Of a stretch of 64,000 nucleotides of DNA, positions 1-64,000 are shown one piece after another. Under the pieces are notes generated by a model. That model was given only the letters and a program-made list of their open reading frames with translations. It did not search any database and was not told the origin of the DNA. The stretch covers positions 54,149,366-54,213,365 of the forward strand of contig CM037871.1 of assembly GCA_021292105.1 (NCBI GenBank), read 5' to 3'. The DNA is from Anadara kagoshimensis (taxonomy: Eukaryota; Mollusca; Bivalvia; Arcoida; Arcidae). The position numbers and the translations under genes were made by a program. The stretch's first letter is position 1. Each line of letters begins with the position of its first letter.

Positions 1-416
1 GTAGTAATGGTGGTCAACGTTTTCGATCTAGTATTTAGTTAGTGAGTTCTTGGGAGGTAAAGGTGACCCGGAGTGACCAGAGAAAACCACAGTTCATCGA
101 CATGCAAAACGAAAGCTTTCTTAATCAAAAACAAACATGCAGATCCATCTCCAAATCACAATCCTATCAAAAATGTAAAAGCTTTGGAAACTAATTAGTA
201 AAATTTAAACATGAACATGAACTTCCACAAGGTAAGTGAGACCGGGTGCTCTGGAAGGTTAGGCTACCCCTGTCTAGTAGGCTACACCCGCCACGCGTGA
301 GTGAAAGGAAGGTGAAACTATAAGACTCAAAATGTATGCAGGATATATTATAATTTTGGATACAGAGACAAGAATAATTTCTAATGTACTGAGATTATGA
401 TATATCTATGACAAAC
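1..416. other. Intron 10 of the P450 pseudogene, with a dispersed-repeat copy
   Basis: No exon is seen. Positions about 125-375 are a plus-orientation copy of the commonest dispersed repeat of this window (family A; see 33160-33400), recognisable by its run through the phrase ACTTCCAC, GTGAGACCGGGTGCTC and GGATACAGAGACA. Confidence 0.6.
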
Positions 417-1305
417 CGATCCTATTTCTCGATCAATCTCTTGGGTTAGTTTTTCCTGCCACTCCGGATGTACCACAAGTCTGTAGACACTAAACAGTAA
501 ACCAACAGCTGTTGTATCATAACCATCCAGGAAAAATATTAACGAGTTAGCCAGGATCTCTGTCTCTGTGATTCCTAAACAGACAAAAATTTAAACCATT
601 ACATTTCATTGACCTCAAGTGTTACACCGCGGTGACGGTGTATTTCCCTTCACTTGGGGTTTATTCATTTAGTTGACGTTGACTTAGAACCATTGGGAGG
701 ATATTGCCGAGTCTTTCAAAGTCATGGATTTTGGGATTAATCCTCATTCTAGGCTTCGAAGTTTTCTAAGATGATTTTCATCTCATGTCTATACTGGAGC
801 TGTAAAATGCTCAATACTAGAGGATGCTTTCGGATGAGACTCAAAACCCGAGGCCCGTGTCTCAGTGCATGCTTAAGACACCTCTGTAGAGTTCGAAAAA
901 GATTAGGCCACACGTGGCCGATAGAGACGATGCTAAGACCTTACAACTAGAAGCGAAAGAGTCCGACTGAACACGAAGATAAGATTATAATCAATTCGAA
1001 ATTTTATCTGCAACAGCATGTAAGCATTTTAAAATCAATTCCTTAGAACCAACCGGATGAAATTTAATTAACCTATGTAATATTCGTATATTTGTAAATT
1101 TTGTAAACTTCAAAATATTAATTTATTAATATCCAAACAATAATTGTTTATGCTCGCACCATACCTTACTGTGACCCTTGACTTTTTCAATGAGCTGCGA
1201 CTTCTTGTATCAAAGAAAAATCGGGGATGGCCATTAAAAGAATAAAAACGTCTTTTAGCTTGCACATTTAATGATTAAAATTATATATAATGCAAGGAGA
1301 GTGTA

Positions 1306-1496
1306 TAGTAGAGACTTGTCGAAACTTTAACAACAAGCTAAGTTATCAGTGTCGATCATCGACAGCTCATCGTGGCTATATTTCGATAGCTTTTCGGCAG
1401 CTGTTTTCTACCTCTTGACAGTCACAAGTAATCAGCAGTCGATTTGACTCCTTTTCGTTAGGTTCAATGTTAAACTTCTACAGGTCTTTTCTGTAC
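1306..1496. mobile_element. MITE (TACAG-RAGACCTGTCGAAAG family) ending at the P450 pseudogene exon 9 donor
   Basis: The element is bounded by imperfect inverted termini of the type TACAG..AGACCTGTCGAAAGTTTAACA. Related copies lie at about 10137-10355, 53005-53207 and, partly, 44060-44170. The inner part shares the words GACAGCT and CGATAGC with those copies. A TA target duplication is likely because all termini begin with TA. The right terminus supplies the GTACAG read as the exon 9 splice donor on the minus strand. Confidence 0.6.
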
Positions 1497-1794
1497 CTCT
1501 TTCCTTGTAACTTTCATAACTTCTGTTTGGTGTGTACTTGGAAATATCTTCATTGTCTTTGTAATGGTTGATCATTAGTTGTAAAAAATCCGTTCTTGAC
1601 TAAAAAAAATAAAAATAACTTATAAAATAAGTCAATGAAAATATACGTTATGCTTATAACATATGGTGCATTGGGTTGCAACAGTCTATGTGTAAGAAAA
1701 ACTAATTGCATTTCTATAGTACTGTGAAGTAGTATTAAAAGGATGAAGTGTAGTTAAGTGGTCGTGTTTTATACCACAATCACTTATATCGAAG

Positions 1795-1965
1795 GGTCTA
1801 GTTCTCGTACGATGGAAGAAACCTGAGTACTCGAAAAAACGCCTGGCCTTCGGCAAGTTAAATCACACTAGGGTCTGTCCGAGTTGGATTCGAACGTAGT
1901 CAATTAGAGGCGCTTTGATCCTAAGCACGCGCATTAGGCAACCAGGGCTACAGAAAAAAAGTATT
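1795..1965 (-). repeat. tRNA-derived SINE fragment
   Basis: On the minus strand a box A-like TGCCTAATG and a box B-like GTTCGAATCC lie at tRNA-like spacing (about 1880-1945), followed by a SINE body shared in part with 33917-34140. A tRNA cloverleaf is not maintained, so this is read as a retroposon rather than a tRNA gene. Confidence 0.45.
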
Positions 1966-4517
1966 ACAGTTTTGATATGCACTATTCATTCTATGTTTAT
2001 GTATGACGTCACATAACGATGTACTTTTATTTTCATCAAGAAAATTAAGGCTCCGAAAGGATTAAAAAACAGGGAATGTATTAAGAATATGACATCGGGA
2101 CTTGTACATTTAAGTCACCCAGAAAATAAATTCACAAAATGATATAAGGTTGTCGCAAAATAACGTATGTGAAGAAAACCTCGAAATAAAACTTTAAATT
2201 ACCATTTTGCTTTCATGTCGTCCATGTATCGCCGACTTTGTGATATCTATAAAGAAGTCGATAGCTTTAGAAGGAAACGGTCTAATTTCAAATTTACTGA
2301 ACAGATAACGCAACTCTGGGAAAAACGCTGAAATAACAAAACTCTAATATACATAAGTTATATAACATTGTAATACAAACAACAGATTGTTTTATACTAT
2401 GAACTTTCTGACTTCCCGCCATCCTCCCCTATTCCATGTAAAGCACCATAGCTTGGCATTTCAGTTGAAAGTGTTTTGGTGACGCTAAGCAAAAACCCCG
2501 AACATAATATATTCATGGATAATTTAACAATACCCGTAGAAATAGCGAGAAAAACCCAAAACGTTAATTAATGCAGTTCTATATAAATATGAACTAACAT
2601 TACTTAGAAAATGATGTGATAAACTGATGAACCCTATCTCCTATTGTATGTACAAATTTAAACAACGTTAACATTACTTTATATTATATATATTGACACC
2701 TTTATGGGCAACAAATTGTTCATAGCTCAAACACCATTTATAAACGGTGACAGAACCCTTTAAAAAGATATATCACATCGCCTGGTTATGTATCAAAACA
2801 TCTTAATTGTAACATGTCTTAATATAAATTTCATCTTTTGACTATAAAGCCAAGTTTGACAAATTGAAATTCAATAAAATTTAACTTAACTATCACAATT
2901 ATTTTCATAAATAATTAAGATTTTAAATTGCTCATGTCAACGTTTTGATACAGTTTTGATATTTTCAACAAGTCCAATTAAAATAAATAAATAAATTACA
3001 AATAGATAAATAAATAAAAATTCTGAATACTTACCTTGAAGCATAAACATGGGGTTAGAAAATTTGAGACTTGTCATTTGTTTGGCCATCATAATAAACT
3101 GGTTGTTAGGATTTTCTTGGGAATCTATGTGTATACCAAACGCCGTACTACAGATTACATCCATAGCAAACCCGTGACAAATTCTAAATTTTAAATATAA
3201 TACTACTATTAATTTTAAGAATATCCGATAAAAAACATTTTCGCAAGCATTGTATATACACCTGCTATAAGCCGATTTTAAATGCATTATTTTAATAGAA
3301 CTTCAAAAACAGCACATGACACACTTATGATTCATTTAAGAATTGAAATTCATTATTTTTCTGGTTAAAGAAGTATGAAACAGATTTTAGAACTTGGCAA
3401 ATCTTGAAAAACTGCGAAACATAGAAAATGTAACCAGTTTTCTTTTTCAAACACAGGAATTTTATACATGCCTGTTGTAAATATTAAACGTTTTACTGTA
3501 AATCACATTTTTGCGAACACCAATGTTCGTGACACTCGCGAGTGTTTTATTTTCGTTATATTTGCGAGTACTATTATTTTTGTTGTATATGCAAGGTACT
3601 TGACTCAGTTTAATATAAGTTGCTAATGTATTAAAAAGATTATTTTTAATAATTTAAAACTTTTGACAATTAAAGCGATGTGGTCCGTTTGCCAGCGTTG
3701 CAGTCCTCTCAGCCACAGAGCCGTTTTATAACTAAATACGAAATGGATTAGACAAGTTCTCTAAACACAAATCATTACAAATGTTGATAATTTGCTAATA
3801 CTTATCTCAATTCAAGGAATTTCTTTTCTTTCAAAGTAAAATTGTTTCACAATGATCTAAATTATTATTTTTACAATCATTCATTTTTCCTACATAAACT
3901 TATTGGCAACTTTAGCAAACTACCATAACTATGACCTCTCGTCAACAAACTAATATTAATAGCATCATGATCTGTCAACTTCTCGTCAAGTCACATTTAG
4001 GCCAGGGCTAAATGTATTGATAATATGAAATGACGTCAAAAAGCCTTAAACGTCCTGAAAAGATCAATGGCGCTGACAAAACCAGCGGTTGAGAAATGAA
4101 AAGCAGTGTTTGGCTTTTTTGCAATTTTGCTAGATTGCCACTTCAAAAATCTTGGTTATATCCCGTAAACCAAAATAAATTTAACAAAGTTATTTCTAAA
4201 TTAAAACTATACTTACTGTTCCATATTAACATTGCAGTTCTCTTTAGATTGTTTATGTATCTGTGATATCATCTGAGTGGTACATTCTTCAACTGACGAA
4301 TACATCTTGTTATAGAGATAAAAACGGTGAGAGTAAGTCAATGATAATTCCAGATTTAAGATCAAAGTGAGAATAGGAAATACCGGAGTGAAATTATATC
4401 CATCATTCTGAAGAAAATCTCCATAAATTGTTATAATAAACATTTTCGAATTTACAAAAAGGAAACAGTTAAGCCTGTCTATGGACGCCAGTAAAGGTGG
4501 TAATTATGGAAAATTAC

Positions 4518-4519
<2 letters not shown>

Positions 4520-4552
<33 letters not shown>
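4520..4552. repeat. (TA)n microsatellite
   Basis: About sixteen uninterrupted TA dinucleotides lie in intron 6 of the P450 pseudogene region, upstream of exon 6 in the transcript sense. Confidence 0.9.
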
Positions 4553-4556
<4 letters not shown>

Positions 4557-5299
4557 CAAATAACATGCATAAAATGGAATTGGCATAAAATTTTACTGGC
4601 CTTTGAAAGCAGATGACCCTTATATAGAGATAGTCTTAAAGATTTATATTGGTTTACTGACAGAAAAAAACATAATTTGATTCTTCTGAGAAAACAAGAC
4701 TCGCTTTAGTCTTTAATGAAAAAACATATAAAAATACATAACAGTCAATGCCGAAATCACAATTACAAAACCAAAGTAAAAACTGAGAAAACTGGAAAAT
4801 ACAGTTAAAGACGTAAACTTCCACCATGCCTATGAGATTGAGACCGGGTACTATAAAAGGGTATGTGTCTCCTGTCCTACCAGCTACACTATCACGTGGT
4901 TTATCAAAATTGAAAATGAAACGAGCATGGAGCCATGGGTGTCAAATATAACTGACGGAGTAATTGAGTAAATTAGAGAATTAGTCTTATTATGACACTA
5001 TTAAGAGAAAAAACATAAGCATAAAAGTAAAATATACATTATGGTAAGTGCATGAGCAAAATTATTAGAATTAAATACTCGATTATTCTTTCATATTGGC
5101 ATTACCTGTTTCAACTTGGCAGGACTAAAAGAAGGACTTAGAACTTCCCAGGAATTTCCAATGGTTTCCTCTCGCCAGTGTCACTGCCGAATACGCCATT
5201 TCTCCAGCATATGCCAATTCCTGAAAAGAACAATGTTACTATTATTTTTGGTGACACTAACAGCGTCACAGTTTAAAATGTCATTTTACATCACATACA

Positions 5300-5505
5300 C
5301 CATAAACACCTTTGACCTGTCCGCTTGACCTTAATTTAATAGTAATAATGGCATGTTGGGTTTGTACATAATACGAACACTAACAATATACGTTGAGTAC
5401 ATATTATTAACAGTGGATCCTACTACTACCCATTTATTGGCTGGATCCTTTTATATGGATATTCCTAATGAAAGGTGAAGCGGACAGGTCAATGTTGTTT
5501 ACCTA
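5300..5505. mobile_element. Fold-back MITE (TTGACCTGTCCGCTTGACC termini)
   Basis: The left end reads TTTGACCTGTCCGCTTGACC and the right end is its inverse (GGTGAAGCGGACAGGTCAA), giving a hairpin-capable element. A longer relative occupies 31084-31718, and a single arm lies near 55880-55910. It sits in intron 4 of the P450 pseudogene. It has no coding capacity. Confidence 0.6.
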
Positions 5506-7928
5506 TCTTTGTGTCATTAAACTGGAATTGTACTGCATATCCTTACAACGACGCAAAATGCACGACGTGTATACTAACACGTATACATTTGTTCTAGTTT
5601 CGAAAAAGAGTACTTCTATATTTTATGCATCCAAAGAGTTTTATTATTCACATTTTTTCTTTTTAAAACATCTGAACACTAACGTCATTTCAGTGACACC
5701 TAAAACATTGTAGTTGTCAAGTTTAATGCATAGTTTTGTTATCAGATTATGTCGTATTTTTAATTTTCTTAAAGAAATATTCAAACAATTGCTACAATTT
5801 GTTAAAACGTATTCTATACTAAGGTTTTGTTAACGTGTGCGTTTCTTATTTTAATACCATTTCAATTCCGTGTTCGCTTTGATAGCATACTTACAGGTCT
5901 GTCTGAGAAACATTGGAAATCCTTGACCCATATCCTTAATCAGTCCGGATCAGATACAAGTTAGACGGAAAATGTCCGACATAAGTTCTTAAATAAATAA
6001 AAAACCGATTGGTAAAAAAACAGTTCCTAAGTATCACAAAAAGTATATGTACATGTATTAATTTTTTTTAGAATTTTAGACTTTAAACGTAAAAACAAAA
6101 TGGAAAATTTGAGATCAAACACAATCTTCTATTTGTGGCTCAGCTTGTTTTAAATTATAAAATATTGTTCATTTACTAGTATTACATAGTGTAAACTGAT
6201 TTTCTTTTGACATGATGCTGAAAAATTTTCACATTGATAAAGAGGCAATTTATCTCCCGTTTCAAACATTAAAATAGTATATTTAACAAAATGACCTACC
6301 CTACGACCCGGCCATATTTCTCTCGCAACTCGATATCTAAGCCATGAAATCCCTGTGTAAAAATGAAACAACTTTTTCAGAAGTCCATTTCACTTATTAA
6401 ACCTATTTTTGGTATAAAGACAACAACAGCAATAAATCCTGATGCGAGAAAATTCTTGATCTTATACGATGGATTTCATAAGTTCCATATCATATCATAA
6501 TTCTGCTTTGAAAATATTTAAACTCATCTCATAATTGAATCACATCAATAGTCAATGTTTGCCTATGTTCGTTAAAAGTTTTATGAGCATACGTTTAGAT
6601 GTTTTTTGTCACATACATGTATGTTGTTGATGTTGTTGCTTCAGCCACAGTTTTTTCTTTTGCATTTTATGTGGTTGATTGATTGCAATGTATTACAATG
6701 TGAGGTGTAAGAATTCAATTGTTAAAGTTATAATAATAATATTAATAATAATTATTATTATATTATGTTAAGCTTTTTTTTATCTATTTATTTATTGTTA
6801 GTTGGCGTAAAGGTTGATAAATGCCGATAATCATAATATTCACCTTTTTTATCATATCTGGTAGAATCCCTAGGTACGGTACTGGCTTTGGTCCCGGTAT
6901 TCCTCTAAGAACACTAGTTCTGTATAGCGAGTACCTAATCGAAATGTATGGAGAAAAATAAAAAATTACAGTCATTGTCATAATATAATGAATACTTAAT
7001 GCGCATGAAAATCAGAAGATTAAATATGAGACTATAACTAAAACACAATGGAAACACGTTGTCTTATTCAGCCACCGTACATAAAAGCATTTCAATGTCT
7101 TCTTTTGTGTCACACTATTATGAAAAACTGCAACAGCAAGTAATCGACTTATGTCTTAAAGTTGGTTAATTGCACTTGTGTTCTATTCCAGATAAAATGT
7201 GGCTAATTCTATAAAAGTAAAGGAAACCAAGTAATCCAGAGAAAATTACAAACCGTTGGCGAATCAAACTGACAAACCTTTTCATAATAGGATCAGTGAT
7301 AGTTAAAAACGGCATTGTGGCTTTGGACGACTTGACCATCGAGGATCTATTAATATAGTATTGATTTGGGCTTCACAAGTCCGAAACTATCATCTAGTGC
7401 TGTAAAATTAACACTAGAATAATATGCAATTGAATCATTTAAGGCATAAATGTGAATGTTTGGAACGTGTCAGTGTTTAAACAAAAGAAAATATGCTTAT
7501 ATATACCACAGAAAGTTAGGTGATCTACCGGTTTGGGTGTAGGGGTAGGTGCAGGGTCCACTAACATAGCAGTAAAGATAAGACATATCCCAAAACACAA
7601 ACATACATACTTGCCAATGTTCTGGTTTAAATTCCAAAAAAGGACTTTTTTTCGAAACGCATATTAAATTAGGTTATTTTTCTTATTTCAACATATTAAT
7701 AACATTTGCTTTGCATAAATTTTGATGAGGATTTTTATTCCGAAACGACCGTCTAATGCTGCACATGTTTAGTGATGATATATTAACTAGAGAACTCCCT
7801 CCAGGAAGAGAGACAGGGTGCTCCGGAATTGTCTTATTTTAATTTCGTACTTACATATATAGTAATATGATAACAACAGCGATAGACAGAATCCATCCTG
7901 GAACATCTAAAACTCCCAGTATATCCAT

Positions 7929-9336
7929 TTTAGCTAGGCCTGTAGTCTGTTATAGGTCATTAACTGTTTAACCTTTATCTCGTACTAGTCATTTATATGT
8001 TTGCTTTCTTCTGATTAAGTATCCACGCGGTTTTCTATGATGAAAATTTGAAAAACAAATTCTCGTGTATGTTTTTGTCCTGTATGACTTTATTAAGTTC
8101 TATCTTTATTTGTATTTATCCTTTTGTAATCATTCCTCTGTTGCTTTTCACGACAGAGTATTAGTGACGAAAACTTGTCAATACGATCAACGTCCTTATA
8201 TTATCTCAAATAAATATCTTAACAATGAATATTAAAGAATGACCTTCAAGTCTGAGACAACAAGACTGGGACATAACAAATAGTGGTATATTCTTACATT
8301 GAATTAATTCTATACAGGTGCTAATTGATAAAATTGGAAAATCAGCCAGATTTATTTTTTTTAATTTCATTTATTAAAATTTTTATTCTTTTATATTTTG
8401 GCGAAGTTTAGCAATAATTTATTTTTATTTGAAAATATAAGGCAGAGAAAATATAAAGGCATAGAGACAAGAGTATCTATCAATTAGTTCAAAGCTACTG
8501 ACACAATTATACTCCACTTTTATCATCTATGTAAATATAAACTGTTTTGAAGTAAATGATGATTAAAAACATTGACAATCTTAGACATACCAACTCAAAA
8601 ACTTAAACGGTGCTAAAGTACCCAGATTACATGACTGTATATATTTGAGCGAATTTGTACAGAAGGGGCAGAACTCTAGATCTATGCTAAAAGACAAAGA
8701 AAGGTAATTATTTAAGCTTTTTCAGAACATACTACTATCATTCGGTAATCGGATGCTTTCAATGTTACTGCTATTTTTCAATGTCTTTTTGTAACTACTT
8801 TTATAGAATATCATTGGTGTTTCGATTATCAGACCAGCCCCCTTCCCTGGTGGAAATTCACGTTTTAACATAATTTGTCAATTTTCAAAGTTTTTACTTT
8901 GCTTTTTGGGTTGTAAGTTGAACAGGGACCGTTATGTTTGCGTTTGATTGTACCAATACAACGTAAGATAATCAATTTTGATTTGAATATTTTATAATAT
9001 TTTACTTCAATGTTTAAAACTTAGAAATTTCAATTTCTCATGACGACTAGGTACTGGTAAGTGAAGAAACTAAACCTTATAATTAACTGTCACAGACACA
9101 GCGACTCCGATAGCATTGCTGTTCATAGTACATTATTCAATTTTGATATAAATATTAAGCTGTATTTGTATATCTAATAATTCATGTACACGTAGTTACA
9201 ATTTATTGAAGTTGACGATAAATCTTACTGAAATATCCGCCTATAACCGAAATATGCGCCATAAACTATATCCGCCATGGTTTTTCTAAAACTGTAATAT
9301 CTGCTATGAACTTTTTGTAACCATATCTTTTAAATC
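7929..9336. other. Intergenic region between divergent P450 pseudogene and amidinotransferase
   Basis: This 1.4-kb stretch separates two divergently oriented genes and would hold both promoters. A minus-orientation family A repeat lies at about 8835-8960. No RNA gene or further open frame is supported. Confidence 0.5.
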
Positions 9337-10136
9337 ATGGTTTCAGCTGAAATGAGAATTGTTTGTTCACATAACGAGTGGGACCCGTTAGAGGAAGTGA
9401 TATTAGGTATACCGGATAACGCCTGTATTCCTCAGGATGAGCCAGCATATCGGACTGTTTTGTCGCCAGAAATCAGACAGACGTTTAGGTAAGAATGTCA
9501 ATTTCCGTACTACGGGCACTTTTTATACAATGCAGCAAGATCCTTAAAAATAAATTTTTGGCCCAGGAATATTTTCTGATATAATAAATATCTAGTGGAT
9601 ACTGAAAATCCGTGTGTAAAATGTGCTAATTGTGTTGATTAATGAATTTAAATTAGCGACAACATAAAAGTGAAAGCGTGATCAACCCGAATATCTAACT
9701 TGATCAAAACATTGTCGAAGTTTATGCAGAAACTACAGGGATTTGAATGTTGTCTTTTGGCAAGGAAACGTAATGCACATATACATCTTTCTTAGGCTAC
9801 ATTTTATTTTCAAATTGATGCGCTATCATACAAAACTAAGGTCAACTTACTGTCGAAGCGAGCGTTTTCAACCGAAAGCGTGATCAACATAAGTCACGTG
9901 ATTGTCCCCGTGATGTAGTTTTATTTACAATACAAAAGTGTACAGAAAATTTTAAACGATGTGTATTTACAGATTTAATTTTCTCATATAAATCTGTAAA
10001 ATTTCATCTTGCTAACTGCAAATTCATAGAAAAATTTTATGGGGTCCAACTAAATGAGAATTATAAAAATAAATCAGAAACGGTAGGGTTTTAATAATAT
10101 TTTACTTTTAGTTCTGACTCAGTAACATTGTTTTTA

Positions 10137-10355
10137 GAACTTTACAGTAGAGATCTGTCGAAAGTTTAACACTACTGGTCTAACGAAAAGGACTCGGGTG
10201 TCATGGCCGAGATATAAAAAGCAAGTAACCAAAAAGCTACGGAGGCATAGATAACAGCTGTTGAAGTCTGTGAATTATCGCTGACGAGGAACAGGAATGA
10301 GCTGACGATTATACACCAATTTATATTTGAAATGTTAAACTTTCGACAGGCCGTA
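10137..10355. mobile_element. MITE, TACAG family, in amidinotransferase intron 1
   Basis: The left end is TACAGTAGAGATCTGTCGAAAG and the right end is its imperfect inverse (TTTCGACAGGCC..TTGTAC). The interior shares words such as GAGATATAAAAAGC and ACAGCTGTT with the copies at 1306-1496 and 53005-53207. It ends about 70 bp upstream of the exon 2 acceptor. Confidence 0.6.
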
Positions 10356-11157
10356 TTGTACCAAGTCGTTCTGACATCTGACGGCTTGGCTTGTTTGCAT
10401 TGAAGGAAGAAAATTGTCTTTTCAGAGCAGGTATAAGAAGCAAAGAAAGCATCAAGAAAGCAAAGATACAGTTTGACAACTTGGAACGAGTATTAAAGTT
10501 TCACTGCAATGTAAAAGTACACAGACCAAAACCTATGGATTTTAGTGATTCGATGAAGACGCCATTCTTTGAAGTTATGAATCAAAATGGAGCCGAATGT
10601 CCACGTGACACACTTCTCGTTCTAGGCAACGAGATTATCGAGTCAACAATGAGTATTAGGGCTAGGTATTTTGAATCGATGTCCTACAGGTAAGTTTTTT
10701 TTTAAATTATTAACTAGTAATGCGTGGCCAAATTAATATCCGGTCAGTCGTTTATTAACTTATAGCGAGGTATCACATCTAAACTCGGCATTGCAGAAAT
10801 GCAGAAATTTATACATTTTTCTATTGTGACAAGAAGTACGCGTTTTGTCACAAGGAACATCGTTAAATTAATCATATCCTACGAAGAAATATTTGATTTT
10901 TCTCAAAATATCGAGTGCTTGTGAAGATAACATTCACTATCAATTTCAATGTCTTGAGAATTCTCATACTGTATAACCGCTTTATTTCTTTGTCCATTAA
11001 GTCCACAGTTACCATTCACTCGCATTCCAATAAATAGATAAATAAAACGGATCAAATCCGTGCGCTTCATTGACATATATATTATGCGTATATCATTCTG
11101 TACTTCAAACATGTTACTTTTCTTTTTCTTTACCGATTTTTGTAGCAACAAAAATGG

Positions 11158-11400
11158 TTCAAACCCCGACCTAGTCTGACCAAGACTTCACAAAGTCGAC
11201 ATTACGAAATGAAAGTCACGGTTCTTTTGGATAGGAACTTAAAATAAACGAGGTCCGTGTTACGGTAGGCGTGGCACGATAAATAATCCTGCTGTATAAT
11301 ACCAACATCGCAACGCACTGGCAACATTTCTGCGCCTATAGCTAACGGCATCTTGAAATATTCATTACTGGGACGTTGATTACTATTACTCAAATCAACT
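11158..11400 (+). repeat. SINE copy (family 2), 5' head truncated
   Basis: The body reads through GAAAGTCACGGTTCTTTTGG, TAGGAACTTAAAATAAACGA and GGCACGATAAA, shared with copies at 43775-44100 (+), 32865-33115 (-), 34995-35225 (-) and 36245-36425 (-). In the fuller copies this body follows a tRNA-like head with box B. Located in amidinotransferase intron 2. Confidence 0.6.
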
Positions 11401-11699
11401 CTACAACTCTAATTACGTAAAATACCATTCCTTTTGATTCCAATTTTATCCGGTCTGTCTGTAATAAAGCATACATTTTGTTTTAATTTAGAAATATTCT
11501 GAATGATATGTTTACTAACGATGCCGAGATGTTATGGACAATGGCGCCAAAACCAACAATGGCAGACAGTTTATACAACTTGGATTTCCCCTGGGATGAA
11601 AATCCAAAGAACGGAAAGAAATAATAAGAAATTATACCTATCCAACGAACGAATCCGAACCAGTAAGTAAACTTTATATTGTTGATAATTACATATTAT

Positions 11700-11880
11700 A
11701 CCAGTTTTAATTTTACAGCACTAGACGATCGTTTCGGAATACAATTCCTCATCAGTAGTGCTTGGACCAAAATTATGAAACCATAATTGCTTTCAAGATG
11801 TTTAAAATATATATTTACCAAAAGCTAAGGCAATATTTTGCATGGGGAGTATATCTTAATTTTTAAGGAATTTCAACTTT
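11700..11880 (+). repeat. Dispersed repeat family B
   Basis: The unit runs from a TTTTAATTTTACAGCACTAG start through GGAATACAATTCCTCATCAG, GTGCTTGGACCAAAATTATG and a GGGAGTATATCTTAATTTT end. Other copies lie at 12755-12965 (+), 22470-22660 (-) and 37535-37690 (+), with fragments near 7725-7770, 12020-12075 and 13350-13440. The nature of the element is not clear: I see no terminal repeats or coding frame. Confidence 0.65.
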
Positions 11881-12439
11881 AAACTAGCAGCATTTTAGAC
11901 AATAGTATATTTCTGTAAATAATACACAATTATTGCCTTCTGAGTTTGTTAGATCTTCGGGCCACCAGCAGAGATACCGGCTTGGTCTTTTAAATTGCAT
12001 ATTATACCTGTTTTAATTTTATACCACTAGACGACCGTTTAAGATTACAATTCCTCATCCGTAGCTCCTGATAATGATAAGTATGACGTTTTTATATACA
12101 AAATTATCATGGTGTTCCATGATAGCTTTTCCAGCTTGGGGACAATACACCATGGGAAGCAAAGGGTTGAGCAATAAATAAACGGCAATATTTATACCAC
12201 AAACTGATATTGTACATATCACAATACTAGTATTTTTTCAAACATATACATGTTTGGTAAGATTTACATCTTAATTTTTTTCAATTCTAATTATTTAGTA
12301 ATAATGCTAAAGATAATAAAACAAAATTTTAACTTATATAAAAGTACCTAAACAAACCTCTGGACATTTATTTGTCATGTTTAATTCAATACTATCGCTT
12401 GTACAATGATTGGTTTTATCATTTAAACAGGAGGTGATT

Positions 12440-12575
12440 ACCCTTTTGGAGCATCCGGCCTCAGTTCCCTGGTGGAAGTTCACGTGTCTAACCTAACTTG
12501 TCAGTTCCATTTTTTTACTTTGCTTCTGGATTGTAATTTGGGCATGGATTAGTATGTTTGTTTTTTATGAAACCA
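12440..12575 (-). repeat. Dispersed repeat family A, minus orientation
   Basis: It contains TTCCCTGGTGGAAGTTCACG, CTAACCTAACTTGTCAG and the ACTTTGCTTCTGGATTG tail of family A. Similar minus-orientation copies lie at 8835-8960, 16290-16430, 20700-20830 and 34500-34620. Confidence 0.6.
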
Positions 12576-12754
12576 CGGTCCAGAGGTTCAGCGCGTAACT
12601 AATGTTGATATAAAACCATAATTAGCACTGAATTATTTATTAAGTGCGATAGAAGTAGTAAAGTCAAAGTTAAGTCAGACTGAGGGGTATGAGGTATATG
12701 ATGTCTTTACGTGTTCTTTGTGGCTGATGTATTTGACAAGCAATTGTTATATTA

Positions 12755-12965
12755 CATATTATACCAGTTTTAATTTTACAGCACTAGACGGCCGTTTAGG
12801 AATACAATTCCTCATCAGTAGTGCTTGGACCAAAATTATGAAACCAAAATTGTTATCAAGATGTTGGAAAGGACCAAAATATATTTTACCAAATGAAACC
12901 AAGGAAATACTTTGCATGAGGAGTATAGTATACCTTAATTTTTTAGGAATTTCAAATTTTTAGTA
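12755..12965 (+). repeat. Dispersed repeat family B, longest copy
   Basis: It is closely similar to 11700-11880 over its whole length and extends through GGAAAGGACCAAAATATATT and CTTTGCATGAGGAGTATAG. Located in amidinotransferase intron 3. An 81-aa open frame across it is incidental. Confidence 0.65.
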
Positions 12966-13747
12966 GCAGCAAATTTATACAATAGTATATTCATGACAAT
13001 AATACACAATTATTGCCTATTGAGTTTGTAATATCCTCGGTGCATAATACTTCTTATATGTTTGCATTAGTCCCAGAATGTTTTAGTTTAGTGTGGTTTT
13101 TTTTTTTGTTCTCCTAAAACATGGAAGACAGAGTAGGCAAACACTAGATCGACATGATATGATGTGAGTTTAAAGGTAAATTCACATTTTCCGAGGTTGG
13201 GATTGAGTCTGCTCTAAACACCATTATTGTAACCTTCTATCTTGACGCTTTTGAGAGGAATTTATTGCTAAGCTATACTTTATCGTTTTAGGTAGTACCT
13301 TAGTTGGATTTGTGAAGTTATTTTTGGACCTTCTATTTTTCTTATTTCACAACGGAAAAAAATTCGATTTCCACAACATTGGTCCGAGCATTTCTAACGA
13401 GCAAATGTATTTTGAAACGGCCATATAGTGCTACAAAATTATAACAAGTTTAGTAATAATGTATCGCTTAATAATTGTACAGGTATTTGACGCAGCTGAT
13501 GTTTTACGTCTAGGAAAGGATGTAATTGTTCAACATGGATTTACAAGTAACAGAAAAGGAATTGAATGGATCAGACGACATACAAAATCACGTGGCTATC
13601 GCGTCCATGAGATTCACTTTCCAGACGACTTGTCTCCTGTTCATATTGGTAAGATTGTATCGTATTTAATTAATAACCATCAATGGTTGAAGTGTCATAT
13701 AAAAATGTGATTTTTCACCTAACGAGTAAACTGTGGCGACTGTAGTA

Positions 13748-13980
13748 ATCAAAAACAAGCATATCAATCCATGTCCAAGTCTCAATTCCAAAGCAAAGCA
13801 AAAACTTTGACAAATTAAGCTAAATACGTGAACATCCACCGGAGATGCGATGATGTACCTTCTGTTAAGCTAGCTATATCTGCAATGTGTGTAATAAAAA
13901 TTAGCAATGAAAGGAACATGGAACTGTGGGAAAATCATACCCATACTTCATTGGATACAGAGACATCATCACAATATTGT
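13748..13980 (+). repeat. Dispersed repeat family A, plus orientation
   Basis: This near full-length copy begins ATCAAAAACAAGCATATCAA, passes GTGAACATCCACCGGAG and the word GTTAAGCTAGCTA, and ends with GGATACAGAGACATCATCAC. Located in amidinotransferase intron 4. Confidence 0.65.
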
Positions 13981-15569
13981 GGCATTTTGGCATTCACGGT
14001 TTATTATTTATTTTATTTCATTTGGAGTTTACATGTTTAACTTAATCTTCTAGTTTAAAATATGATTACGTTGCTTTAGTATTGTGATTTCGCCATGAAA
14101 TGTTACATTCGTTTTGTTTTAACTTAATTATCGGGAAAATCATGACCTCTAAATTGTTAAATGTAGATTGTTCACTGGTACCTGTTGTTCCACCAACAAA
14201 TGAACGCAAAGGTATTTTGATGAATTGTCCTGAAAAGCCAATAGCCAAACACGACAAGGAGAGACTGTTTACAGGATCTAATTGGGAGGTAGGAAAATAA
14301 TGTTTATAAAAAGCGAAACTGGAAAACCGTGAAAAATATTCTGTAAACACGTTCTTTTATGCATGCATTTGGTCTACATTGCATTTATTCGTATCTCTGT
14401 GTTTTACATGTATTCGTTCTTCCCTTAAACCGTTCTATAAGTAAATCAAATACATGAGTTTACGGACCACTGGTTTTAAAAAGTGGGATGGATAGAAACA
14501 TTTTAAAGTACACGTACTTGGTATAAATCACAGAATACCAATTTGTCATTAGAATAGTGAGATCAAGTGTCTTCTAAAGTAAGGACTTTCATAATTGGTT
14601 ATCTGATTATTTGGTTATCTTAATTAGTTTTCTTCTTTCGTGTGTTTGTTGTTACATGTCTTTATTGTAACATGTGTGTGTTGTTTCATTTCCTTGGTTG
14701 TTCGTATTGTAGCTCTGTATTGTCGGGTGTTACAGATTGATTTATTTAATTGTTTGTCTTCCACTAGGTCCAGTTTGCTCCCATGCCATCTTCTACAGAG
14801 GTACCGGCACTATGTCAGTCTAGTTATTGGCTATGTATGAACCTTTTAATGACAGATCCTCATACAGCAATAGTGGAAGAGAGCGAAACACCAACCATAA
14901 ACTACTTGGAATCATTAGGTATTATAAATCTGTTATAAGAGGAGATTTTGTTGTTCAATTTGTATTCGGAAGGCATGTCATGATATTCAATAACCATTGG
15001 AAATGAAAAAAAAACGCATTATCCAAATGTGTGAAAGTTTGCGTGAATTATCTTAATCCATGCCGTAAATTCTTTGATAAGTATATATTTTGTCTTAAGT
15101 GTTCTGGTTAAATCGAACACAGTCATACCGATCAATCACAAAATCACAATCCCAAAGAAAAGTAAAAACTGTTAAAACTGACAAGAACAGTTTCTGTGTG
15201 CTCCATTTTATAATGTTAAGCCTTTATGGACGGTGATTTTCCAAACTTGATTATCTTGCAATATTTGTATGAACATTCTTATTTTCGTTCATTTTGTTGC
15301 AAATTGTTTGTTCTGACTCAAAAAACCCACCAAATTCTATCTGTTCTAGTTTATCAGATTTTTTTTCTGAATAATTTTTATATTTAATGTTTTTATGTAT
15401 ACAAGGTTAAATGATCTTTATTTCTTCATCTGTATTTGTTTTAGGAATAAAGTGTATACGAGTCCCATACAGAGACGCATATGAATTTGGTGGAGGCATA
15501 CACTGTGCAACGTGTGATATACGGCGCCGAGGTGAACGTCTAGACTATTTTCCAAATATTTCGAATTAA

Positions 15570-16870
15570 CTACTTGAAATTAAAACTGCAACGTGAATTA
15601 CGTTTTATATTCTCATTTATATCTGGCTGTATTGCAAGATAGTGTTTGGCATGTACTGATGCGATTCTTGCCAAAAACCTATTTGAGGCCTATTTTACCG
15701 CAGATCACGGTACCACTGGTGCGAGAAAAATATAGTTCGATATGGCGTGATACTGACATTTGTTGCACTTTCAAATATTTAAATTTTAACTTATCTTCAT
15801 TCTGAAGACTTTTTGTGATGCAAAGATAAAACCAAATTACATGTATTGTTATGTGGCTGAAACCGAAATGTAAATCGGGTGTGACTTAAACGTTACTATA
15901 TTATGTCATTTATTTGCTTCAAATAGTTTTCCATAGTTTTATTTTCTTTTTGTATTGATTTCTTTTTAATTAAAAGACAAATATAGACAGTTTTTGGTTT
16001 TGTTTGAATCTATCAAAAACATTTAAACCGTCTTATCTTCCGATGGTTAAGTATCTCGTGTATGGAAGATTAAAAAAATGATAACCAACTAATTGAAGCT
16101 CTTTGATAAAACAGGAGGTTGTAAGTTGTTTTATTACAGTCGAACAATTTTGGCAGTCAAGTGTTTGTCAGCATTTTTTTAAATATTTTTCCATACTAAG
16201 TGATAAAGTCAACTTGTTAGCACAATACTGTGTTAAGAAAGGTCTATATTTAAAAAAAAACATATTAAAGGACCACCTGTGAATTTCTTAAATTTGTGCT
16301 TACCCTTCCGGAGCACCCAGCCTCACTTCCCTGGTGGAATTTCACGTGTCTAACGTAACTTAAAAGTTCCAAAGTTTGTACTTTGCTTCTTGATTGTGAT
16401 TCGGACATGGATTAGTAAGTTTGTTTTTTATTGCATTAACTCAAATATTTCCAAAATCTAAAAGGGAATTCTAGTTGTCAACACCTTTTTAATGCATATG
16501 CTATTTAATTTTCATCAATTTCAATAATGTTACTCTGTCACTTTGACCATTGAAAATAAAGTCGGATTCCTTAAAAAAGTTTAATTCTTTATTCAATATC
16601 AAAGCCTATACCTTTTTAAAGTTGAACAGTAATTATTTTTCACTAGCAGTTGCTTGAGCGAGAAATACTCCCGTTACAATCACACTCTATTGAATGCAAC
16701 ACTTTGTAGCACGTAGATATACATTTTTGCCAAGTTTGATCGAACTCTATCCATGGATGTCGTTATGACGCGGACACGGTCAAGATAATCTCCAATTCAA
16801 CCTCTAAATGAATTTAGTTGAGTATAATCTGTTTACCTGGTTTAATAGTAACGTATTTCTAGTATTGTAA
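15570..16870. other. Intergenic region between convergent genes
   Basis: It separates the amidinotransferase stop codon from the P450 3' end. A minus-orientation family A copy lies at 16290-16430. An AATAAA at 16555-16560 (+) could end the amidinotransferase transcript but is about 1 kb from its stop. Nothing else is recognisable. Confidence 0.45.
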
Positions 16871-16876
16871 TTTATT
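16871..16876 (-). terminator. Candidate polyadenylation signal of the P450 gene
   Basis: On the minus strand this hexamer is AATAAA, about 70 nt downstream of the TAG stop at 16945-16947. Confidence 0.6.
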
Positions 16877-16944
16877 ATAACAACTAATAATAAAAAGTTA
16901 TTTTGTTCATTATATTACACATAAAATAAATTCATTGTTGTCAT

Positions 16945-19900
16945 CTATGTGTGTCTTGCTTCTATTTTCACCATAACGGGATTTTTAGGCCGGAGAATTC
17001 CAACAGAAGCGTTATCGAACTCTATTGGATCCTGAAAAAGAGAACCAATATAAACAAAATAACTAATATATCTTTAGTAAGTGAATTAAAATACAATCAC
17101 ACAAATCACAAATCAAAAGGTGCTATTTTACTCAGTCGTTTGGGCATTTAATTAGCAAATCAAAAACAAACATACCAATTTATGCCCAAATTAAAATCCC
17201 AAAGCAAAAAGAAAACAAAAAAACTTTGAAAAATGTGTATAAATCCCATTATATTTAATGTATGTCAAAAGGGAATAAACCCAAATGATGCTGGCTCTAC
17301 ATCCAGAGTTATGTTGCATATTTTCCACGTCACCTGCTTCTATCTTCCTTTCGTTTTTAATTTTTATTTCATACATGGCGGATGTACATAGCTAGATAGC
17401 GGCTGCTTACCTTTTCAGACCACTAAACCTAACTTCCCTGTGGAAGTCATGTGCTTAACTTTATCTACCAGTGTTAAATGTTTTTGATTAGATTTGGGAA
17501 TAATGATTGGACATTTGCCGGTATGATTGTGATTTATCAATAACATATGAGTAACACGGACATGCAATGGATACAAACTAGTTTGAGTTTGGAAGGACAT
17601 TGAAAATTTACTTAACATAGGATAAACTAACTCAGCATTAAGCTTAAACTGTTTTAAACATGCACAAATTTAACTCGCTTTGAGCAAGCATTGAATATGC
17701 ATTGTTATAACATTGGACACATATTCTACATGGAATGGCTAAATATCGGATAGTCATTGAATATAAGCTTTTCGACAATTAGCCTAAACTGATTTTAAAT
17801 TGGACGGGCGTTCAGCAAAATCCATTTAACATTTTACAATACACGAACATTGAACAAAAACTAAAAATTCCTATTTTTTATTTTAGTGTTGTTTCAGTAT
17901 GGTCAATTTATTGCCAAACCCCAAAAATTTTATTGAACAAACTGTGGGGATTAATGGAGGTTTATTTGTACTTTTGTTCCCCGTGCTTCTTGGTGTAAAT
18001 GTAAAAGACACATTATTCCATCTTCAAATCACAACCCCAAAGCAAAAACTTTGAAACTGGCAAACTAAAAAACCCACGTGAAATCCCACCGGGGAAATGA
18101 GGTCGGGTGCTTCAGAAGAGTAAGCACTCCGCGCCTATCAAGCCACATCAGCAACGTGTTAATCAAAATTGAAAATGAAAAGAACAAATATATATATACT
18201 ATATAGGGATATTTGGGATACAAAAAAAGAAATAATAAATGAGTATACTAATTATCATCTTATAAACCAACCTCTGTTTCGCTTGTCCTTCTTAAACGGA
18301 AATTCTGCAATATCTTCACCAATGCCATTTTAATTTCGATTTGTGCAAATCTCATGCCGATACAGTTTCTTGGACCATGACCAAACGGCATGTAACAATA
18401 TGGATGCCGTTTTTCTTTCTCCTCTGGTAAAAATCTAGAATACAAACACTGACATATGTTTATGCTATATGTATTATAACACATTAAATACATTAGAAGT
18501 TCAATACATATAAAGGAAAAAAACTAACCTGAAAATATCAAAATTGAGCAGGAAATATCACTTTTAAATAGACAAAATAAAAGACAAAGTGAATTAATAA
18601 ATTTTATATGTAAAAACAATTAATCAAAAACATATAGGTCCGTGTATAAATCCAAAAGGCAAACTTTACTTTTAAAAGTTTTAAATATTCCCCGATCATG
18701 AACGTGAATCAATCCAACGTGTCAACAGAATACTTAATAGCAGAACTTGTTTCTTTTTCAGCAATTTAAAAAAACATGCTATAAATGCACCAACTCTGCC
18801 TATGGGAAACCATTTTCTATGAAAAGGTTTAAGATGTCTAGACTCTTTAGAAGTTTCATTAATTTTGCTGTCTGTATTGTTAATTGTCACTGACGTTGTG
18901 TCATTTACGTAATACTTAACTATTTCTCAGTATGCTTACCTTTCAGGGTTGAATTTTTCTGGTTCCTGCCAGAATTCAGGATTATAGTGCATGGCGTAAA
19001 TAGGGACAGTGACTTCGGCGCCTTTAGGGATTGTGTAACCTTTTATTGTTACATCTACGACAGCTTCCCGGTTACTTCTAAAAGTAATAAAAATGGCAGC
19101 TGGATAAATAGATTGGTTACATCATGCACATGGATATTTACTTTTTAATAAAAACTTTATCCAGCAAGGATAAACTTACAGAAAAATCCATCAAACACAT
19201 TTTTACAAAATATGAGTGCTATAAGGTTCTGAGATTGGTAAGAGTCACCAGTGAGAAGTAAACGTTTGATTATATGGTAGGTAATTAATTTGTTTTGGCT
19301 TGTTCATAAAACTAAGGAAAAATCGTCACAGTAACGACCAAATCAAAAACAAACAGACTAATCCATGTCTTAATCAATCCTGAAGCAAAGTAAAAACTTT
19401 TGAACTGACAAGTTAGGTAAGACACGTGAAATTCCAGCAGGGAAGTGAGACCGGGTGTTCCGAAAAGGTATTGAGAATAGAACGTGTATTCTTGAGTGTG
19501 TCTATTACCTTGTATTTGGGGGATACATTCGCATAACTTCGCTAAAATACATATCCATGTACTTCAACCTTGATATGTTTTCATAATCAGGTGCTTGCTA
19601 GAAAATAGAGAGCAATTTAAATCAGATATGTATCACAACCTTCAATATTATGAAGATACAAAGAAAGATGATGACGACTAATACTTGTAAATCTTCGTGA
19701 CACAAGACATCAGATTGAAACCCGAATTACTTTTGAATGTAAAGTAATCACGGTCACTATCTTTATTAAACCCACGGTAAGACTCCATCAGAGATATTGC
19801 AATTTTCTTTGTATAAATGAACTACCACACAAACAACACGAAGTAAAACATTGTAAATACTAACCAATTATTGTATCAAGAAGAATGCAAATCTAAATAT

Positions 19901-22900
19901 TCTTGAGTTTCACTTACAAACATCAACGTCATGGTGCACCCATTGTAAACGCAACTTAACTGTGTATACAAATTTATACCAATACAGCAGTGTCAGATTT
20001 AGAGAATCTAAAAACCTGTCAAGCATTAAAGCATCGATATAACGAAATAATGCAGAATAGGCAACTTGTCTTGGCCCATCATAAGCTATATCTCGAAAGC
20101 TTTTAGGTAGCTGCTTTATATCTCTAGGTAGCTTTTGGTCAGTACCTACCACATCTTGGTCACTTGGCAGGCCAACCCTCTCTTTAGCACAGTGTTTAAC
20201 CTTCAATAAGTCTGCTCTGTATATACATGTACGTACAATTATGGAATAAAAATTCCGTGACCAACTGCTCTAAAAAAGTCGCCTTGTTTGGTTATATCAC
20301 TTTTGTGCCTTTCTTTTTGTCCGTCATTTGTTCTGAAACATTTTTCTTGACCTACCTGTCCAATTTCCCTGTCTATTTCCTCAATCAATTTTTCTTGACA
20401 TTCTTCATTAATAGCTAATCTATAAACACTGTACAATAAGCCAACAGCAGTGGTGTCAAAACCCTCAATGATGAACATCAACGAATTCGCATATAAATCT
20501 CTGTCGGTAATGCCTAGATGTTTAACAAATAGCAATCGATAAAACGATAAAAACCGTCATCACAGTATTGTTGATAAGTTTGATGCCTTCGTGTTCAGGA
20601 TTGCCTTGGATATATTTGACTTCCCATAGTTTCATGTTCCGTTCACTTATTTTTTTATTAAACACATAGCTGGTTTAGCTAGGTAAACAAGAGATTTTTT
20701 CCTTCCGGAGCAGCCAGCCTCACTCCCCTGGTGAAAGTTTACGTGTTTAACCTAACTTGTCAGTTTTAAAAACTTTTACTTTGCTTCTGGATTGTGATTG
20801 TGATTTGGATTAGTATTTTTGTATATTTTATATGTATAACAACCGTTACATATATATGCAAGGGTTGTTAGTCAGTGATATCTATAAGTCAAAGAACCTT
20901 GAACAACCACTGGTATATAAATAGATGTAACGGGAAATGTTTTGTTTACATTATTAACCATTTTAGAACATTATTCTTTAATATAAAAAAACAGAAAAAG
21001 ACTCATTTTTATTAATCTCAGCTACTTAGCTAGTCGGCACTGACTTACCGCGTTTTATAAATTTCAGCTACTTAGTTAGTCGGGGCTGACTTACCGCGTT
21101 TTATTAATCTCAGCTACTTAGCTAATCGGCACTGACTTACCGCATTTTATAAATCTCAGCTACTTAGCTTGTCGGCACTGACTTATCGCGTTTTATAAAT
21201 TTCAGCTACTTAGTTAGTCGGGGCTGACTTGCCGCGTTTTATTAATCTCAGCTACTTAGCTAGTCGGTGCTGACTTACCGCATTTTATAAATCTCAGCTA
21301 CTTAGCTAGTCGGCACTGACTTATCGCGTTTTATAAATTTCAGCTACTTAGTCGGGGCTGACTAACCGCGTTTTATAAATCTCAGCTACTTAGCTAGTCG
21401 GTGCTGACTTACCACGTTTTATTAATCTCAGCTACTTAGCTAGTCGGCACTGACTTATCGCGTTTTATAAATTTCAGCTACTTAGTCGGGGCTGACTAAC
21501 CGCGTTTTATAAATTTCAGCTACTTAGTTAGTCGGGGCTGACTTACCGCGTTTTATTAATCTCAGCTACTTAGCTAGTCGGTGCTGACTTACCGCGTTTT
21601 ATTAATCTCAGCTACTTAGCTAGTCGGTGCTGACTTACCGCGTTTTATTAAGCTTAGCTACTTAGCTAGTCGGTGCTGACTTACCGCGTTTTATTAATCT
21701 CAGCTACTTAGCTAGTCGGTGCTGACTTACCGCGTTTTATTAATCTCAGCTACTTAGCTAGTCGGTGCTGACTTACCACGTTTTATTAAGCTTAGCTACT
21801 TAGCTAGTCGGTGCTGACTTACCACGTTTTATTAATCTCAGCTACTTAGCTAGTCGGTGCTGACTTACCGCGTTTTATTAATCTCAGCTACTTAGCTAGT
21901 CGGTGCTGACTTACCGCGTTTTATTAATCTCAGCTACTTAGCTAGTCGGTGCTGACTTACCACGTTTTATTAAGCTTAGCTACTTAGCTAGTCGGTGCTG
22001 ACTTACCACGTTTTATAAATCTCAGCTACTTAGCTAATCGGTGCTGACTTACCACGTTCTAAGTAACTTTCGAAGCTGTCGTCACTTGTTTTATTGCCAC
22101 ATTTTGCATTCTTTTCGCTATAGGCGTTTATGAGCAATTGTAAAAAATCACTTCTTTCCTGAAAAAAAATGTTTTTACATTACAAATTCAAAGTTTAAAA
22201 TCACAATATAAAAACAAATATACAAGTCCATGTTCAATTCATAATTCAAACTAAAAATAACAAGAAAACTTGCAAAAGCAATACGATGACCAAAATAAAT
22301 ATATTTTTACGTTACAAATTCAAAGTTTATTTCACAATAGCAGTACATATTCAAATCACTATCTAACCAACAACAAGGTAATTATTTCGAGACTTTGCTG
22401 AAGCAATATGATGACCAAAATAGAAAGAGCAACAATATTCAATTCGGCCATTTTCGTTTTCTTAAAAACTTAAGGTATACTCCCTCATGCAAAGTATTTT
22501 GTGGTAAATTTGGTAAAATATATTTTGGTCCTTTGGGTATCTTTTCAACATCTTGATAACAATTTTTGTTTCATAATTTTGGTCCAAGCACTACTGATAA
22601 GGAATTGTATTCCAAAACGGCCGTCTACTGCTGTAAAATAAACACTGATATAGTATGTAATTTAATCGATTTTTAATTTAAAAACTGAAGGAGGGGATTT
22701 TTAAATAATCCGAACATAATGATATACAAAATTGTATTTTAAAATCGAGATCGTTAAACAAAGGCTTAAAACCACAGACTCGAAGCCAATTTTAAAAAAT
22801 ATACTGGAAAGTCATTCATTTACATGGGAGTTTCCATGGATATTATCACCGACGGAATTACAAGTCAATGATATACATGTGCATGTTAACAATGACAGGT

Positions 22901-25900
22901 ATTCTATCCTCGAATGTATTACCTTAACCAATTGTAACTTCTTCAACCACAAATATTGAAGCCAACGAATTTTGGTAAGAGTTCCTTTAAAAATTTTCTA
23001 CCCCCACCTATTAAATTCTATGTAAAAATTTTGAAAAATTATTTTTCACAAAAATGTTCAAGATTGCTTGATTCCGTCATTTTTAGGCTTTTTAGTCGAA
23101 ATTTACATTTTAGTGGACGGTATAAATGGAACTCTCCTTAATTTTCGGCTGTTATTTTGTCTTCATTATCATCTTACCTGATTGATAGTTTGCCTTTCTT
23201 TAAATACTGTTTTTGTAAGCTCAACAAAATAGTCTATCGCCATTTTAGGTAAGAAGGCAAGTTTGAATTTTCTCATCACGGTCTTGAGTTCCGGAAATAA
23301 AGCTAAAATACATTAAATAAAACACAATATTTTTAGTTTAGATTTACAATAATATTCTGTAGATTAGGCTTGTTGTTACATATGCATTTCATACTTGTGA
23401 TATGTTGAATAAATTTAAGACCTATAATGCCACGTGCTCAATTCGCCAGATTTCAGGTTTCAGCTTTTTAATATAATTTGCTCACCAGAAGTATAAGGAA
23501 AATCTCTTTATTGCATATAGATGCATTCACACAATGTTAAATAACAGAAGTGTTTGACAATACTAAAATTCTAATATCATAAAATCGCAAATGGTTTTGC
23601 GAGCAATCGACCCACAGTAATATTCCTGATATGGCTTTAAGATTTTACTTGTATGAGGCCACTGTTATATAAAATAGTGTTTTCAGTCACTTAATCGGTG
23701 ATAATATTTCATATTAATTCCGTAATAAAAAGTGGATTTACAATGAATTAATACATAAAAATACTAAAAATCGAAAGTGAATTATTTTTTGCGATTTACT
23801 GATGCCCCAGTAGCATTTTCAATTCGTTGTTTCAGTTTACAACTAAACCTACAACCATAACATATACCTGTATATAAAAACAAGCACGTTGTTGAGACAT
23901 GTTTTATACGAGACTTTCACTTTGCTTTGTCTTGTTATATATAAATATTTATGCTTATACAACTTGCTTAGACATTAACACTTTTAATGTAAAAGGTATT
24001 ATTACTTTTTCAATTACAACTGAGTTAAATATACACTCCCCTCCATAAAGTATTATACAAGTTTCAACCTATCAAAACAAACTGAAAATCTTCATAAAAT
24101 TAAATCGTTAAAATCATATTTATGCTTAAGATGAGTGGTTTTCAGCTAATATAGTGTTTTATCTTGGACAATATATTATCCCCATGTTTTAAAATTTCCC
24201 ATCACAATTTCAGAAAATAATAAGAAGATTGATTTTCAAGAAAAACAACTTTATTACATGCATTTAGATCATAAAGTTAAGAAACCACTTTGAAACACGG
24301 GAAAAACTTCAATATTTCAATTGTGTGAATTTAATATGATACTTATATTGTAAACCTATGGCAAATATAAATTTGTAAAGTTATTTATGGATATTTATTT
24401 AGATCATTGGAAAAACCCAAAAATAAAATCAGTGTCAAGTGTATAGCATATGTATATATATGATCAAAGCTGCTTTGGGATTGTGATCTCAGGTTGGAGA
24501 CGGTTGTCACACACGTACCTTGTAAGAACAGACGACCATGACCAGAGACAGTTGTCAACACGTACTTTGTCAAAATAGCACAGGACCAGGAACAGATGTG
24601 AACACGTATCTTGTAATAATAGCACAGGACCAGAGACGGTCGTCAACACGTACCTTGCAATAACAGCACGGGACCGGAGACGGTTGCCGTTGTCATGTAT
24701 CTAGCCATTCGTACTATCTCAATATCCGGGTTATCCTGGGAGTTAACGTCTATACCAAAGGCTGTTCCGCATATAACATCCAGAGCGAATACATGACAGA
24801 TTCTGTTTGGATAAAATAAAGATTGTCAAGTTATTCTTTATGTTTGCATAAAATAAAAATAGTCGAACTCTTCTTACAATTATTCTTAATTGCATTCGGA
24901 TGTTCTCAAGTCCAGATACAAATTACTTTCTTCAAACAGTACAATAATTAGATCGACTGTGAATTTAAATCAATTTAATAAATTAGCGGCAAAGTGTTAT
25001 AAATTAAAAATAAAGCATACAAATCCATGTCAAAATCACAATGCTAAAGAAAGGTAAAAACTTTGAAACTACAAAATTAAGTTGAATACTTCCACCAGGG
25101 AGTGAGGTGGGGTGCTCTGGAACGGTAATCACCTTCTGTTAAGCTAGCTTCACCAGCCACGTTTGAGATATATCAATCAGTATTCATGTATTGATGAATA
25201 TATTTATATTGGTATCTCAAAAGAATTAGCCAAAAGCATTCAAAGATGAAAAGCTTTGGAACTCACTCGGTTAATTGCACATTTATGTCAGTTCCTGGCT
25301 ACTTTATTATATCTTAAGACTGACATTACCCGTAAGGTAAAAACATATTGATATGAACAAGTAGTCCAAATTCAATGCTTTCAAATTTTTCACTTAACCA
25401 CGCACATGTTGCACTGTTTCTATATAAGCGTTGAGTACTTACCATTTTGTTATACTTAAGACGTTATAGAAACTCTCGTCCAAAAATAAAACATCTGTTT
25501 ATTTTTCTAATGTATAAAAATCGACACTGTGTTATATGACAACACCAATGTAGAAGCGTTTTAAACTATTTTGGAACATCCTAATAGAGCAGAAAGGTTT
25601 TATAAGAACCTGGTTACAGCTAACATAATTTGAAGCAGTTTGTAAAATACTAACGTACGCTAGTCACTTCTAGTACCTCATTCATTCTCTTTCACATTTT
25701 TTTCGCACAAACTTGTAAAACGAATTATACTGAAATCTTTAATAGTTTGATATAAGAAAGCTTACTTTTCCAAGTCTACGTGTTTTCCATCAGTGGATAA
25801 CTTCTTTAATCTAGAGATCATTCTTGTTGTACATCGTTCAACAGTAGCAAAAGTCTTGTATCGTTTATGGAAGAAAAACAACAAAACATATTTATTTCCA

Positions 25901-27617
25901 AAACAAAGTTTTTTATATGATACAAACAAGAAAGATAATTAAAAATAGCATTGCTGTGTCACATAAAGACCATTGCCGTGTCACATAAAGACCACACATA
26001 TACAAGCTTGATACATATCGGTACTTTTAAACAGATATGGGCTTTAGTATGCATTTGTATAATAAAAACAAACATATCGATTTATATCCAAATGACAATT
26101 TCAAAAGCAAAGTAAAATTTTTGAAAACTGGGATGGCAAATTAAGTTAAACGCGTGAACTTCCACCAGCGAAGTGAGGCCGGGTGCTCCGAAGGGTAAGC
26201 ACCGCCTGTTTAGCTAGCTACACCCGTCATTTGCGATAGACAAAATTAAGAATGAAAGAAACATGGAACTGTGTATCTTTGAAAGTTTTTGCTTACAATA
26301 TCCTCGAGACAACAATATAAGTATCTTGTTTTACTGTATAAAGTTCCAGTAGCGGAACAAGCTCTACCATACCGTATTAATTGTGAAACAAATAATCATA
26401 AGCAGGACAAGCAGGTGTATTGCTGCTTAATAAGGGAGCCTTTCAGGGATGTCATAATCGACGCATTAACCAAAATTATATACGAAACGGAACTTGAAGA
26501 ATCAGTTTTATCTTACATTTTAAAATCATTATGGGCTATTACGTATACCTAAATTGTAGTTGAACAGATACAGCATAGTTTGCTTCATTGGATGTGTTTA
26601 CCTTGACTTTGTTGGATATCGCCATTGGAGTTGAAATGTACAATATTTGCAAAATCAAAGGGCGAATTTTGATTCATTGATCGTCCAAACCTGGTACAAT
26701 ACCGTTCGCATTACATCTAATTATTATTTCTGTATTCTATTATATTTGTCAGATTTGACTCATATTTATTGTAATTTGAAACCCCTACACATTTTAATCT
26801 TTCATATATTCGCCGGGGGCATAAATTGAAATTTACCTGCTTGAGTTTAGCTGGACTAAAAGAAGGGCTTAAAATATGGCGTAGGAATTTCCAATGGTCA
26901 TCAATTTCAAGTGTCACGGAGCCGCCAAGAATGTCACCCATGTAAATAAGTTCCTATTAAAAATAAAATAATGGAAGTACAGTATAATAGCAAAAAAAAA
27001 GATAATGAGAGAGAAAGAGGGGGGGGGGGGAGGGAGAGGAGAGTTTAAAGCAATTTTGTTTCACCATGGATGGTGATGGTATGTAAGTGTTTTACGCCCA
27101 AATCAAGATTAATTCTCATATCAAATCGAAAACGATGCAAGGAAACAGTGACCTTATTAAAACGTTCAACTCTCGACACTTCCATTAGATTTTTTCGAAC
27201 ATAGGCAGTGAGAGGTGCATGTGATGCTTAAGCCTTGATATTTGCTACTTTTTAAAAATGAAAATTGAATAATAATTAATTGTTTCGGAAAAATGTTTCA
27301 ACGACCAGATACACAGTTGTGAAGATTATATAATTACAAAGTTTATAATCTCCTAATTTCTTGATTAATTGGAATGTTCATCTAGCTGGTAATTATGAAA
27401 TCTTGAAAGTCAACATTATAAAAAAAACAAACATGCTAATCCTTGTCCAAATCACAACCCAAAAGCAAAGTAAAAACTGTCTGGAAACTGTGAAATTAAG
27501 TTAAACACGTAAAATTTTCTCAGGGAAGTGGGACCTGGTGCTCCGGAGAGGTAAGCAAACAATAACAAATAGATTCCGACATTAACTTTATTATTTTTAT
27601 AAAGTTTATTTCCTTCT

Positions 27618-27669
<52 letters not shown>

Positions 27670-30600
27670 GCTATCTTACAGGTCTGTTCGGAAATGATCG
27701 GAACTCTTTGACATAAATTTGTTTAATCATGTCCGGATCAGCTATCAGTATTGACGGGAAATGTCCGATATACGTTCTGAAAGGAAAATAAAATGAACAT
27801 CGTGCAGTTTATTGTGGACAAAACAAATCAAAGTACTGAAAGTACTAAAATTCGCGAAAGATTAGAAAGACAGGGAGTTCAGTGTCTCCATCAATGTAGT
27901 GTCAGGTATATGAAGTTGTCAGGTAACTGAAAGGAGGTTGTTATGTTCACCTTGCATTGCTCCCAACACAACATAGCGGGTTCATGTAGTGTGCAATGTG
28001 CAGACTATGAGCATGGGGCTGTTTTAATATTCACACATTGGACCAATATTAAGGATTCATATAGGAAATAGTTCAATCCGAATAAATGCATGTATGGAAC
28101 CATCAAGGATGGTCAAAGTTACTTCCATCGTCATGGAGACCCTAATATTAAACAAGAGGTCCATGAGCCTTAATGCTCACATGCAGCTGAGTACATATCT
28201 CATGCAGAGGTTCAATGGTCATTGACATTAATTAAAGAGAATGTCCAAATAAATTTTCAGCAGTAAGGGCCAATTATATGTAAGGATTTTTTGCAAATGT
28301 ATTATAACATAACTAGTCATAAGAGTGCTACATATAATATATCTGAAATCTAGCTACAATATATTGTTTATAAACAACTAAAAAGGTAAAGAAAAATTTG
28401 AACCCATGACCTTAATCTAAATATCGCAATGAATATTAGGTCAATACCTACAATTTAGAAGCCTATACAAAAAGTTTATAGTTTTTGAGATAATTAACCA
28501 TGTCAGTATTTGTTTGCATCAGTGACCTTGACTTTTAAACTCATGTCCTTCATTCATATATCAAAATGATCGTTAGGCCAATACCTACGATATTTTAACA
28601 TATTGCCTATACAAAAAGTTTATAGTTTTTAAGACAATTAATCATTTCAGTATTCATTTGCATCTATAACCTTGACCATTAGACCTATGACCTACATTCA
28701 TATATCAAAATGAACATTGTGTAAATGCCTATAACATTCTGATATACATGCCTATAGAGAAAGTTTATCATTTTTGAGATAATTCACCATTTCAGTATTT
28801 GTTTGCATCTATGACCTTGACCTTTGAACCTATGACCTTCGTTCATATATGGAAATGACCGTAAGGCAAATGCCTACAATATTCTAATATACATGCCTAC
28901 ACAAAGAGTTCAAAGTTTTTGAGATAATTAACCATTTCAGTATTCGTTTACATCTATGACCTTGACCTTTGAACTTATGACCTCTATTCATATATCAAAA
29001 TGACCGTTGTGCAAATGCCTACAGTATTCCAATACACATGATGATGATGCCCATACAAAAAGCTTATAGTTTTCAAATATATTGACAAATACATTAATTT
29101 TGCAATTTCCCCCTCAAGTACCTTGCCATTATCTCATTTTGGCCCCTAAAGCTACAATATGTGCAAATCTAAAACTAGGTGCCCATAGTGTTTTACATGA
29201 AATATCTAAGTTATATCTCTTGTAGGTTCAGAGCAGATGATTTTTAAAGATTTTCACAAATTTCCCCTTTATGGGGCCCCAAGGGGACATAATCCTTGCA
29301 TTTGTGCTAATCTGAAAACCCCTTACTTGACCATTACTGTCAAATATCATCCAATTTGGCTCTGTAGTTTTGGAGGAATTGATAAAAAATGTGAAAAGTT
29401 TATACATGACGCACATCGGAGGAAGATAGATGGCAATTGCACATCTGAGCCTTTGGCTCAGGTGAGCTAAAAAGTTTATACAAGACGGATGAAGATAGAT
29501 GACAATTGTTCATCTGAGCCTTTGGCTCAGGTGAGCTAATAAGCTTCTGATATCTTTCATGTCATAATTGAGGATATTTTTAAATAAATTAATAACTTAA
29601 AAAAATTAACTATTATTTTATTATTATTTATATCACCAGAGTTGTGTTTTAAGAATTCGATAATTTTTGGAAGACTTTTTATTCCCGAGACCAGCATAAT
29701 TTTAGTAAATCTTGTAAACAACAATTTTTTCAATCGGGTGGCCGTTAGGATCCCCGCTGACTGGGTTTGACAGGTGACCCCTCTACAAAGGTTCTGTACA
29801 TGATAAAAATGTAGTTGACAGATGACCACTCTACAAAGTGATCGCTATCCCAGATTTCACTCTAATCAATTTATAATTTTTTAAGGATGACTTCACAGAA
29901 TGCTTTGAAAAACGGGAAAAGCAGTATGATAGCACAAAATTCCAAAATTTTTGTCTTAATATGGGGAGACTCCTCACATCAGCAGGGATTGAGCTTAACT
30001 TTTCGATGAGCCATACAATGAACTGTCAAGAGTGATGGTTGATCTGAATATATCAGGCATATACATTTGGATTATTCTATCCCTTGCTTTACTTTTCGAT
30101 ATTCAACATCTGCAATTACATTGACGAATGGTTTTGCAGAAAATGTTGATCTATAGGTACTGCCAATGTCAATGACTGTACAATTTTGGCAGATTTTGAT
30201 TTATTAGCAGGAACTTGTTTTGCATTACTAAAGGCTTGGGCCTGTTTGTGAGATTCAGAAATGTCATGTTTATTTACACTGTCAAGTTTATAACTAGTGC
30301 AACCCTCGGTAAATACAGATTTTTTTCCTGTCGAACTCTACACAATCGGCACACTTCATTCCGTCCTGCGTATCATACAACCAAGGCCTGCCATCTTCCC
30401 ATGGCTTTTTTATATGCTCCGATGCGTTTGGACTTATCATACTCTTGATAGTACTTTCGTTTTTCCGCAGGTCCTTGTTTAGCCTTTGGAGTCGATGCTC
30501 CTAAAAATTTCCACATGGCAGAAAGCCGGAAGTATCATTTTATACATAAATATCAGAAAAGGAAACGAAATGGCACCGTATTTGAATTCCGGTCGGAACA

Positions 30601-33600
30601 CCGGTCCATTTACACTTGTTAACTATATGATACCCATTTTTCAATTTTACTATTATTGTCGCCAGTCAGAAATATAAACAGGAAATCGGTAAACGGATCG
30701 GAATGTCAAATACACCGAACTGAAAATTCTAATCGCCACCTGGCAGCCCTGGGCGACCTGTGTATGATACATTTATCGCCCAGAGCGAAAAACTGGGCGC
30801 CCGTTAATCTCAATCCCTGATCGGGAGGGTTGGCAGGTATGATAAAGCGGAGAATATAGTTGGGGCGGAAAATATTAATATTGGGGCGAAACGTCCATAA
30901 CCCGCATTCAAAATTTGAGTTATCTACCTTTATTTCAACTTTGAACCTACATACGAGAGAGAGTTGATTATCTGTAACGGAAGAATATTCGGGTTGAGAA
31001 ATCTGCATGTAACAGCTAAATTCGAGAATGATCAAGATCATTCGCGAATAATAATATATCACGTGATAAATAGTATGTATAGCCAAACAACATTGACCTG
31101 TCCGCTTGACCTTTCATTTAAACATTTATTATGGACAGGTGGATTAAGTAACAGGGATCACGCGAGTATATTTCGTCTATATGATGTGAACACTAATCAT
31201 GGTAAACACTCTTGCTGCCAAATTAATTTTCAATGCAACATTGGCAGTGCCAAATTGAAGTTCACAATGCCAAATGATATGACGTCAACAATAGAATATG
31301 ACGTCAGACGCGCTTCTAGTCATAAGACACCATTAGTTAATTGAAGATTATAATCTCAATAGTCAACATTTCATATTTTTGTTTACTTTTCAAAAGAATT
31401 CGAGTATCTCTTAGAACGTATAAACCAAGAGTTGTCTATTCCATTGATAGGACATATGTGTCCCTATGACAGGCTGTCGGTAGAGTACACATATGTCCGT
31501 TTGGCAGCAAGAGGGTTAATGTGTATATGTATTAACGACGAATCCCGAAAGCTACCCATGTATCATATACCATTTTTTAAACCATTTTTTTCAATCAGAA
31601 AATACATCCAAAAAAAAATTTATATGACAAAAGGGTATATGACACACGTATTAGGTGGACCCTCCTATATGAATATTACTAATGAAAGGTCAAACGGACA
31701 GGTCATTGTTGTTTGTCTATATACTTTTACTCTTATGTAAAAAAAAGATAATTTTGATCACTTTTTTTCTTTCGTTGTTTTATATATGATTTTCGGATTT
31801 TATTTTCACAATAAAATCACTTGAACAGTGTAATACTGATGGAAATAATAATAAAATAACACAAGAGCGTATATCCTAAGTGATAAAAAGCTATTATATT
31901 TGTGTACTGTTTTTTTTTTTCATTTCGTTTCTCTAAACCATTGAGGTTACGAAGTAAGATGTATATTGTGACCATCGTGGTCATAATTATTTGGAGACGA
32001 GTATACTGCCGCTTGGCCTTGAAATATTTGATTGTTTTGGGCCAGTGAATATTCTATCCATTATATGTTTAAATAAAAAAAATCACCAGAAATCGTCTTA
32101 GACAAATTTTCCCGGATGTTCATCTGTCATGTGCTACTTTTGAATTTTTATGAAATAATACAATTCAAAAGTGTGCTACTTATGAATTGTATTATTTCAT
32201 AAAAATTCAAAAGTAGCACATGACACATCTATAGAAAATATTTGGACATCGGGGGAAATGATGAAAACGTCAGAAGGTTTATGTTCAATACAATTGAGGA
32301 TGAATTACTTACCCAACCACCGGGCCATACTTCTGGTTATGAAATCCCTAAAATAGACCCAAGTACTTACCCAACCACCGGACCATACTTCTGGTTATGA
32401 AATCCCTAAAATAGACCAAAGTACTTACCCAACAACCGGACCATATATATACTTCTGGTTATGAAATCCCTAAAATAGACCAAAGTACTTACCCAACCAC
32501 CGGACCATACTTCTGGTTATGAAATCCCTAAAATAGACCAAAGTACTTACCCAACCACCGGACCATACTTCTGAGTCAACTCTACATCGAGGTTATGAAA
32601 TCCCTAAATCGACAAAAAATAGATTAAGGAATGAATATGTAACATTTCAAAACTTACAAAAACCAAAAAGATTAAAGTACTGAGTATGGACGAGACATAA
32701 CTATTTATGAAAACTGTATTTGCTCATCAGTCATGTAAAGAAATGTTTCATAAATGTTTGTTTAATCGACACCTTATTCTACTTTCTCTATTACCTTATC
32801 GTTCATTAATTCTAGAACTACAGTCGTTTTATATTTTGTTGGCGTTTGTTCACATTGTACACATTGAGTTGAGTAATGGTATTTAACATCCCAGTTAAGA
32901 ATATTTTACTTATATCGAGACGTTGCCAACTATAAGCGAAAGTGTAGAAAAATGCCAGTGCGTTGCGCTGATGGCATTATACAGCAGGTTCTTTATCGTG
33001 CCACGCCTTCCGTGAAACGGAACTTCGTTTATTTTAAGTCCATCCAAAAGATCGTAATGCCGAGTGCTTGGCGATAGAACAGTAATTACCCACATTCAAC
33101 ACGGTCGGTGACTGACCGCAGTGGTTGTGTGTACAATGAAACAAGCAGTGATACATATTTAAATACACATCCATGTCCAAATCACAATCCAGAAGCAAAA
33201 ACTTTAAAACTGACAAGTTACGGAAGGGTAAAATCCCCTTGGTTAGCTAGCTACATGTGACACCCGCCACGTGTGTAATAAAAATTGTGAGAGAAAGGAA
33301 CATGGAGCTATGGGGCGTCAAATATATCCAGGGTTATCCTGGATACAGAGACATCAAACTTATCAACAATACTGTGATAACGGCAATAAAACAAAATCTC
33401 TGTAAAACATGCTGACACTAATTGACAACTTACAAAATCAATACTTAGCGCCATATAACATAGAGAATATAAACATGTGGAACATTTATCGTCAGAAAGG
33501 AAAAAACATTCCTGAAACAGCCATATAGAATATTTAATTTTTACATTGTCAAACTTGCCTTTGTTATCATGTCTGGTAGAATTCCGAGGTACGGTACAGG

Positions 33601-35979
33601 TTTGGGTCCTGGGAATTTTTTCAGTACTCTGGTTTTATATACCGGGTATCTGGAAGTAAATAAATTTACAATTACAGTCAAACTTGCTCAAGGGACACCT
33701 CTATATATAAGGACTACCTGGTTGTAAGGGTCAGTAAATTTTATCTTAATTGCTTACTATTCATATTATTTGGACGTTTATTTAAGCCGGTCACCTGCTC
33801 AAAAGGACCACTTTTACCGTTTCCCTTAGATGGCCTTTATTTAGACTTTTTGATTGTTATCTATCTTCTATTAAAACCTCGGATATAAAATTTACAATAA
33901 AAATATGTTTGTTCACTTGGATGATGTTGTTTTACGTCCAATTCAAGATCTTTTTCTGGTATCGAAACGATCAATTCTCACAAGACTATCCCAATAAAAC
34001 CCTCGACATTCGGCAAGAGACCATACAAACTTTCTTACGCTAGGATCTGCTTCATGTGGGGTTTGAATCTAGACAGTTGGATGCTTTACAGTTCGTAACC
34101 CTAGATTTTAGATCCGAGGGTTCTCAATCATCGAGTCGATATGATTTACTAAAAATTAATTTTATCACTTGTCAGATTAAGACACTATCTTTCAATTAAC
34201 AACAATTAGTAAGTAATGGCAACTCAGAAATAAAGTTGTTTTTATTGTGATTCTGTTTATTATCAACACACGTTGCTGTCTTTTTGTCATTATCTAAGGT
34301 GCCCATTTAAAGTCAGGGTTTTAATAACACAATATTACCATTTATCTTGTCCTGTAAGCATACACTTTGTTCATAATATGTTCTCTTGTTTCAGCTACAT
34401 TCGTCATAGTGCGAGACTTCAGTGTATTTTCCGGTGTTTAAACGAAATTTAAGGAAATTTAAGTGCTGTATGTAAAAATCTCTTTAAAATCTAATACAGA
34501 ATTTGCTTCGGTGCACCCGGTCACATTTCTCTGATGGAAGTTCATGTACTTAACATAATTTGCCAGTTTTTATTTTTAATTTTTTTACTTTGCTTTTTCG
34601 ATATGTGTAATTTGTAATTTAGTATAGTCGTTATAGGACCTTGGCGAGACATTAGACTCCGAGGATTTTTTCCAATCACATAAATATTTTCGTTAAATAA
34701 TTATTTTAAATCTTTGCTAAATAGTCTATACTGCATACAGACCCGTCATGTGCATTGTAATAGTCACATAACTCATACTAGTATTTGGAAGAAGTAATAA
34801 AATTGCCATAACATAATTTATTCGAGATAGAGTACTTAGATGATATATTATCATGTTTACCGTTCCAGTATAAATACAAATAAAAATCTTGACTCAGTAA
34901 ATAACAAAACAAAAAGTTGATAGTGTTAATGTTGATACGTTGGAATGTTTGGTATACTCTTCTGACGGCAATGTCTGAGATCAGTGTTGAGATAAGTACT
35001 GGGGTTTTACGTTTCAGTCAAGAATATTTCACTTATAGCGAGACGTTGCCAGCTATTTTAATTTCCTATGCGAAAGAACCGTGACCTTTATTTCCTAATG
35101 CCGAGTGCTTGGCGAAAAAACAGTCACTACCCACTTTCAAGTTTAGGGTCAGACCCGGTCGGGGTTCGAACCCACGACCGTCCAGTTCCGGATCGAGCAC
35201 TTTATCTATCTATTTAGCTATCACTTTGGTCAACAAAAATATGTGATTTTCAGAAATGAAGTGTTTAATGTTCAAGCCATTCTATTTGTGACACTTAATT
35301 ACTCTTTTATTCCATAGAAAACCAAATAAACTTAAATAAAGATGGATATTTGTCTCCTACCTGTACCTAGTCGCATCCTTGACTGGTGTAGAACATTTCT
35401 GCACAGAGTAAAACGTTATGGGGATTTGACATCTTGAAAAAAAAACAGGCAAATAGCGGATCCTGCTGCGCATATAACGTAAAACGTCACCGAGGACATC
35501 AATTCCGGTGTTAACATCGCCATTTGCGTCATTTAAAATCCACAAAGCGCCAACATTTTTCTTTTTACAGAAATACTTTATTTCAATCTCAGATGGGCAT
35601 ACAGATTTTCAGTAACAACTAAGTACAAATAAATGAACAATATCAAACATTATCCAATGTTATTTGATTTTCTATGGAAATAAAACATAATTCACTGTCA
35701 CAGACGGAATTACTTGAACAGTAAGTATAATGCGCTTTGTATATAACAACACTTTTGCAGTTAAAAAATGAAGTCATTCATTGTGTCCAACTAAATCACA
35801 CAACTTTCAAACATTTCTTATTCAAATATTCCACAATGATTGTATTTCAAAATTTCAATTATATTCAGATAATTTCATTATAAATATTGAAAATATACTT
35901 ACAAAACCAAAAATACCAAAATTGTGATAATAATCCATAACCATATAGGAATAACCGATACACACCCTAACATGTCCAT
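16945..35979 (-). CDS. Cytochrome P450, CYP3-like (clan 3), complete, 14 exons
   Basis: Exons: 35903-35979, 33559-33649, 32551-32603, 27680-27776, 26837-26953, 25766-25854, 24654-24802, 23178-23302, 22053-22158, 20356-20513, 19509-19597, 18940-19077, 18272-18434 and 16945-17031 (stop TAG). All phases agree, giving 1539 nt or 512 aa, the usual size for a microsomal P450. Residues about 1-25 form the membrane anchor, followed by the hinge [15 protein letters not shown]. Helix C has HWKFLR. The I-helix oxygen-activation motif is EGFDTTA (318-324). The K-helix ExxR is EVMR (374-377). The PERF-type motif is FNPERF (426-431). The heme-binding loop is [10 protein letters not shown] with the iron-ligand Cys at 454. 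[11 protein letters not shown] is typical of the CYP3 family. The expected role is NADPH-reductase-dependent monooxygenation at the ER of xenobiotics, steroids or lipids; the substrate is unknown. The intron 2 donor is GC (33557-33558) instead of GT, and the exon 13 donor is a weak GTTGGT. Exons 3, 7 and 9 have tandemly duplicated junctions downstream of them. It is a paralogue of 417-7928. Confidence 0.93.
18005..18225 (+). repeat. Dispersed repeat family A, plus orientation
   Basis: The copy runs from a truncated start through CACGTGAAATCCCACCGG, GAGGTCGGGTGCTTCAG, and AACGTGTTAATCAAAATTG. It lies in P450 intron 13. Further plus-orientation copies or fragments are near 4750-4960, 15120-15210, 17155-17260, 19335-19480, 22205-22280, 25010-25170, 27425-27560, 45345-45575 and 55195-55365. 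Confidence 0.6.
21000..22052 (-). repeat. 46-bp satellite seeded on the P450 exon 9 splice donor (about 23 units)
   Basis: Twenty-three units of about 46 bp (a few of about 39) run head to tail and abut exon 9 (22053-22158). In the transcript sense the unit starts with exon-like AACGTG or AACGCG followed by GTAAGTCAGCACCGACTAGC and ends ATTAATAAAA. The first unit is the genuine donor. By my count about 17 units keep an exact GTAAGT; the others have GATAAGT, GCAAGT or GTTAGT. The array makes up about two thirds of intron 9. Reading from exon 9 into the first intronic unit reaches a TAA within eight codons. Confidence 0.9.
22470..22660 (-). repeat. Dispersed repeat family B, minus orientation
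   Basis: This is the reverse complement of the 11700-11880 type, including GCAAAGTATTTTGTGG, CATAATTTTGGTCCAAGCAC and GGAATTGTATTCC. Located in P450 intron 8. Confidence 0.65.
24500..24653 (-). repeat. Tandem copies of the P450 exon 7 end plus donor
   Basis: In the transcript sense, exon 7 ends CTGTTATTGCAAG followed by GTACGTGTTG. Immediately downstream, about three more 44-48-bp copies of the last ~35 exon bases and the donor region follow, ending TACAAGATACGTG, GACAAAGTACGTG and TACAAGGTACGTG, plus a partial fourth. Two retain an AAGTACGT or AAGGTACGT donor; one has AT in place of GT. No acceptor precedes the copies, so they could act only as alternative downstream donors. Confidence 0.8.
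26065..26275 (+). repeat. Dispersed repeat family A, plus orientation
   Basis: This well-preserved copy passes AACGCGTGAACTTCCACC, GAAGTGAGGCCGGGTGCTCC and TGTTTAGCTAGCTACACCCG and ends at AATGAAAGAAACATGGAAC. Located in P450 intron 5. Confidence 0.65.
27621..27668. repeat. (GT)24 microsatellite next to the P450 exon 4 donor
   Basis: It is an uninterrupted GT run, read as (CA)n in the P450 transcript. It begins about 11 nt downstream of the exon 4 splice donor at 27679. A G-rich/GA-rich run lies at about 27005-27045 in the same intron. Confidence 0.95.
28151..29539 (+). mobile_element. Non-autonomous Helitron/Helentron-like element with core tandem array
   Basis: The 5' end is AACAAGAGGTCCATGAGCC with a subterminal GCTCAC. 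The centre is about four diverged ~145-bp units containing TGACCTTGACC words. The 3' end is a hairpin (CTGAGCC-TTT-GGCTCAG) followed by GTGAGCTAA, giving a terminal CTAA of the CTRR type expected for Helitrons. The 3' terminus is duplicated: a first end is at 29470 and a second at 29539. It has no transposase. It inserted into intron 3 of the P450 gene. The architecture matches HINE/pearl-type molluscan elements as I know them, but the subfamily is inferred. Confidence 0.65.
30130..30516 (-). pseudogene. Decayed hAT-like (KIAA1586/ZNF862-type) transposase N-terminus
   Basis: On the minus strand a frame from the ATG at 30516 begins MWKFLG and is basic. After a frameshift it continues with [14 protein letters not shown], and after another with a [19 protein letters not shown]-like stretch. 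This C-x2-C ... H-x-S arrangement resembles the TTF/zinc-finger start of hAT-derived proteins. Several frame changes and the absence of a long downstream frame show it is dead. It lies in P450 intron 3. Confidence 0.4.
31084..31718. mobile_element. Fold-back MITE, 635 bp
   Basis: The left terminus CAAACAACATTGACCTGTCC with GCTTGACCTTTCATT is matched by an inverted right terminus at about 31680-31718 (AATGAAAGGTCAAACGGACAGGTCA). It is the same family as 5300-5505. The termini contain AGGTCA-type half sites. It lies in P450 intron 3 and has no coding frame of its own. Confidence 0.65.
32125..32225. repeat. Perfect 43-bp inverted repeat with a 15-bp loop
   Basis: The left arm 32125-32167 and the right arm 32183-32225 are exact reverse complements, beginning TGTCATGTGCTACTTTTGAA. 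The structure is a fold-back element or the product of a template switch. It lies in P450 intron 3, just downstream (transcript sense) of the duplicated mini-exons. Confidence 0.9.
32304..32550 (-). repeat. Four tandem mini-exon copies of P450 exon 3, each with acceptor and donor
   Basis: In transcript order after exon 3 (32551-32603, 53 nt) come copies at 32493-32527 (35 nt), 32429-32469 (41 nt), 32371-32405 (35 nt) and 32313-32347 (35 nt). Each has an upstream CTATTTTAG acceptor and a downstream GTAAGT donor. All lack the same 18 nt (six codons) of exon 3. The 41-nt copy has a 6-nt insertion (two codons). Every length, including the parent, leaves remainder 2 on division by three, so any single copy could replace exon 3 without breaking frame, but two in series could not. 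Confidence 0.9.
32865..33115 (-). repeat. SINE copy (family 2)
   Basis: This is the reverse of the 11158-11400 type. It contains CAGCAGGTTCTTTATCGTGC, TTTATTTTAAGTCCATCC and TAATGCCGAGTGCTTGGCG. The tRNA-like head is missing or truncated. Located in P450 intron 2. Confidence 0.6.
33160..33400 (+). repeat. Dispersed repeat family A, reference copy
   Basis: This is one of at least twenty copies or fragments in the window. Diagnostic words in order are ACATCCATGTCCAAATCACA, AGAAGCAAAAACTTTAAAAC, TTAGCTAGCTACATGTGAC, CACGTGTGTAATAAAAATTG, GAAAGGAACATGGAGC and GGATACAGAGACATCAAAC. I see no box A/box B pair and no clear terminal inverted repeats, so the class (SINE or MITE) is undecided. Confidence 0.65.
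33917..34140. repeat. tRNA-SINE-like repeat (family 3)
   Basis: It begins TTGTTTTACGTCCAATTCAA and contains CGACATTCGGCAAGAGACC and a box-B-like GGGTTTGAATCTA. Related fragments lie at about 27070-27195 (TTTTACGCCCAAATCAAG) and 63440-63515. Located in the first intron of the intact P450. Confidence 0.45.
34995..35225 (-). repeat. tRNA-derived SINE (family 2) with clear box B
   Basis: On the minus strand the head contains TAGCTAAATAGA (box A-like) and GTGGGTTCGAACCCCG (box B). The family 2 body follows (GTGGGTAGTGACTG, CGCCAAGCACTCGGCATTAG). It is intronic in the P450 gene. It is not a functional tRNA, since the acceptor stem does not pair. Confidence 0.65.
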
Positions 35980-36023
35980 TACGGGTATACATTGACCTGG
36001 CTTATACACTGTAGATAACTTGA

Positions 36024-36150
36024 CCTATTATAACGGGTTATACGGTCGGGGTAGCCAGGACATCTATCATTCTGTGTTGTTCTGACTGTAGATCTCTTCC
36101 GAAAATCTTTGGTTAGTGTAGCCGGATACAACAATGTTCGCGTGACGTCA
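36024..36150 (-). promoter_or_regulatory. Candidate core promoter of the intact P450
   Basis: On the minus strand TTATAATAGG (36024-36033) lies about 45-55 nt upstream of the ATG at 35979, and a perfect CRE palindrome TGACGTCA (36143-36150) lies about 165 nt upstream. An AGGTCA half site directly follows the TATA-like box. Placement is plausible, but no transcript data are available to me. Confidence 0.35.
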
Positions 36151-36244
36151 GAAAACAAACGTTGCACTTACATGACTTTTTAACGCAGTTTCCAATTGTT
36201 CCTGTAACCGATAAACGGTGACCGCTAGTATAACTGTAAACATA

Positions 36245-36425
36245 GGTTTTTTAAGATTTCTTCCGAAGGACCCCTTGACTTTCATTACTAAAATGCCGTG
36301 TGCTTGGTGAAAGAACAGTCACTACCTATTTTCAAGTCTTCAGACCCCTGTGGGGGTTCTAGCCTACGACCTCCTACATACGAAGCGAACCCTATACCAA
36401 CTAAACCACCGTAGTCGTCTAAATC
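36245..36425 (-). repeat. SINE copy (family 2), diverged
   Basis: It contains GACTTTCATTACTAAAATGC, CCGTGTGCTTGGTGAAAG and AACAGTCACTACC in reverse orientation, with a degraded box B (GGGGGTTCTAGCC). It lies upstream of the P450 start. Confidence 0.55.
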
Positions 36426-36503
36426 CGTTAAAACTGACCGCATTTTCTTTTTCTTTAATATACAATGTGCATTTAATTAAACAATGGTATTTCTAAACTA
36501 CAG

Positions 36504-36710
36504 TATAGTGCATCAAGTTTGACCTGACTGTTTGACCTCTACTAGTAATTTGAATATTAGACAGAGCTAATAGACTGTGTGATTTGGGAAAGACAACATG
36601 TTTCATTACTATAAACACCCCGTACCAAGTATTACTATAATCTATCCTTACGTATCAACTTTATATAACCCTAAACAACACAGTGGCCACGTCAAACTTG
36701 ATGCACTATA
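36504..36710. mobile_element. 207-bp MITE with perfect 20-bp terminal inverted repeats
   Basis: The left TATAGTGCATCAAGTTTGAC and right GTCAAACTTGATGCACTATA ends are exact inverses. If the outer TA on each side is a target duplication, this is a Tc1/mariner-type MITE. No coding frame. Confidence 0.75.
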
Positions 36711-36769
36711 AAAATGAAAAGCAAATTGGAAACAATACTGAATTCTGAAACTTATATGGGTAGTAAATG

Positions 36770-37110
36770 TCAAAAACAAACATCAATGTCTGAATCATAA
36801 TCCAGAAGAAAAATTCCACCAGGGAAGCGAGGCTGGATGCTCCGGAAGGGTAAGGACCTCCTGTTTAGCTAACTACATCTGCCACGTTTTAATCATAATT
36901 GGAGAAGGGTCTGTCAGCGTACAGGCACGAGGGTACCGCATACACCAGTGTACCGGACAGACACCAGTGTACCAGAAACGGCCATGTCTAAGTAGTATAT
37001 GGATCCGGATAGAGAAAAAGTCGCGGCTGCCGGACACTGTTGCAAAATTGAGAGAAAGAAACATGGAACGACAAATATTTCCAGGTCAATTCTTGACACA
37101 GAGACACCAA
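36770..37110 (+). repeat. Dispersed repeat family A, with an internal insertion
   Basis: Family A words flank a roughly 130-bp insert at about 36905-37045 that contains a short direct repeat (GTACCGGACAGACACCAGTG region). The repeat then resumes with GAGAGAAAGAAACATGGAAC and CTTGACACAGAGACACC. Confidence 0.5.
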
Positions 37111-39370
37111 ACTTATCAACAATACTGGTAAGCAGCTTGCTTCGTTGTATAAAGTTCCCATGTTCATGTTTGTACAATTTCGTATTATCACATTCGCACG
37201 TGATTTCAGCATTTCTCGTTTCAAACCGAACGCCACATAAACTGAATAATATATTTGGTGTTTCAAACACACGTGCTAAAATGTGGTATATACCTAAAAC
37301 ACTTATACAATATAGTATATTTTAGTAGTTGAAAATTATAAGTGACGTTGAACAGTCGAAGCAGCATATATTGTTTATGTCTTTGTTCGTAAATATTAAT
37401 ATTCAACTAGACAAGCAGAAAGGAACCGGAACACACAAAGTTATGTGCTAATTTTTACGGGAAAAAATCCATGACATCAGTTACGTATACCATGTGCTTT
37501 TTTCTGAATATTTTATATCATAAAAGTTTCAAATAATTACATATTATGTCAGTGTAAATTTTACGGCATTAGACTGCCGTTTCGGAATACAATTCCTCAT
37601 CAGACGTGCTTGGACAAAATTGTGAAACCAATTTGTTCCCAAGGGGTTGAAAAATTATTCAAAGGACCTCAATATATAAAGCTTAGCACATAAAGTTACT
37701 ACGTCATAACAGTTTCCATGTAGATATGAAAATACGTTAAACTGTTTCAGTTACTATTAATAATGTTAAACACTAGATTTAAGAGTTTAGCGAAATCAAA
37801 TGAGACTTTTGACAAAATTAGGTATATCTGTGTTTATCTGCCCTCAATTTTTGGACAATGTCAAATATATGTTGTACGTGTACAAGATTAAATATACACG
37901 AATCTTGGGAACTAAATAATTTTAATTGAAACAGATTTATCATCTAATATATATAATTATGAATAGAATGACAAGGAAATGCATTAGTTGCTATTTAACT
38001 TCAACATTAGAAGACCATGTTAGGAACTTGGTCAACAAGTTTCATCCGTGTAGGCATATATCTGACTGATTCAGTAAACACAAAAAACTTATAATTACGT
38101 TTGACACATTTCAATTTGAAAGCTATAACAACGTTGTTGTTCAATATAAAGACATATGAATCCTTTCCTCATGGTAAAGGGTCTTCAGTGGTGCAAGTGG
38201 TCCAAGACATCAGACCACACCGCCTCTAGCAATCTACGTTTGAATTTCGCTTAAAAGCAACAGTTCAATGTTTCCGGATGTTACAGTTAAAATTATGATA
38301 AATCTTGTGACATATCTAAGACCACTAAAAAAACTAATTGGATACGCAATAAATTAAACTACATTTCATATTTAAAATGTGCAAAGTGTTATAAAATTAA
38401 TTATAATTATGGAGATCAAAAAGTCGTGAAATATCCCAGATAACCAAAGACCACTTACGTACTATAGCCTATAGCGACTTTACAAAACCTTGCAATATCT
38501 ATAAGGGACACTAACCAATATATATACCTATGGTCGAAATTGGCTTGACAAAAACCATTTTGACTTAACAATATATGCTGAATGTATACTGTTCTAAATA
38601 TAAATATTTTGTTATGACTTGGATAATCTGTCGGTTTAATGATAAGCTAAAAGGACAACTTATGTTGCGACTAACCATAATTCATCCCTAAAAATTCTTA
38701 AAGTACGACTAATTTGGCGGCGTTATTTTCACTTCGAAGATACAAATTCAGACCTTTGACCTTTTTTTATATGTAAATAATAAGTTAGATTTAGAGAACG
38801 GTTTTTCGAGATTTATTGGAAGTTAGAGCACATTTGGCATAGACAGTACGAGTAGCGAAGCAATGAGTAATGCGCATTCAAAATATGCTCTTACTTCTAA
38901 TGAAATCGAGTAACCGATCTCTAAATCGCTTGTATCAAGTATCACTTTAACGTCACTGCAGATAAAAATTTTCGACGATGAAATTCGAAAGGTTATTTGG
39001 AACAGGAAAACATAACCACTAAGAGGAACACGCATTGGGCGGCTGGCGTTTTTAAATTTTGCGGGAAATAATATAAAAGTTTGATAGACACAAACATTCC
39101 AGATTTGCTGGAAATGAATAAGAGACATTGAACTGTTACTTAAGACTAATGTGACAGAATATCCAGCCAAGGCCTTGTATTACATTGTGTGCGGTTTCTT
39201 TCGTCATTTGTGCAACAACAAAATACAAAAACTTTATGTCGTATGTCGAGTTTGCCATGTTTTGAAAAACGCTGAACGCAAAAATGAAACAGCTTTTAAG
39301 AATAGGATTGGGAACGGTGGTGAAACAAGCTTACCCGAAAACGGAGCAGGATGAGATATAAATTTGGAAA
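37110..39370. other. Intergenic, no gene recognised
   Basis: The only recognisable item is a family B repeat copy at 37535-37690. Several open frames of 60-126 codons occur on both strands, but none has a recognisable domain, splice context or codon pattern that I would call coding. Confidence 0.4.
37535..37690 (+). repeat. Dispersed repeat family B
   Basis: The copy passes TTTCGGAATACAATTCCTCA, CGTGCTTGGACAAAATTG and TGAAACC, as in 11700-11880, with a diverged 3' part. Confidence 0.55.
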
Positions 39371-39545
39371 ATGGAGGTATTTGGAAGTAAGGCGACCGAG
39401 GCATTACAATATACGGTATTCGTTTATTTGTGCAAAGTGTTTGGTTTGATGGGATAACATGAACAGGATGCTTTGGAATGTTGCGATATTGTTGTGGAAG
39501 AAGACGATCGAGGGAAATCTGTGCTATTTATTGCAGGACCAAATT
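39371..39545 (+). pseudogene. Crypton-like / DUF3504-type recombinase fragment
   Basis: One frame, ATG at 39371, encodes MEVFGSKATEALQYTVFVYL and then CKVFGLMG. After a single TAA it continues with HEQDALECCDIV and a DRGKSVLFIAG stretch, then stops. The pattern (x-FGLxG...E...L...D-hydrophobic) resembles the DUF3504 region of Crypton-derived proteins (KCTD1/ZMYM-like). No catalytic residues are covered, and the fragment is isolated. Confidence 0.4.
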
Positions 39546-40196
39546 AAACATTTAAAGGTTGAATCTCTCAGTTAGACAGTCAACCCGGCAAGTAATTACA
39601 TACAGGTACAACCGGAAAGTTTGGAACCTCATTTATATAACCTTTGTAAAAGATTGTTTTTTATATACAACATAGAATTTTTTTTCAAATAGCATAATTG
39701 ATAAAAGATTCAATTTAAGTTTTTGTGAACTACAAGTGACAAAACAAATGAAAATATGCATTATAGTATCATTTGACGTAGAAAAAATATTTATGTTTTG
39801 AAACAAATGCTTTGTTCTCAGTGTCTGAAATAACTAGCCGTTTTTTGTGTCTGAAATGTATAAAGGGAGATAATCGTGTCTGTTGTAAATTTACATCAAC
39901 TAGATCTACTAGTAGCGATATGTCACATGTAAGTAATAACTATTAAACTATTCATTGATAAAACATGTCAAAATTTGTTATAGCTAAAAAAAACTGGTGC
40001 ATAGCTATGAACCACTTTTATGGGGGCTCCAAACATTGCAAATATTGACTTGTAATACCGCCATGAAATATGTCGCACAGTAAATATTCAAAGCATGAAC
40101 AATATTCCACAAATATAATGTTGAACCAATATGATTAAATAATATGAAGACGTTTTAAGATGTTTTACTTTCTGTATATTAGTCAATGTGAACACT

Positions 40197-43100
40197 TTAC
40201 GGTGTAAACCTATGTTTGTAACTAGATCCGTCAAATCCTTCTGCATACCATTTATCAAATACTTCATTCTGTGCTACAGTGAACTTGTTCTTCCAATCTC
40301 CAATTATACCTAGTAAATATATAAGTCATCACCTTAACATTAATTAACGTGTAAACCTGTCTCTTACCAGAGATGGGTGAAAAGAATCAGTACAACCTTT
40401 CAAGTCACTGAGGTAACGAATTTTTAGCTTTTCAGCAACTTCTGTAGTAGAGGAAAAACCAGGGTTCTGGCCCACTTCCGGTCGATTTTCCCCGTTACTT
40501 TAATATGGGGAGTCTTGTCCCACTGAAGCCGTCCCACCCCGGTGCGTGGTACGGAGATAGTATAGACAGGTGAAGGGTGTTTATATTTGTAGTTAATCAC
40601 CCATAACAAGTCCTTTCCCTAGTGTGAGGGATGGAGATAGGTTTGCAGGTGCTTTTTAATTAATCATCCATAAATCCATGGGTTTACCTATAGCAGACGG
40701 CAAACTTTAAAACCAGCGGTGCCGTATAGTCAAGTACATTTTATTCAGTGTGTATGTGTGTCCGTTTTAAATAAAGACAAATGCGATCAGTTTTATTTAC
40801 AAATATTTATTTACAAAAGTCTAAACCTTTTTTACATAATCCCCATATACAGCCCTAACAGATAACATAGAGTGCCCAGTACTGGTCGATCTGTCTCTGG
40901 TTTGTACAACAAGTACTGAAGCCCTTAACGTGAGAACCGTCTACTACCTGCACGGAAGTATTCGTTGCGATCTGCATTGACGTACGCTCCTTTCCTTCCA
41001 TACAGGGCCCGAAATATGGCCTTTCCAGGGTAGTTCGCTCTCTAAATAAAATACTTTAAAATAACTCTCCCGGTGTGTCCAGTACTATTTTGACATAAGT
41101 GTCAGTAATAAACATATATTATTCCACTTCCTCGTCTTTGTCATCACCGGTTTCCTCCTCCTCGCCTTCTGTTTCTGTCTCGCTTCCATTTTCTTCATCT
41201 TTTTCCAAAAATGTTTCTAGTTGATGTTTATACTTGCCAACTGCCATGCGTATAGCCTTCAACCAGTCGTACCCTTCTGCATACTGTTGTACTTTCTCCA
41301 TAACTTTTCTATGCAACATGCCATTTTTCAGACGAACGATATACTTGATGATAACGATATAATTGTCTACGAGGGCTTTCAAATCTTCTGACTTTAATTT
41401 CCTTTCAGCCTTTTCTTTAGCCTCCTTTTCAGAAATACCGTTTTCTGTATATTTCCTCATTTTTTCGTCCCACAATGTTTTTGTTTGTCTTTTGGATACA
41501 TCCACTAGATCTTCAAACGCTTCATTTTCTCGGTTTTCTCCCCATTTCATCTTTTTTGAACTTCTCTCAGGCAAATTATCTGCCTTTCTTTTTGTGTTAT
41601 TGGGTGGCGATAGCGTTTTTAAATCAGCGTACTGTTCATGCTGGTAATAATCTGGAGGCTGAAGTGTTTTCAGTTCTGCATATTTCCGTGACGGATAATA
41701 ATCGGGTGGATTTAATGTTCTCAACTCGGCATAACCTTTCTCGGCATCATTTTTTTCTGGACACCAGCGTTTAACATGCCGCTGTAAATCGTGGTGGTCT
41801 GCAAACATAGTACCACAATCGTCACAAGATGCCATGTCACACGTCTGTTCACTTTGATAGTCCTCTGAAGAATGAGATACATCTACACATCTACATCTAT
41901 ACATCTATCAACAGTCCCCTTTATAGGTTCTACTTTGTCATCAGATTTTTCTGCTTTGTCATTGGAACTTTTTTGCCGATCCAGTACGTTACTCTGTAAT
42001 CTATGGGAATCAGGTGTTGTCGGTTTGAGGTCTACCATCATGTAACCATACTGCTTAGATGTCGCTTCTTCAAACTTATCCATAAACACATAACTCTTCC
42101 GCGGGTACATTTGTCTAGCCAAAGTCATAATCTGTTGTTTGTCGATAGGGTTATTAAACAAAATCAGATAATGACAGTTCCTTCTCTGTGTGGGGTCTTT
42201 ATTAAAGTATAAATTCTGGTTGATGGCAATGACGGAAAGGTTTCTATATGGTGACTCCCTTCGGTAAATAAATCGTTGATTCTGGCATCTTTGACTGACA
42301 TGAGGTCATCGAGTACAATCAAATTCCTCACGTTAGGATCTAGAAAGCTGTCCTTGTCCAAATCTAGCGGTATGCCCTGTATAAACTCGACTGCCGGTCG
42401 AACCGATTTTTGGATTTCCTCATATAGCGGTTGCCATCGCCTGTATAGCCATACAATCCTCTGTGGCGGTGGGTAAATCTTTTCTTGGTTTTTCTGTAGT
42501 AAAGTCATGATGAGATACGTTTTACCACATGATGTTGGACCAGAGCATATAGCGGTATATGGATGTAGAAAGGTAAAACTTTGCTGCTGCTGCTGTGGTG
42601 GTGGCTGCTGCTGCTGCTGCGGTGGTGGTGGCTGCTGCTGTGGTGGTGGTGGCTGCTGCTGCTGCTGCTGTTGTGGTGGCTGCTGCTGCTGCTGCGGTGG
42701 TGGTGGCTGCTGCTGCTGCGGCGGCTGCTGCTGCTGTTGTGGTGGCTGCTGCTGCTGTGGTGGTTGCTGCTGTGGTGGTGGCGGCTGCTGCTGCTGTTGC
42801 GAGGAATGAACATTTTTCATGTGACGTTTTAAATCAAACGGCCAGACATAGGATTTAACGCACATAGAACATTGATACCTCATATTGTTCACACGTCTTA
42901 CTTCTTCTGAGCAATCACAACAAATGAAAGAATATTACAAATCTGTTCTTTATATACGTACCAAAATAAGGTACAATCATATCGATTTGTAACCGTATAT
43001 GGGCTATTCTATAAAAGAAAAGGGCTCCTTTTAGTTGAACACATCTATATACACATTGACTTGTAAAAAGAAATAACATAGCTAACAAACTCATACATTA

Positions 43101-46100
43101 TACGGACAGGATAATATGAATCTCTCTTATTGAAAAGAAAGATACTATTTAACAATAAAAGAAAATGTTATATATTCGAAAATTTACGGTAAATAGGCAA
43201 CGCTCGGAAATTTTTAGGGGAATCCCCTTTATTGCACAATCACTATGCAATCATGCAAGTTTAAACTTAACGGAAAGTCATGTATAGACGTGTTTAAAGA
43301 ATGTTCTAGAATAGGTCGCGTGTGAGCATGCGCCGTAACAATGTTTATTTAAGGATTATGTACAAACATTTTAAAAGTTGTAAATAGAAGTAAATGTGTT
43401 TGTCTTTATTTGAAGCACACACACACATACGCACTACTTGACTCTACCGCATCGTATCGGTTTTAAAGTTTGTCGTCTGCTATAGGTAAATCTATGAATT
43501 AAAAAATATAAACAAAATACACGTGTAAACCTATCTCCGTCCCTCACACTAGGGAAAACACTTGTCATGTTATGAATATAAACACCCTTCACCTGCCAAC
43601 CTATCTCCGTCCCACGCACCGGGGTGGGACGGCTTCAGTGGGACAAGACTCCCCATATTAAAGTAACGGGGAAATCGACCGGAAGTGGCCCAGAACCCTT
43701 GGTTTCATAACTACTTTCTGTCAATCTTCAACCGTATTCGGTGATTACCTATCTGCATCTAGACAATTACTGCAGGACCTCGAATAGTAGAGTGCTTGAG
43801 AAGTTGTGGATTCGATCCCCTGCCGGGTCTGACCCAAAACTTGAAAGTGGGTAGTGACTGTTCTTTCGCCAAGCAATCGGTATTACAAAATGAAAGTCAT
43901 GGTTCCTTGGCTTGGATAGGAACTCAAAATAAACAAGGCCAAGGCATGACACGATAAAGAACACTGCTGTATAATGCAATAAGCGCAACAGAAAGGCAAC
44001 GGTTCTGCACCTTCGTCTGTAGCTTGCGACTTCTCGATATAGGTGAAATATTCTGAACTGAAACGTTAACAATCATTACTCAACTCAACAAGCTCATCTA
44101 GGCTACTCGACAACTGAGATCCGACTCCTTTTCGTTAGCTCAGTATTAAACCTTCGACATTTCTACTCTGTAATTCGCAAACTGAGGAGATAAATATAGT
44201 ACCAGATCTTATCATTCTGCATTATTGTTATCACACCTCAATGCACTTGCTTTGGGGATGGTTCTCTTAAATCATGTGCTGGTTTTCTTTAGTTTATAAA
44301 AGTTTTAAGATGTAAGAAAAAAGATGAAACGCACAGACTTATTTATTTTTCTTTGACTTCGGTAATAAAGTTTAAGGTAATAAAAATATTTTTAAAAATA
44401 ATAATAGACGTTCACAGTTGTCCATAATAATGATTTGAATTGGATATCGGATTCAATAATGAATTTTTGTAAACATTTCTACATTACTTTGACCGAACAT
44501 TTTTCTATTACAAACGTACATAGATAAAATAATTTTTTTCCTTTACGGAAGAATATCTCTGTACCATCAACGGACACCTGTTTTGAGAAGTGCGTCATCA
44601 TAATATTTGTTCACCTTTACGGAAGAATATCTCTGTACCATCAACGGACACCTGTTTTGAGAAGTGCGTCATCATAATATTTGTTCACCGTTACGGAAGA
44701 ATATCTCTGTACCATCAACGGACACCTGTTTTGAGAAGTGCGTCATCATAATATGTTTTTACCTTTACGGAAGAAGATCCCTGTACCATCAACGGACACC
44801 TGTTTTGAGAAGTGCGTCATCATAATATTTGTTCACCTTTACGGAAGAATATCTCTGTACCATCAACTGACACCTATTTCGAGAAGTGCGTCATCATAAT
44901 ATGTTTTTACCTTTACGAAAGAAGATCTCTGTACCATCAACGGACACCTGTTTTGTGAAGTCAGTCATCATATCTGCCTTTACTTGTTTTATATTGTTAA
45001 ATCTACATTTCTTGGCGATATCACAAATTAATTCGTCACTGCGAGGGACTTCTAAAAATTCTGCAATCTTTTTAATCTCTCGTACCGCGTCCTAAAATAA
45101 GAAGTAAATATGTGTGTATCATACAAACAACAACAAAATGATAACTAAATGAAAGGTTTTTCTGTTGTTTTTCAAAGAGGAACTGAATATTGGTTGTTTG
45201 CTGCATTAAAAAGTTGCAAAAACAATTTTGTTGAGGAATTTTCGACGAAACTGGTTTTTCTTTTAACGTTCCAAATAACATTTATCATTAAATGTTAAAG
45301 CCATCCAAAATATTAGCATGTTAACTCTGACCTACCAAATCCATGTCCAAAACACAATTTCGAAGCAAAGTTAAAACAAATATACCAATCTATGTCTAAA
45401 ACGCAATCCCGAAGCAAAGTAAAAAACAAAACTACCAACCCATGTCCAAAAGTTAAAAATAGGCCCACCAATCCATGTCCAAATCAAAATCCTAAAGTAA
45501 GAACTTTGAACACTGGCAAATTAAGTTAAACACGTAAATTTCTATCGGGGAAGTGAGGCCGGGTGCTAACATAGTATGTAGTATTTATCTAATGTGTTAA
45601 ACAAATTGACAACGCACATTGTTGTTGTTAATCATACACAACAGTACAGTGTATATATATAGATATATATATCATACTGTACCTCCAGCATATCTTCATA
45701 ATAAATTACTAACATTGGATAATCATGTTCCTTCTTTACCCTCTCCATATCCCGGTGGTACTCTATAAATCCCCCTGTTGGCACTGTAATATATGTGTAA
45801 TTAACGATTTACTTGTTTAAACTCAAGACCTTTCTTTGTAAACTGTAAATTACTACACTACAGATTACGTTAATGTAGGAGATTAACACACACACACACA
45901 CACCAAATAGATGTTAAGCCCCATTTATACGGCGAGAATTGCATTTTTTACTCATATGTAAATTTACTCACATATGCATATTGTGTCGTATGAACAACTT
46001 TGCATATACGCAAATTTTACTCATGTAAGTAAATTTGCACCTAGTAGGGACCAAGTGCAAATTTGCTATAATATTTGAGTTTTTTTTATACTTAGGTATG

Positions 46101-49100
46101 CAAATTTTGCTACAGTGTCGTATGAACGTACAGTAATATTTACTCACATAATTTTAAACACGCGGGCTTATCTTTATGGGTTAATGTTCATTCAGGCCCA
46201 TGGGATGCAGGTGTGAATATGGGTGTTTGTAATCTGCCTTGTACCAGAAAAAAATGTTTAATAGTGTTGTCCACCGATATACAATGTCACAGATTAACAT
46301 TACATACATCCCATTATGTTGACATCCAGCTAACCAACAGGTGCCAATTGTAAGGGAAACCCACTCACCACATATGGTGTTACAATCGGGGATCTAACTC
46401 ATAGCAGTTAAAGAAGCCAACCACTATTAACCACCACTGCCCTCATTGATTTGTAATTAATATCCAATAAAGATCAAAAGTTGTAATTGAAAATATATTT
46501 ATTTGACAAAAGCACAAAAATTAGTGACAAACTGTCACCAAAATTTGACGTTTTACTAGTTTTCAAAGAGAAAGTGCTTGAGCAACAAAAGCCAACCACA
46601 GAATGTAAAGAAAATTTACTTTTAGAAATTTGACAATGAATTGTCCATGAAAGGAGATGCCATGTCGTCACGAAGTGTTTTGGGAGAACAAATATTACAA
46701 GCATCATCATGTTCAACATCACTAAAATAATTTTCACCATTAAGTTCAATAAAAACATTCGACAGATCCCTAAAAAATTAATTTGCAGCTTCATATACAG
46801 GGATGAAGCTTAACTAATTTGAGTTAGGGGTCCAGCTCATTAAAAAAGAAGTTTTAATGTAATAAATAGCTAAAATGTGTAAACATTTTGGGGCCCAGAC
46901 TGGGTTCAAGGAGACATTGGCTAATCTAAATATCTGATATATATGTTATGAGGAACAACACAAGCTCCTTTTACAGAACAAGCAAACACGACATGGACAT
47001 CAATCCTTTATTGCAAACATCACAATGGGCATTTCAAGCAACGACCCAGTGTCGTTCTACCCTAACTAGACGGCACTGCTCTGCACTGGTGTAAGATTTT
47101 GTTTGTTTGTATAAGGCTTGAGAAAACAAGTCTTTAAAGGATATGTCACATAACATTTTTAATGTATTTTATGATAAAATTCAAAAACTGGTATATGACA
47201 GATATGCGGGATCACCAAGTAGAATTATAATAGCTCAGTATCAAATAGGTGCTTAAATTGTAAGGAAACGTTCTTATCTTATTATCAAGTCTAAACTGTT
47301 CAATGTTCAGAATGAAAGTTATCCAAAATTGGTTAAAAACTTCAAATTTACTTGTGGTACATAAATTATGTATGAACGCAAAGCAAAATATACTTTTGCT
47401 TACATGAGTAAATTTACATATGAGTAAAAATATTAAGTTATGCAATTCTCGCCGTATAAATGGGGCTTTATTGGTGTCTTTATTTCAAACATTTAATTTT
47501 GTTCGGCTAAATGATTACATTAGTTGGAGTGACTGTACTTTGAATTTAACTTACATATTTACACTGTCAAAAAATTGCATAATGCATTCAAAAGCAAGCA
47601 CATGGCAAATGTGATTTCGATTTTTTCATTAATAAACCATAAAAAGTTATTTTAATAATTGCGTTCTACATATTTCAACAATGACTCGATGGATTATTTT
47701 TGCTGCTTTCTATCCGACAGAACAGGGAGGATTTGCATTTGTTTTCTATGGTGTTCGTGAACTTCATCGGATTCAAATATAAAATATTTATCTTTCTCGA
47801 GCAAAAAGAACGCCAGTCGAAAAAGAAACGGGCGATATAAAATGATTAGCAGAATTAATATAAACATGTACATACTATCGCCTCGATAGAACATTTTCAA
47901 AAACTCGGGCCAGGTTCCGGGATAGGTAGGTTCTTCTCTCGTTCCGTCATTAAATTTTTTCATTATAACGTGTAATGACACAGCACAATCCTTGGGGTTT
48001 CTGGTCACGTTGATTATTTTTCCTCTGTTCTTTATAAATTCATCTGGTAGGTATTCGAACAAGGCGTGTGTAAACAATGGCCGTGGTAACGTCATTTTGT
48101 CTATGACGTCAATATCCGTGAATTCTAATGGCGTGTCTATTACACTTTTGTCGATGTAAGTGGCTTCTCCACGTTGTAACATGTTCACTATTTCTCTCGT
48201 CCAGTGTAAACCTTTAATTATTCAAAAAGCATACTTAACAAAAAACAGTAGAGGGTTCTAGCTGACTTGGCAATTACACCAAAAGCCACATTACGCCGTT
48301 CTAAGACATAAGACGAATCTATATCACGAATTATAAAATTGACAAGTTTGGACTGACACTATACTATACATGACGCAAAAATAAAGTCAAATTGAGATAT
48401 TTAATATATTGGAAGTTCTTAACATGCCCTTTTAAAAACAAGTTAAAATTGCAAAAAATGATATACAAAAACTCAATAGAAAATACTGAGATAATTTACG
48501 AAAATTTTGTTTTGGACGGACAGAGATGACAGTATACCCCCTTTTCTTCGAGCGGGGGTATAAAAAGTTGTTCCCCTCACCGTTTGTTTTGTTGATACTA
48601 CTTCGCAAAATTTACCATTACATGTAACAATTAAACGTATATTGATTATCTTGATTTAAAACAAGAGGCCCATGGGCCTTAACGCTCACCTGAGGCAGAG
48701 TACATATCTTTTGCAGAGGTTCAATGGTCAATGACATTTATAAAAGAGAATATCAAAATTTTCAACAGTAAGGGCCAATAATATGCAAGTATTTTTGCAA
48801 ATTAATTATAATAACTATTATATAAGTATGCTATATATAACATATCTAAAGTCTAGCTACAATATGTTATTTATAAACAGCTAAAACATCTGTATATTAA
48901 TATTCGCATCTATGACCTTGACCTTTAAACCTATGACCTTCATTCATATATCAATATGATTGTTGTGCAAATGCTTACAATATTTTAGAGGCCGCGGTGG
49001 CCTAATGGATAAGACGTCAGTCTTCAAATCCAGGGTCTCTCACCGCTGTGAGTTCGAGTCCCGCTCGGACCACATGTGGGAAAGTGAATTTTCCTTGTAA

Positions 49101-52100
49101 AAGTGAATTTTCCTTGCCGTTGGCCTTTACTGATTCACCTGGTATCAGTATAATGGACTGGGAGAGTGGTACGCTTGTCTGCGGCGTACTGACTCTGTGA
49201 GCTAGCACGTTAAAGTCGCCCTGAGTGCGCGCTAGTACAAGGCAGACCATACAACACACTCGCACTTCACATGCATACACAAAATTGTTATAGATTAATC
49301 CATATAGATTAATTAAATAGTTCTCGTCGCGAATAGCTGAACAATTGCTGATGCGACGTTAAGCAACATTCAACCAACCATTCAACCAACCAGCTTACAA
49401 TATTTTAATATTCATGCCTATACAAAAAGTTTATAGTTTATGAGATAATTAACCATGTAAGTATTCATTCAATTCTATGACCTTGACCTTTCAACCCATG
49501 ACCTTCAATCATATATCAAATTGATCGTTAGGCCAATACCTATAATATTCTAATATACATGCCTATACAAAACGTTTATAGTTTTTGAGATAATTAACCA
49601 TTTAAGTATTCATTCGCATCTATGACCTTGAGCTTTGAACCTATGACCTTCAATCATATATCAAAATGATCGTTGTGCAAATGCCTATAATATTCTAAAA
49701 ACAAGAGGCCCATGGGCCTGATACGCTCACCTGATAACTAATGGCTAGCTGATAGATTTATAGAAAACATAAATACTAAACTGCAATGACTTTTTTCTTT
49801 ACATCATGATAACCGTTGTATCAATACCTACAACATTCTAGTATACATGCCTATACAAAAAGTTTATAGTTTTCAAGATAATTAACCATTTCAGTATTGT
49901 TTCACATCTGTGACCTTGACCTTTGAACCCATGACCTTTTTCTTTATATCAAAATGAGCGTTGTATCAATACCTACAACATTCTAATATACATGCCTATA
50001 CAAAAAGTTTATAGTTTTTGAGATAATTAAACATTTCGGTATTGTTTCGCATATGTGACCTTGACCTTTAAATCCATAACCTTTTTCTATACATCAAAAT
50101 GATTGTTGTATCTGTATCTACAACATTCTAATATACATGCCTATACAAAAAGTTTATAGTTTTCAAGATAATTAACAATTTCAGTATTGTTTTGCATCTG
50201 TGACCTTGACCTTTGAACCCATGACCTTTTTCTATACATCAGAATGATTGTTGTATCTATACCTACAACATTCTAATATACATGCCTATACAAAATGTTT
50301 ATAGTTTTCGAGATAATTAACCATTTCGGTATTGTTTCGCATCTGTGACCTTGACCTTTGAACCCATGACTTTTTTCTATACATCAAAATGATTATTGTA
50401 TCAATACCTACAACATTCTAATATACATGCCTATACAAAAAGTTTATAGTTTTCGAGATAATTAACCATTTCAGTATTGTTTCACATCTGTGACCTTGAC
50501 CTTTGAACCCATGACCTTTTTCTATACATCAAAATGATTGTTGTATCAATACCTACAACATTCTAATATACATGCCTATACAAAATGTTTATAGTTTTCG
50601 AGATAATTAACCATTTCGGTATTGTTTCACATCTGTGACCTTGACCTTTGAACCCATGACCTTTTTCTATACATCAAAATGATCGTTGTAGCAATACCTA
50701 CAACATTCTAATATACATGCCTATACAAAAAGTTTATAGTTTTCGAGATAATTAACAATTTCAGTATTGTTTCACATCTGTGACCTTGACCTTTGAACCC
50801 ATGACCTTTTTCTATGCATCAAAATGATCGTTGTATCAATACCTACAACATTCTAATATACATGCCTATACAAAATGTTTATAGTTTTCGAGATAATAAA
50901 CCATTTTGGTATTGTTTCGCATCTGTGACCTTGACCTTTAAACCCATGACCTTTTTCTATACATCAAAATGATTGTTGTATCAATACATACAACATTTTA
51001 ATTTACATGCCTATACAAAATGTTTATAGTTTTCGAGATAATTAACCATTTTGGTATTGTTTCGCATCTGTGACCTTGACCTTCGAACCCATGACCTTTT
51101 TCTATATATCAAAATGATGGATGTATCAATACCTACAACATTCTAATATACATGCCTAGACAAAAAGTTTATAGTTTTCGAGATAATTAACAATTTCGGT
51201 ATTGTTTTGCATCTGTGACCTTGACCTTTGAACCCATGACCTTTTTCTATACATCAAAATGATCGTTGTATCAATACCTACAACATTCTAATATACATGC
51301 CTATACAAAAAGTTTATAGTTTTCGAGATAATAATTATAATCAGAGGTAAAAAAAATTAGGTCACGACCTTCACAATTGACCTTGACCTCATTTTAAAGA
51401 TACTAACAAGAAGATGTCAAAACTGAAAACCCCATGTCATTATCTGGTCAAATAGTCAAGTTATAACAATTTGAAGCTATTTACGATTTTTTTCAAAATT
51501 AAACGCAAAAACGCGTAACCTATTTTTTATCCGAATTTCATAAAATGAACAAACTATAGGCTTAAGACACTAGAGAAGCCAAATATCACATCAGATTTTT
51601 TCTCCAATCAGTACTTTCGGAGAAGAAGATTTTTTAAGATTTTTGCACCCCTAGGTCACCTTGACCTAGTTATGGTAGCCATGGCAACGCCACGAACAAA
51701 TCTGAATTGCACCGGCCCATATATACTTCTGACAAAGTTTCATTAAAAACTGTCCATAGTTTCAGAGGAGAAGTCGAAAATAGGTGTTAACGACGCACAC
51801 ACGCACACACGCACACCACGCACAAACACACGCTGCGCTATGCCATAAGCTCACATGACCTTCGGTCAGGTGAGCTAAAAAGTTTATAGTTTTTGAGATA
51901 AATAATCATTTCAAAACTTGTTCACATCTGTGACATTGACCTTTGAACCCATAACCTTCATTCATATATCAAAATGGTTGTTAGGCTAATACCTACAATA
52001 TTCAAATATACATGCCTATACAAAAAGTCTATAGTTTTTGAGATAAATAATCATTTCAGTACTTGTTTACATCTGTGACCTTGACCTTTGAACTCATGAC

Positions 52101-53394
52101 CTTTATTTATATAACAAAATGACCATTGGGCCATTACCTACAATATTCTAATGTACATGCCTATACAAAAAGTTCATAGTTTTGCAGATAATTAACTATT
52201 TTGGTAAACTTGTACGTCACGTCTGTGACCTTGACCTTTGAACCCATGACCTTAATCAATATATCAAAATGATTGTCATGTCAATACCTACAATTCACCA
52301 AAAATCCTACGTCATTATCACCAGAAATGTTTAAAAAATAGCACTTTTTATCAAAGGTCAAAAACTGGGACATGACCTTGACCTTTGACCTTGACATCAA
52401 TCGGAAGAAAATCACAAGACAAGATCAACAGTGAAAACTCCATACAATTATCTTCAGCCATTATGAAGTTATAACAATAAATGTCCCATTTTAAAAATTA
52501 CATAATTTTACGTAAAAAAACGCGTAACCTATTTTTCGTCCAATTTTCATGAAAAACACGATTTTAGTGTATCTAGGTATCCTAAATCCAAAAACCTAAT
52601 CAAAATTTGCCTGCACCTTTTGGTTTCAGAGAAGAAGATTTTTTTGGCTATTTATAGTAATGGCAGCCATATTGTTGGGCGTGGTCAAACCCCGAACACA
52701 ATTTTGAAAGCCTGTTACCCAGGCATAATAATCACCAAGTTTCATCAAATTTGGCTCAGTAGTTTTGGAGGAGATGATTAAAAATGTAAAGTTTACGCAC
52801 GACGCACGACGGACGACGGACGGTGATAGATAGCAATAGCTCATCTGAGCCTTTCAGCTCAGATGAGCTAAAAAACCGGTCGATGCTCACAGAGATTCGA
52901 TAAAATAACTTTTATGACCACCACCGGATATGCTCAAAAAATTCATTTTGGAAACGATTTTTCGGGGGAACAAATAAACAAAGTTTCATTAAGTAGATTG
53001 ACTTATAGTTCAGACCTGTCGAAAGTCTAACACTAAGTTAATAAATCAACAGTTTATCTCGGTCTCTCGCTAGCTGTATCGCCAAAGCTTTTTTTCGCAG
53101 CTGCTATATATATCTCAGCTGTTTTATCTGCCAATTCAGTCACTCGATAGCCAAGCTTCGACTCCTTTACGATATTTAAGTGTTAAACTTTCGACAGGTC
53201 TGTACGTTATACATCTCACCACATCGTGGGTAGGTCATAAGTATAACATCTTCTGGTCGGACTTTCAACTTCTTCACTTTATCCATATGGTCCTTGACAT
53301 TGCCAGGAACAATTGGCGGGAACTTATGACCATTATAAATCTTTATGTTTTGAGTTTTGCCGTCAGCGTCTGTGATCGTTATAGTTTCAGCCAT
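40197..53394 (-). CDS. Cytosolic sulfotransferase (SULT-like), five exons, complete
   Basis: Exons: 53220-53394 (ATG at 53394), 47876-48211, 45683-45783, 44911-45091 and 40197-40309 (stop TAA). Phases agree throughout, giving 906 nt or 301 aa, the normal size for a soluble sulfotransferase that moves sulfate from PAPS to a hydroxyl or amine. Seen in the protein are the 5'-phosphosulfate loop TYPRCGLHW (54-62; family consensus is nearer TYPKSGTTW, so RCGLH is unusual), the catalytic His in [10 protein letters not shown] (H107), the 3'-phosphate site [12 protein letters not shown] with R129 and S137, and the C-terminal PAPS/dimer motif [12 protein letters not shown] (263-274). No signal peptide is seen. 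The upstream in-frame ATG at 53460 is less likely because sequence similarity to the family begins after 53394. Introns carry a Helitron/SINE nest (intron 1), a Harbinger-like element (intron 2) and a virus-like TIR element (intron 4). Exon 4 has five tandem junction copies. The acceptor substrate cannot be told. Confidence 0.93.
41119..41904 (-). CDS. Zinc-finger protein of the TIR element, unknown function
   Basis: This is an intact frame of 261 codons; a start at the Met of MASCDDCG (residue 24) is more likely than the first Met, which overlaps the preceding frame. A C2HC-type finger (C27, C30, H43, C48) is followed by three short repeats of the type YAELxTLxPPDYY (about residues 58-103), a basic KRK/KKMK segment that could be a nuclear signal, a lysine/glutamate-rich helical region, a conserved-looking hydrophobic stretch ([19 protein letters not shown]), and an acidic Glu/Asp tail. 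The finger resembles the one at the start of the neighbouring ATPase frame, suggesting shared origin. I do not recognise the family. Confidence 0.7.
   Translation of the reverse strand: MYRCRCVDVSHSSEDYQSEQTCDMASCDDCGTMFADHHDLQRHVKRWCPEKNDAEKGYAELRTLNPPDYYPSRKYAELKTLQPPDYYQHEQYADLKTLSPPNNTKRKADNLPERSSKKMKWGENRENEAFEDLVDVSKRQTKTLWDEKMRKYTENGISEKEAKEKAERKLKSEDLKALVDNYIVIIKYIVRLKNGMLHRKVMEKVQQYAEGYDWLKAIRMAVGKYKHQLETFLEKDEENGSETETEGEEEETGDDKDEEVE
41883..42892 (-). pseudogene. Zinc-finger/poly-Q-P/P-loop packaging-type ATPase of the TIR element, frameshifted
   Basis: The first frame (42892 to 42164) starts with a C2H2 finger (C8, C11, H24, H29). A 75-residue Gln/Pro-only tract follows, encoded by CAG/CAA and CCN codons (about 42577-42802), then a P-loop domain with Walker A GPTSCGKT (118-125) and a Walker B-like strand ending in LDD (about 193-196). 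After GSHH (about residue 215) a small indel near 42250 shifts the frame. The downstream part of the domain continues in the frame that is open from 42161 to 41883, including LARQMYP. The fold resembles FtsK/HerA-A32 genome-packaging ATPases of Maverick-like elements and DNA viruses. As it stands the protein is broken, unless the frame change is programmed or an error. Confidence 0.7.
43775..44100 (+). repeat. tRNA-derived SINE (family 2), most complete copy
   Basis: The head carries a box-A-like TAGTAGAGTGCTTGAG and box B GATTCGATCCC (about 43808-43820). The body is GGGTCTGACCCAAAACTTGA, GTGGGTAGTGACTGTTC, AAAGTCATGGTTCC and CACGATAAAGAACACTGC, ending near ATTACTCAACTCAAC. A fragment of the TACAG MITE follows to about 44170. 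Confidence 0.65.
44536..44909 (-). repeat. Five 74-bp tandem copies of the sulfotransferase exon 4 end plus donor
   Basis: The period is exactly 74 bp (unit marks at 44540, 44614, 44688, 44762 and 44836; the true exon at 44910). In the transcript sense each unit holds about 57 exon-like bases (encoding [19 protein letters not shown]) and a donor GTGAAC or GTAAAA. The units are highly similar to one another and slightly diverged from the true exon (for example ACGCACTTCTCA for ACTGACTTCACA). Reading past the true donor meets TGA at once (GTAAAAACATATTATGA), so use of a downstream donor would truncate the protein. Confidence 0.92.
45645..45683. promoter_or_regulatory. AT-rich hairpin overlapping the sulfotransferase exon 3 donor
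   Basis: TACAGTGTATATATATAG and its near inverse ATATATATATCATACTGTA can pair. The paired segment includes the GTACAG splice donor of exon 3 on the minus strand. Confidence 0.35.
45917..47467. mobile_element. Harbinger/PIF-like element with TTA target duplication
   Basis: Terminal inverted repeats AGCCCCATTTATACGGCGAG (left) and the exact inverse (right, ending at 47467) extend inward for roughly 60-70 bp with gaps. They are flanked on both sides by TTA (45914-45916 and 47468-47470), the target duplication typical of PIF/Harbinger. A minus-strand frame inside (46474-46794) and the overlapping frame with [16 protein letters not shown] may be remnants of coding sequence, but I cannot name a transposase domain. 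Located in sulfotransferase intron 2. Confidence 0.7.
48988..49392 (+). mobile_element. 405-bp tRNA-derived SINE with 15-bp target duplication
   Basis: A tRNA-like head carries box A TGGCCTAATGGA (48998-49009) and box B GAGTTCGAGTCC (49050-49061). An unrelated body follows, ending GCGACGTTAAGCAACATTC and a CAACCA-rich tail. The 15-bp target GCTTACAATATTTTA is present on both sides (48973-48987 and 49393-49407), direct evidence of retrotransposition into the Helitron-like array. The head resembles tRNA-Arg most, but the anticodon arm is disturbed. Confidence 0.85.
49697..51878 (+). mobile_element. Inner Helitron-like element with about eleven ~146-bp core units
   Basis: The 5' end is AACAAGAGGCCCATGGGCC. 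From about 49800 to 51330 a tandem array of ~145-146-bp units repeats the words ACCTACAACATTCTAATATA, TTTATAGTTTTCGAGATAAT and TGTGACCTTGACCTTTGAAC. The 3' part holds a CA-rich run (about 51795-51830) and ends with a TGACC-TTC-GGTCA hairpin and GTGAGCTAA at 51878. It is inserted in the outer element. Confidence 0.65.
53005..53207. mobile_element. MITE, TACAG family, at the sulfotransferase exon 1 donor
   Basis: The termini CAGACCTGTCGAAAGTCTAA (53011) and the inverse ending at 53202 bound about 190 bp with TATCTCAGCTGTTTTATCTG inside. The right end lies about 13-18 nt from the exon 1 donor (53219). Confidence 0.65.
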
Positions 53395-53399
53395 GTCGC

Positions 53400-56300
53400 C
53401 TAAATTATAGTAAATAAAGTTCAATGGCAATTTGAGTCTGGTCTGATTCTTATCGTTCATGAAAACTAAGCGTCATTTCTCTGGTGAATGTTCAATTGTA
53501 TTACTTAATTTGCCAGTTTTCAATAGTTTTGTTCTGTTTTTTTGGGTTGTGATTTTTACATTGATTGGTATGTTTTTGTTTGATTTCATTATCTACTGTA
53601 ATATGGGGTTAAGTTACGCTTTTGCTGGTATGACTGAATGAATAGAAAGGTTATTTCTCGTGACGTTTAACTGTCCAGACAATTTCCAATTGTGCAGTCA
53701 GATTTAGTCAGTCTAACTGTCCAGACAATTTCCAAACATGCAGTCAGATTCAGTCAGATGTGAACCTTTGGTTCAGTAATGAATTTTATAATAATGTTGA
53801 CAACACATTAACACGCTCGGTCATACAGGCTATTGATTTCGCTCATGATTCTAAAATAATAAATTTACGAATCGAACTGTTTCTTACTTAAACGTCTATA
53901 CCGTAAATTAAAAAAACATAGCACTGCAGTGCTGTTGTACGGCGTAGTTGGGAAAATGGAGTTGGGCCGGTCTATGAAATATATAACCGAAAATCCTCTG
54001 GGGAGGGAAGGAGTCGATTGATGCATAGTCAGACGGATGATGTTTTTGGAAAAGAAACAATTATCAAACCATGTATTGTTATGTAAAAACGAGAGAGAAA
54101 ATAATAATTCCATAAATATATGAAAAATATTATCAGTAAATAACATTTAGTGAAGTTTTAGAAATTGTTTCTGATCGTTGTTTTAATTTGTCATTTTGGA
54201 TAGAGCCTGAGAAAGTAGAGATTTGCAAACCCGACCGCCGCTACTGAGGGGTTCATTCTAGCGTTGTATGCAACTGAGTTATTTGTTGTCAAGTCTGGTA
54301 TTTAATAAACTGCTGGTTATCCCGTTTCGTAGGACGCAAACTTCCCGGACTACTTTTTATTGCTGTCTACGAGATTAGTTCGCCGGCCTGCACAAATTAT
54401 TTTACTCACCCTGCCGCGAGACATGTTAATAAATTCTGAAAATTCATTCCTGATTCCATATGTCAGCAAATGCATTACACATCTCAAATTCATATCTCAC
54501 GATAGAACGGATATATTCCTTTAAGGTTCAATTACAAGGCGCACTATTTCTCCAACGTACTGTTCCATAGTAAAGAAGCCTGATCTTAGCGGAAGCGATA
54601 GCAATGTACGCTTTCACAAAGTGAACGCCGTACAAAGTCAATCTTTAATCAAGTATACCACGTAGTTACTAATAAATATTGACATTAAAGGTCAAGCAGC
54701 AGGGTCAAACTTGACGAGCTTTATAATACTGTTATGTTTGTTATTTAATTCACGTTCCTATCCTGACAGACCGGTCATTGATAGGTTATCGGTCTAATAG
54801 GCTGTGATTATGTGTACACAGTATCGACCTATTTACATTCATTATATAATACATTACGAAAGCGTATTGGGTCCACTATTTTTAAAATTTCATATGCAGA
54901 ATTAACAGTATAATCTTTATAATCGAACACTAGATAATAAGTGGAATGGTTTGGAAAAAAACGATTTTTACAACTTTAACAAATGTTATGTTGCTGCAAA
55001 TCAAGTTACACGATATACCCACCATAGGCATGCTTAGAGGGAGGCCGGCTGCTCGAGTTGTAAATAACTAAAGTTGTCTCATATTACACCTATTGGTTCC
55101 ATCTAACTAGATGCAATTTTGGGGAAGGAGCTTTTTTTATTGTTGGGTTGTTTCGCTGTCAGTAAAAAGTTACTGAGTGATTTACTATGTTAATGAAAAA
55201 CAACCATACTAATCATGTCCGACTTTGAAACTGACAATTAGTTGAACACGTGAACTACCACCAAGGAAGTGAGACAGGGTAAGCTCGCTACACCTGTCAC
55301 ATGTGCAATCAAACTGAGTGAAAGGAACAGGGAACTATGGGACGTCAAATAGTCAGTAGAAGAGTGATAAATAACCATTTCATTATTTGTTTTTTGCTTC
55401 TGTGAACATAACCTTCATTCATTTCCATTAAAAAACCTCATATCTTTAATAAAAATCTGCCCACATCCACTAGAATTGATTCGTAAACTTTATTTTAAAT
55501 TTTGTTTAGCCGTCGCCACAACAAAAACCGTTTTGCCGGGAGGATATAATAATGGTCATTAAAATGCATTATTTAGAGGTTTTTTTGAAGAAAAAAATAA
55601 AAAATAGAAAATGATCGAAGGTTTAAGTAACATATATAGCGACACTAAAATTCAAATATAGAATTCGTTCATCTGCTTATTCCTATTTTATCCCCTTAAC
55701 GTATAAGAAACAGATCTTCTTACTAAATTAAATCTTACTGTTTGTGTCCTGTTTTAACTCTTCTTCTTGGCGGCGGGTTAATGATCCTTTATCAAGTATG
55801 TTCTATAAATATATACGAGGTCAGTTTAGGTCAACAAAGATGTATCTAGGCCAGTCATTGTAAACGTTGGTGTATAGGCAAACAACTTTGACCTGTCCGC
55901 TTGACCTTAAATTCGCTTGAAGAATATTCATACAGGATGCTCCACTTAATAAATGGATGTTATGACGTGTCTACTTTCTGAAGTGAGTATCATGTCATGA
56001 TGTAGTTAACGAAATGAACACCTGCTGGGGCGCGTTTCACGAAACATACTTAGGAAAAAGTTCTTTCCTAAGTATGACTTAGGAACTTTTTTTCTTTAGT
56101 CCGTTTCACGAAACCGTCCTAAATTAAGGAATGTTCGTAACTATTTTCAAAACTTAGAATAGGTAAATAGTTGACTTAGGAAAGAAATTAACATGGCGGC
56201 TGCCTATGTCTGTATGTTGCGTCGACGACAGGTTCGTTAGAAGCGTAATTTATGAGACATAAACAACTAAACTGGTAATTTTATTTCTTTGATAATATAC

Positions 56301-56825
56301 CCGGGTCTATATTATACAAATGTTAGTAGTCAGTGAATACTCAAACGCAATATATTTATATATATCCGTATGACACGCTGTGTTTTAATCACACGTTAAA
56401 TAAACGCGCATTTAAATAGGGAATTTTATTCTCGAAATTATGCTCGCTTCGCTATTTGGATTCATGATATGACCACGCCCGAGCTCGGGTTTTATATGTC
56501 TCTGCTTGCATATAAAGACCATATGTGGCAGCCTGTAAATAATATATAATATATTTAATTAAGGTTTAATTTAGGTAATTATGTTAATTTTAATATATCA
56601 TCTCTCTTTTAGGTCATAAATTTTATTTTTATTATTCACTTGTAGGTTAAAGTTCATGGTTTTGTTCTTGTATTGTGTTATGTGTTGCCTTTACTTTTGT
56701 ACTGTACTGTATATGTAGTCTTGTGTAATGTTTTGTAACGTGGAGTTATCTTTCTTTTTAACCTCTGACCTGACTATTATACTCTATCCGCCTGTTTTTA
56801 TTTACTTCACTCACACTCATGTGCA
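53400..56825. other. Intergenic upstream of the sulfotransferase, repeats only
   Basis: It holds a partial family A copy in minus orientation (about 53470-53590), a 45-bp direct duplication around 53665-53745 (CAGACAATTTCC), another family A copy at 55195-55365, a single arm of the fold-back MITE at 55875-55910, and a duplicated CGTTTCACGAAAC word at about 56033 and 56102. No gene is recognisable. Confidence 0.45.
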
Positions 56826-56833
56826 AGTTGGTT

Positions 56834-56866
56834 CCGGTGGTATTCAATAAATCCCCCTATTGGCAT
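56834..56866 (-). pseudogene. Orphan fragment of sulfotransferase exon 3
   Basis: On the minus strand this encodes [11 protein letters not shown], matching [11 protein letters not shown] at the start of the real exon 3 (45783 downward). The nucleotide match is about 29 of 33. Sequence on both sides is unrelated, so this is a leftover of a duplicated sulfotransferase gene or a captured exon piece. Confidence 0.6.
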
Positions 56867-57036
56867 TGAGAGAGAGAGCGCGCAAAATAATGTTACTTTT
56901 ATTTACCATTCAGGCGCAAAACACGAAGGGAGAAAATAAGTAACCAGCGTTTCCATTTCCGATTGTCCGACACGGTAATGGATTCATGCCTTATTTCAAT
57001 ATACATGTATATTTTATGACTGTGTAATTTTTCTCT

Positions 57037-57120
57037 TTGAATTTAATTATAAGATACATTCAAAAAGTGGTATATGTTGACAATAACCACTTTTTGAATG
57101 TATTTTATGATTAAATTAAA
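57037..57120. repeat. Hairpin element, 34-bp imperfect arms
   Basis: The core arms ATACATTCAAAAAGTGGT and ACCACTTTTTGAATGTAT are perfect inverses, and the pairing extends outward with mismatches. A related arm lies near 47165-47205 (AATGTATTTTATGATAAAAT). Confidence 0.7.
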
Positions 57121-57289
57121 AAGTAGTATATGACAACTGTATACAAAATTGCACTACATTCATAAGATGTTGAATGTTTTTCTTCTAAAGTTCAGTACCG
57201 TGCTGTAATTCAATACTTGAATAAAACAGGCAAGGAAATTACATGGCAAGTTATTCTATGTTTATAGGTCTTTTGCACCATATTATGGT

Positions 57290-57500
57290 CAGGTTAAATT
57301 CTGGCTAGATAAAGCTAGAGATGTCGACGTCCATTGGATGCCACCGACGAAGAAATGTGTAAAAACTGGGTTCGAGATCTGGTAGGCGAATTCAGGTGGA
57401 AGAAATAGCACAGGGATTAGATATTTCACATGGTAGCTTACATGATCGTTAAGATATTTGCAAGCTAATAGTCCCTTGGGTGGCAACCAGGGTATCGGTT
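57290..57500 (+). pseudogene. Decayed mariner-like transposase HTH fragment
   Basis: One frame reads VEEIAQGLDISHGSLHD, the helix-turn-helix signature of mariner transposases. A degraded upstream basic part and, after a stop, a downstream ICKLIVPWV resembling the (K)VCARWVP stretch flank it. Frameshifts and stops are frequent, and no DDE/D part is seen. Confidence 0.45.
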
Positions 57501-58052
57501 GTTGAAGTGTTGTAGGTCAAATTAGGTGACTGTCGAGGAGACAAAGGTCCATTATTTTAGCCAGAGAATAAAGCTTAAAGTTGTCAGTGGGTAGGGCCTG
57601 GATCCTCGAGGCCAAAGAAGTTCAAGACGCAACCATCTGCTGGCAAGGTGATAACCGTAGTATTTTGGGTATCAAAAGTGTTACTAGTATATTTTGGATT
57701 TTTACCCAAAAGAAGTACAATTACTGGATAATACTAAGCAAATTTGTTGATCTAGTATATGATACTCGGTCAAGTATATAAGTTGTGATAACACAAAGAA
57801 GCAAAACATGATAGCGAAGAAACGGTGGCGAAAGAGCAAATTTAGCCCTTACAGAACATCATATATAAGTTCACTCGAAACTTAATGCTGCAACATCGCT
57901 GTACCAATTGCATAAAAAGGAACTTCGACAAATCCGTCAATATTAAGGAAAGCAGATTTTGTCTAGATATTGGAACATATTTTGATATTGCCTAGACTCG
58001 TTGGCACATATTAAAAACGGTTTTCTACAGTCAGGTTGTAGAATGAGTTTTT

Positions 58053-58540
58053 ATATACTAAGGGCGCATTTTTTTTCACTAAAACCGGTTTCAGAATTAT
58101 ACTCGGTTATAAAACTTTCCTTTTTTCACCTAACCGGTTTCAACCCAGTTTTAAACTCTAGCCAGTCTTTCCCATTTTGTAGCACCAAACTTAATGAAAT
58201 ATAGAAAACCTTGTTTAACAACAGTTCAAACGTTTGAGGGTCCATTCTGAACCTCATCATTATAGTTATGAACAGTATCATTACACGGGAAATACTGCGT
58301 CTCCTTAATGCACAAACAGCCAAAAGGGGTGTCTGTCTGTTGCCGGTAGCAAGTATGAAAACGTGTGTATCTGTGTTATCCTCGTGGTCATCCTCCATCA
58401 AATTATTGTTTTAAGAACTTGTTTCTTATGCGCCATTTTGTTTTAAACAAAAAAAACGGATCATTTTTCTAGAAACTAGTTAGAAACCGAAAAATTCAAA
58501 CTGAAACCTGTTTTAGTGAAAAAAATGCGCCCTCAGTATA
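58053..58540. mobile_element. DNA transposon remnant with AGGGCGCATTTTTTTCACTA termini
   Basis: The left TACTAAGGGCGCA.. and right ..TGCGCCCTCAGTA ends are imperfect inverted repeats of about 35 bp, including CACTAAAAC and GGTTTCAG. A minus-strand frame inside (58126-58401) has FRMDPQTFELLL, reminiscent of the start of PIF/Harbinger transposases. Target duplication is unclear. Confidence 0.55.
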
Positions 58541-58630
58541 TTACACGATCGCGAATTCTATAGAAAGTGTGACAAAACTGATAAGATGATAATTTCATGA
58601 TGACAATACCTTGAACGTTATTCTGTGATC

Positions 58631-61600
58631 ATGGCTAACATGTCTCAATTCATTGTCATACTGACCGCTTGCTTATTGGGGATAGCAACTCCCACGCCTT
58701 CAAAACGTTATTGTAAGTTATTTTTAACTTTTTCACGCCTGAAAATCGTGGTTTAACTGTTAAACTGTTTTCAAGCGTGATTATTATTTTGTCATTTTCC
58801 TGTGTAAACTGGTTCTGTACCAACTTGAGAACTCATTACCGAAGCTCCGACTTCACAATCATTTCTCATCTAAGATTTTCCTTAACTTACAGGTATATAC
58901 ATGTAAGTGTGACAATATGATGCCTAATTTTGTTAATGTTTATAATATTCAGGAATTTAAGGTATCATTTTTCATTTTTACGATGACTTGTACATTAAAA
59001 TATTTGCATTTAGTTTTGACAAAAATACTGAAGTATTCATCATTAGTTCCAAAAAAGAGGTTAGTTAAATTTAAGTTAAGGAAAATCTTAGCAAAGGAGC
59101 AATATGAAACTAGGACCAGCTACCACAACCAAATATCTATAATCAATTCGGATAATTTTAAATGGGCCATTTGACGACCGAAATTTTAGTTGCAAACCGA
59201 ACAATAGTAGGCGTTCAGCGAAAATTGCATACTTACAAACGACAAAAATGAAACATATGGTGGCACAGAAGTGACATGGAATATTTCTCATATTACGTGC
59301 GCACGTATTTCCTATATAGTACACGTGTACTTTTAATATACCAACTGTTTGTTTCAAAGCTTTTTATTGACGAGCTATTCTATTATGTGTGCATGTAGTT
59401 AATACGTATGGTCGTGAAAAGACAATGCGTGCGCACGAAATAAATACATGCATTACATGAGCACGTGATGTACAAATATACTAGTATGTTATGTCACTTC
59501 TGTGTCACGGTACAAAAAATCAGTAACATAATTACCAATACAACTGATACTGGATATAAAATTGGCCATTTTAAACCATTAAGGCAAAGAGAATGATGTC
59601 TCCCACATGGGAATGGAACTACAACCAGCCTAGTCAGTTAATTACACGTTATTTCCGTGAAACACTTGCGTTATGTCTTCAACTTCAAGCGTCAAGTAAA
59701 GAAAAACATTACACAAACATGTAATTTAGTTTTAATTTAAGTTCCTTTAGTTCATGTTACATGCCTTTAGTTCATGTTACGTGTCTTTAGTTCATGTTTT
59801 GTGGTGCCTGTTCATGTTAAGTGTCTTTAGTTCATGTTACGTGTCTTTAGTTCATGTTACATGCCTTTAATTCATATTTAGTGCCTTTAGTTCATGTTAA
59901 GTGCCTCTTGTTCATGTTCAGTGACTTAAGTCTATGTTAAGTGATTTTAGTTTATCTGTAGTGTATGTTCATGTTCAGTGCCTTAACTTCATAATTAGTT
60001 CTTTAAGTTCATGTTTAGTGCCTTTAGTTCATGTTTAGTGCCTTAAGTTTATGTTAAGTGACTTTAGCTCCAGTTTAGTGCCTTTAGTTCATGTTACGTG
60101 TCTTTAGTTCATGTTACGTGTCTTTAGTTCATGTTCGGTGGCTTTAGCTTATTTTTAGTTCCTTAAGTTTATGTTAAGCGCCTTTAGTTCATATTCAGTG
60201 CCTTTAGTTCATGTTACGTGCCTTTAGTTCATGTTAAGTGTCTTTTAGTTTATGTTAAGTGATTTTAGTTCATGTTCAGTTCTTTTGTTCATGTTAAGTG
60301 TCTTTAGTTCATATTTAGTGCCTTTAGTTCATGTTACGTGTCTTTAGTTCATGTTTGGTGCCTTTATTTTATGTTAAGTGCCTTTAATTCATGTTAAGTG
60401 TCTTTAATTCATGTTAAATGTCTTTAATTCATGTTAAATGTCTTTAATTCATGTTCAGTGCCTTTAGTTCATGTTAGGTGTCTTTTGTTCATGTTTAATG
60501 CCTTTAGTTCATGTTAAGTGACTTTAGTTCATATTCAGTGCCTTTAGTTCATGTTTAGTGCTTTTAGTTCATGTTCAGTTCTTTTGTTCATGTTAAGTGC
60601 CTTTAGTTCATATTTAGTGCCTTTAGTTCATGTTCGGTGTCTTTATTTTATGTTAAGTGCCTTTAGTTCATGTTAAGTGTCTATAGTTCATATTTATAGC
60701 CTTTAGTTCATGTTTAGTGCCTTTAATTTATGTTAAGTGCCTTTAGTTCATGTTCGGTGCCTTTAGTTTATGCTTAGTGCCTTTAGTTCATATTTAGTGC
60801 CTTTAGTTCATATTTAGTGCCTTTAGTTCATGTTAAGTGTCTTTAGTTCATGTTAAGTGACTTTAGTTCATATTTAGTGCCTTTAGTTCATGTTTAGTGC
60901 CTTTATTTTATGTTAAGTGTCTTTAGTTCATATTTAGTGCCTTTAGTTCATGTTTAGTGTCTTTAGTTCATGTTAAGTGTCTTTAGTTCATGCTTAGTGT
61001 CTTTAGTTTATGTTAGGTTCTTTTAGTGCCTTTAGTTTATATTCAGTGCCTTTAGTTCATGTTTAGTGCCTTTAATTTATGTTAAATGCCTTTAGTTCAT
61101 ATTTATAGCCTTTAGTTCATGTTTGTGTCTTTAGTTCATATTTAATGTCTTTAGTTCATGTCAAGTGTCTTTAGTTCATGTTAAGTGTCGTTAATTCATA
61201 TTTATTGCCTTTAGTTCATGTTAAGTGTCTTTAGTTCATGTTAAGTGCCTTTAGATCATATTTATTGCCTTTAGTTCATGTTAAGGGTCTTTAGTTCATG
61301 TTTGGTGCCTTTAGTTTATCTTAAGTGCCTTAAGTTCATATTTATTGCTTTAGCTCATGTTTAGTGCCTTTAGTTCATGTTCAGTGCCTATATTGTATGT
61401 TAAGTTCTTTAGTTCATGTTAAGTGTCTTTAGTTCATATTCAGTTCCTTTAGTTCATGTTTAGTGCCTTTAGTTCATGGTAAATGTCTTTAGTTCATGTT
61501 AAGTGTATTTAGTTCATGTTCGGTGCCTTTAGTTTATCTTAAGTGCCTTAAGTTCATATTTATTGCTTTAGCTCATGTTTAGTGCCTTTAGTTCATGTTC

Positions 61601-63912
61601 AGTGCCTATATTGTATGTTAAGTTCTTTAGTTCATGTTTAGTGCCTTTAGTTCATGGTAAATGTCTTTAGTTCATATTCAGTTCCTTTAGTTTATGTTTA
61701 GTGTCTTTAGTTCATGTTCAGTGCCTTTAGTTCATGTTAAGTGCCTTTAGTTCATGGTAAATATCTTTAGTTCATATTCAGTTCCTTTGGTTCATGTTAA
61801 GTGCCTTTAGTTCATGTTTAGTGCCTTTAGTTCATGTTAAGTGTCTTTAGTTCATGTTTAGTGTCTTTAGTTCATGTTTAGTGTCTTTAGTTCATGTTCG
61901 GTTCTTTTGTTTGTATTTAGTGCCTTTAGTTCATATTCAGTGACTTTTGTTCATGTTTAGTGCCTTTAGTTCATGTTTAGTGCCTTTAGTTCATGTTAAG
62001 TGTCTTTAGTTCATGTTTAGTGCCTTTACTTCATGTTAGGTTCTTTTGTTTGTATTTAGTGCCTTTAGTTCATGTTTAGTGCCTTTAGTTCATGTTAAGT
62101 GCCTTTAGTTCATATTTAGTGCCTTGAGTTCATGTTCAGTGCCTTTATTGTACGTTAAGTGTCTTTAGTTCATGTTAAGCGTCTTTAGTTCATGTTAAGT
62201 GCCTTTGGTTCATATTTAGTGCCTTGATTTCATGTTTAGTGCCTTTAGTTCATGTTAAGTGTCTTTAGTTCATATTTAGTGCCTTTGTTGTATGTTAAGT
62301 GTCTTTAGTTCATGTTAAGTGCCTTTAATTCATATTTAGTGCCTTTATTGTATGTCAAGTGTCTTTAGTTCATGTTAAGTGTCTTTAGTTCATATTGAGT
62401 GCCTTTAGTTCATATTTAGTGCCTTTAGCTCATGTTTAGTGTCTTTAGTTCATGATAAGTGCCTTTAGTTCATGTTCAGTGACTTAAGTTTATGTTAAGT
62501 TCCTTTAGTTTATCTGTAGTGTATATTCATGTTAAGTGCCTTTAGTTCATGTTCGGTGCCTTTAGTTCATGTTAAGTGTCTTAAGTTCATGCTAAGTGTC
62601 TTTAGTTCATATGGAGTGCCTTTAGTTCATATTTAGTGCATTTAGTCATGTTTAGTGCCTTTAATTCATGTTAAGTGCGTTTAGTTCATGTTCAGTGCCT
62701 TTAAGTTATCTGTAGTGTATATTTATGTTAAGTGCCTTAAGTTCATGATAAGTGCCTTAAGTTTATGTTTAGTGTTTTTAGTTCATGTTAAGTGTCTTTA
62801 GTTTATGTTAAGTGCCTTTAGATGATGTTAAGTGTGTTTAGTTCATGTTAAGTGCATTTAGTTCATGTTTAGTGCCTTTATTTCATGTTTAGTGTCTTTA
62901 GTTCATGTTAAGTTCTTTTGTTCATATTTAGTGCCTTTAGTTCATGTTTAGTGCCTTTAGTTTTTCTTAAGTGCCTTTAGTTCATGTTCAGTGACTTAAG
63001 TCCCTGTTAAGTGACTTTAATTTATCTTAAGTGTATGTTCATGTTCAGTACCTTTAGTTCATGTTCAGTGACTTAAGTTCATGTTAAGTACCTTTAGTTT
63101 GTTTGGTGGGTTTTTAGGCTTATGTTAAGTACCTTTAGTGTTAGTGGGTTTTTTGGCTTACGTTTAGCATTTGAGGAAATAAACTTGTGTTAACTTGCAG
63201 TAATAAACTTGTCAGCTAATGCACTTGTAACGATAAGACTAGCAGTGATAAACTTGTCAGCTAATGCACTTGTAACGATAAGACTAGCAGTGATAAACTT
63301 GTCAGCTAATGCACTTGTAACGATAAGACTAACAGTGATAAACTTGTCAGCTAATGCACTTGTAACGATGAGACTAGCAGTGATAAACTTAACACGGGTC
63401 CCTTGAGATGACATGTGCAAAAAAATCATTTTGTAATTTATATGTTCCACGCCCAAGTCAAGATATTCTCGTCTGTATGGTTATGGTACATCGACATTCT
63501 CGACTAACCTTATTATCGTTATTAAATACATTACAGCGCCACATTTCGATTCTGGACGAAGTGTTGGAACATTGTCTAGTAGCGCCATTGATGAAGCCTC
63601 CGGGATTTGTGCAAGCAGGGATCATAGTAACGTCATCTATACACACAATGACTCTGGGGGCGGAAACAAAATATACGTCATTGATGCCACCTCTGGCCAT
63701 CTGAGAGCCACGATCACCCTTGACCATGCCAGTAACCATGACTGGGAGGATATATGTTGTGGACCGTGTCCTGATGGGGGTAACTGTATCTATATCGGTG
63801 ATATTGGAGGGAACTACCATGGCAACGTTAACAATATCTACAAAATAAAGGAACCTTCATCTATCAAGGACCAACATATTTCTGTACATTCTGGAGACAA
63901 ACTTCATTTCAG
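58631..63912 (+). CDS. Secreted beta-propeller-like protein, 5' part (two exons)
   Basis: Exon 1 is 58631-58712 (ATG; a typical signal peptide with a hydrophobic core FIVILTACLLGIA and cleavage likely near TPTPS). Exon 2 is 63537-63912, joined in phase 1, with an acceptor after TTACAG and a donor GTACGT. Exon 2 contains IDEASGICASR, YTHNDSGGGNKIYVIDATSG, HDWEDICCGPCPDG and IYIGDIGGNYHGN, a repeated blade-like pattern found in uncharacterised secreted or membrane proteins that are abundant in molluscs. I infer a beta-propeller fold; the ligand or enzyme role is unknown. The phase 2 donor shows that the gene continues past the right edge. Intron 1 is 4,824 bp, of which about 3.4 kb is a minisatellite. 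Confidence 0.8.
59740..63080. repeat. 20-bp minisatellite, about 3.3 kb
   Basis: About 165 units of consensus TTCATGTTAAGTGCCTTTAG run without a break, with common variants TTCATATTTAGTG, GTGTCTTTAG, and TTTATGTTAAGTG. Segments near 61310-61390 and 61530-61620 are duplicated at a higher order. It lies entirely in intron 1 of the beta-propeller-like gene. Confidence 0.95.
63199..63390. repeat. 45-bp tandem repeat, four copies
   Basis: The unit GATAAACTTGTCAGCTAATG plus CACTTGTAACGATAAGACTA and GCAGT is repeated four times almost perfectly. A fifth partial copy is at the end. Because 45 is a multiple of three it stays open in several frames, but no start or splice context supports coding. Confidence 0.95.
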
Positions 63913-64000
63913 GTACGTTTTCTATTAGTAGTTCAGATACGGAAGTCGAGTACGGTGGAGTTGAACAGCGAGTTATATAATAATTCAATACGAATTCATT

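Follow-up and report, generated by a model that had tools for sequence, protein, structure and literature searches.

Mirages, i.e. minisatellites that lie across exon-intron boundaries, have been described in amphioxus for Adh3, TnC, the globins BflGb6 and BflGb9 and PGBD5, and the accessible parts of these reports give splicing as normal and undisturbed (PMC3087553, PMC3902484). Tandem genomic duplication of AGGT is a described route of intron gain (e.g. in a potato RdRp gene; PMC4974935, accessible part), and in abalone the TSSK1-like gene contains a variable minisatellite with a 27-bp unit in intron 3 (PMC6905558, accessible part). No title on mirages outside amphioxus was found in the literature searched, which was mainly open-access. 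A window of 64,000 nucleotides (i.e. the whole stretch of DNA analysed) from the bivalve Anadara kagoshimensis contains four tandem arrays at exon ends. The preferred reading, with a probability of roughly 0.78, is that these are mirage-type minisatellites, in which a duplication spanning the donor has grown into the intron, the first donor is used and the array is nearly neutral, a hot spot at donors not being shown.

Donor-spanning arrays in the window and at other genes

TRF and rebuilt gene models confirmed the central observation of the first-pass annotation, namely that four exon ends each carry a donor-spanning array. The arrays consist of five copies of 58 bp, four of 44-47 bp, 23 of 46 bp and six of 74 bp, and both genes that carry them lie on the minus strand. 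The features are:

16945..33649, minus strand: CYP3A-like cytochrome P450 gene, 13 exons found (first exon not found), 12 donors
32551..32603, minus strand: P450 exon 3, 53 bp, the first copy of its array; donor GTAAGT after 32551
32306..32573, minus strand: 58-bp array, five donor-bearing copies including the exon; unit of acceptor TTTTAG, exon 3 less 18 bp, and donor
24654..24802, minus strand: P450 exon 7, end duplicated; donor GTACGT
24497..24686, minus strand: 44-47 bp array, four copies; unit of exon 7 end and donor (TRF unit 44 bp)
24804..24875, minus strand: 37-bp repeat, 1.9 copies, adjoining the exon 7 acceptor (24802)
22053..22158, minus strand: P450 exon 9, final few bases duplicated; donor GTAAGT
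21007..22058, minus strand: 46-bp array, 23 copies; unit of exon 9 last bases, donor and intron
40197..53394, minus strand: sulfotransferase gene, 5 exons, 301 codons, 4 donors
44911..45091, minus strand: sulfotransferase exon 4, last ~57 bp duplicated; donor GTAAAA
44540..44972, minus strand: 74-bp array, six copies including the exon (TRF, copy count)
390..6933, continuing in locus L031, minus strand: adjacent P450 paralog (control), with the intron layout of the array-bearing P450 and array-free donors

In each array the first (i.e. transcript-5') copy is a coding exon end with its donor, and the donors at 32551, 24654, 22053 and 44911 each lie inside the first copy of their own array. All five downstream copies of the 74-bp array matched the sulfotransferase exon 4 end by tblastn. 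The earlier description of the unit as last exonic bases plus donor held for all four arrays but was too narrow for exon 3, whose 58-bp unit also holds an AG acceptor (TTTTAG/GGATTTC); because it covers all but 18 bp of the 53-bp exon together with this acceptor, the unit is whole-exon rather than donor-only. The four arrays are separate and their units differ from each other, each being seeded on an exon end and donor, in agreement with the earlier proposal of four independent events.

Three further exons in the 1.1-Gb genome (L041, L044 and L045) exhibited the same architecture. Eight donor-motif arrays were fetched and the 5' edge was reached in five, of which three were clear coding exons, defined by an acceptor, an open frame and a first copy equal to the exon end. 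Pfam matches among these cases were to a GTPase (29.2 bits, cut-off 21.9) and to 7B2/secretogranin V (45.4 bits, cut-off 25), while no Pfam family matched L045. Unit lengths were 44, 60 and 47-53 bp, and these arrays, akin to those of the window, lie on other contigs; with three clear cases in other genes, donor-spanning arrays are therefore not local to the window. Two loci in which a possible acceptor is followed by a short open frame (L040 and L046) were left out as uncertain exon seeds, as were four in which the array edge was not reached or was degenerate (L042, L043, L047 and L048), and no donor motif was found in the array of L049. Donor-like units with no clear coding exon beside them occurred in a random stretch (L038, 7679-7834) and in a flank (L033, 109-551).

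Frequency of arrays at donors

The first-pass annotation had counted four array-bearing donors among about 17 in the two genes and concluded that arrays favour donors. The four stood, the donor total became 16 (12 + 4), and the denominator had omitted the adjacent P450 paralog, in which TRF and tblastn placed an array at 0 of 12 donors (donors placed by eye) despite an identical intron layout. A preference of this kind would be expected if donors were mutational hot spots, at which cotranscriptional R-loops, polymerase pausing or U1-bound nascent RNA lead to breaks whose repair leaves tandem duplications. Among the 15 arrays of the two genes, four had a donor in the first unit as compared to 0.44 expected, with a P of about 0.0006 that is post hoc, the pattern having been picked after being seen. 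This test replaced a whole-array shuffle (mean of about 2.4 arrays with a donor; four or more in 3690 of 20,000 shuffles, i.e. no excess), which was set aside as unfair, since donors are engulfed by long arrays. Strong repeats (score of 40 or more) lay close to 4/16 donors and 0/17 acceptors of the two genes (one-sided Fisher P about 0.04), a contrast in line with a hot spot as well as with tolerance at donors, but also close to 18.6% of 2000 points drawn at random within these gene spans, and the by-donor comparison thus exhibits no excess. A TG run begins 12 bp past the donor at 27680, an observation that a hot spot would accommodate. Arrays were absent from all 10 donors of the P450 loci L021-L030 (junctions placed by eye), which argues against one.

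Genome-scale counts were obtained for triple tandem copies of a donor 8-mer, AGGTAAGT, and its reversed control, TGAATGGA; acceptors and donors were compared inside the two genes. Match windows across the whole genome favoured the donor motif, with 2193 for the donor 8-mer versus 963 for the control (2.3-fold) and 820 versus 203 for the 9-mers (4-fold), but among the matches listed a few very long arrays dominate, one array accounting for 67 of 100 donor 8-mer windows. Counted as arrays over 70.8 Mb (i.e. C1 and C2 to 18.96 Mb), there were eight for AGGTAAGT (seven with a duplicate pair taken as one) and seven for TGAATGGA (P = 1.0), a comparison that rests on small numbers. The single donor 8-mer, with 11 clusters versus 6 for the control in 274,570 bases, is no rarer than the control, so the array rate per site is not higher. 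A genome-wide donor preference for arrays is not supported, and a strong preference was rejected on the lack of both an array-level excess over the control and a by-donor excess in the two genes. Mutational hot spots at donors are accordingly an unlikely source of the arrays.

Splicing, exon origin and array growth

A second alternative is that the arrays are selected, with extra donors buffering or regulating splicing. GT was retained at the donor position in 5/5 copies for exon 3, 3/4 for exon 7, 19/23 for exon 9 and 5/6 for the sulfotransferase, i.e. 32/38 with exon copies counted, as selection might predict; the remainder include decayed donors (ATAAGT, GCAAGT and GAAAAA) as expected for unselected copies, and the paralog manages with array-free donors. 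All 24 downstream positions tested (four after exon 3, three after exon 7, 12 out of 22 after exon 9 and five in the sulfotransferase; 22 with GT) gave a stop codon inside the retained stretch, and therefore only the first donor can make the protein. The earlier suggestion of selection for multiple donors was rejected on this ground as a source of protein variety, and selection for extra donors in any role is very improbable.

Proteins of relatives were compared at the same junctions. The exon 3/4 junction was covered by three of five aligned P450 relatives and the exon 7/8 junction by four of five, none with an insert, and four of five had no insert at exon 9/10. In relative P0016, at 84% identity, exons 7/8 and 9/10 are joined without an insert, and P0001 (85% identical and, as here, of 301 aa) likewise lacks one where sulfotransferase exons 4 and 5 meet. 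The Tegillarca prediction P0020 carries an 8-residue insert exactly at exon 9/10; this may come from a faulty gene model, as further inserts occur at its other junctions, and it does not support use of the first donor.

Still less probable is that the array is the older of the two and the exon end extended into it. The 46-bp unit and exon 9 have no more than about 6-9 exonic bases in common, as judged by eye, which such an origin would allow. This origin was rejected since, by tblastn, the ends of P450 exons 3, 7 and 9 align with the array-free adjacent paralog, those of exons 7 and 9 also with P0016, and that of sulfotransferase exon 4 with P0001. Because exon sequence is kept in relatives and in a paralog with the same introns and no arrays, the exon is the source of the array; judged from these alignments, the exon end came first and the array copies were derived from it. 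Creation or inflation of the arrays during assembly is the least probable account, for although array lengths in a single assembly may be wrong, the exon copy is on average 82-88% identical to the other copies and comparable arrays occur at other genes on other contigs.

For the mirage-type reading, a local tandem duplication would by chance have covered a 5' splice site together with the adjoining end of the exon, and expansion of the array into the intron would have followed through slippage or unequal exchange. The first, upstream donor probably stays in use, as frames and relatives suggest; donor-spanning arrays would be tolerated because this donor still works, and the extra copies would be intronic and nearly neutral because splicing keeps it. 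Arrays of such size seem to arise at many sorts of sequence in this repeat-rich genome, donors being one place where they survive. The earlier idea of slippage tolerated only at donors comes close to this, except that arrays occur elsewhere too.

Comparison with described systems

Intron gain by tandem duplication of AGGT, as far as its accessible description goes, shares with the window a tandem duplication carrying splice signals. It was rejected as a class for these arrays: the array-free paralog has its introns at the same positions and the same exon layout, and no new intron is present here. The abalone TSSK1-like repeat is likewise a tandem repeat in a mollusc intron, but the accessible part of its report describes no unit spanning an exon boundary.

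The closer likeness is to amphioxus mirages, which in the accessible parts of their reports repeat an exon-intron boundary in tandem, minisatellite-like and with its splice signals included, beside an intact exon. Units combining exon sequence and splice site were found in the four window arrays and in L041, L044 and L045. The window units of 44-74 bp fall within the minisatellite range of about 10-160 bp given there for mirages. The frames and most relatives' proteins agree with kept splicing, while P0020 disagrees at exon 9/10. Both kinds of boundary may be affected: the exon 3 unit includes an acceptor and the 37-bp repeat adjoins the acceptor at 24802. The arrays differ from amphioxus mirages in belonging to another phylum, in occurring several per gene and mostly at donors, and in being known from the sequence of one assembly.

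It is unlikely that minisatellites across donors form a frequent, recurring class of mutation in this genome, preferentially born at transcribed 5' splice sites; if they were, they would provide ready-made splice signals for new exons or introns, in parallel to amphioxus. As a practical warning, gene predictors may take up intronic copies of exon ends. Mirages have so far been an amphioxus curiosity. If they recur in a bivalve, they would be more widespread among animal genomes rich in tandem repeats, would offer many natural experiments on spliceosome choice among near-identical tandem donors, and would allow a test of whether new introns are seeded by mirages.

Arrays on exon ends and splice donors

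Two genes and four tandem arrays, the latter delimited with TRF, were located in the window.

33649-16945, minus strand: CYP3A-like cytochrome P450, 13 exons found, first exon not found
53394-40197, minus strand: sulfotransferase, five exons, 301 codons
32306-32573, minus-strand gene: array at P450 exon 3
24497-24686, minus-strand gene: array at P450 exon 7
21007-22058, minus-strand gene: array at P450 exon 9
44540-44972, minus-strand gene: array at sulfotransferase exon 4

Read along the transcript, each of the four arrays has as its first copy a coding-exon end together with the donor of that exon, and the remaining copies are intronic. The seeding of arrays on exon ends and donors described in the first-pass annotation was therefore borne out at all four exons by the TRF arrays and gene models. 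The proposed unit of exon end plus donor was likewise found at each, with the exon-3 unit being larger than described, since it comprises the donor, all but 18 bp of the exon and an acceptor-like TTTTAG. As the four units are mutually unrelated in sequence, four separate births are inferred, in keeping with the earlier claim of independent events. Exon 2 of the P450 seemingly has a GC donor (GCAAGT, window 33559), and a TG run (window 27620-27668) begins 12 bp past the exon-4 donor.

The neighbouring P450 paralog (window 6933-390 and onward into L031, another stretch of this genome) has the same exon layout as the array-bearing gene, and an origin of the arrays as new introns was rejected on this ground. 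TRF arrays touched none of 12 paralog donors (nine in the window and three in L031), positioned by eye from tblastn matches; the intron after exon 7 contains a 19-bp A/T-rich 2.5-copy repeat (2976-3021) starting ~12 bp in. Exon 4 of the paralog contains a stop, so this copy may be a pseudogene. The exon is the source of the array copies, because the ends of exons 3, 7 and 9 of the array-free paralog align with those of the array-bearing P450 and all five downstream sulfotransferase copies encode the exon-4 end (86-90% amino-acid identity). The duplication of the P450 genes probably predates the P450 arrays; loss of arrays in the paralog is a possible alternative.

Several other repeats were noticed. 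The last sulfotransferase intron contains what looks like a mobile element (window 40487-43674). It lies between inverted repeats (74 nt at 99%, plus three further arm pairs) and carries long minus-strand ORFs, of which one contains a poly-Q tract and a P-loop-like stretch. A 145-bp tandem repeat family occurs on several contigs (window 28461-29040, 49396-51332 and 51877-52294; stretches L033, L036 and L037). Two arrays, a 45-bp x4.4 array with units ending CTAGCAG (63193-63390) and a 20-bp x169 array (59737-63099), were placed by eye in a single intron of a gene on the plus strand, the first exon of which (~58632) encodes a signal-peptide-like stretch. Six stretches (L009, L011-L013, L015 and L016, ~3640-4160) share a 65-bp array adjoining P450 genes clustered on contig C18.

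Splicing across the arrays

Use of a downstream donor would retain sequence with a stop codon at 24/24 positions tested (four for exon 3, three for exon 7, 12 of 22 copies for exon 9 and five for the sulfotransferase), with GT kept at 22 of these. For exon 9, the stop falls within the first 46 bp of retained sequence and should therefore apply to the untried copies too. The best named protein relatives are from Mytilus galloprovincialis and Tegillarca granosa, which points to a bivalve genome, perhaps that of an ark clam. Proteins of relatives were free of inserts at the exon 3/4 junction in 3/3 cases covering it (P0015, P0018 and P0020), at exon 7/8 in 4/4 (P0015, P0016, P0018 and P0020) and at exon 9/10 in 4/5. 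The exception is P0020, a Tegillarca prediction in which 8 additional residues sit precisely at the exon 9/10 junction. Although this protein has inserts at further junctions and may be a faulty gene model, it counts against insert-free joining. The sulfotransferase exon 4/5 junction lacks an insert in P0001 (85% identical, 301 aa). The source contigs of P0001 and P0016 are ~1.2 kb each, so both are presumed to be transcript assemblies.

Mean identity between the exon copy and the rest of the copies was 82-88%. The copies appear to behave as unselected sequence, since the donor GT is kept in 32/38 and the others include decayed forms (e.g. ATAAGT, GCAAGT and GAAAAA). The best-supported mechanism is tolerance, whereby a donor-spanning duplication would be tolerated while the first donor keeps being used. 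Frames, most relatives and polarity show part of this mechanism, and splicing and neutrality are its presumed part.

Donors as compared to other positions

The two gene spans contain 15 TRF arrays, of which 0.44 were expected and 4 observed to have a donor in the first unit (P ~0.0006), a pattern chosen post hoc. Counted by donor, a strong nearby repeat (score 40 or more) was present at 4/16, as compared to a rate of 18.6% among 2000 points drawn at random from those spans (P = 0.35, or 0.79 with the paralog's 12 donors added). Against a background of 5.7%, obtained from array totals in six random 10-kb stretches, P was 0.011 with 16 donors and 0.073 with 28. At P450 loci L021-L030, picked because they matched the family best, irrespective of arrays, 0/10 donors carried arrays (junctions by eye). 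None of the 17 acceptors in the two genes reached a score of 40; the highest scores were 39 for exon 3, whose acceptor lies within that exon's own unit, and 30 for exon 7, where a 37-bp repeat abuts, and the other 15 scored ≤25. The difference between donors and acceptors (one-sided Fisher P ~0.04, in one small post hoc sample) is compatible with tolerance at donors.

The genome (1.115 Gb, 36 contigs) was searched for three exact copies of a motif 25-55 bases apart. Triples of AGGTAAGT gave 775 + 1418 match windows versus 515 + 448 for the reversed motif, and those of CAGGTAAGT gave 371 + 449 versus 85 + 118 for the control, with match windows overlapping inside arrays. Among the matches listed for AGGTAAGT (the first 100 windows, spanning contig C1 and the first 18.96 Mb of C2, 70.8 Mb in all), there were 8 arrays, two being a duplicate pair and one accounting for 67 of the 100 windows. 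The reversed motif gave 7 arrays in the same 70.8 Mb, two being GGAT simple sequence, a difference that was not significant. Single donor 8-mers were not rarer than the control (11 versus 6 clusters in 274,570 bases). On these small counts, arrays therefore appear to be born alike at donor-like and control sequences. The preference for donors that the first-pass annotation had proposed thus gained no support from random positions in the two genes or from the genome-wide comparison with the reversed motif, which was small and without acceptors.

Similar architectures in other genes and animals

One flank was fetched for all 8 donor-motif arrays, along with two more stretches, and the 5' edge was reached in 5/8. 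A clear coding exon with acceptor, open frame and donor, whose end forms the start of the array, was present in three of these five: a P-loop GTPase exon (L041; Pfam MMR_HSR1), presumably NOA1-like, a neuroendocrine 7B2/secretogranin V exon (L044) and a 31-residue exon matching no Pfam family (L045). The other two with a 5' edge (L040 and L046) are ambiguous and fall outside this count, and the remaining three arrays run beyond the fetched flanks or are degenerate.

A literature search, judged by title, found no report of mirages (i.e. minisatellites across exon-intron boundaries) from molluscs. In amphioxus, mirages are tandem repeats over 5' and 3' exon-intron boundaries in Adh3 (10-72 bp units), globins (150-160 bp), TnC and PGBD5; they are unstable in length, and splicing is reportedly normal (PMC3087553, PMC3902484). 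The four window arrays, known from sequence alone, have the structure that defines these mirages. The first-pass observation stands, and its arrays are of a kind known from another animal branch.
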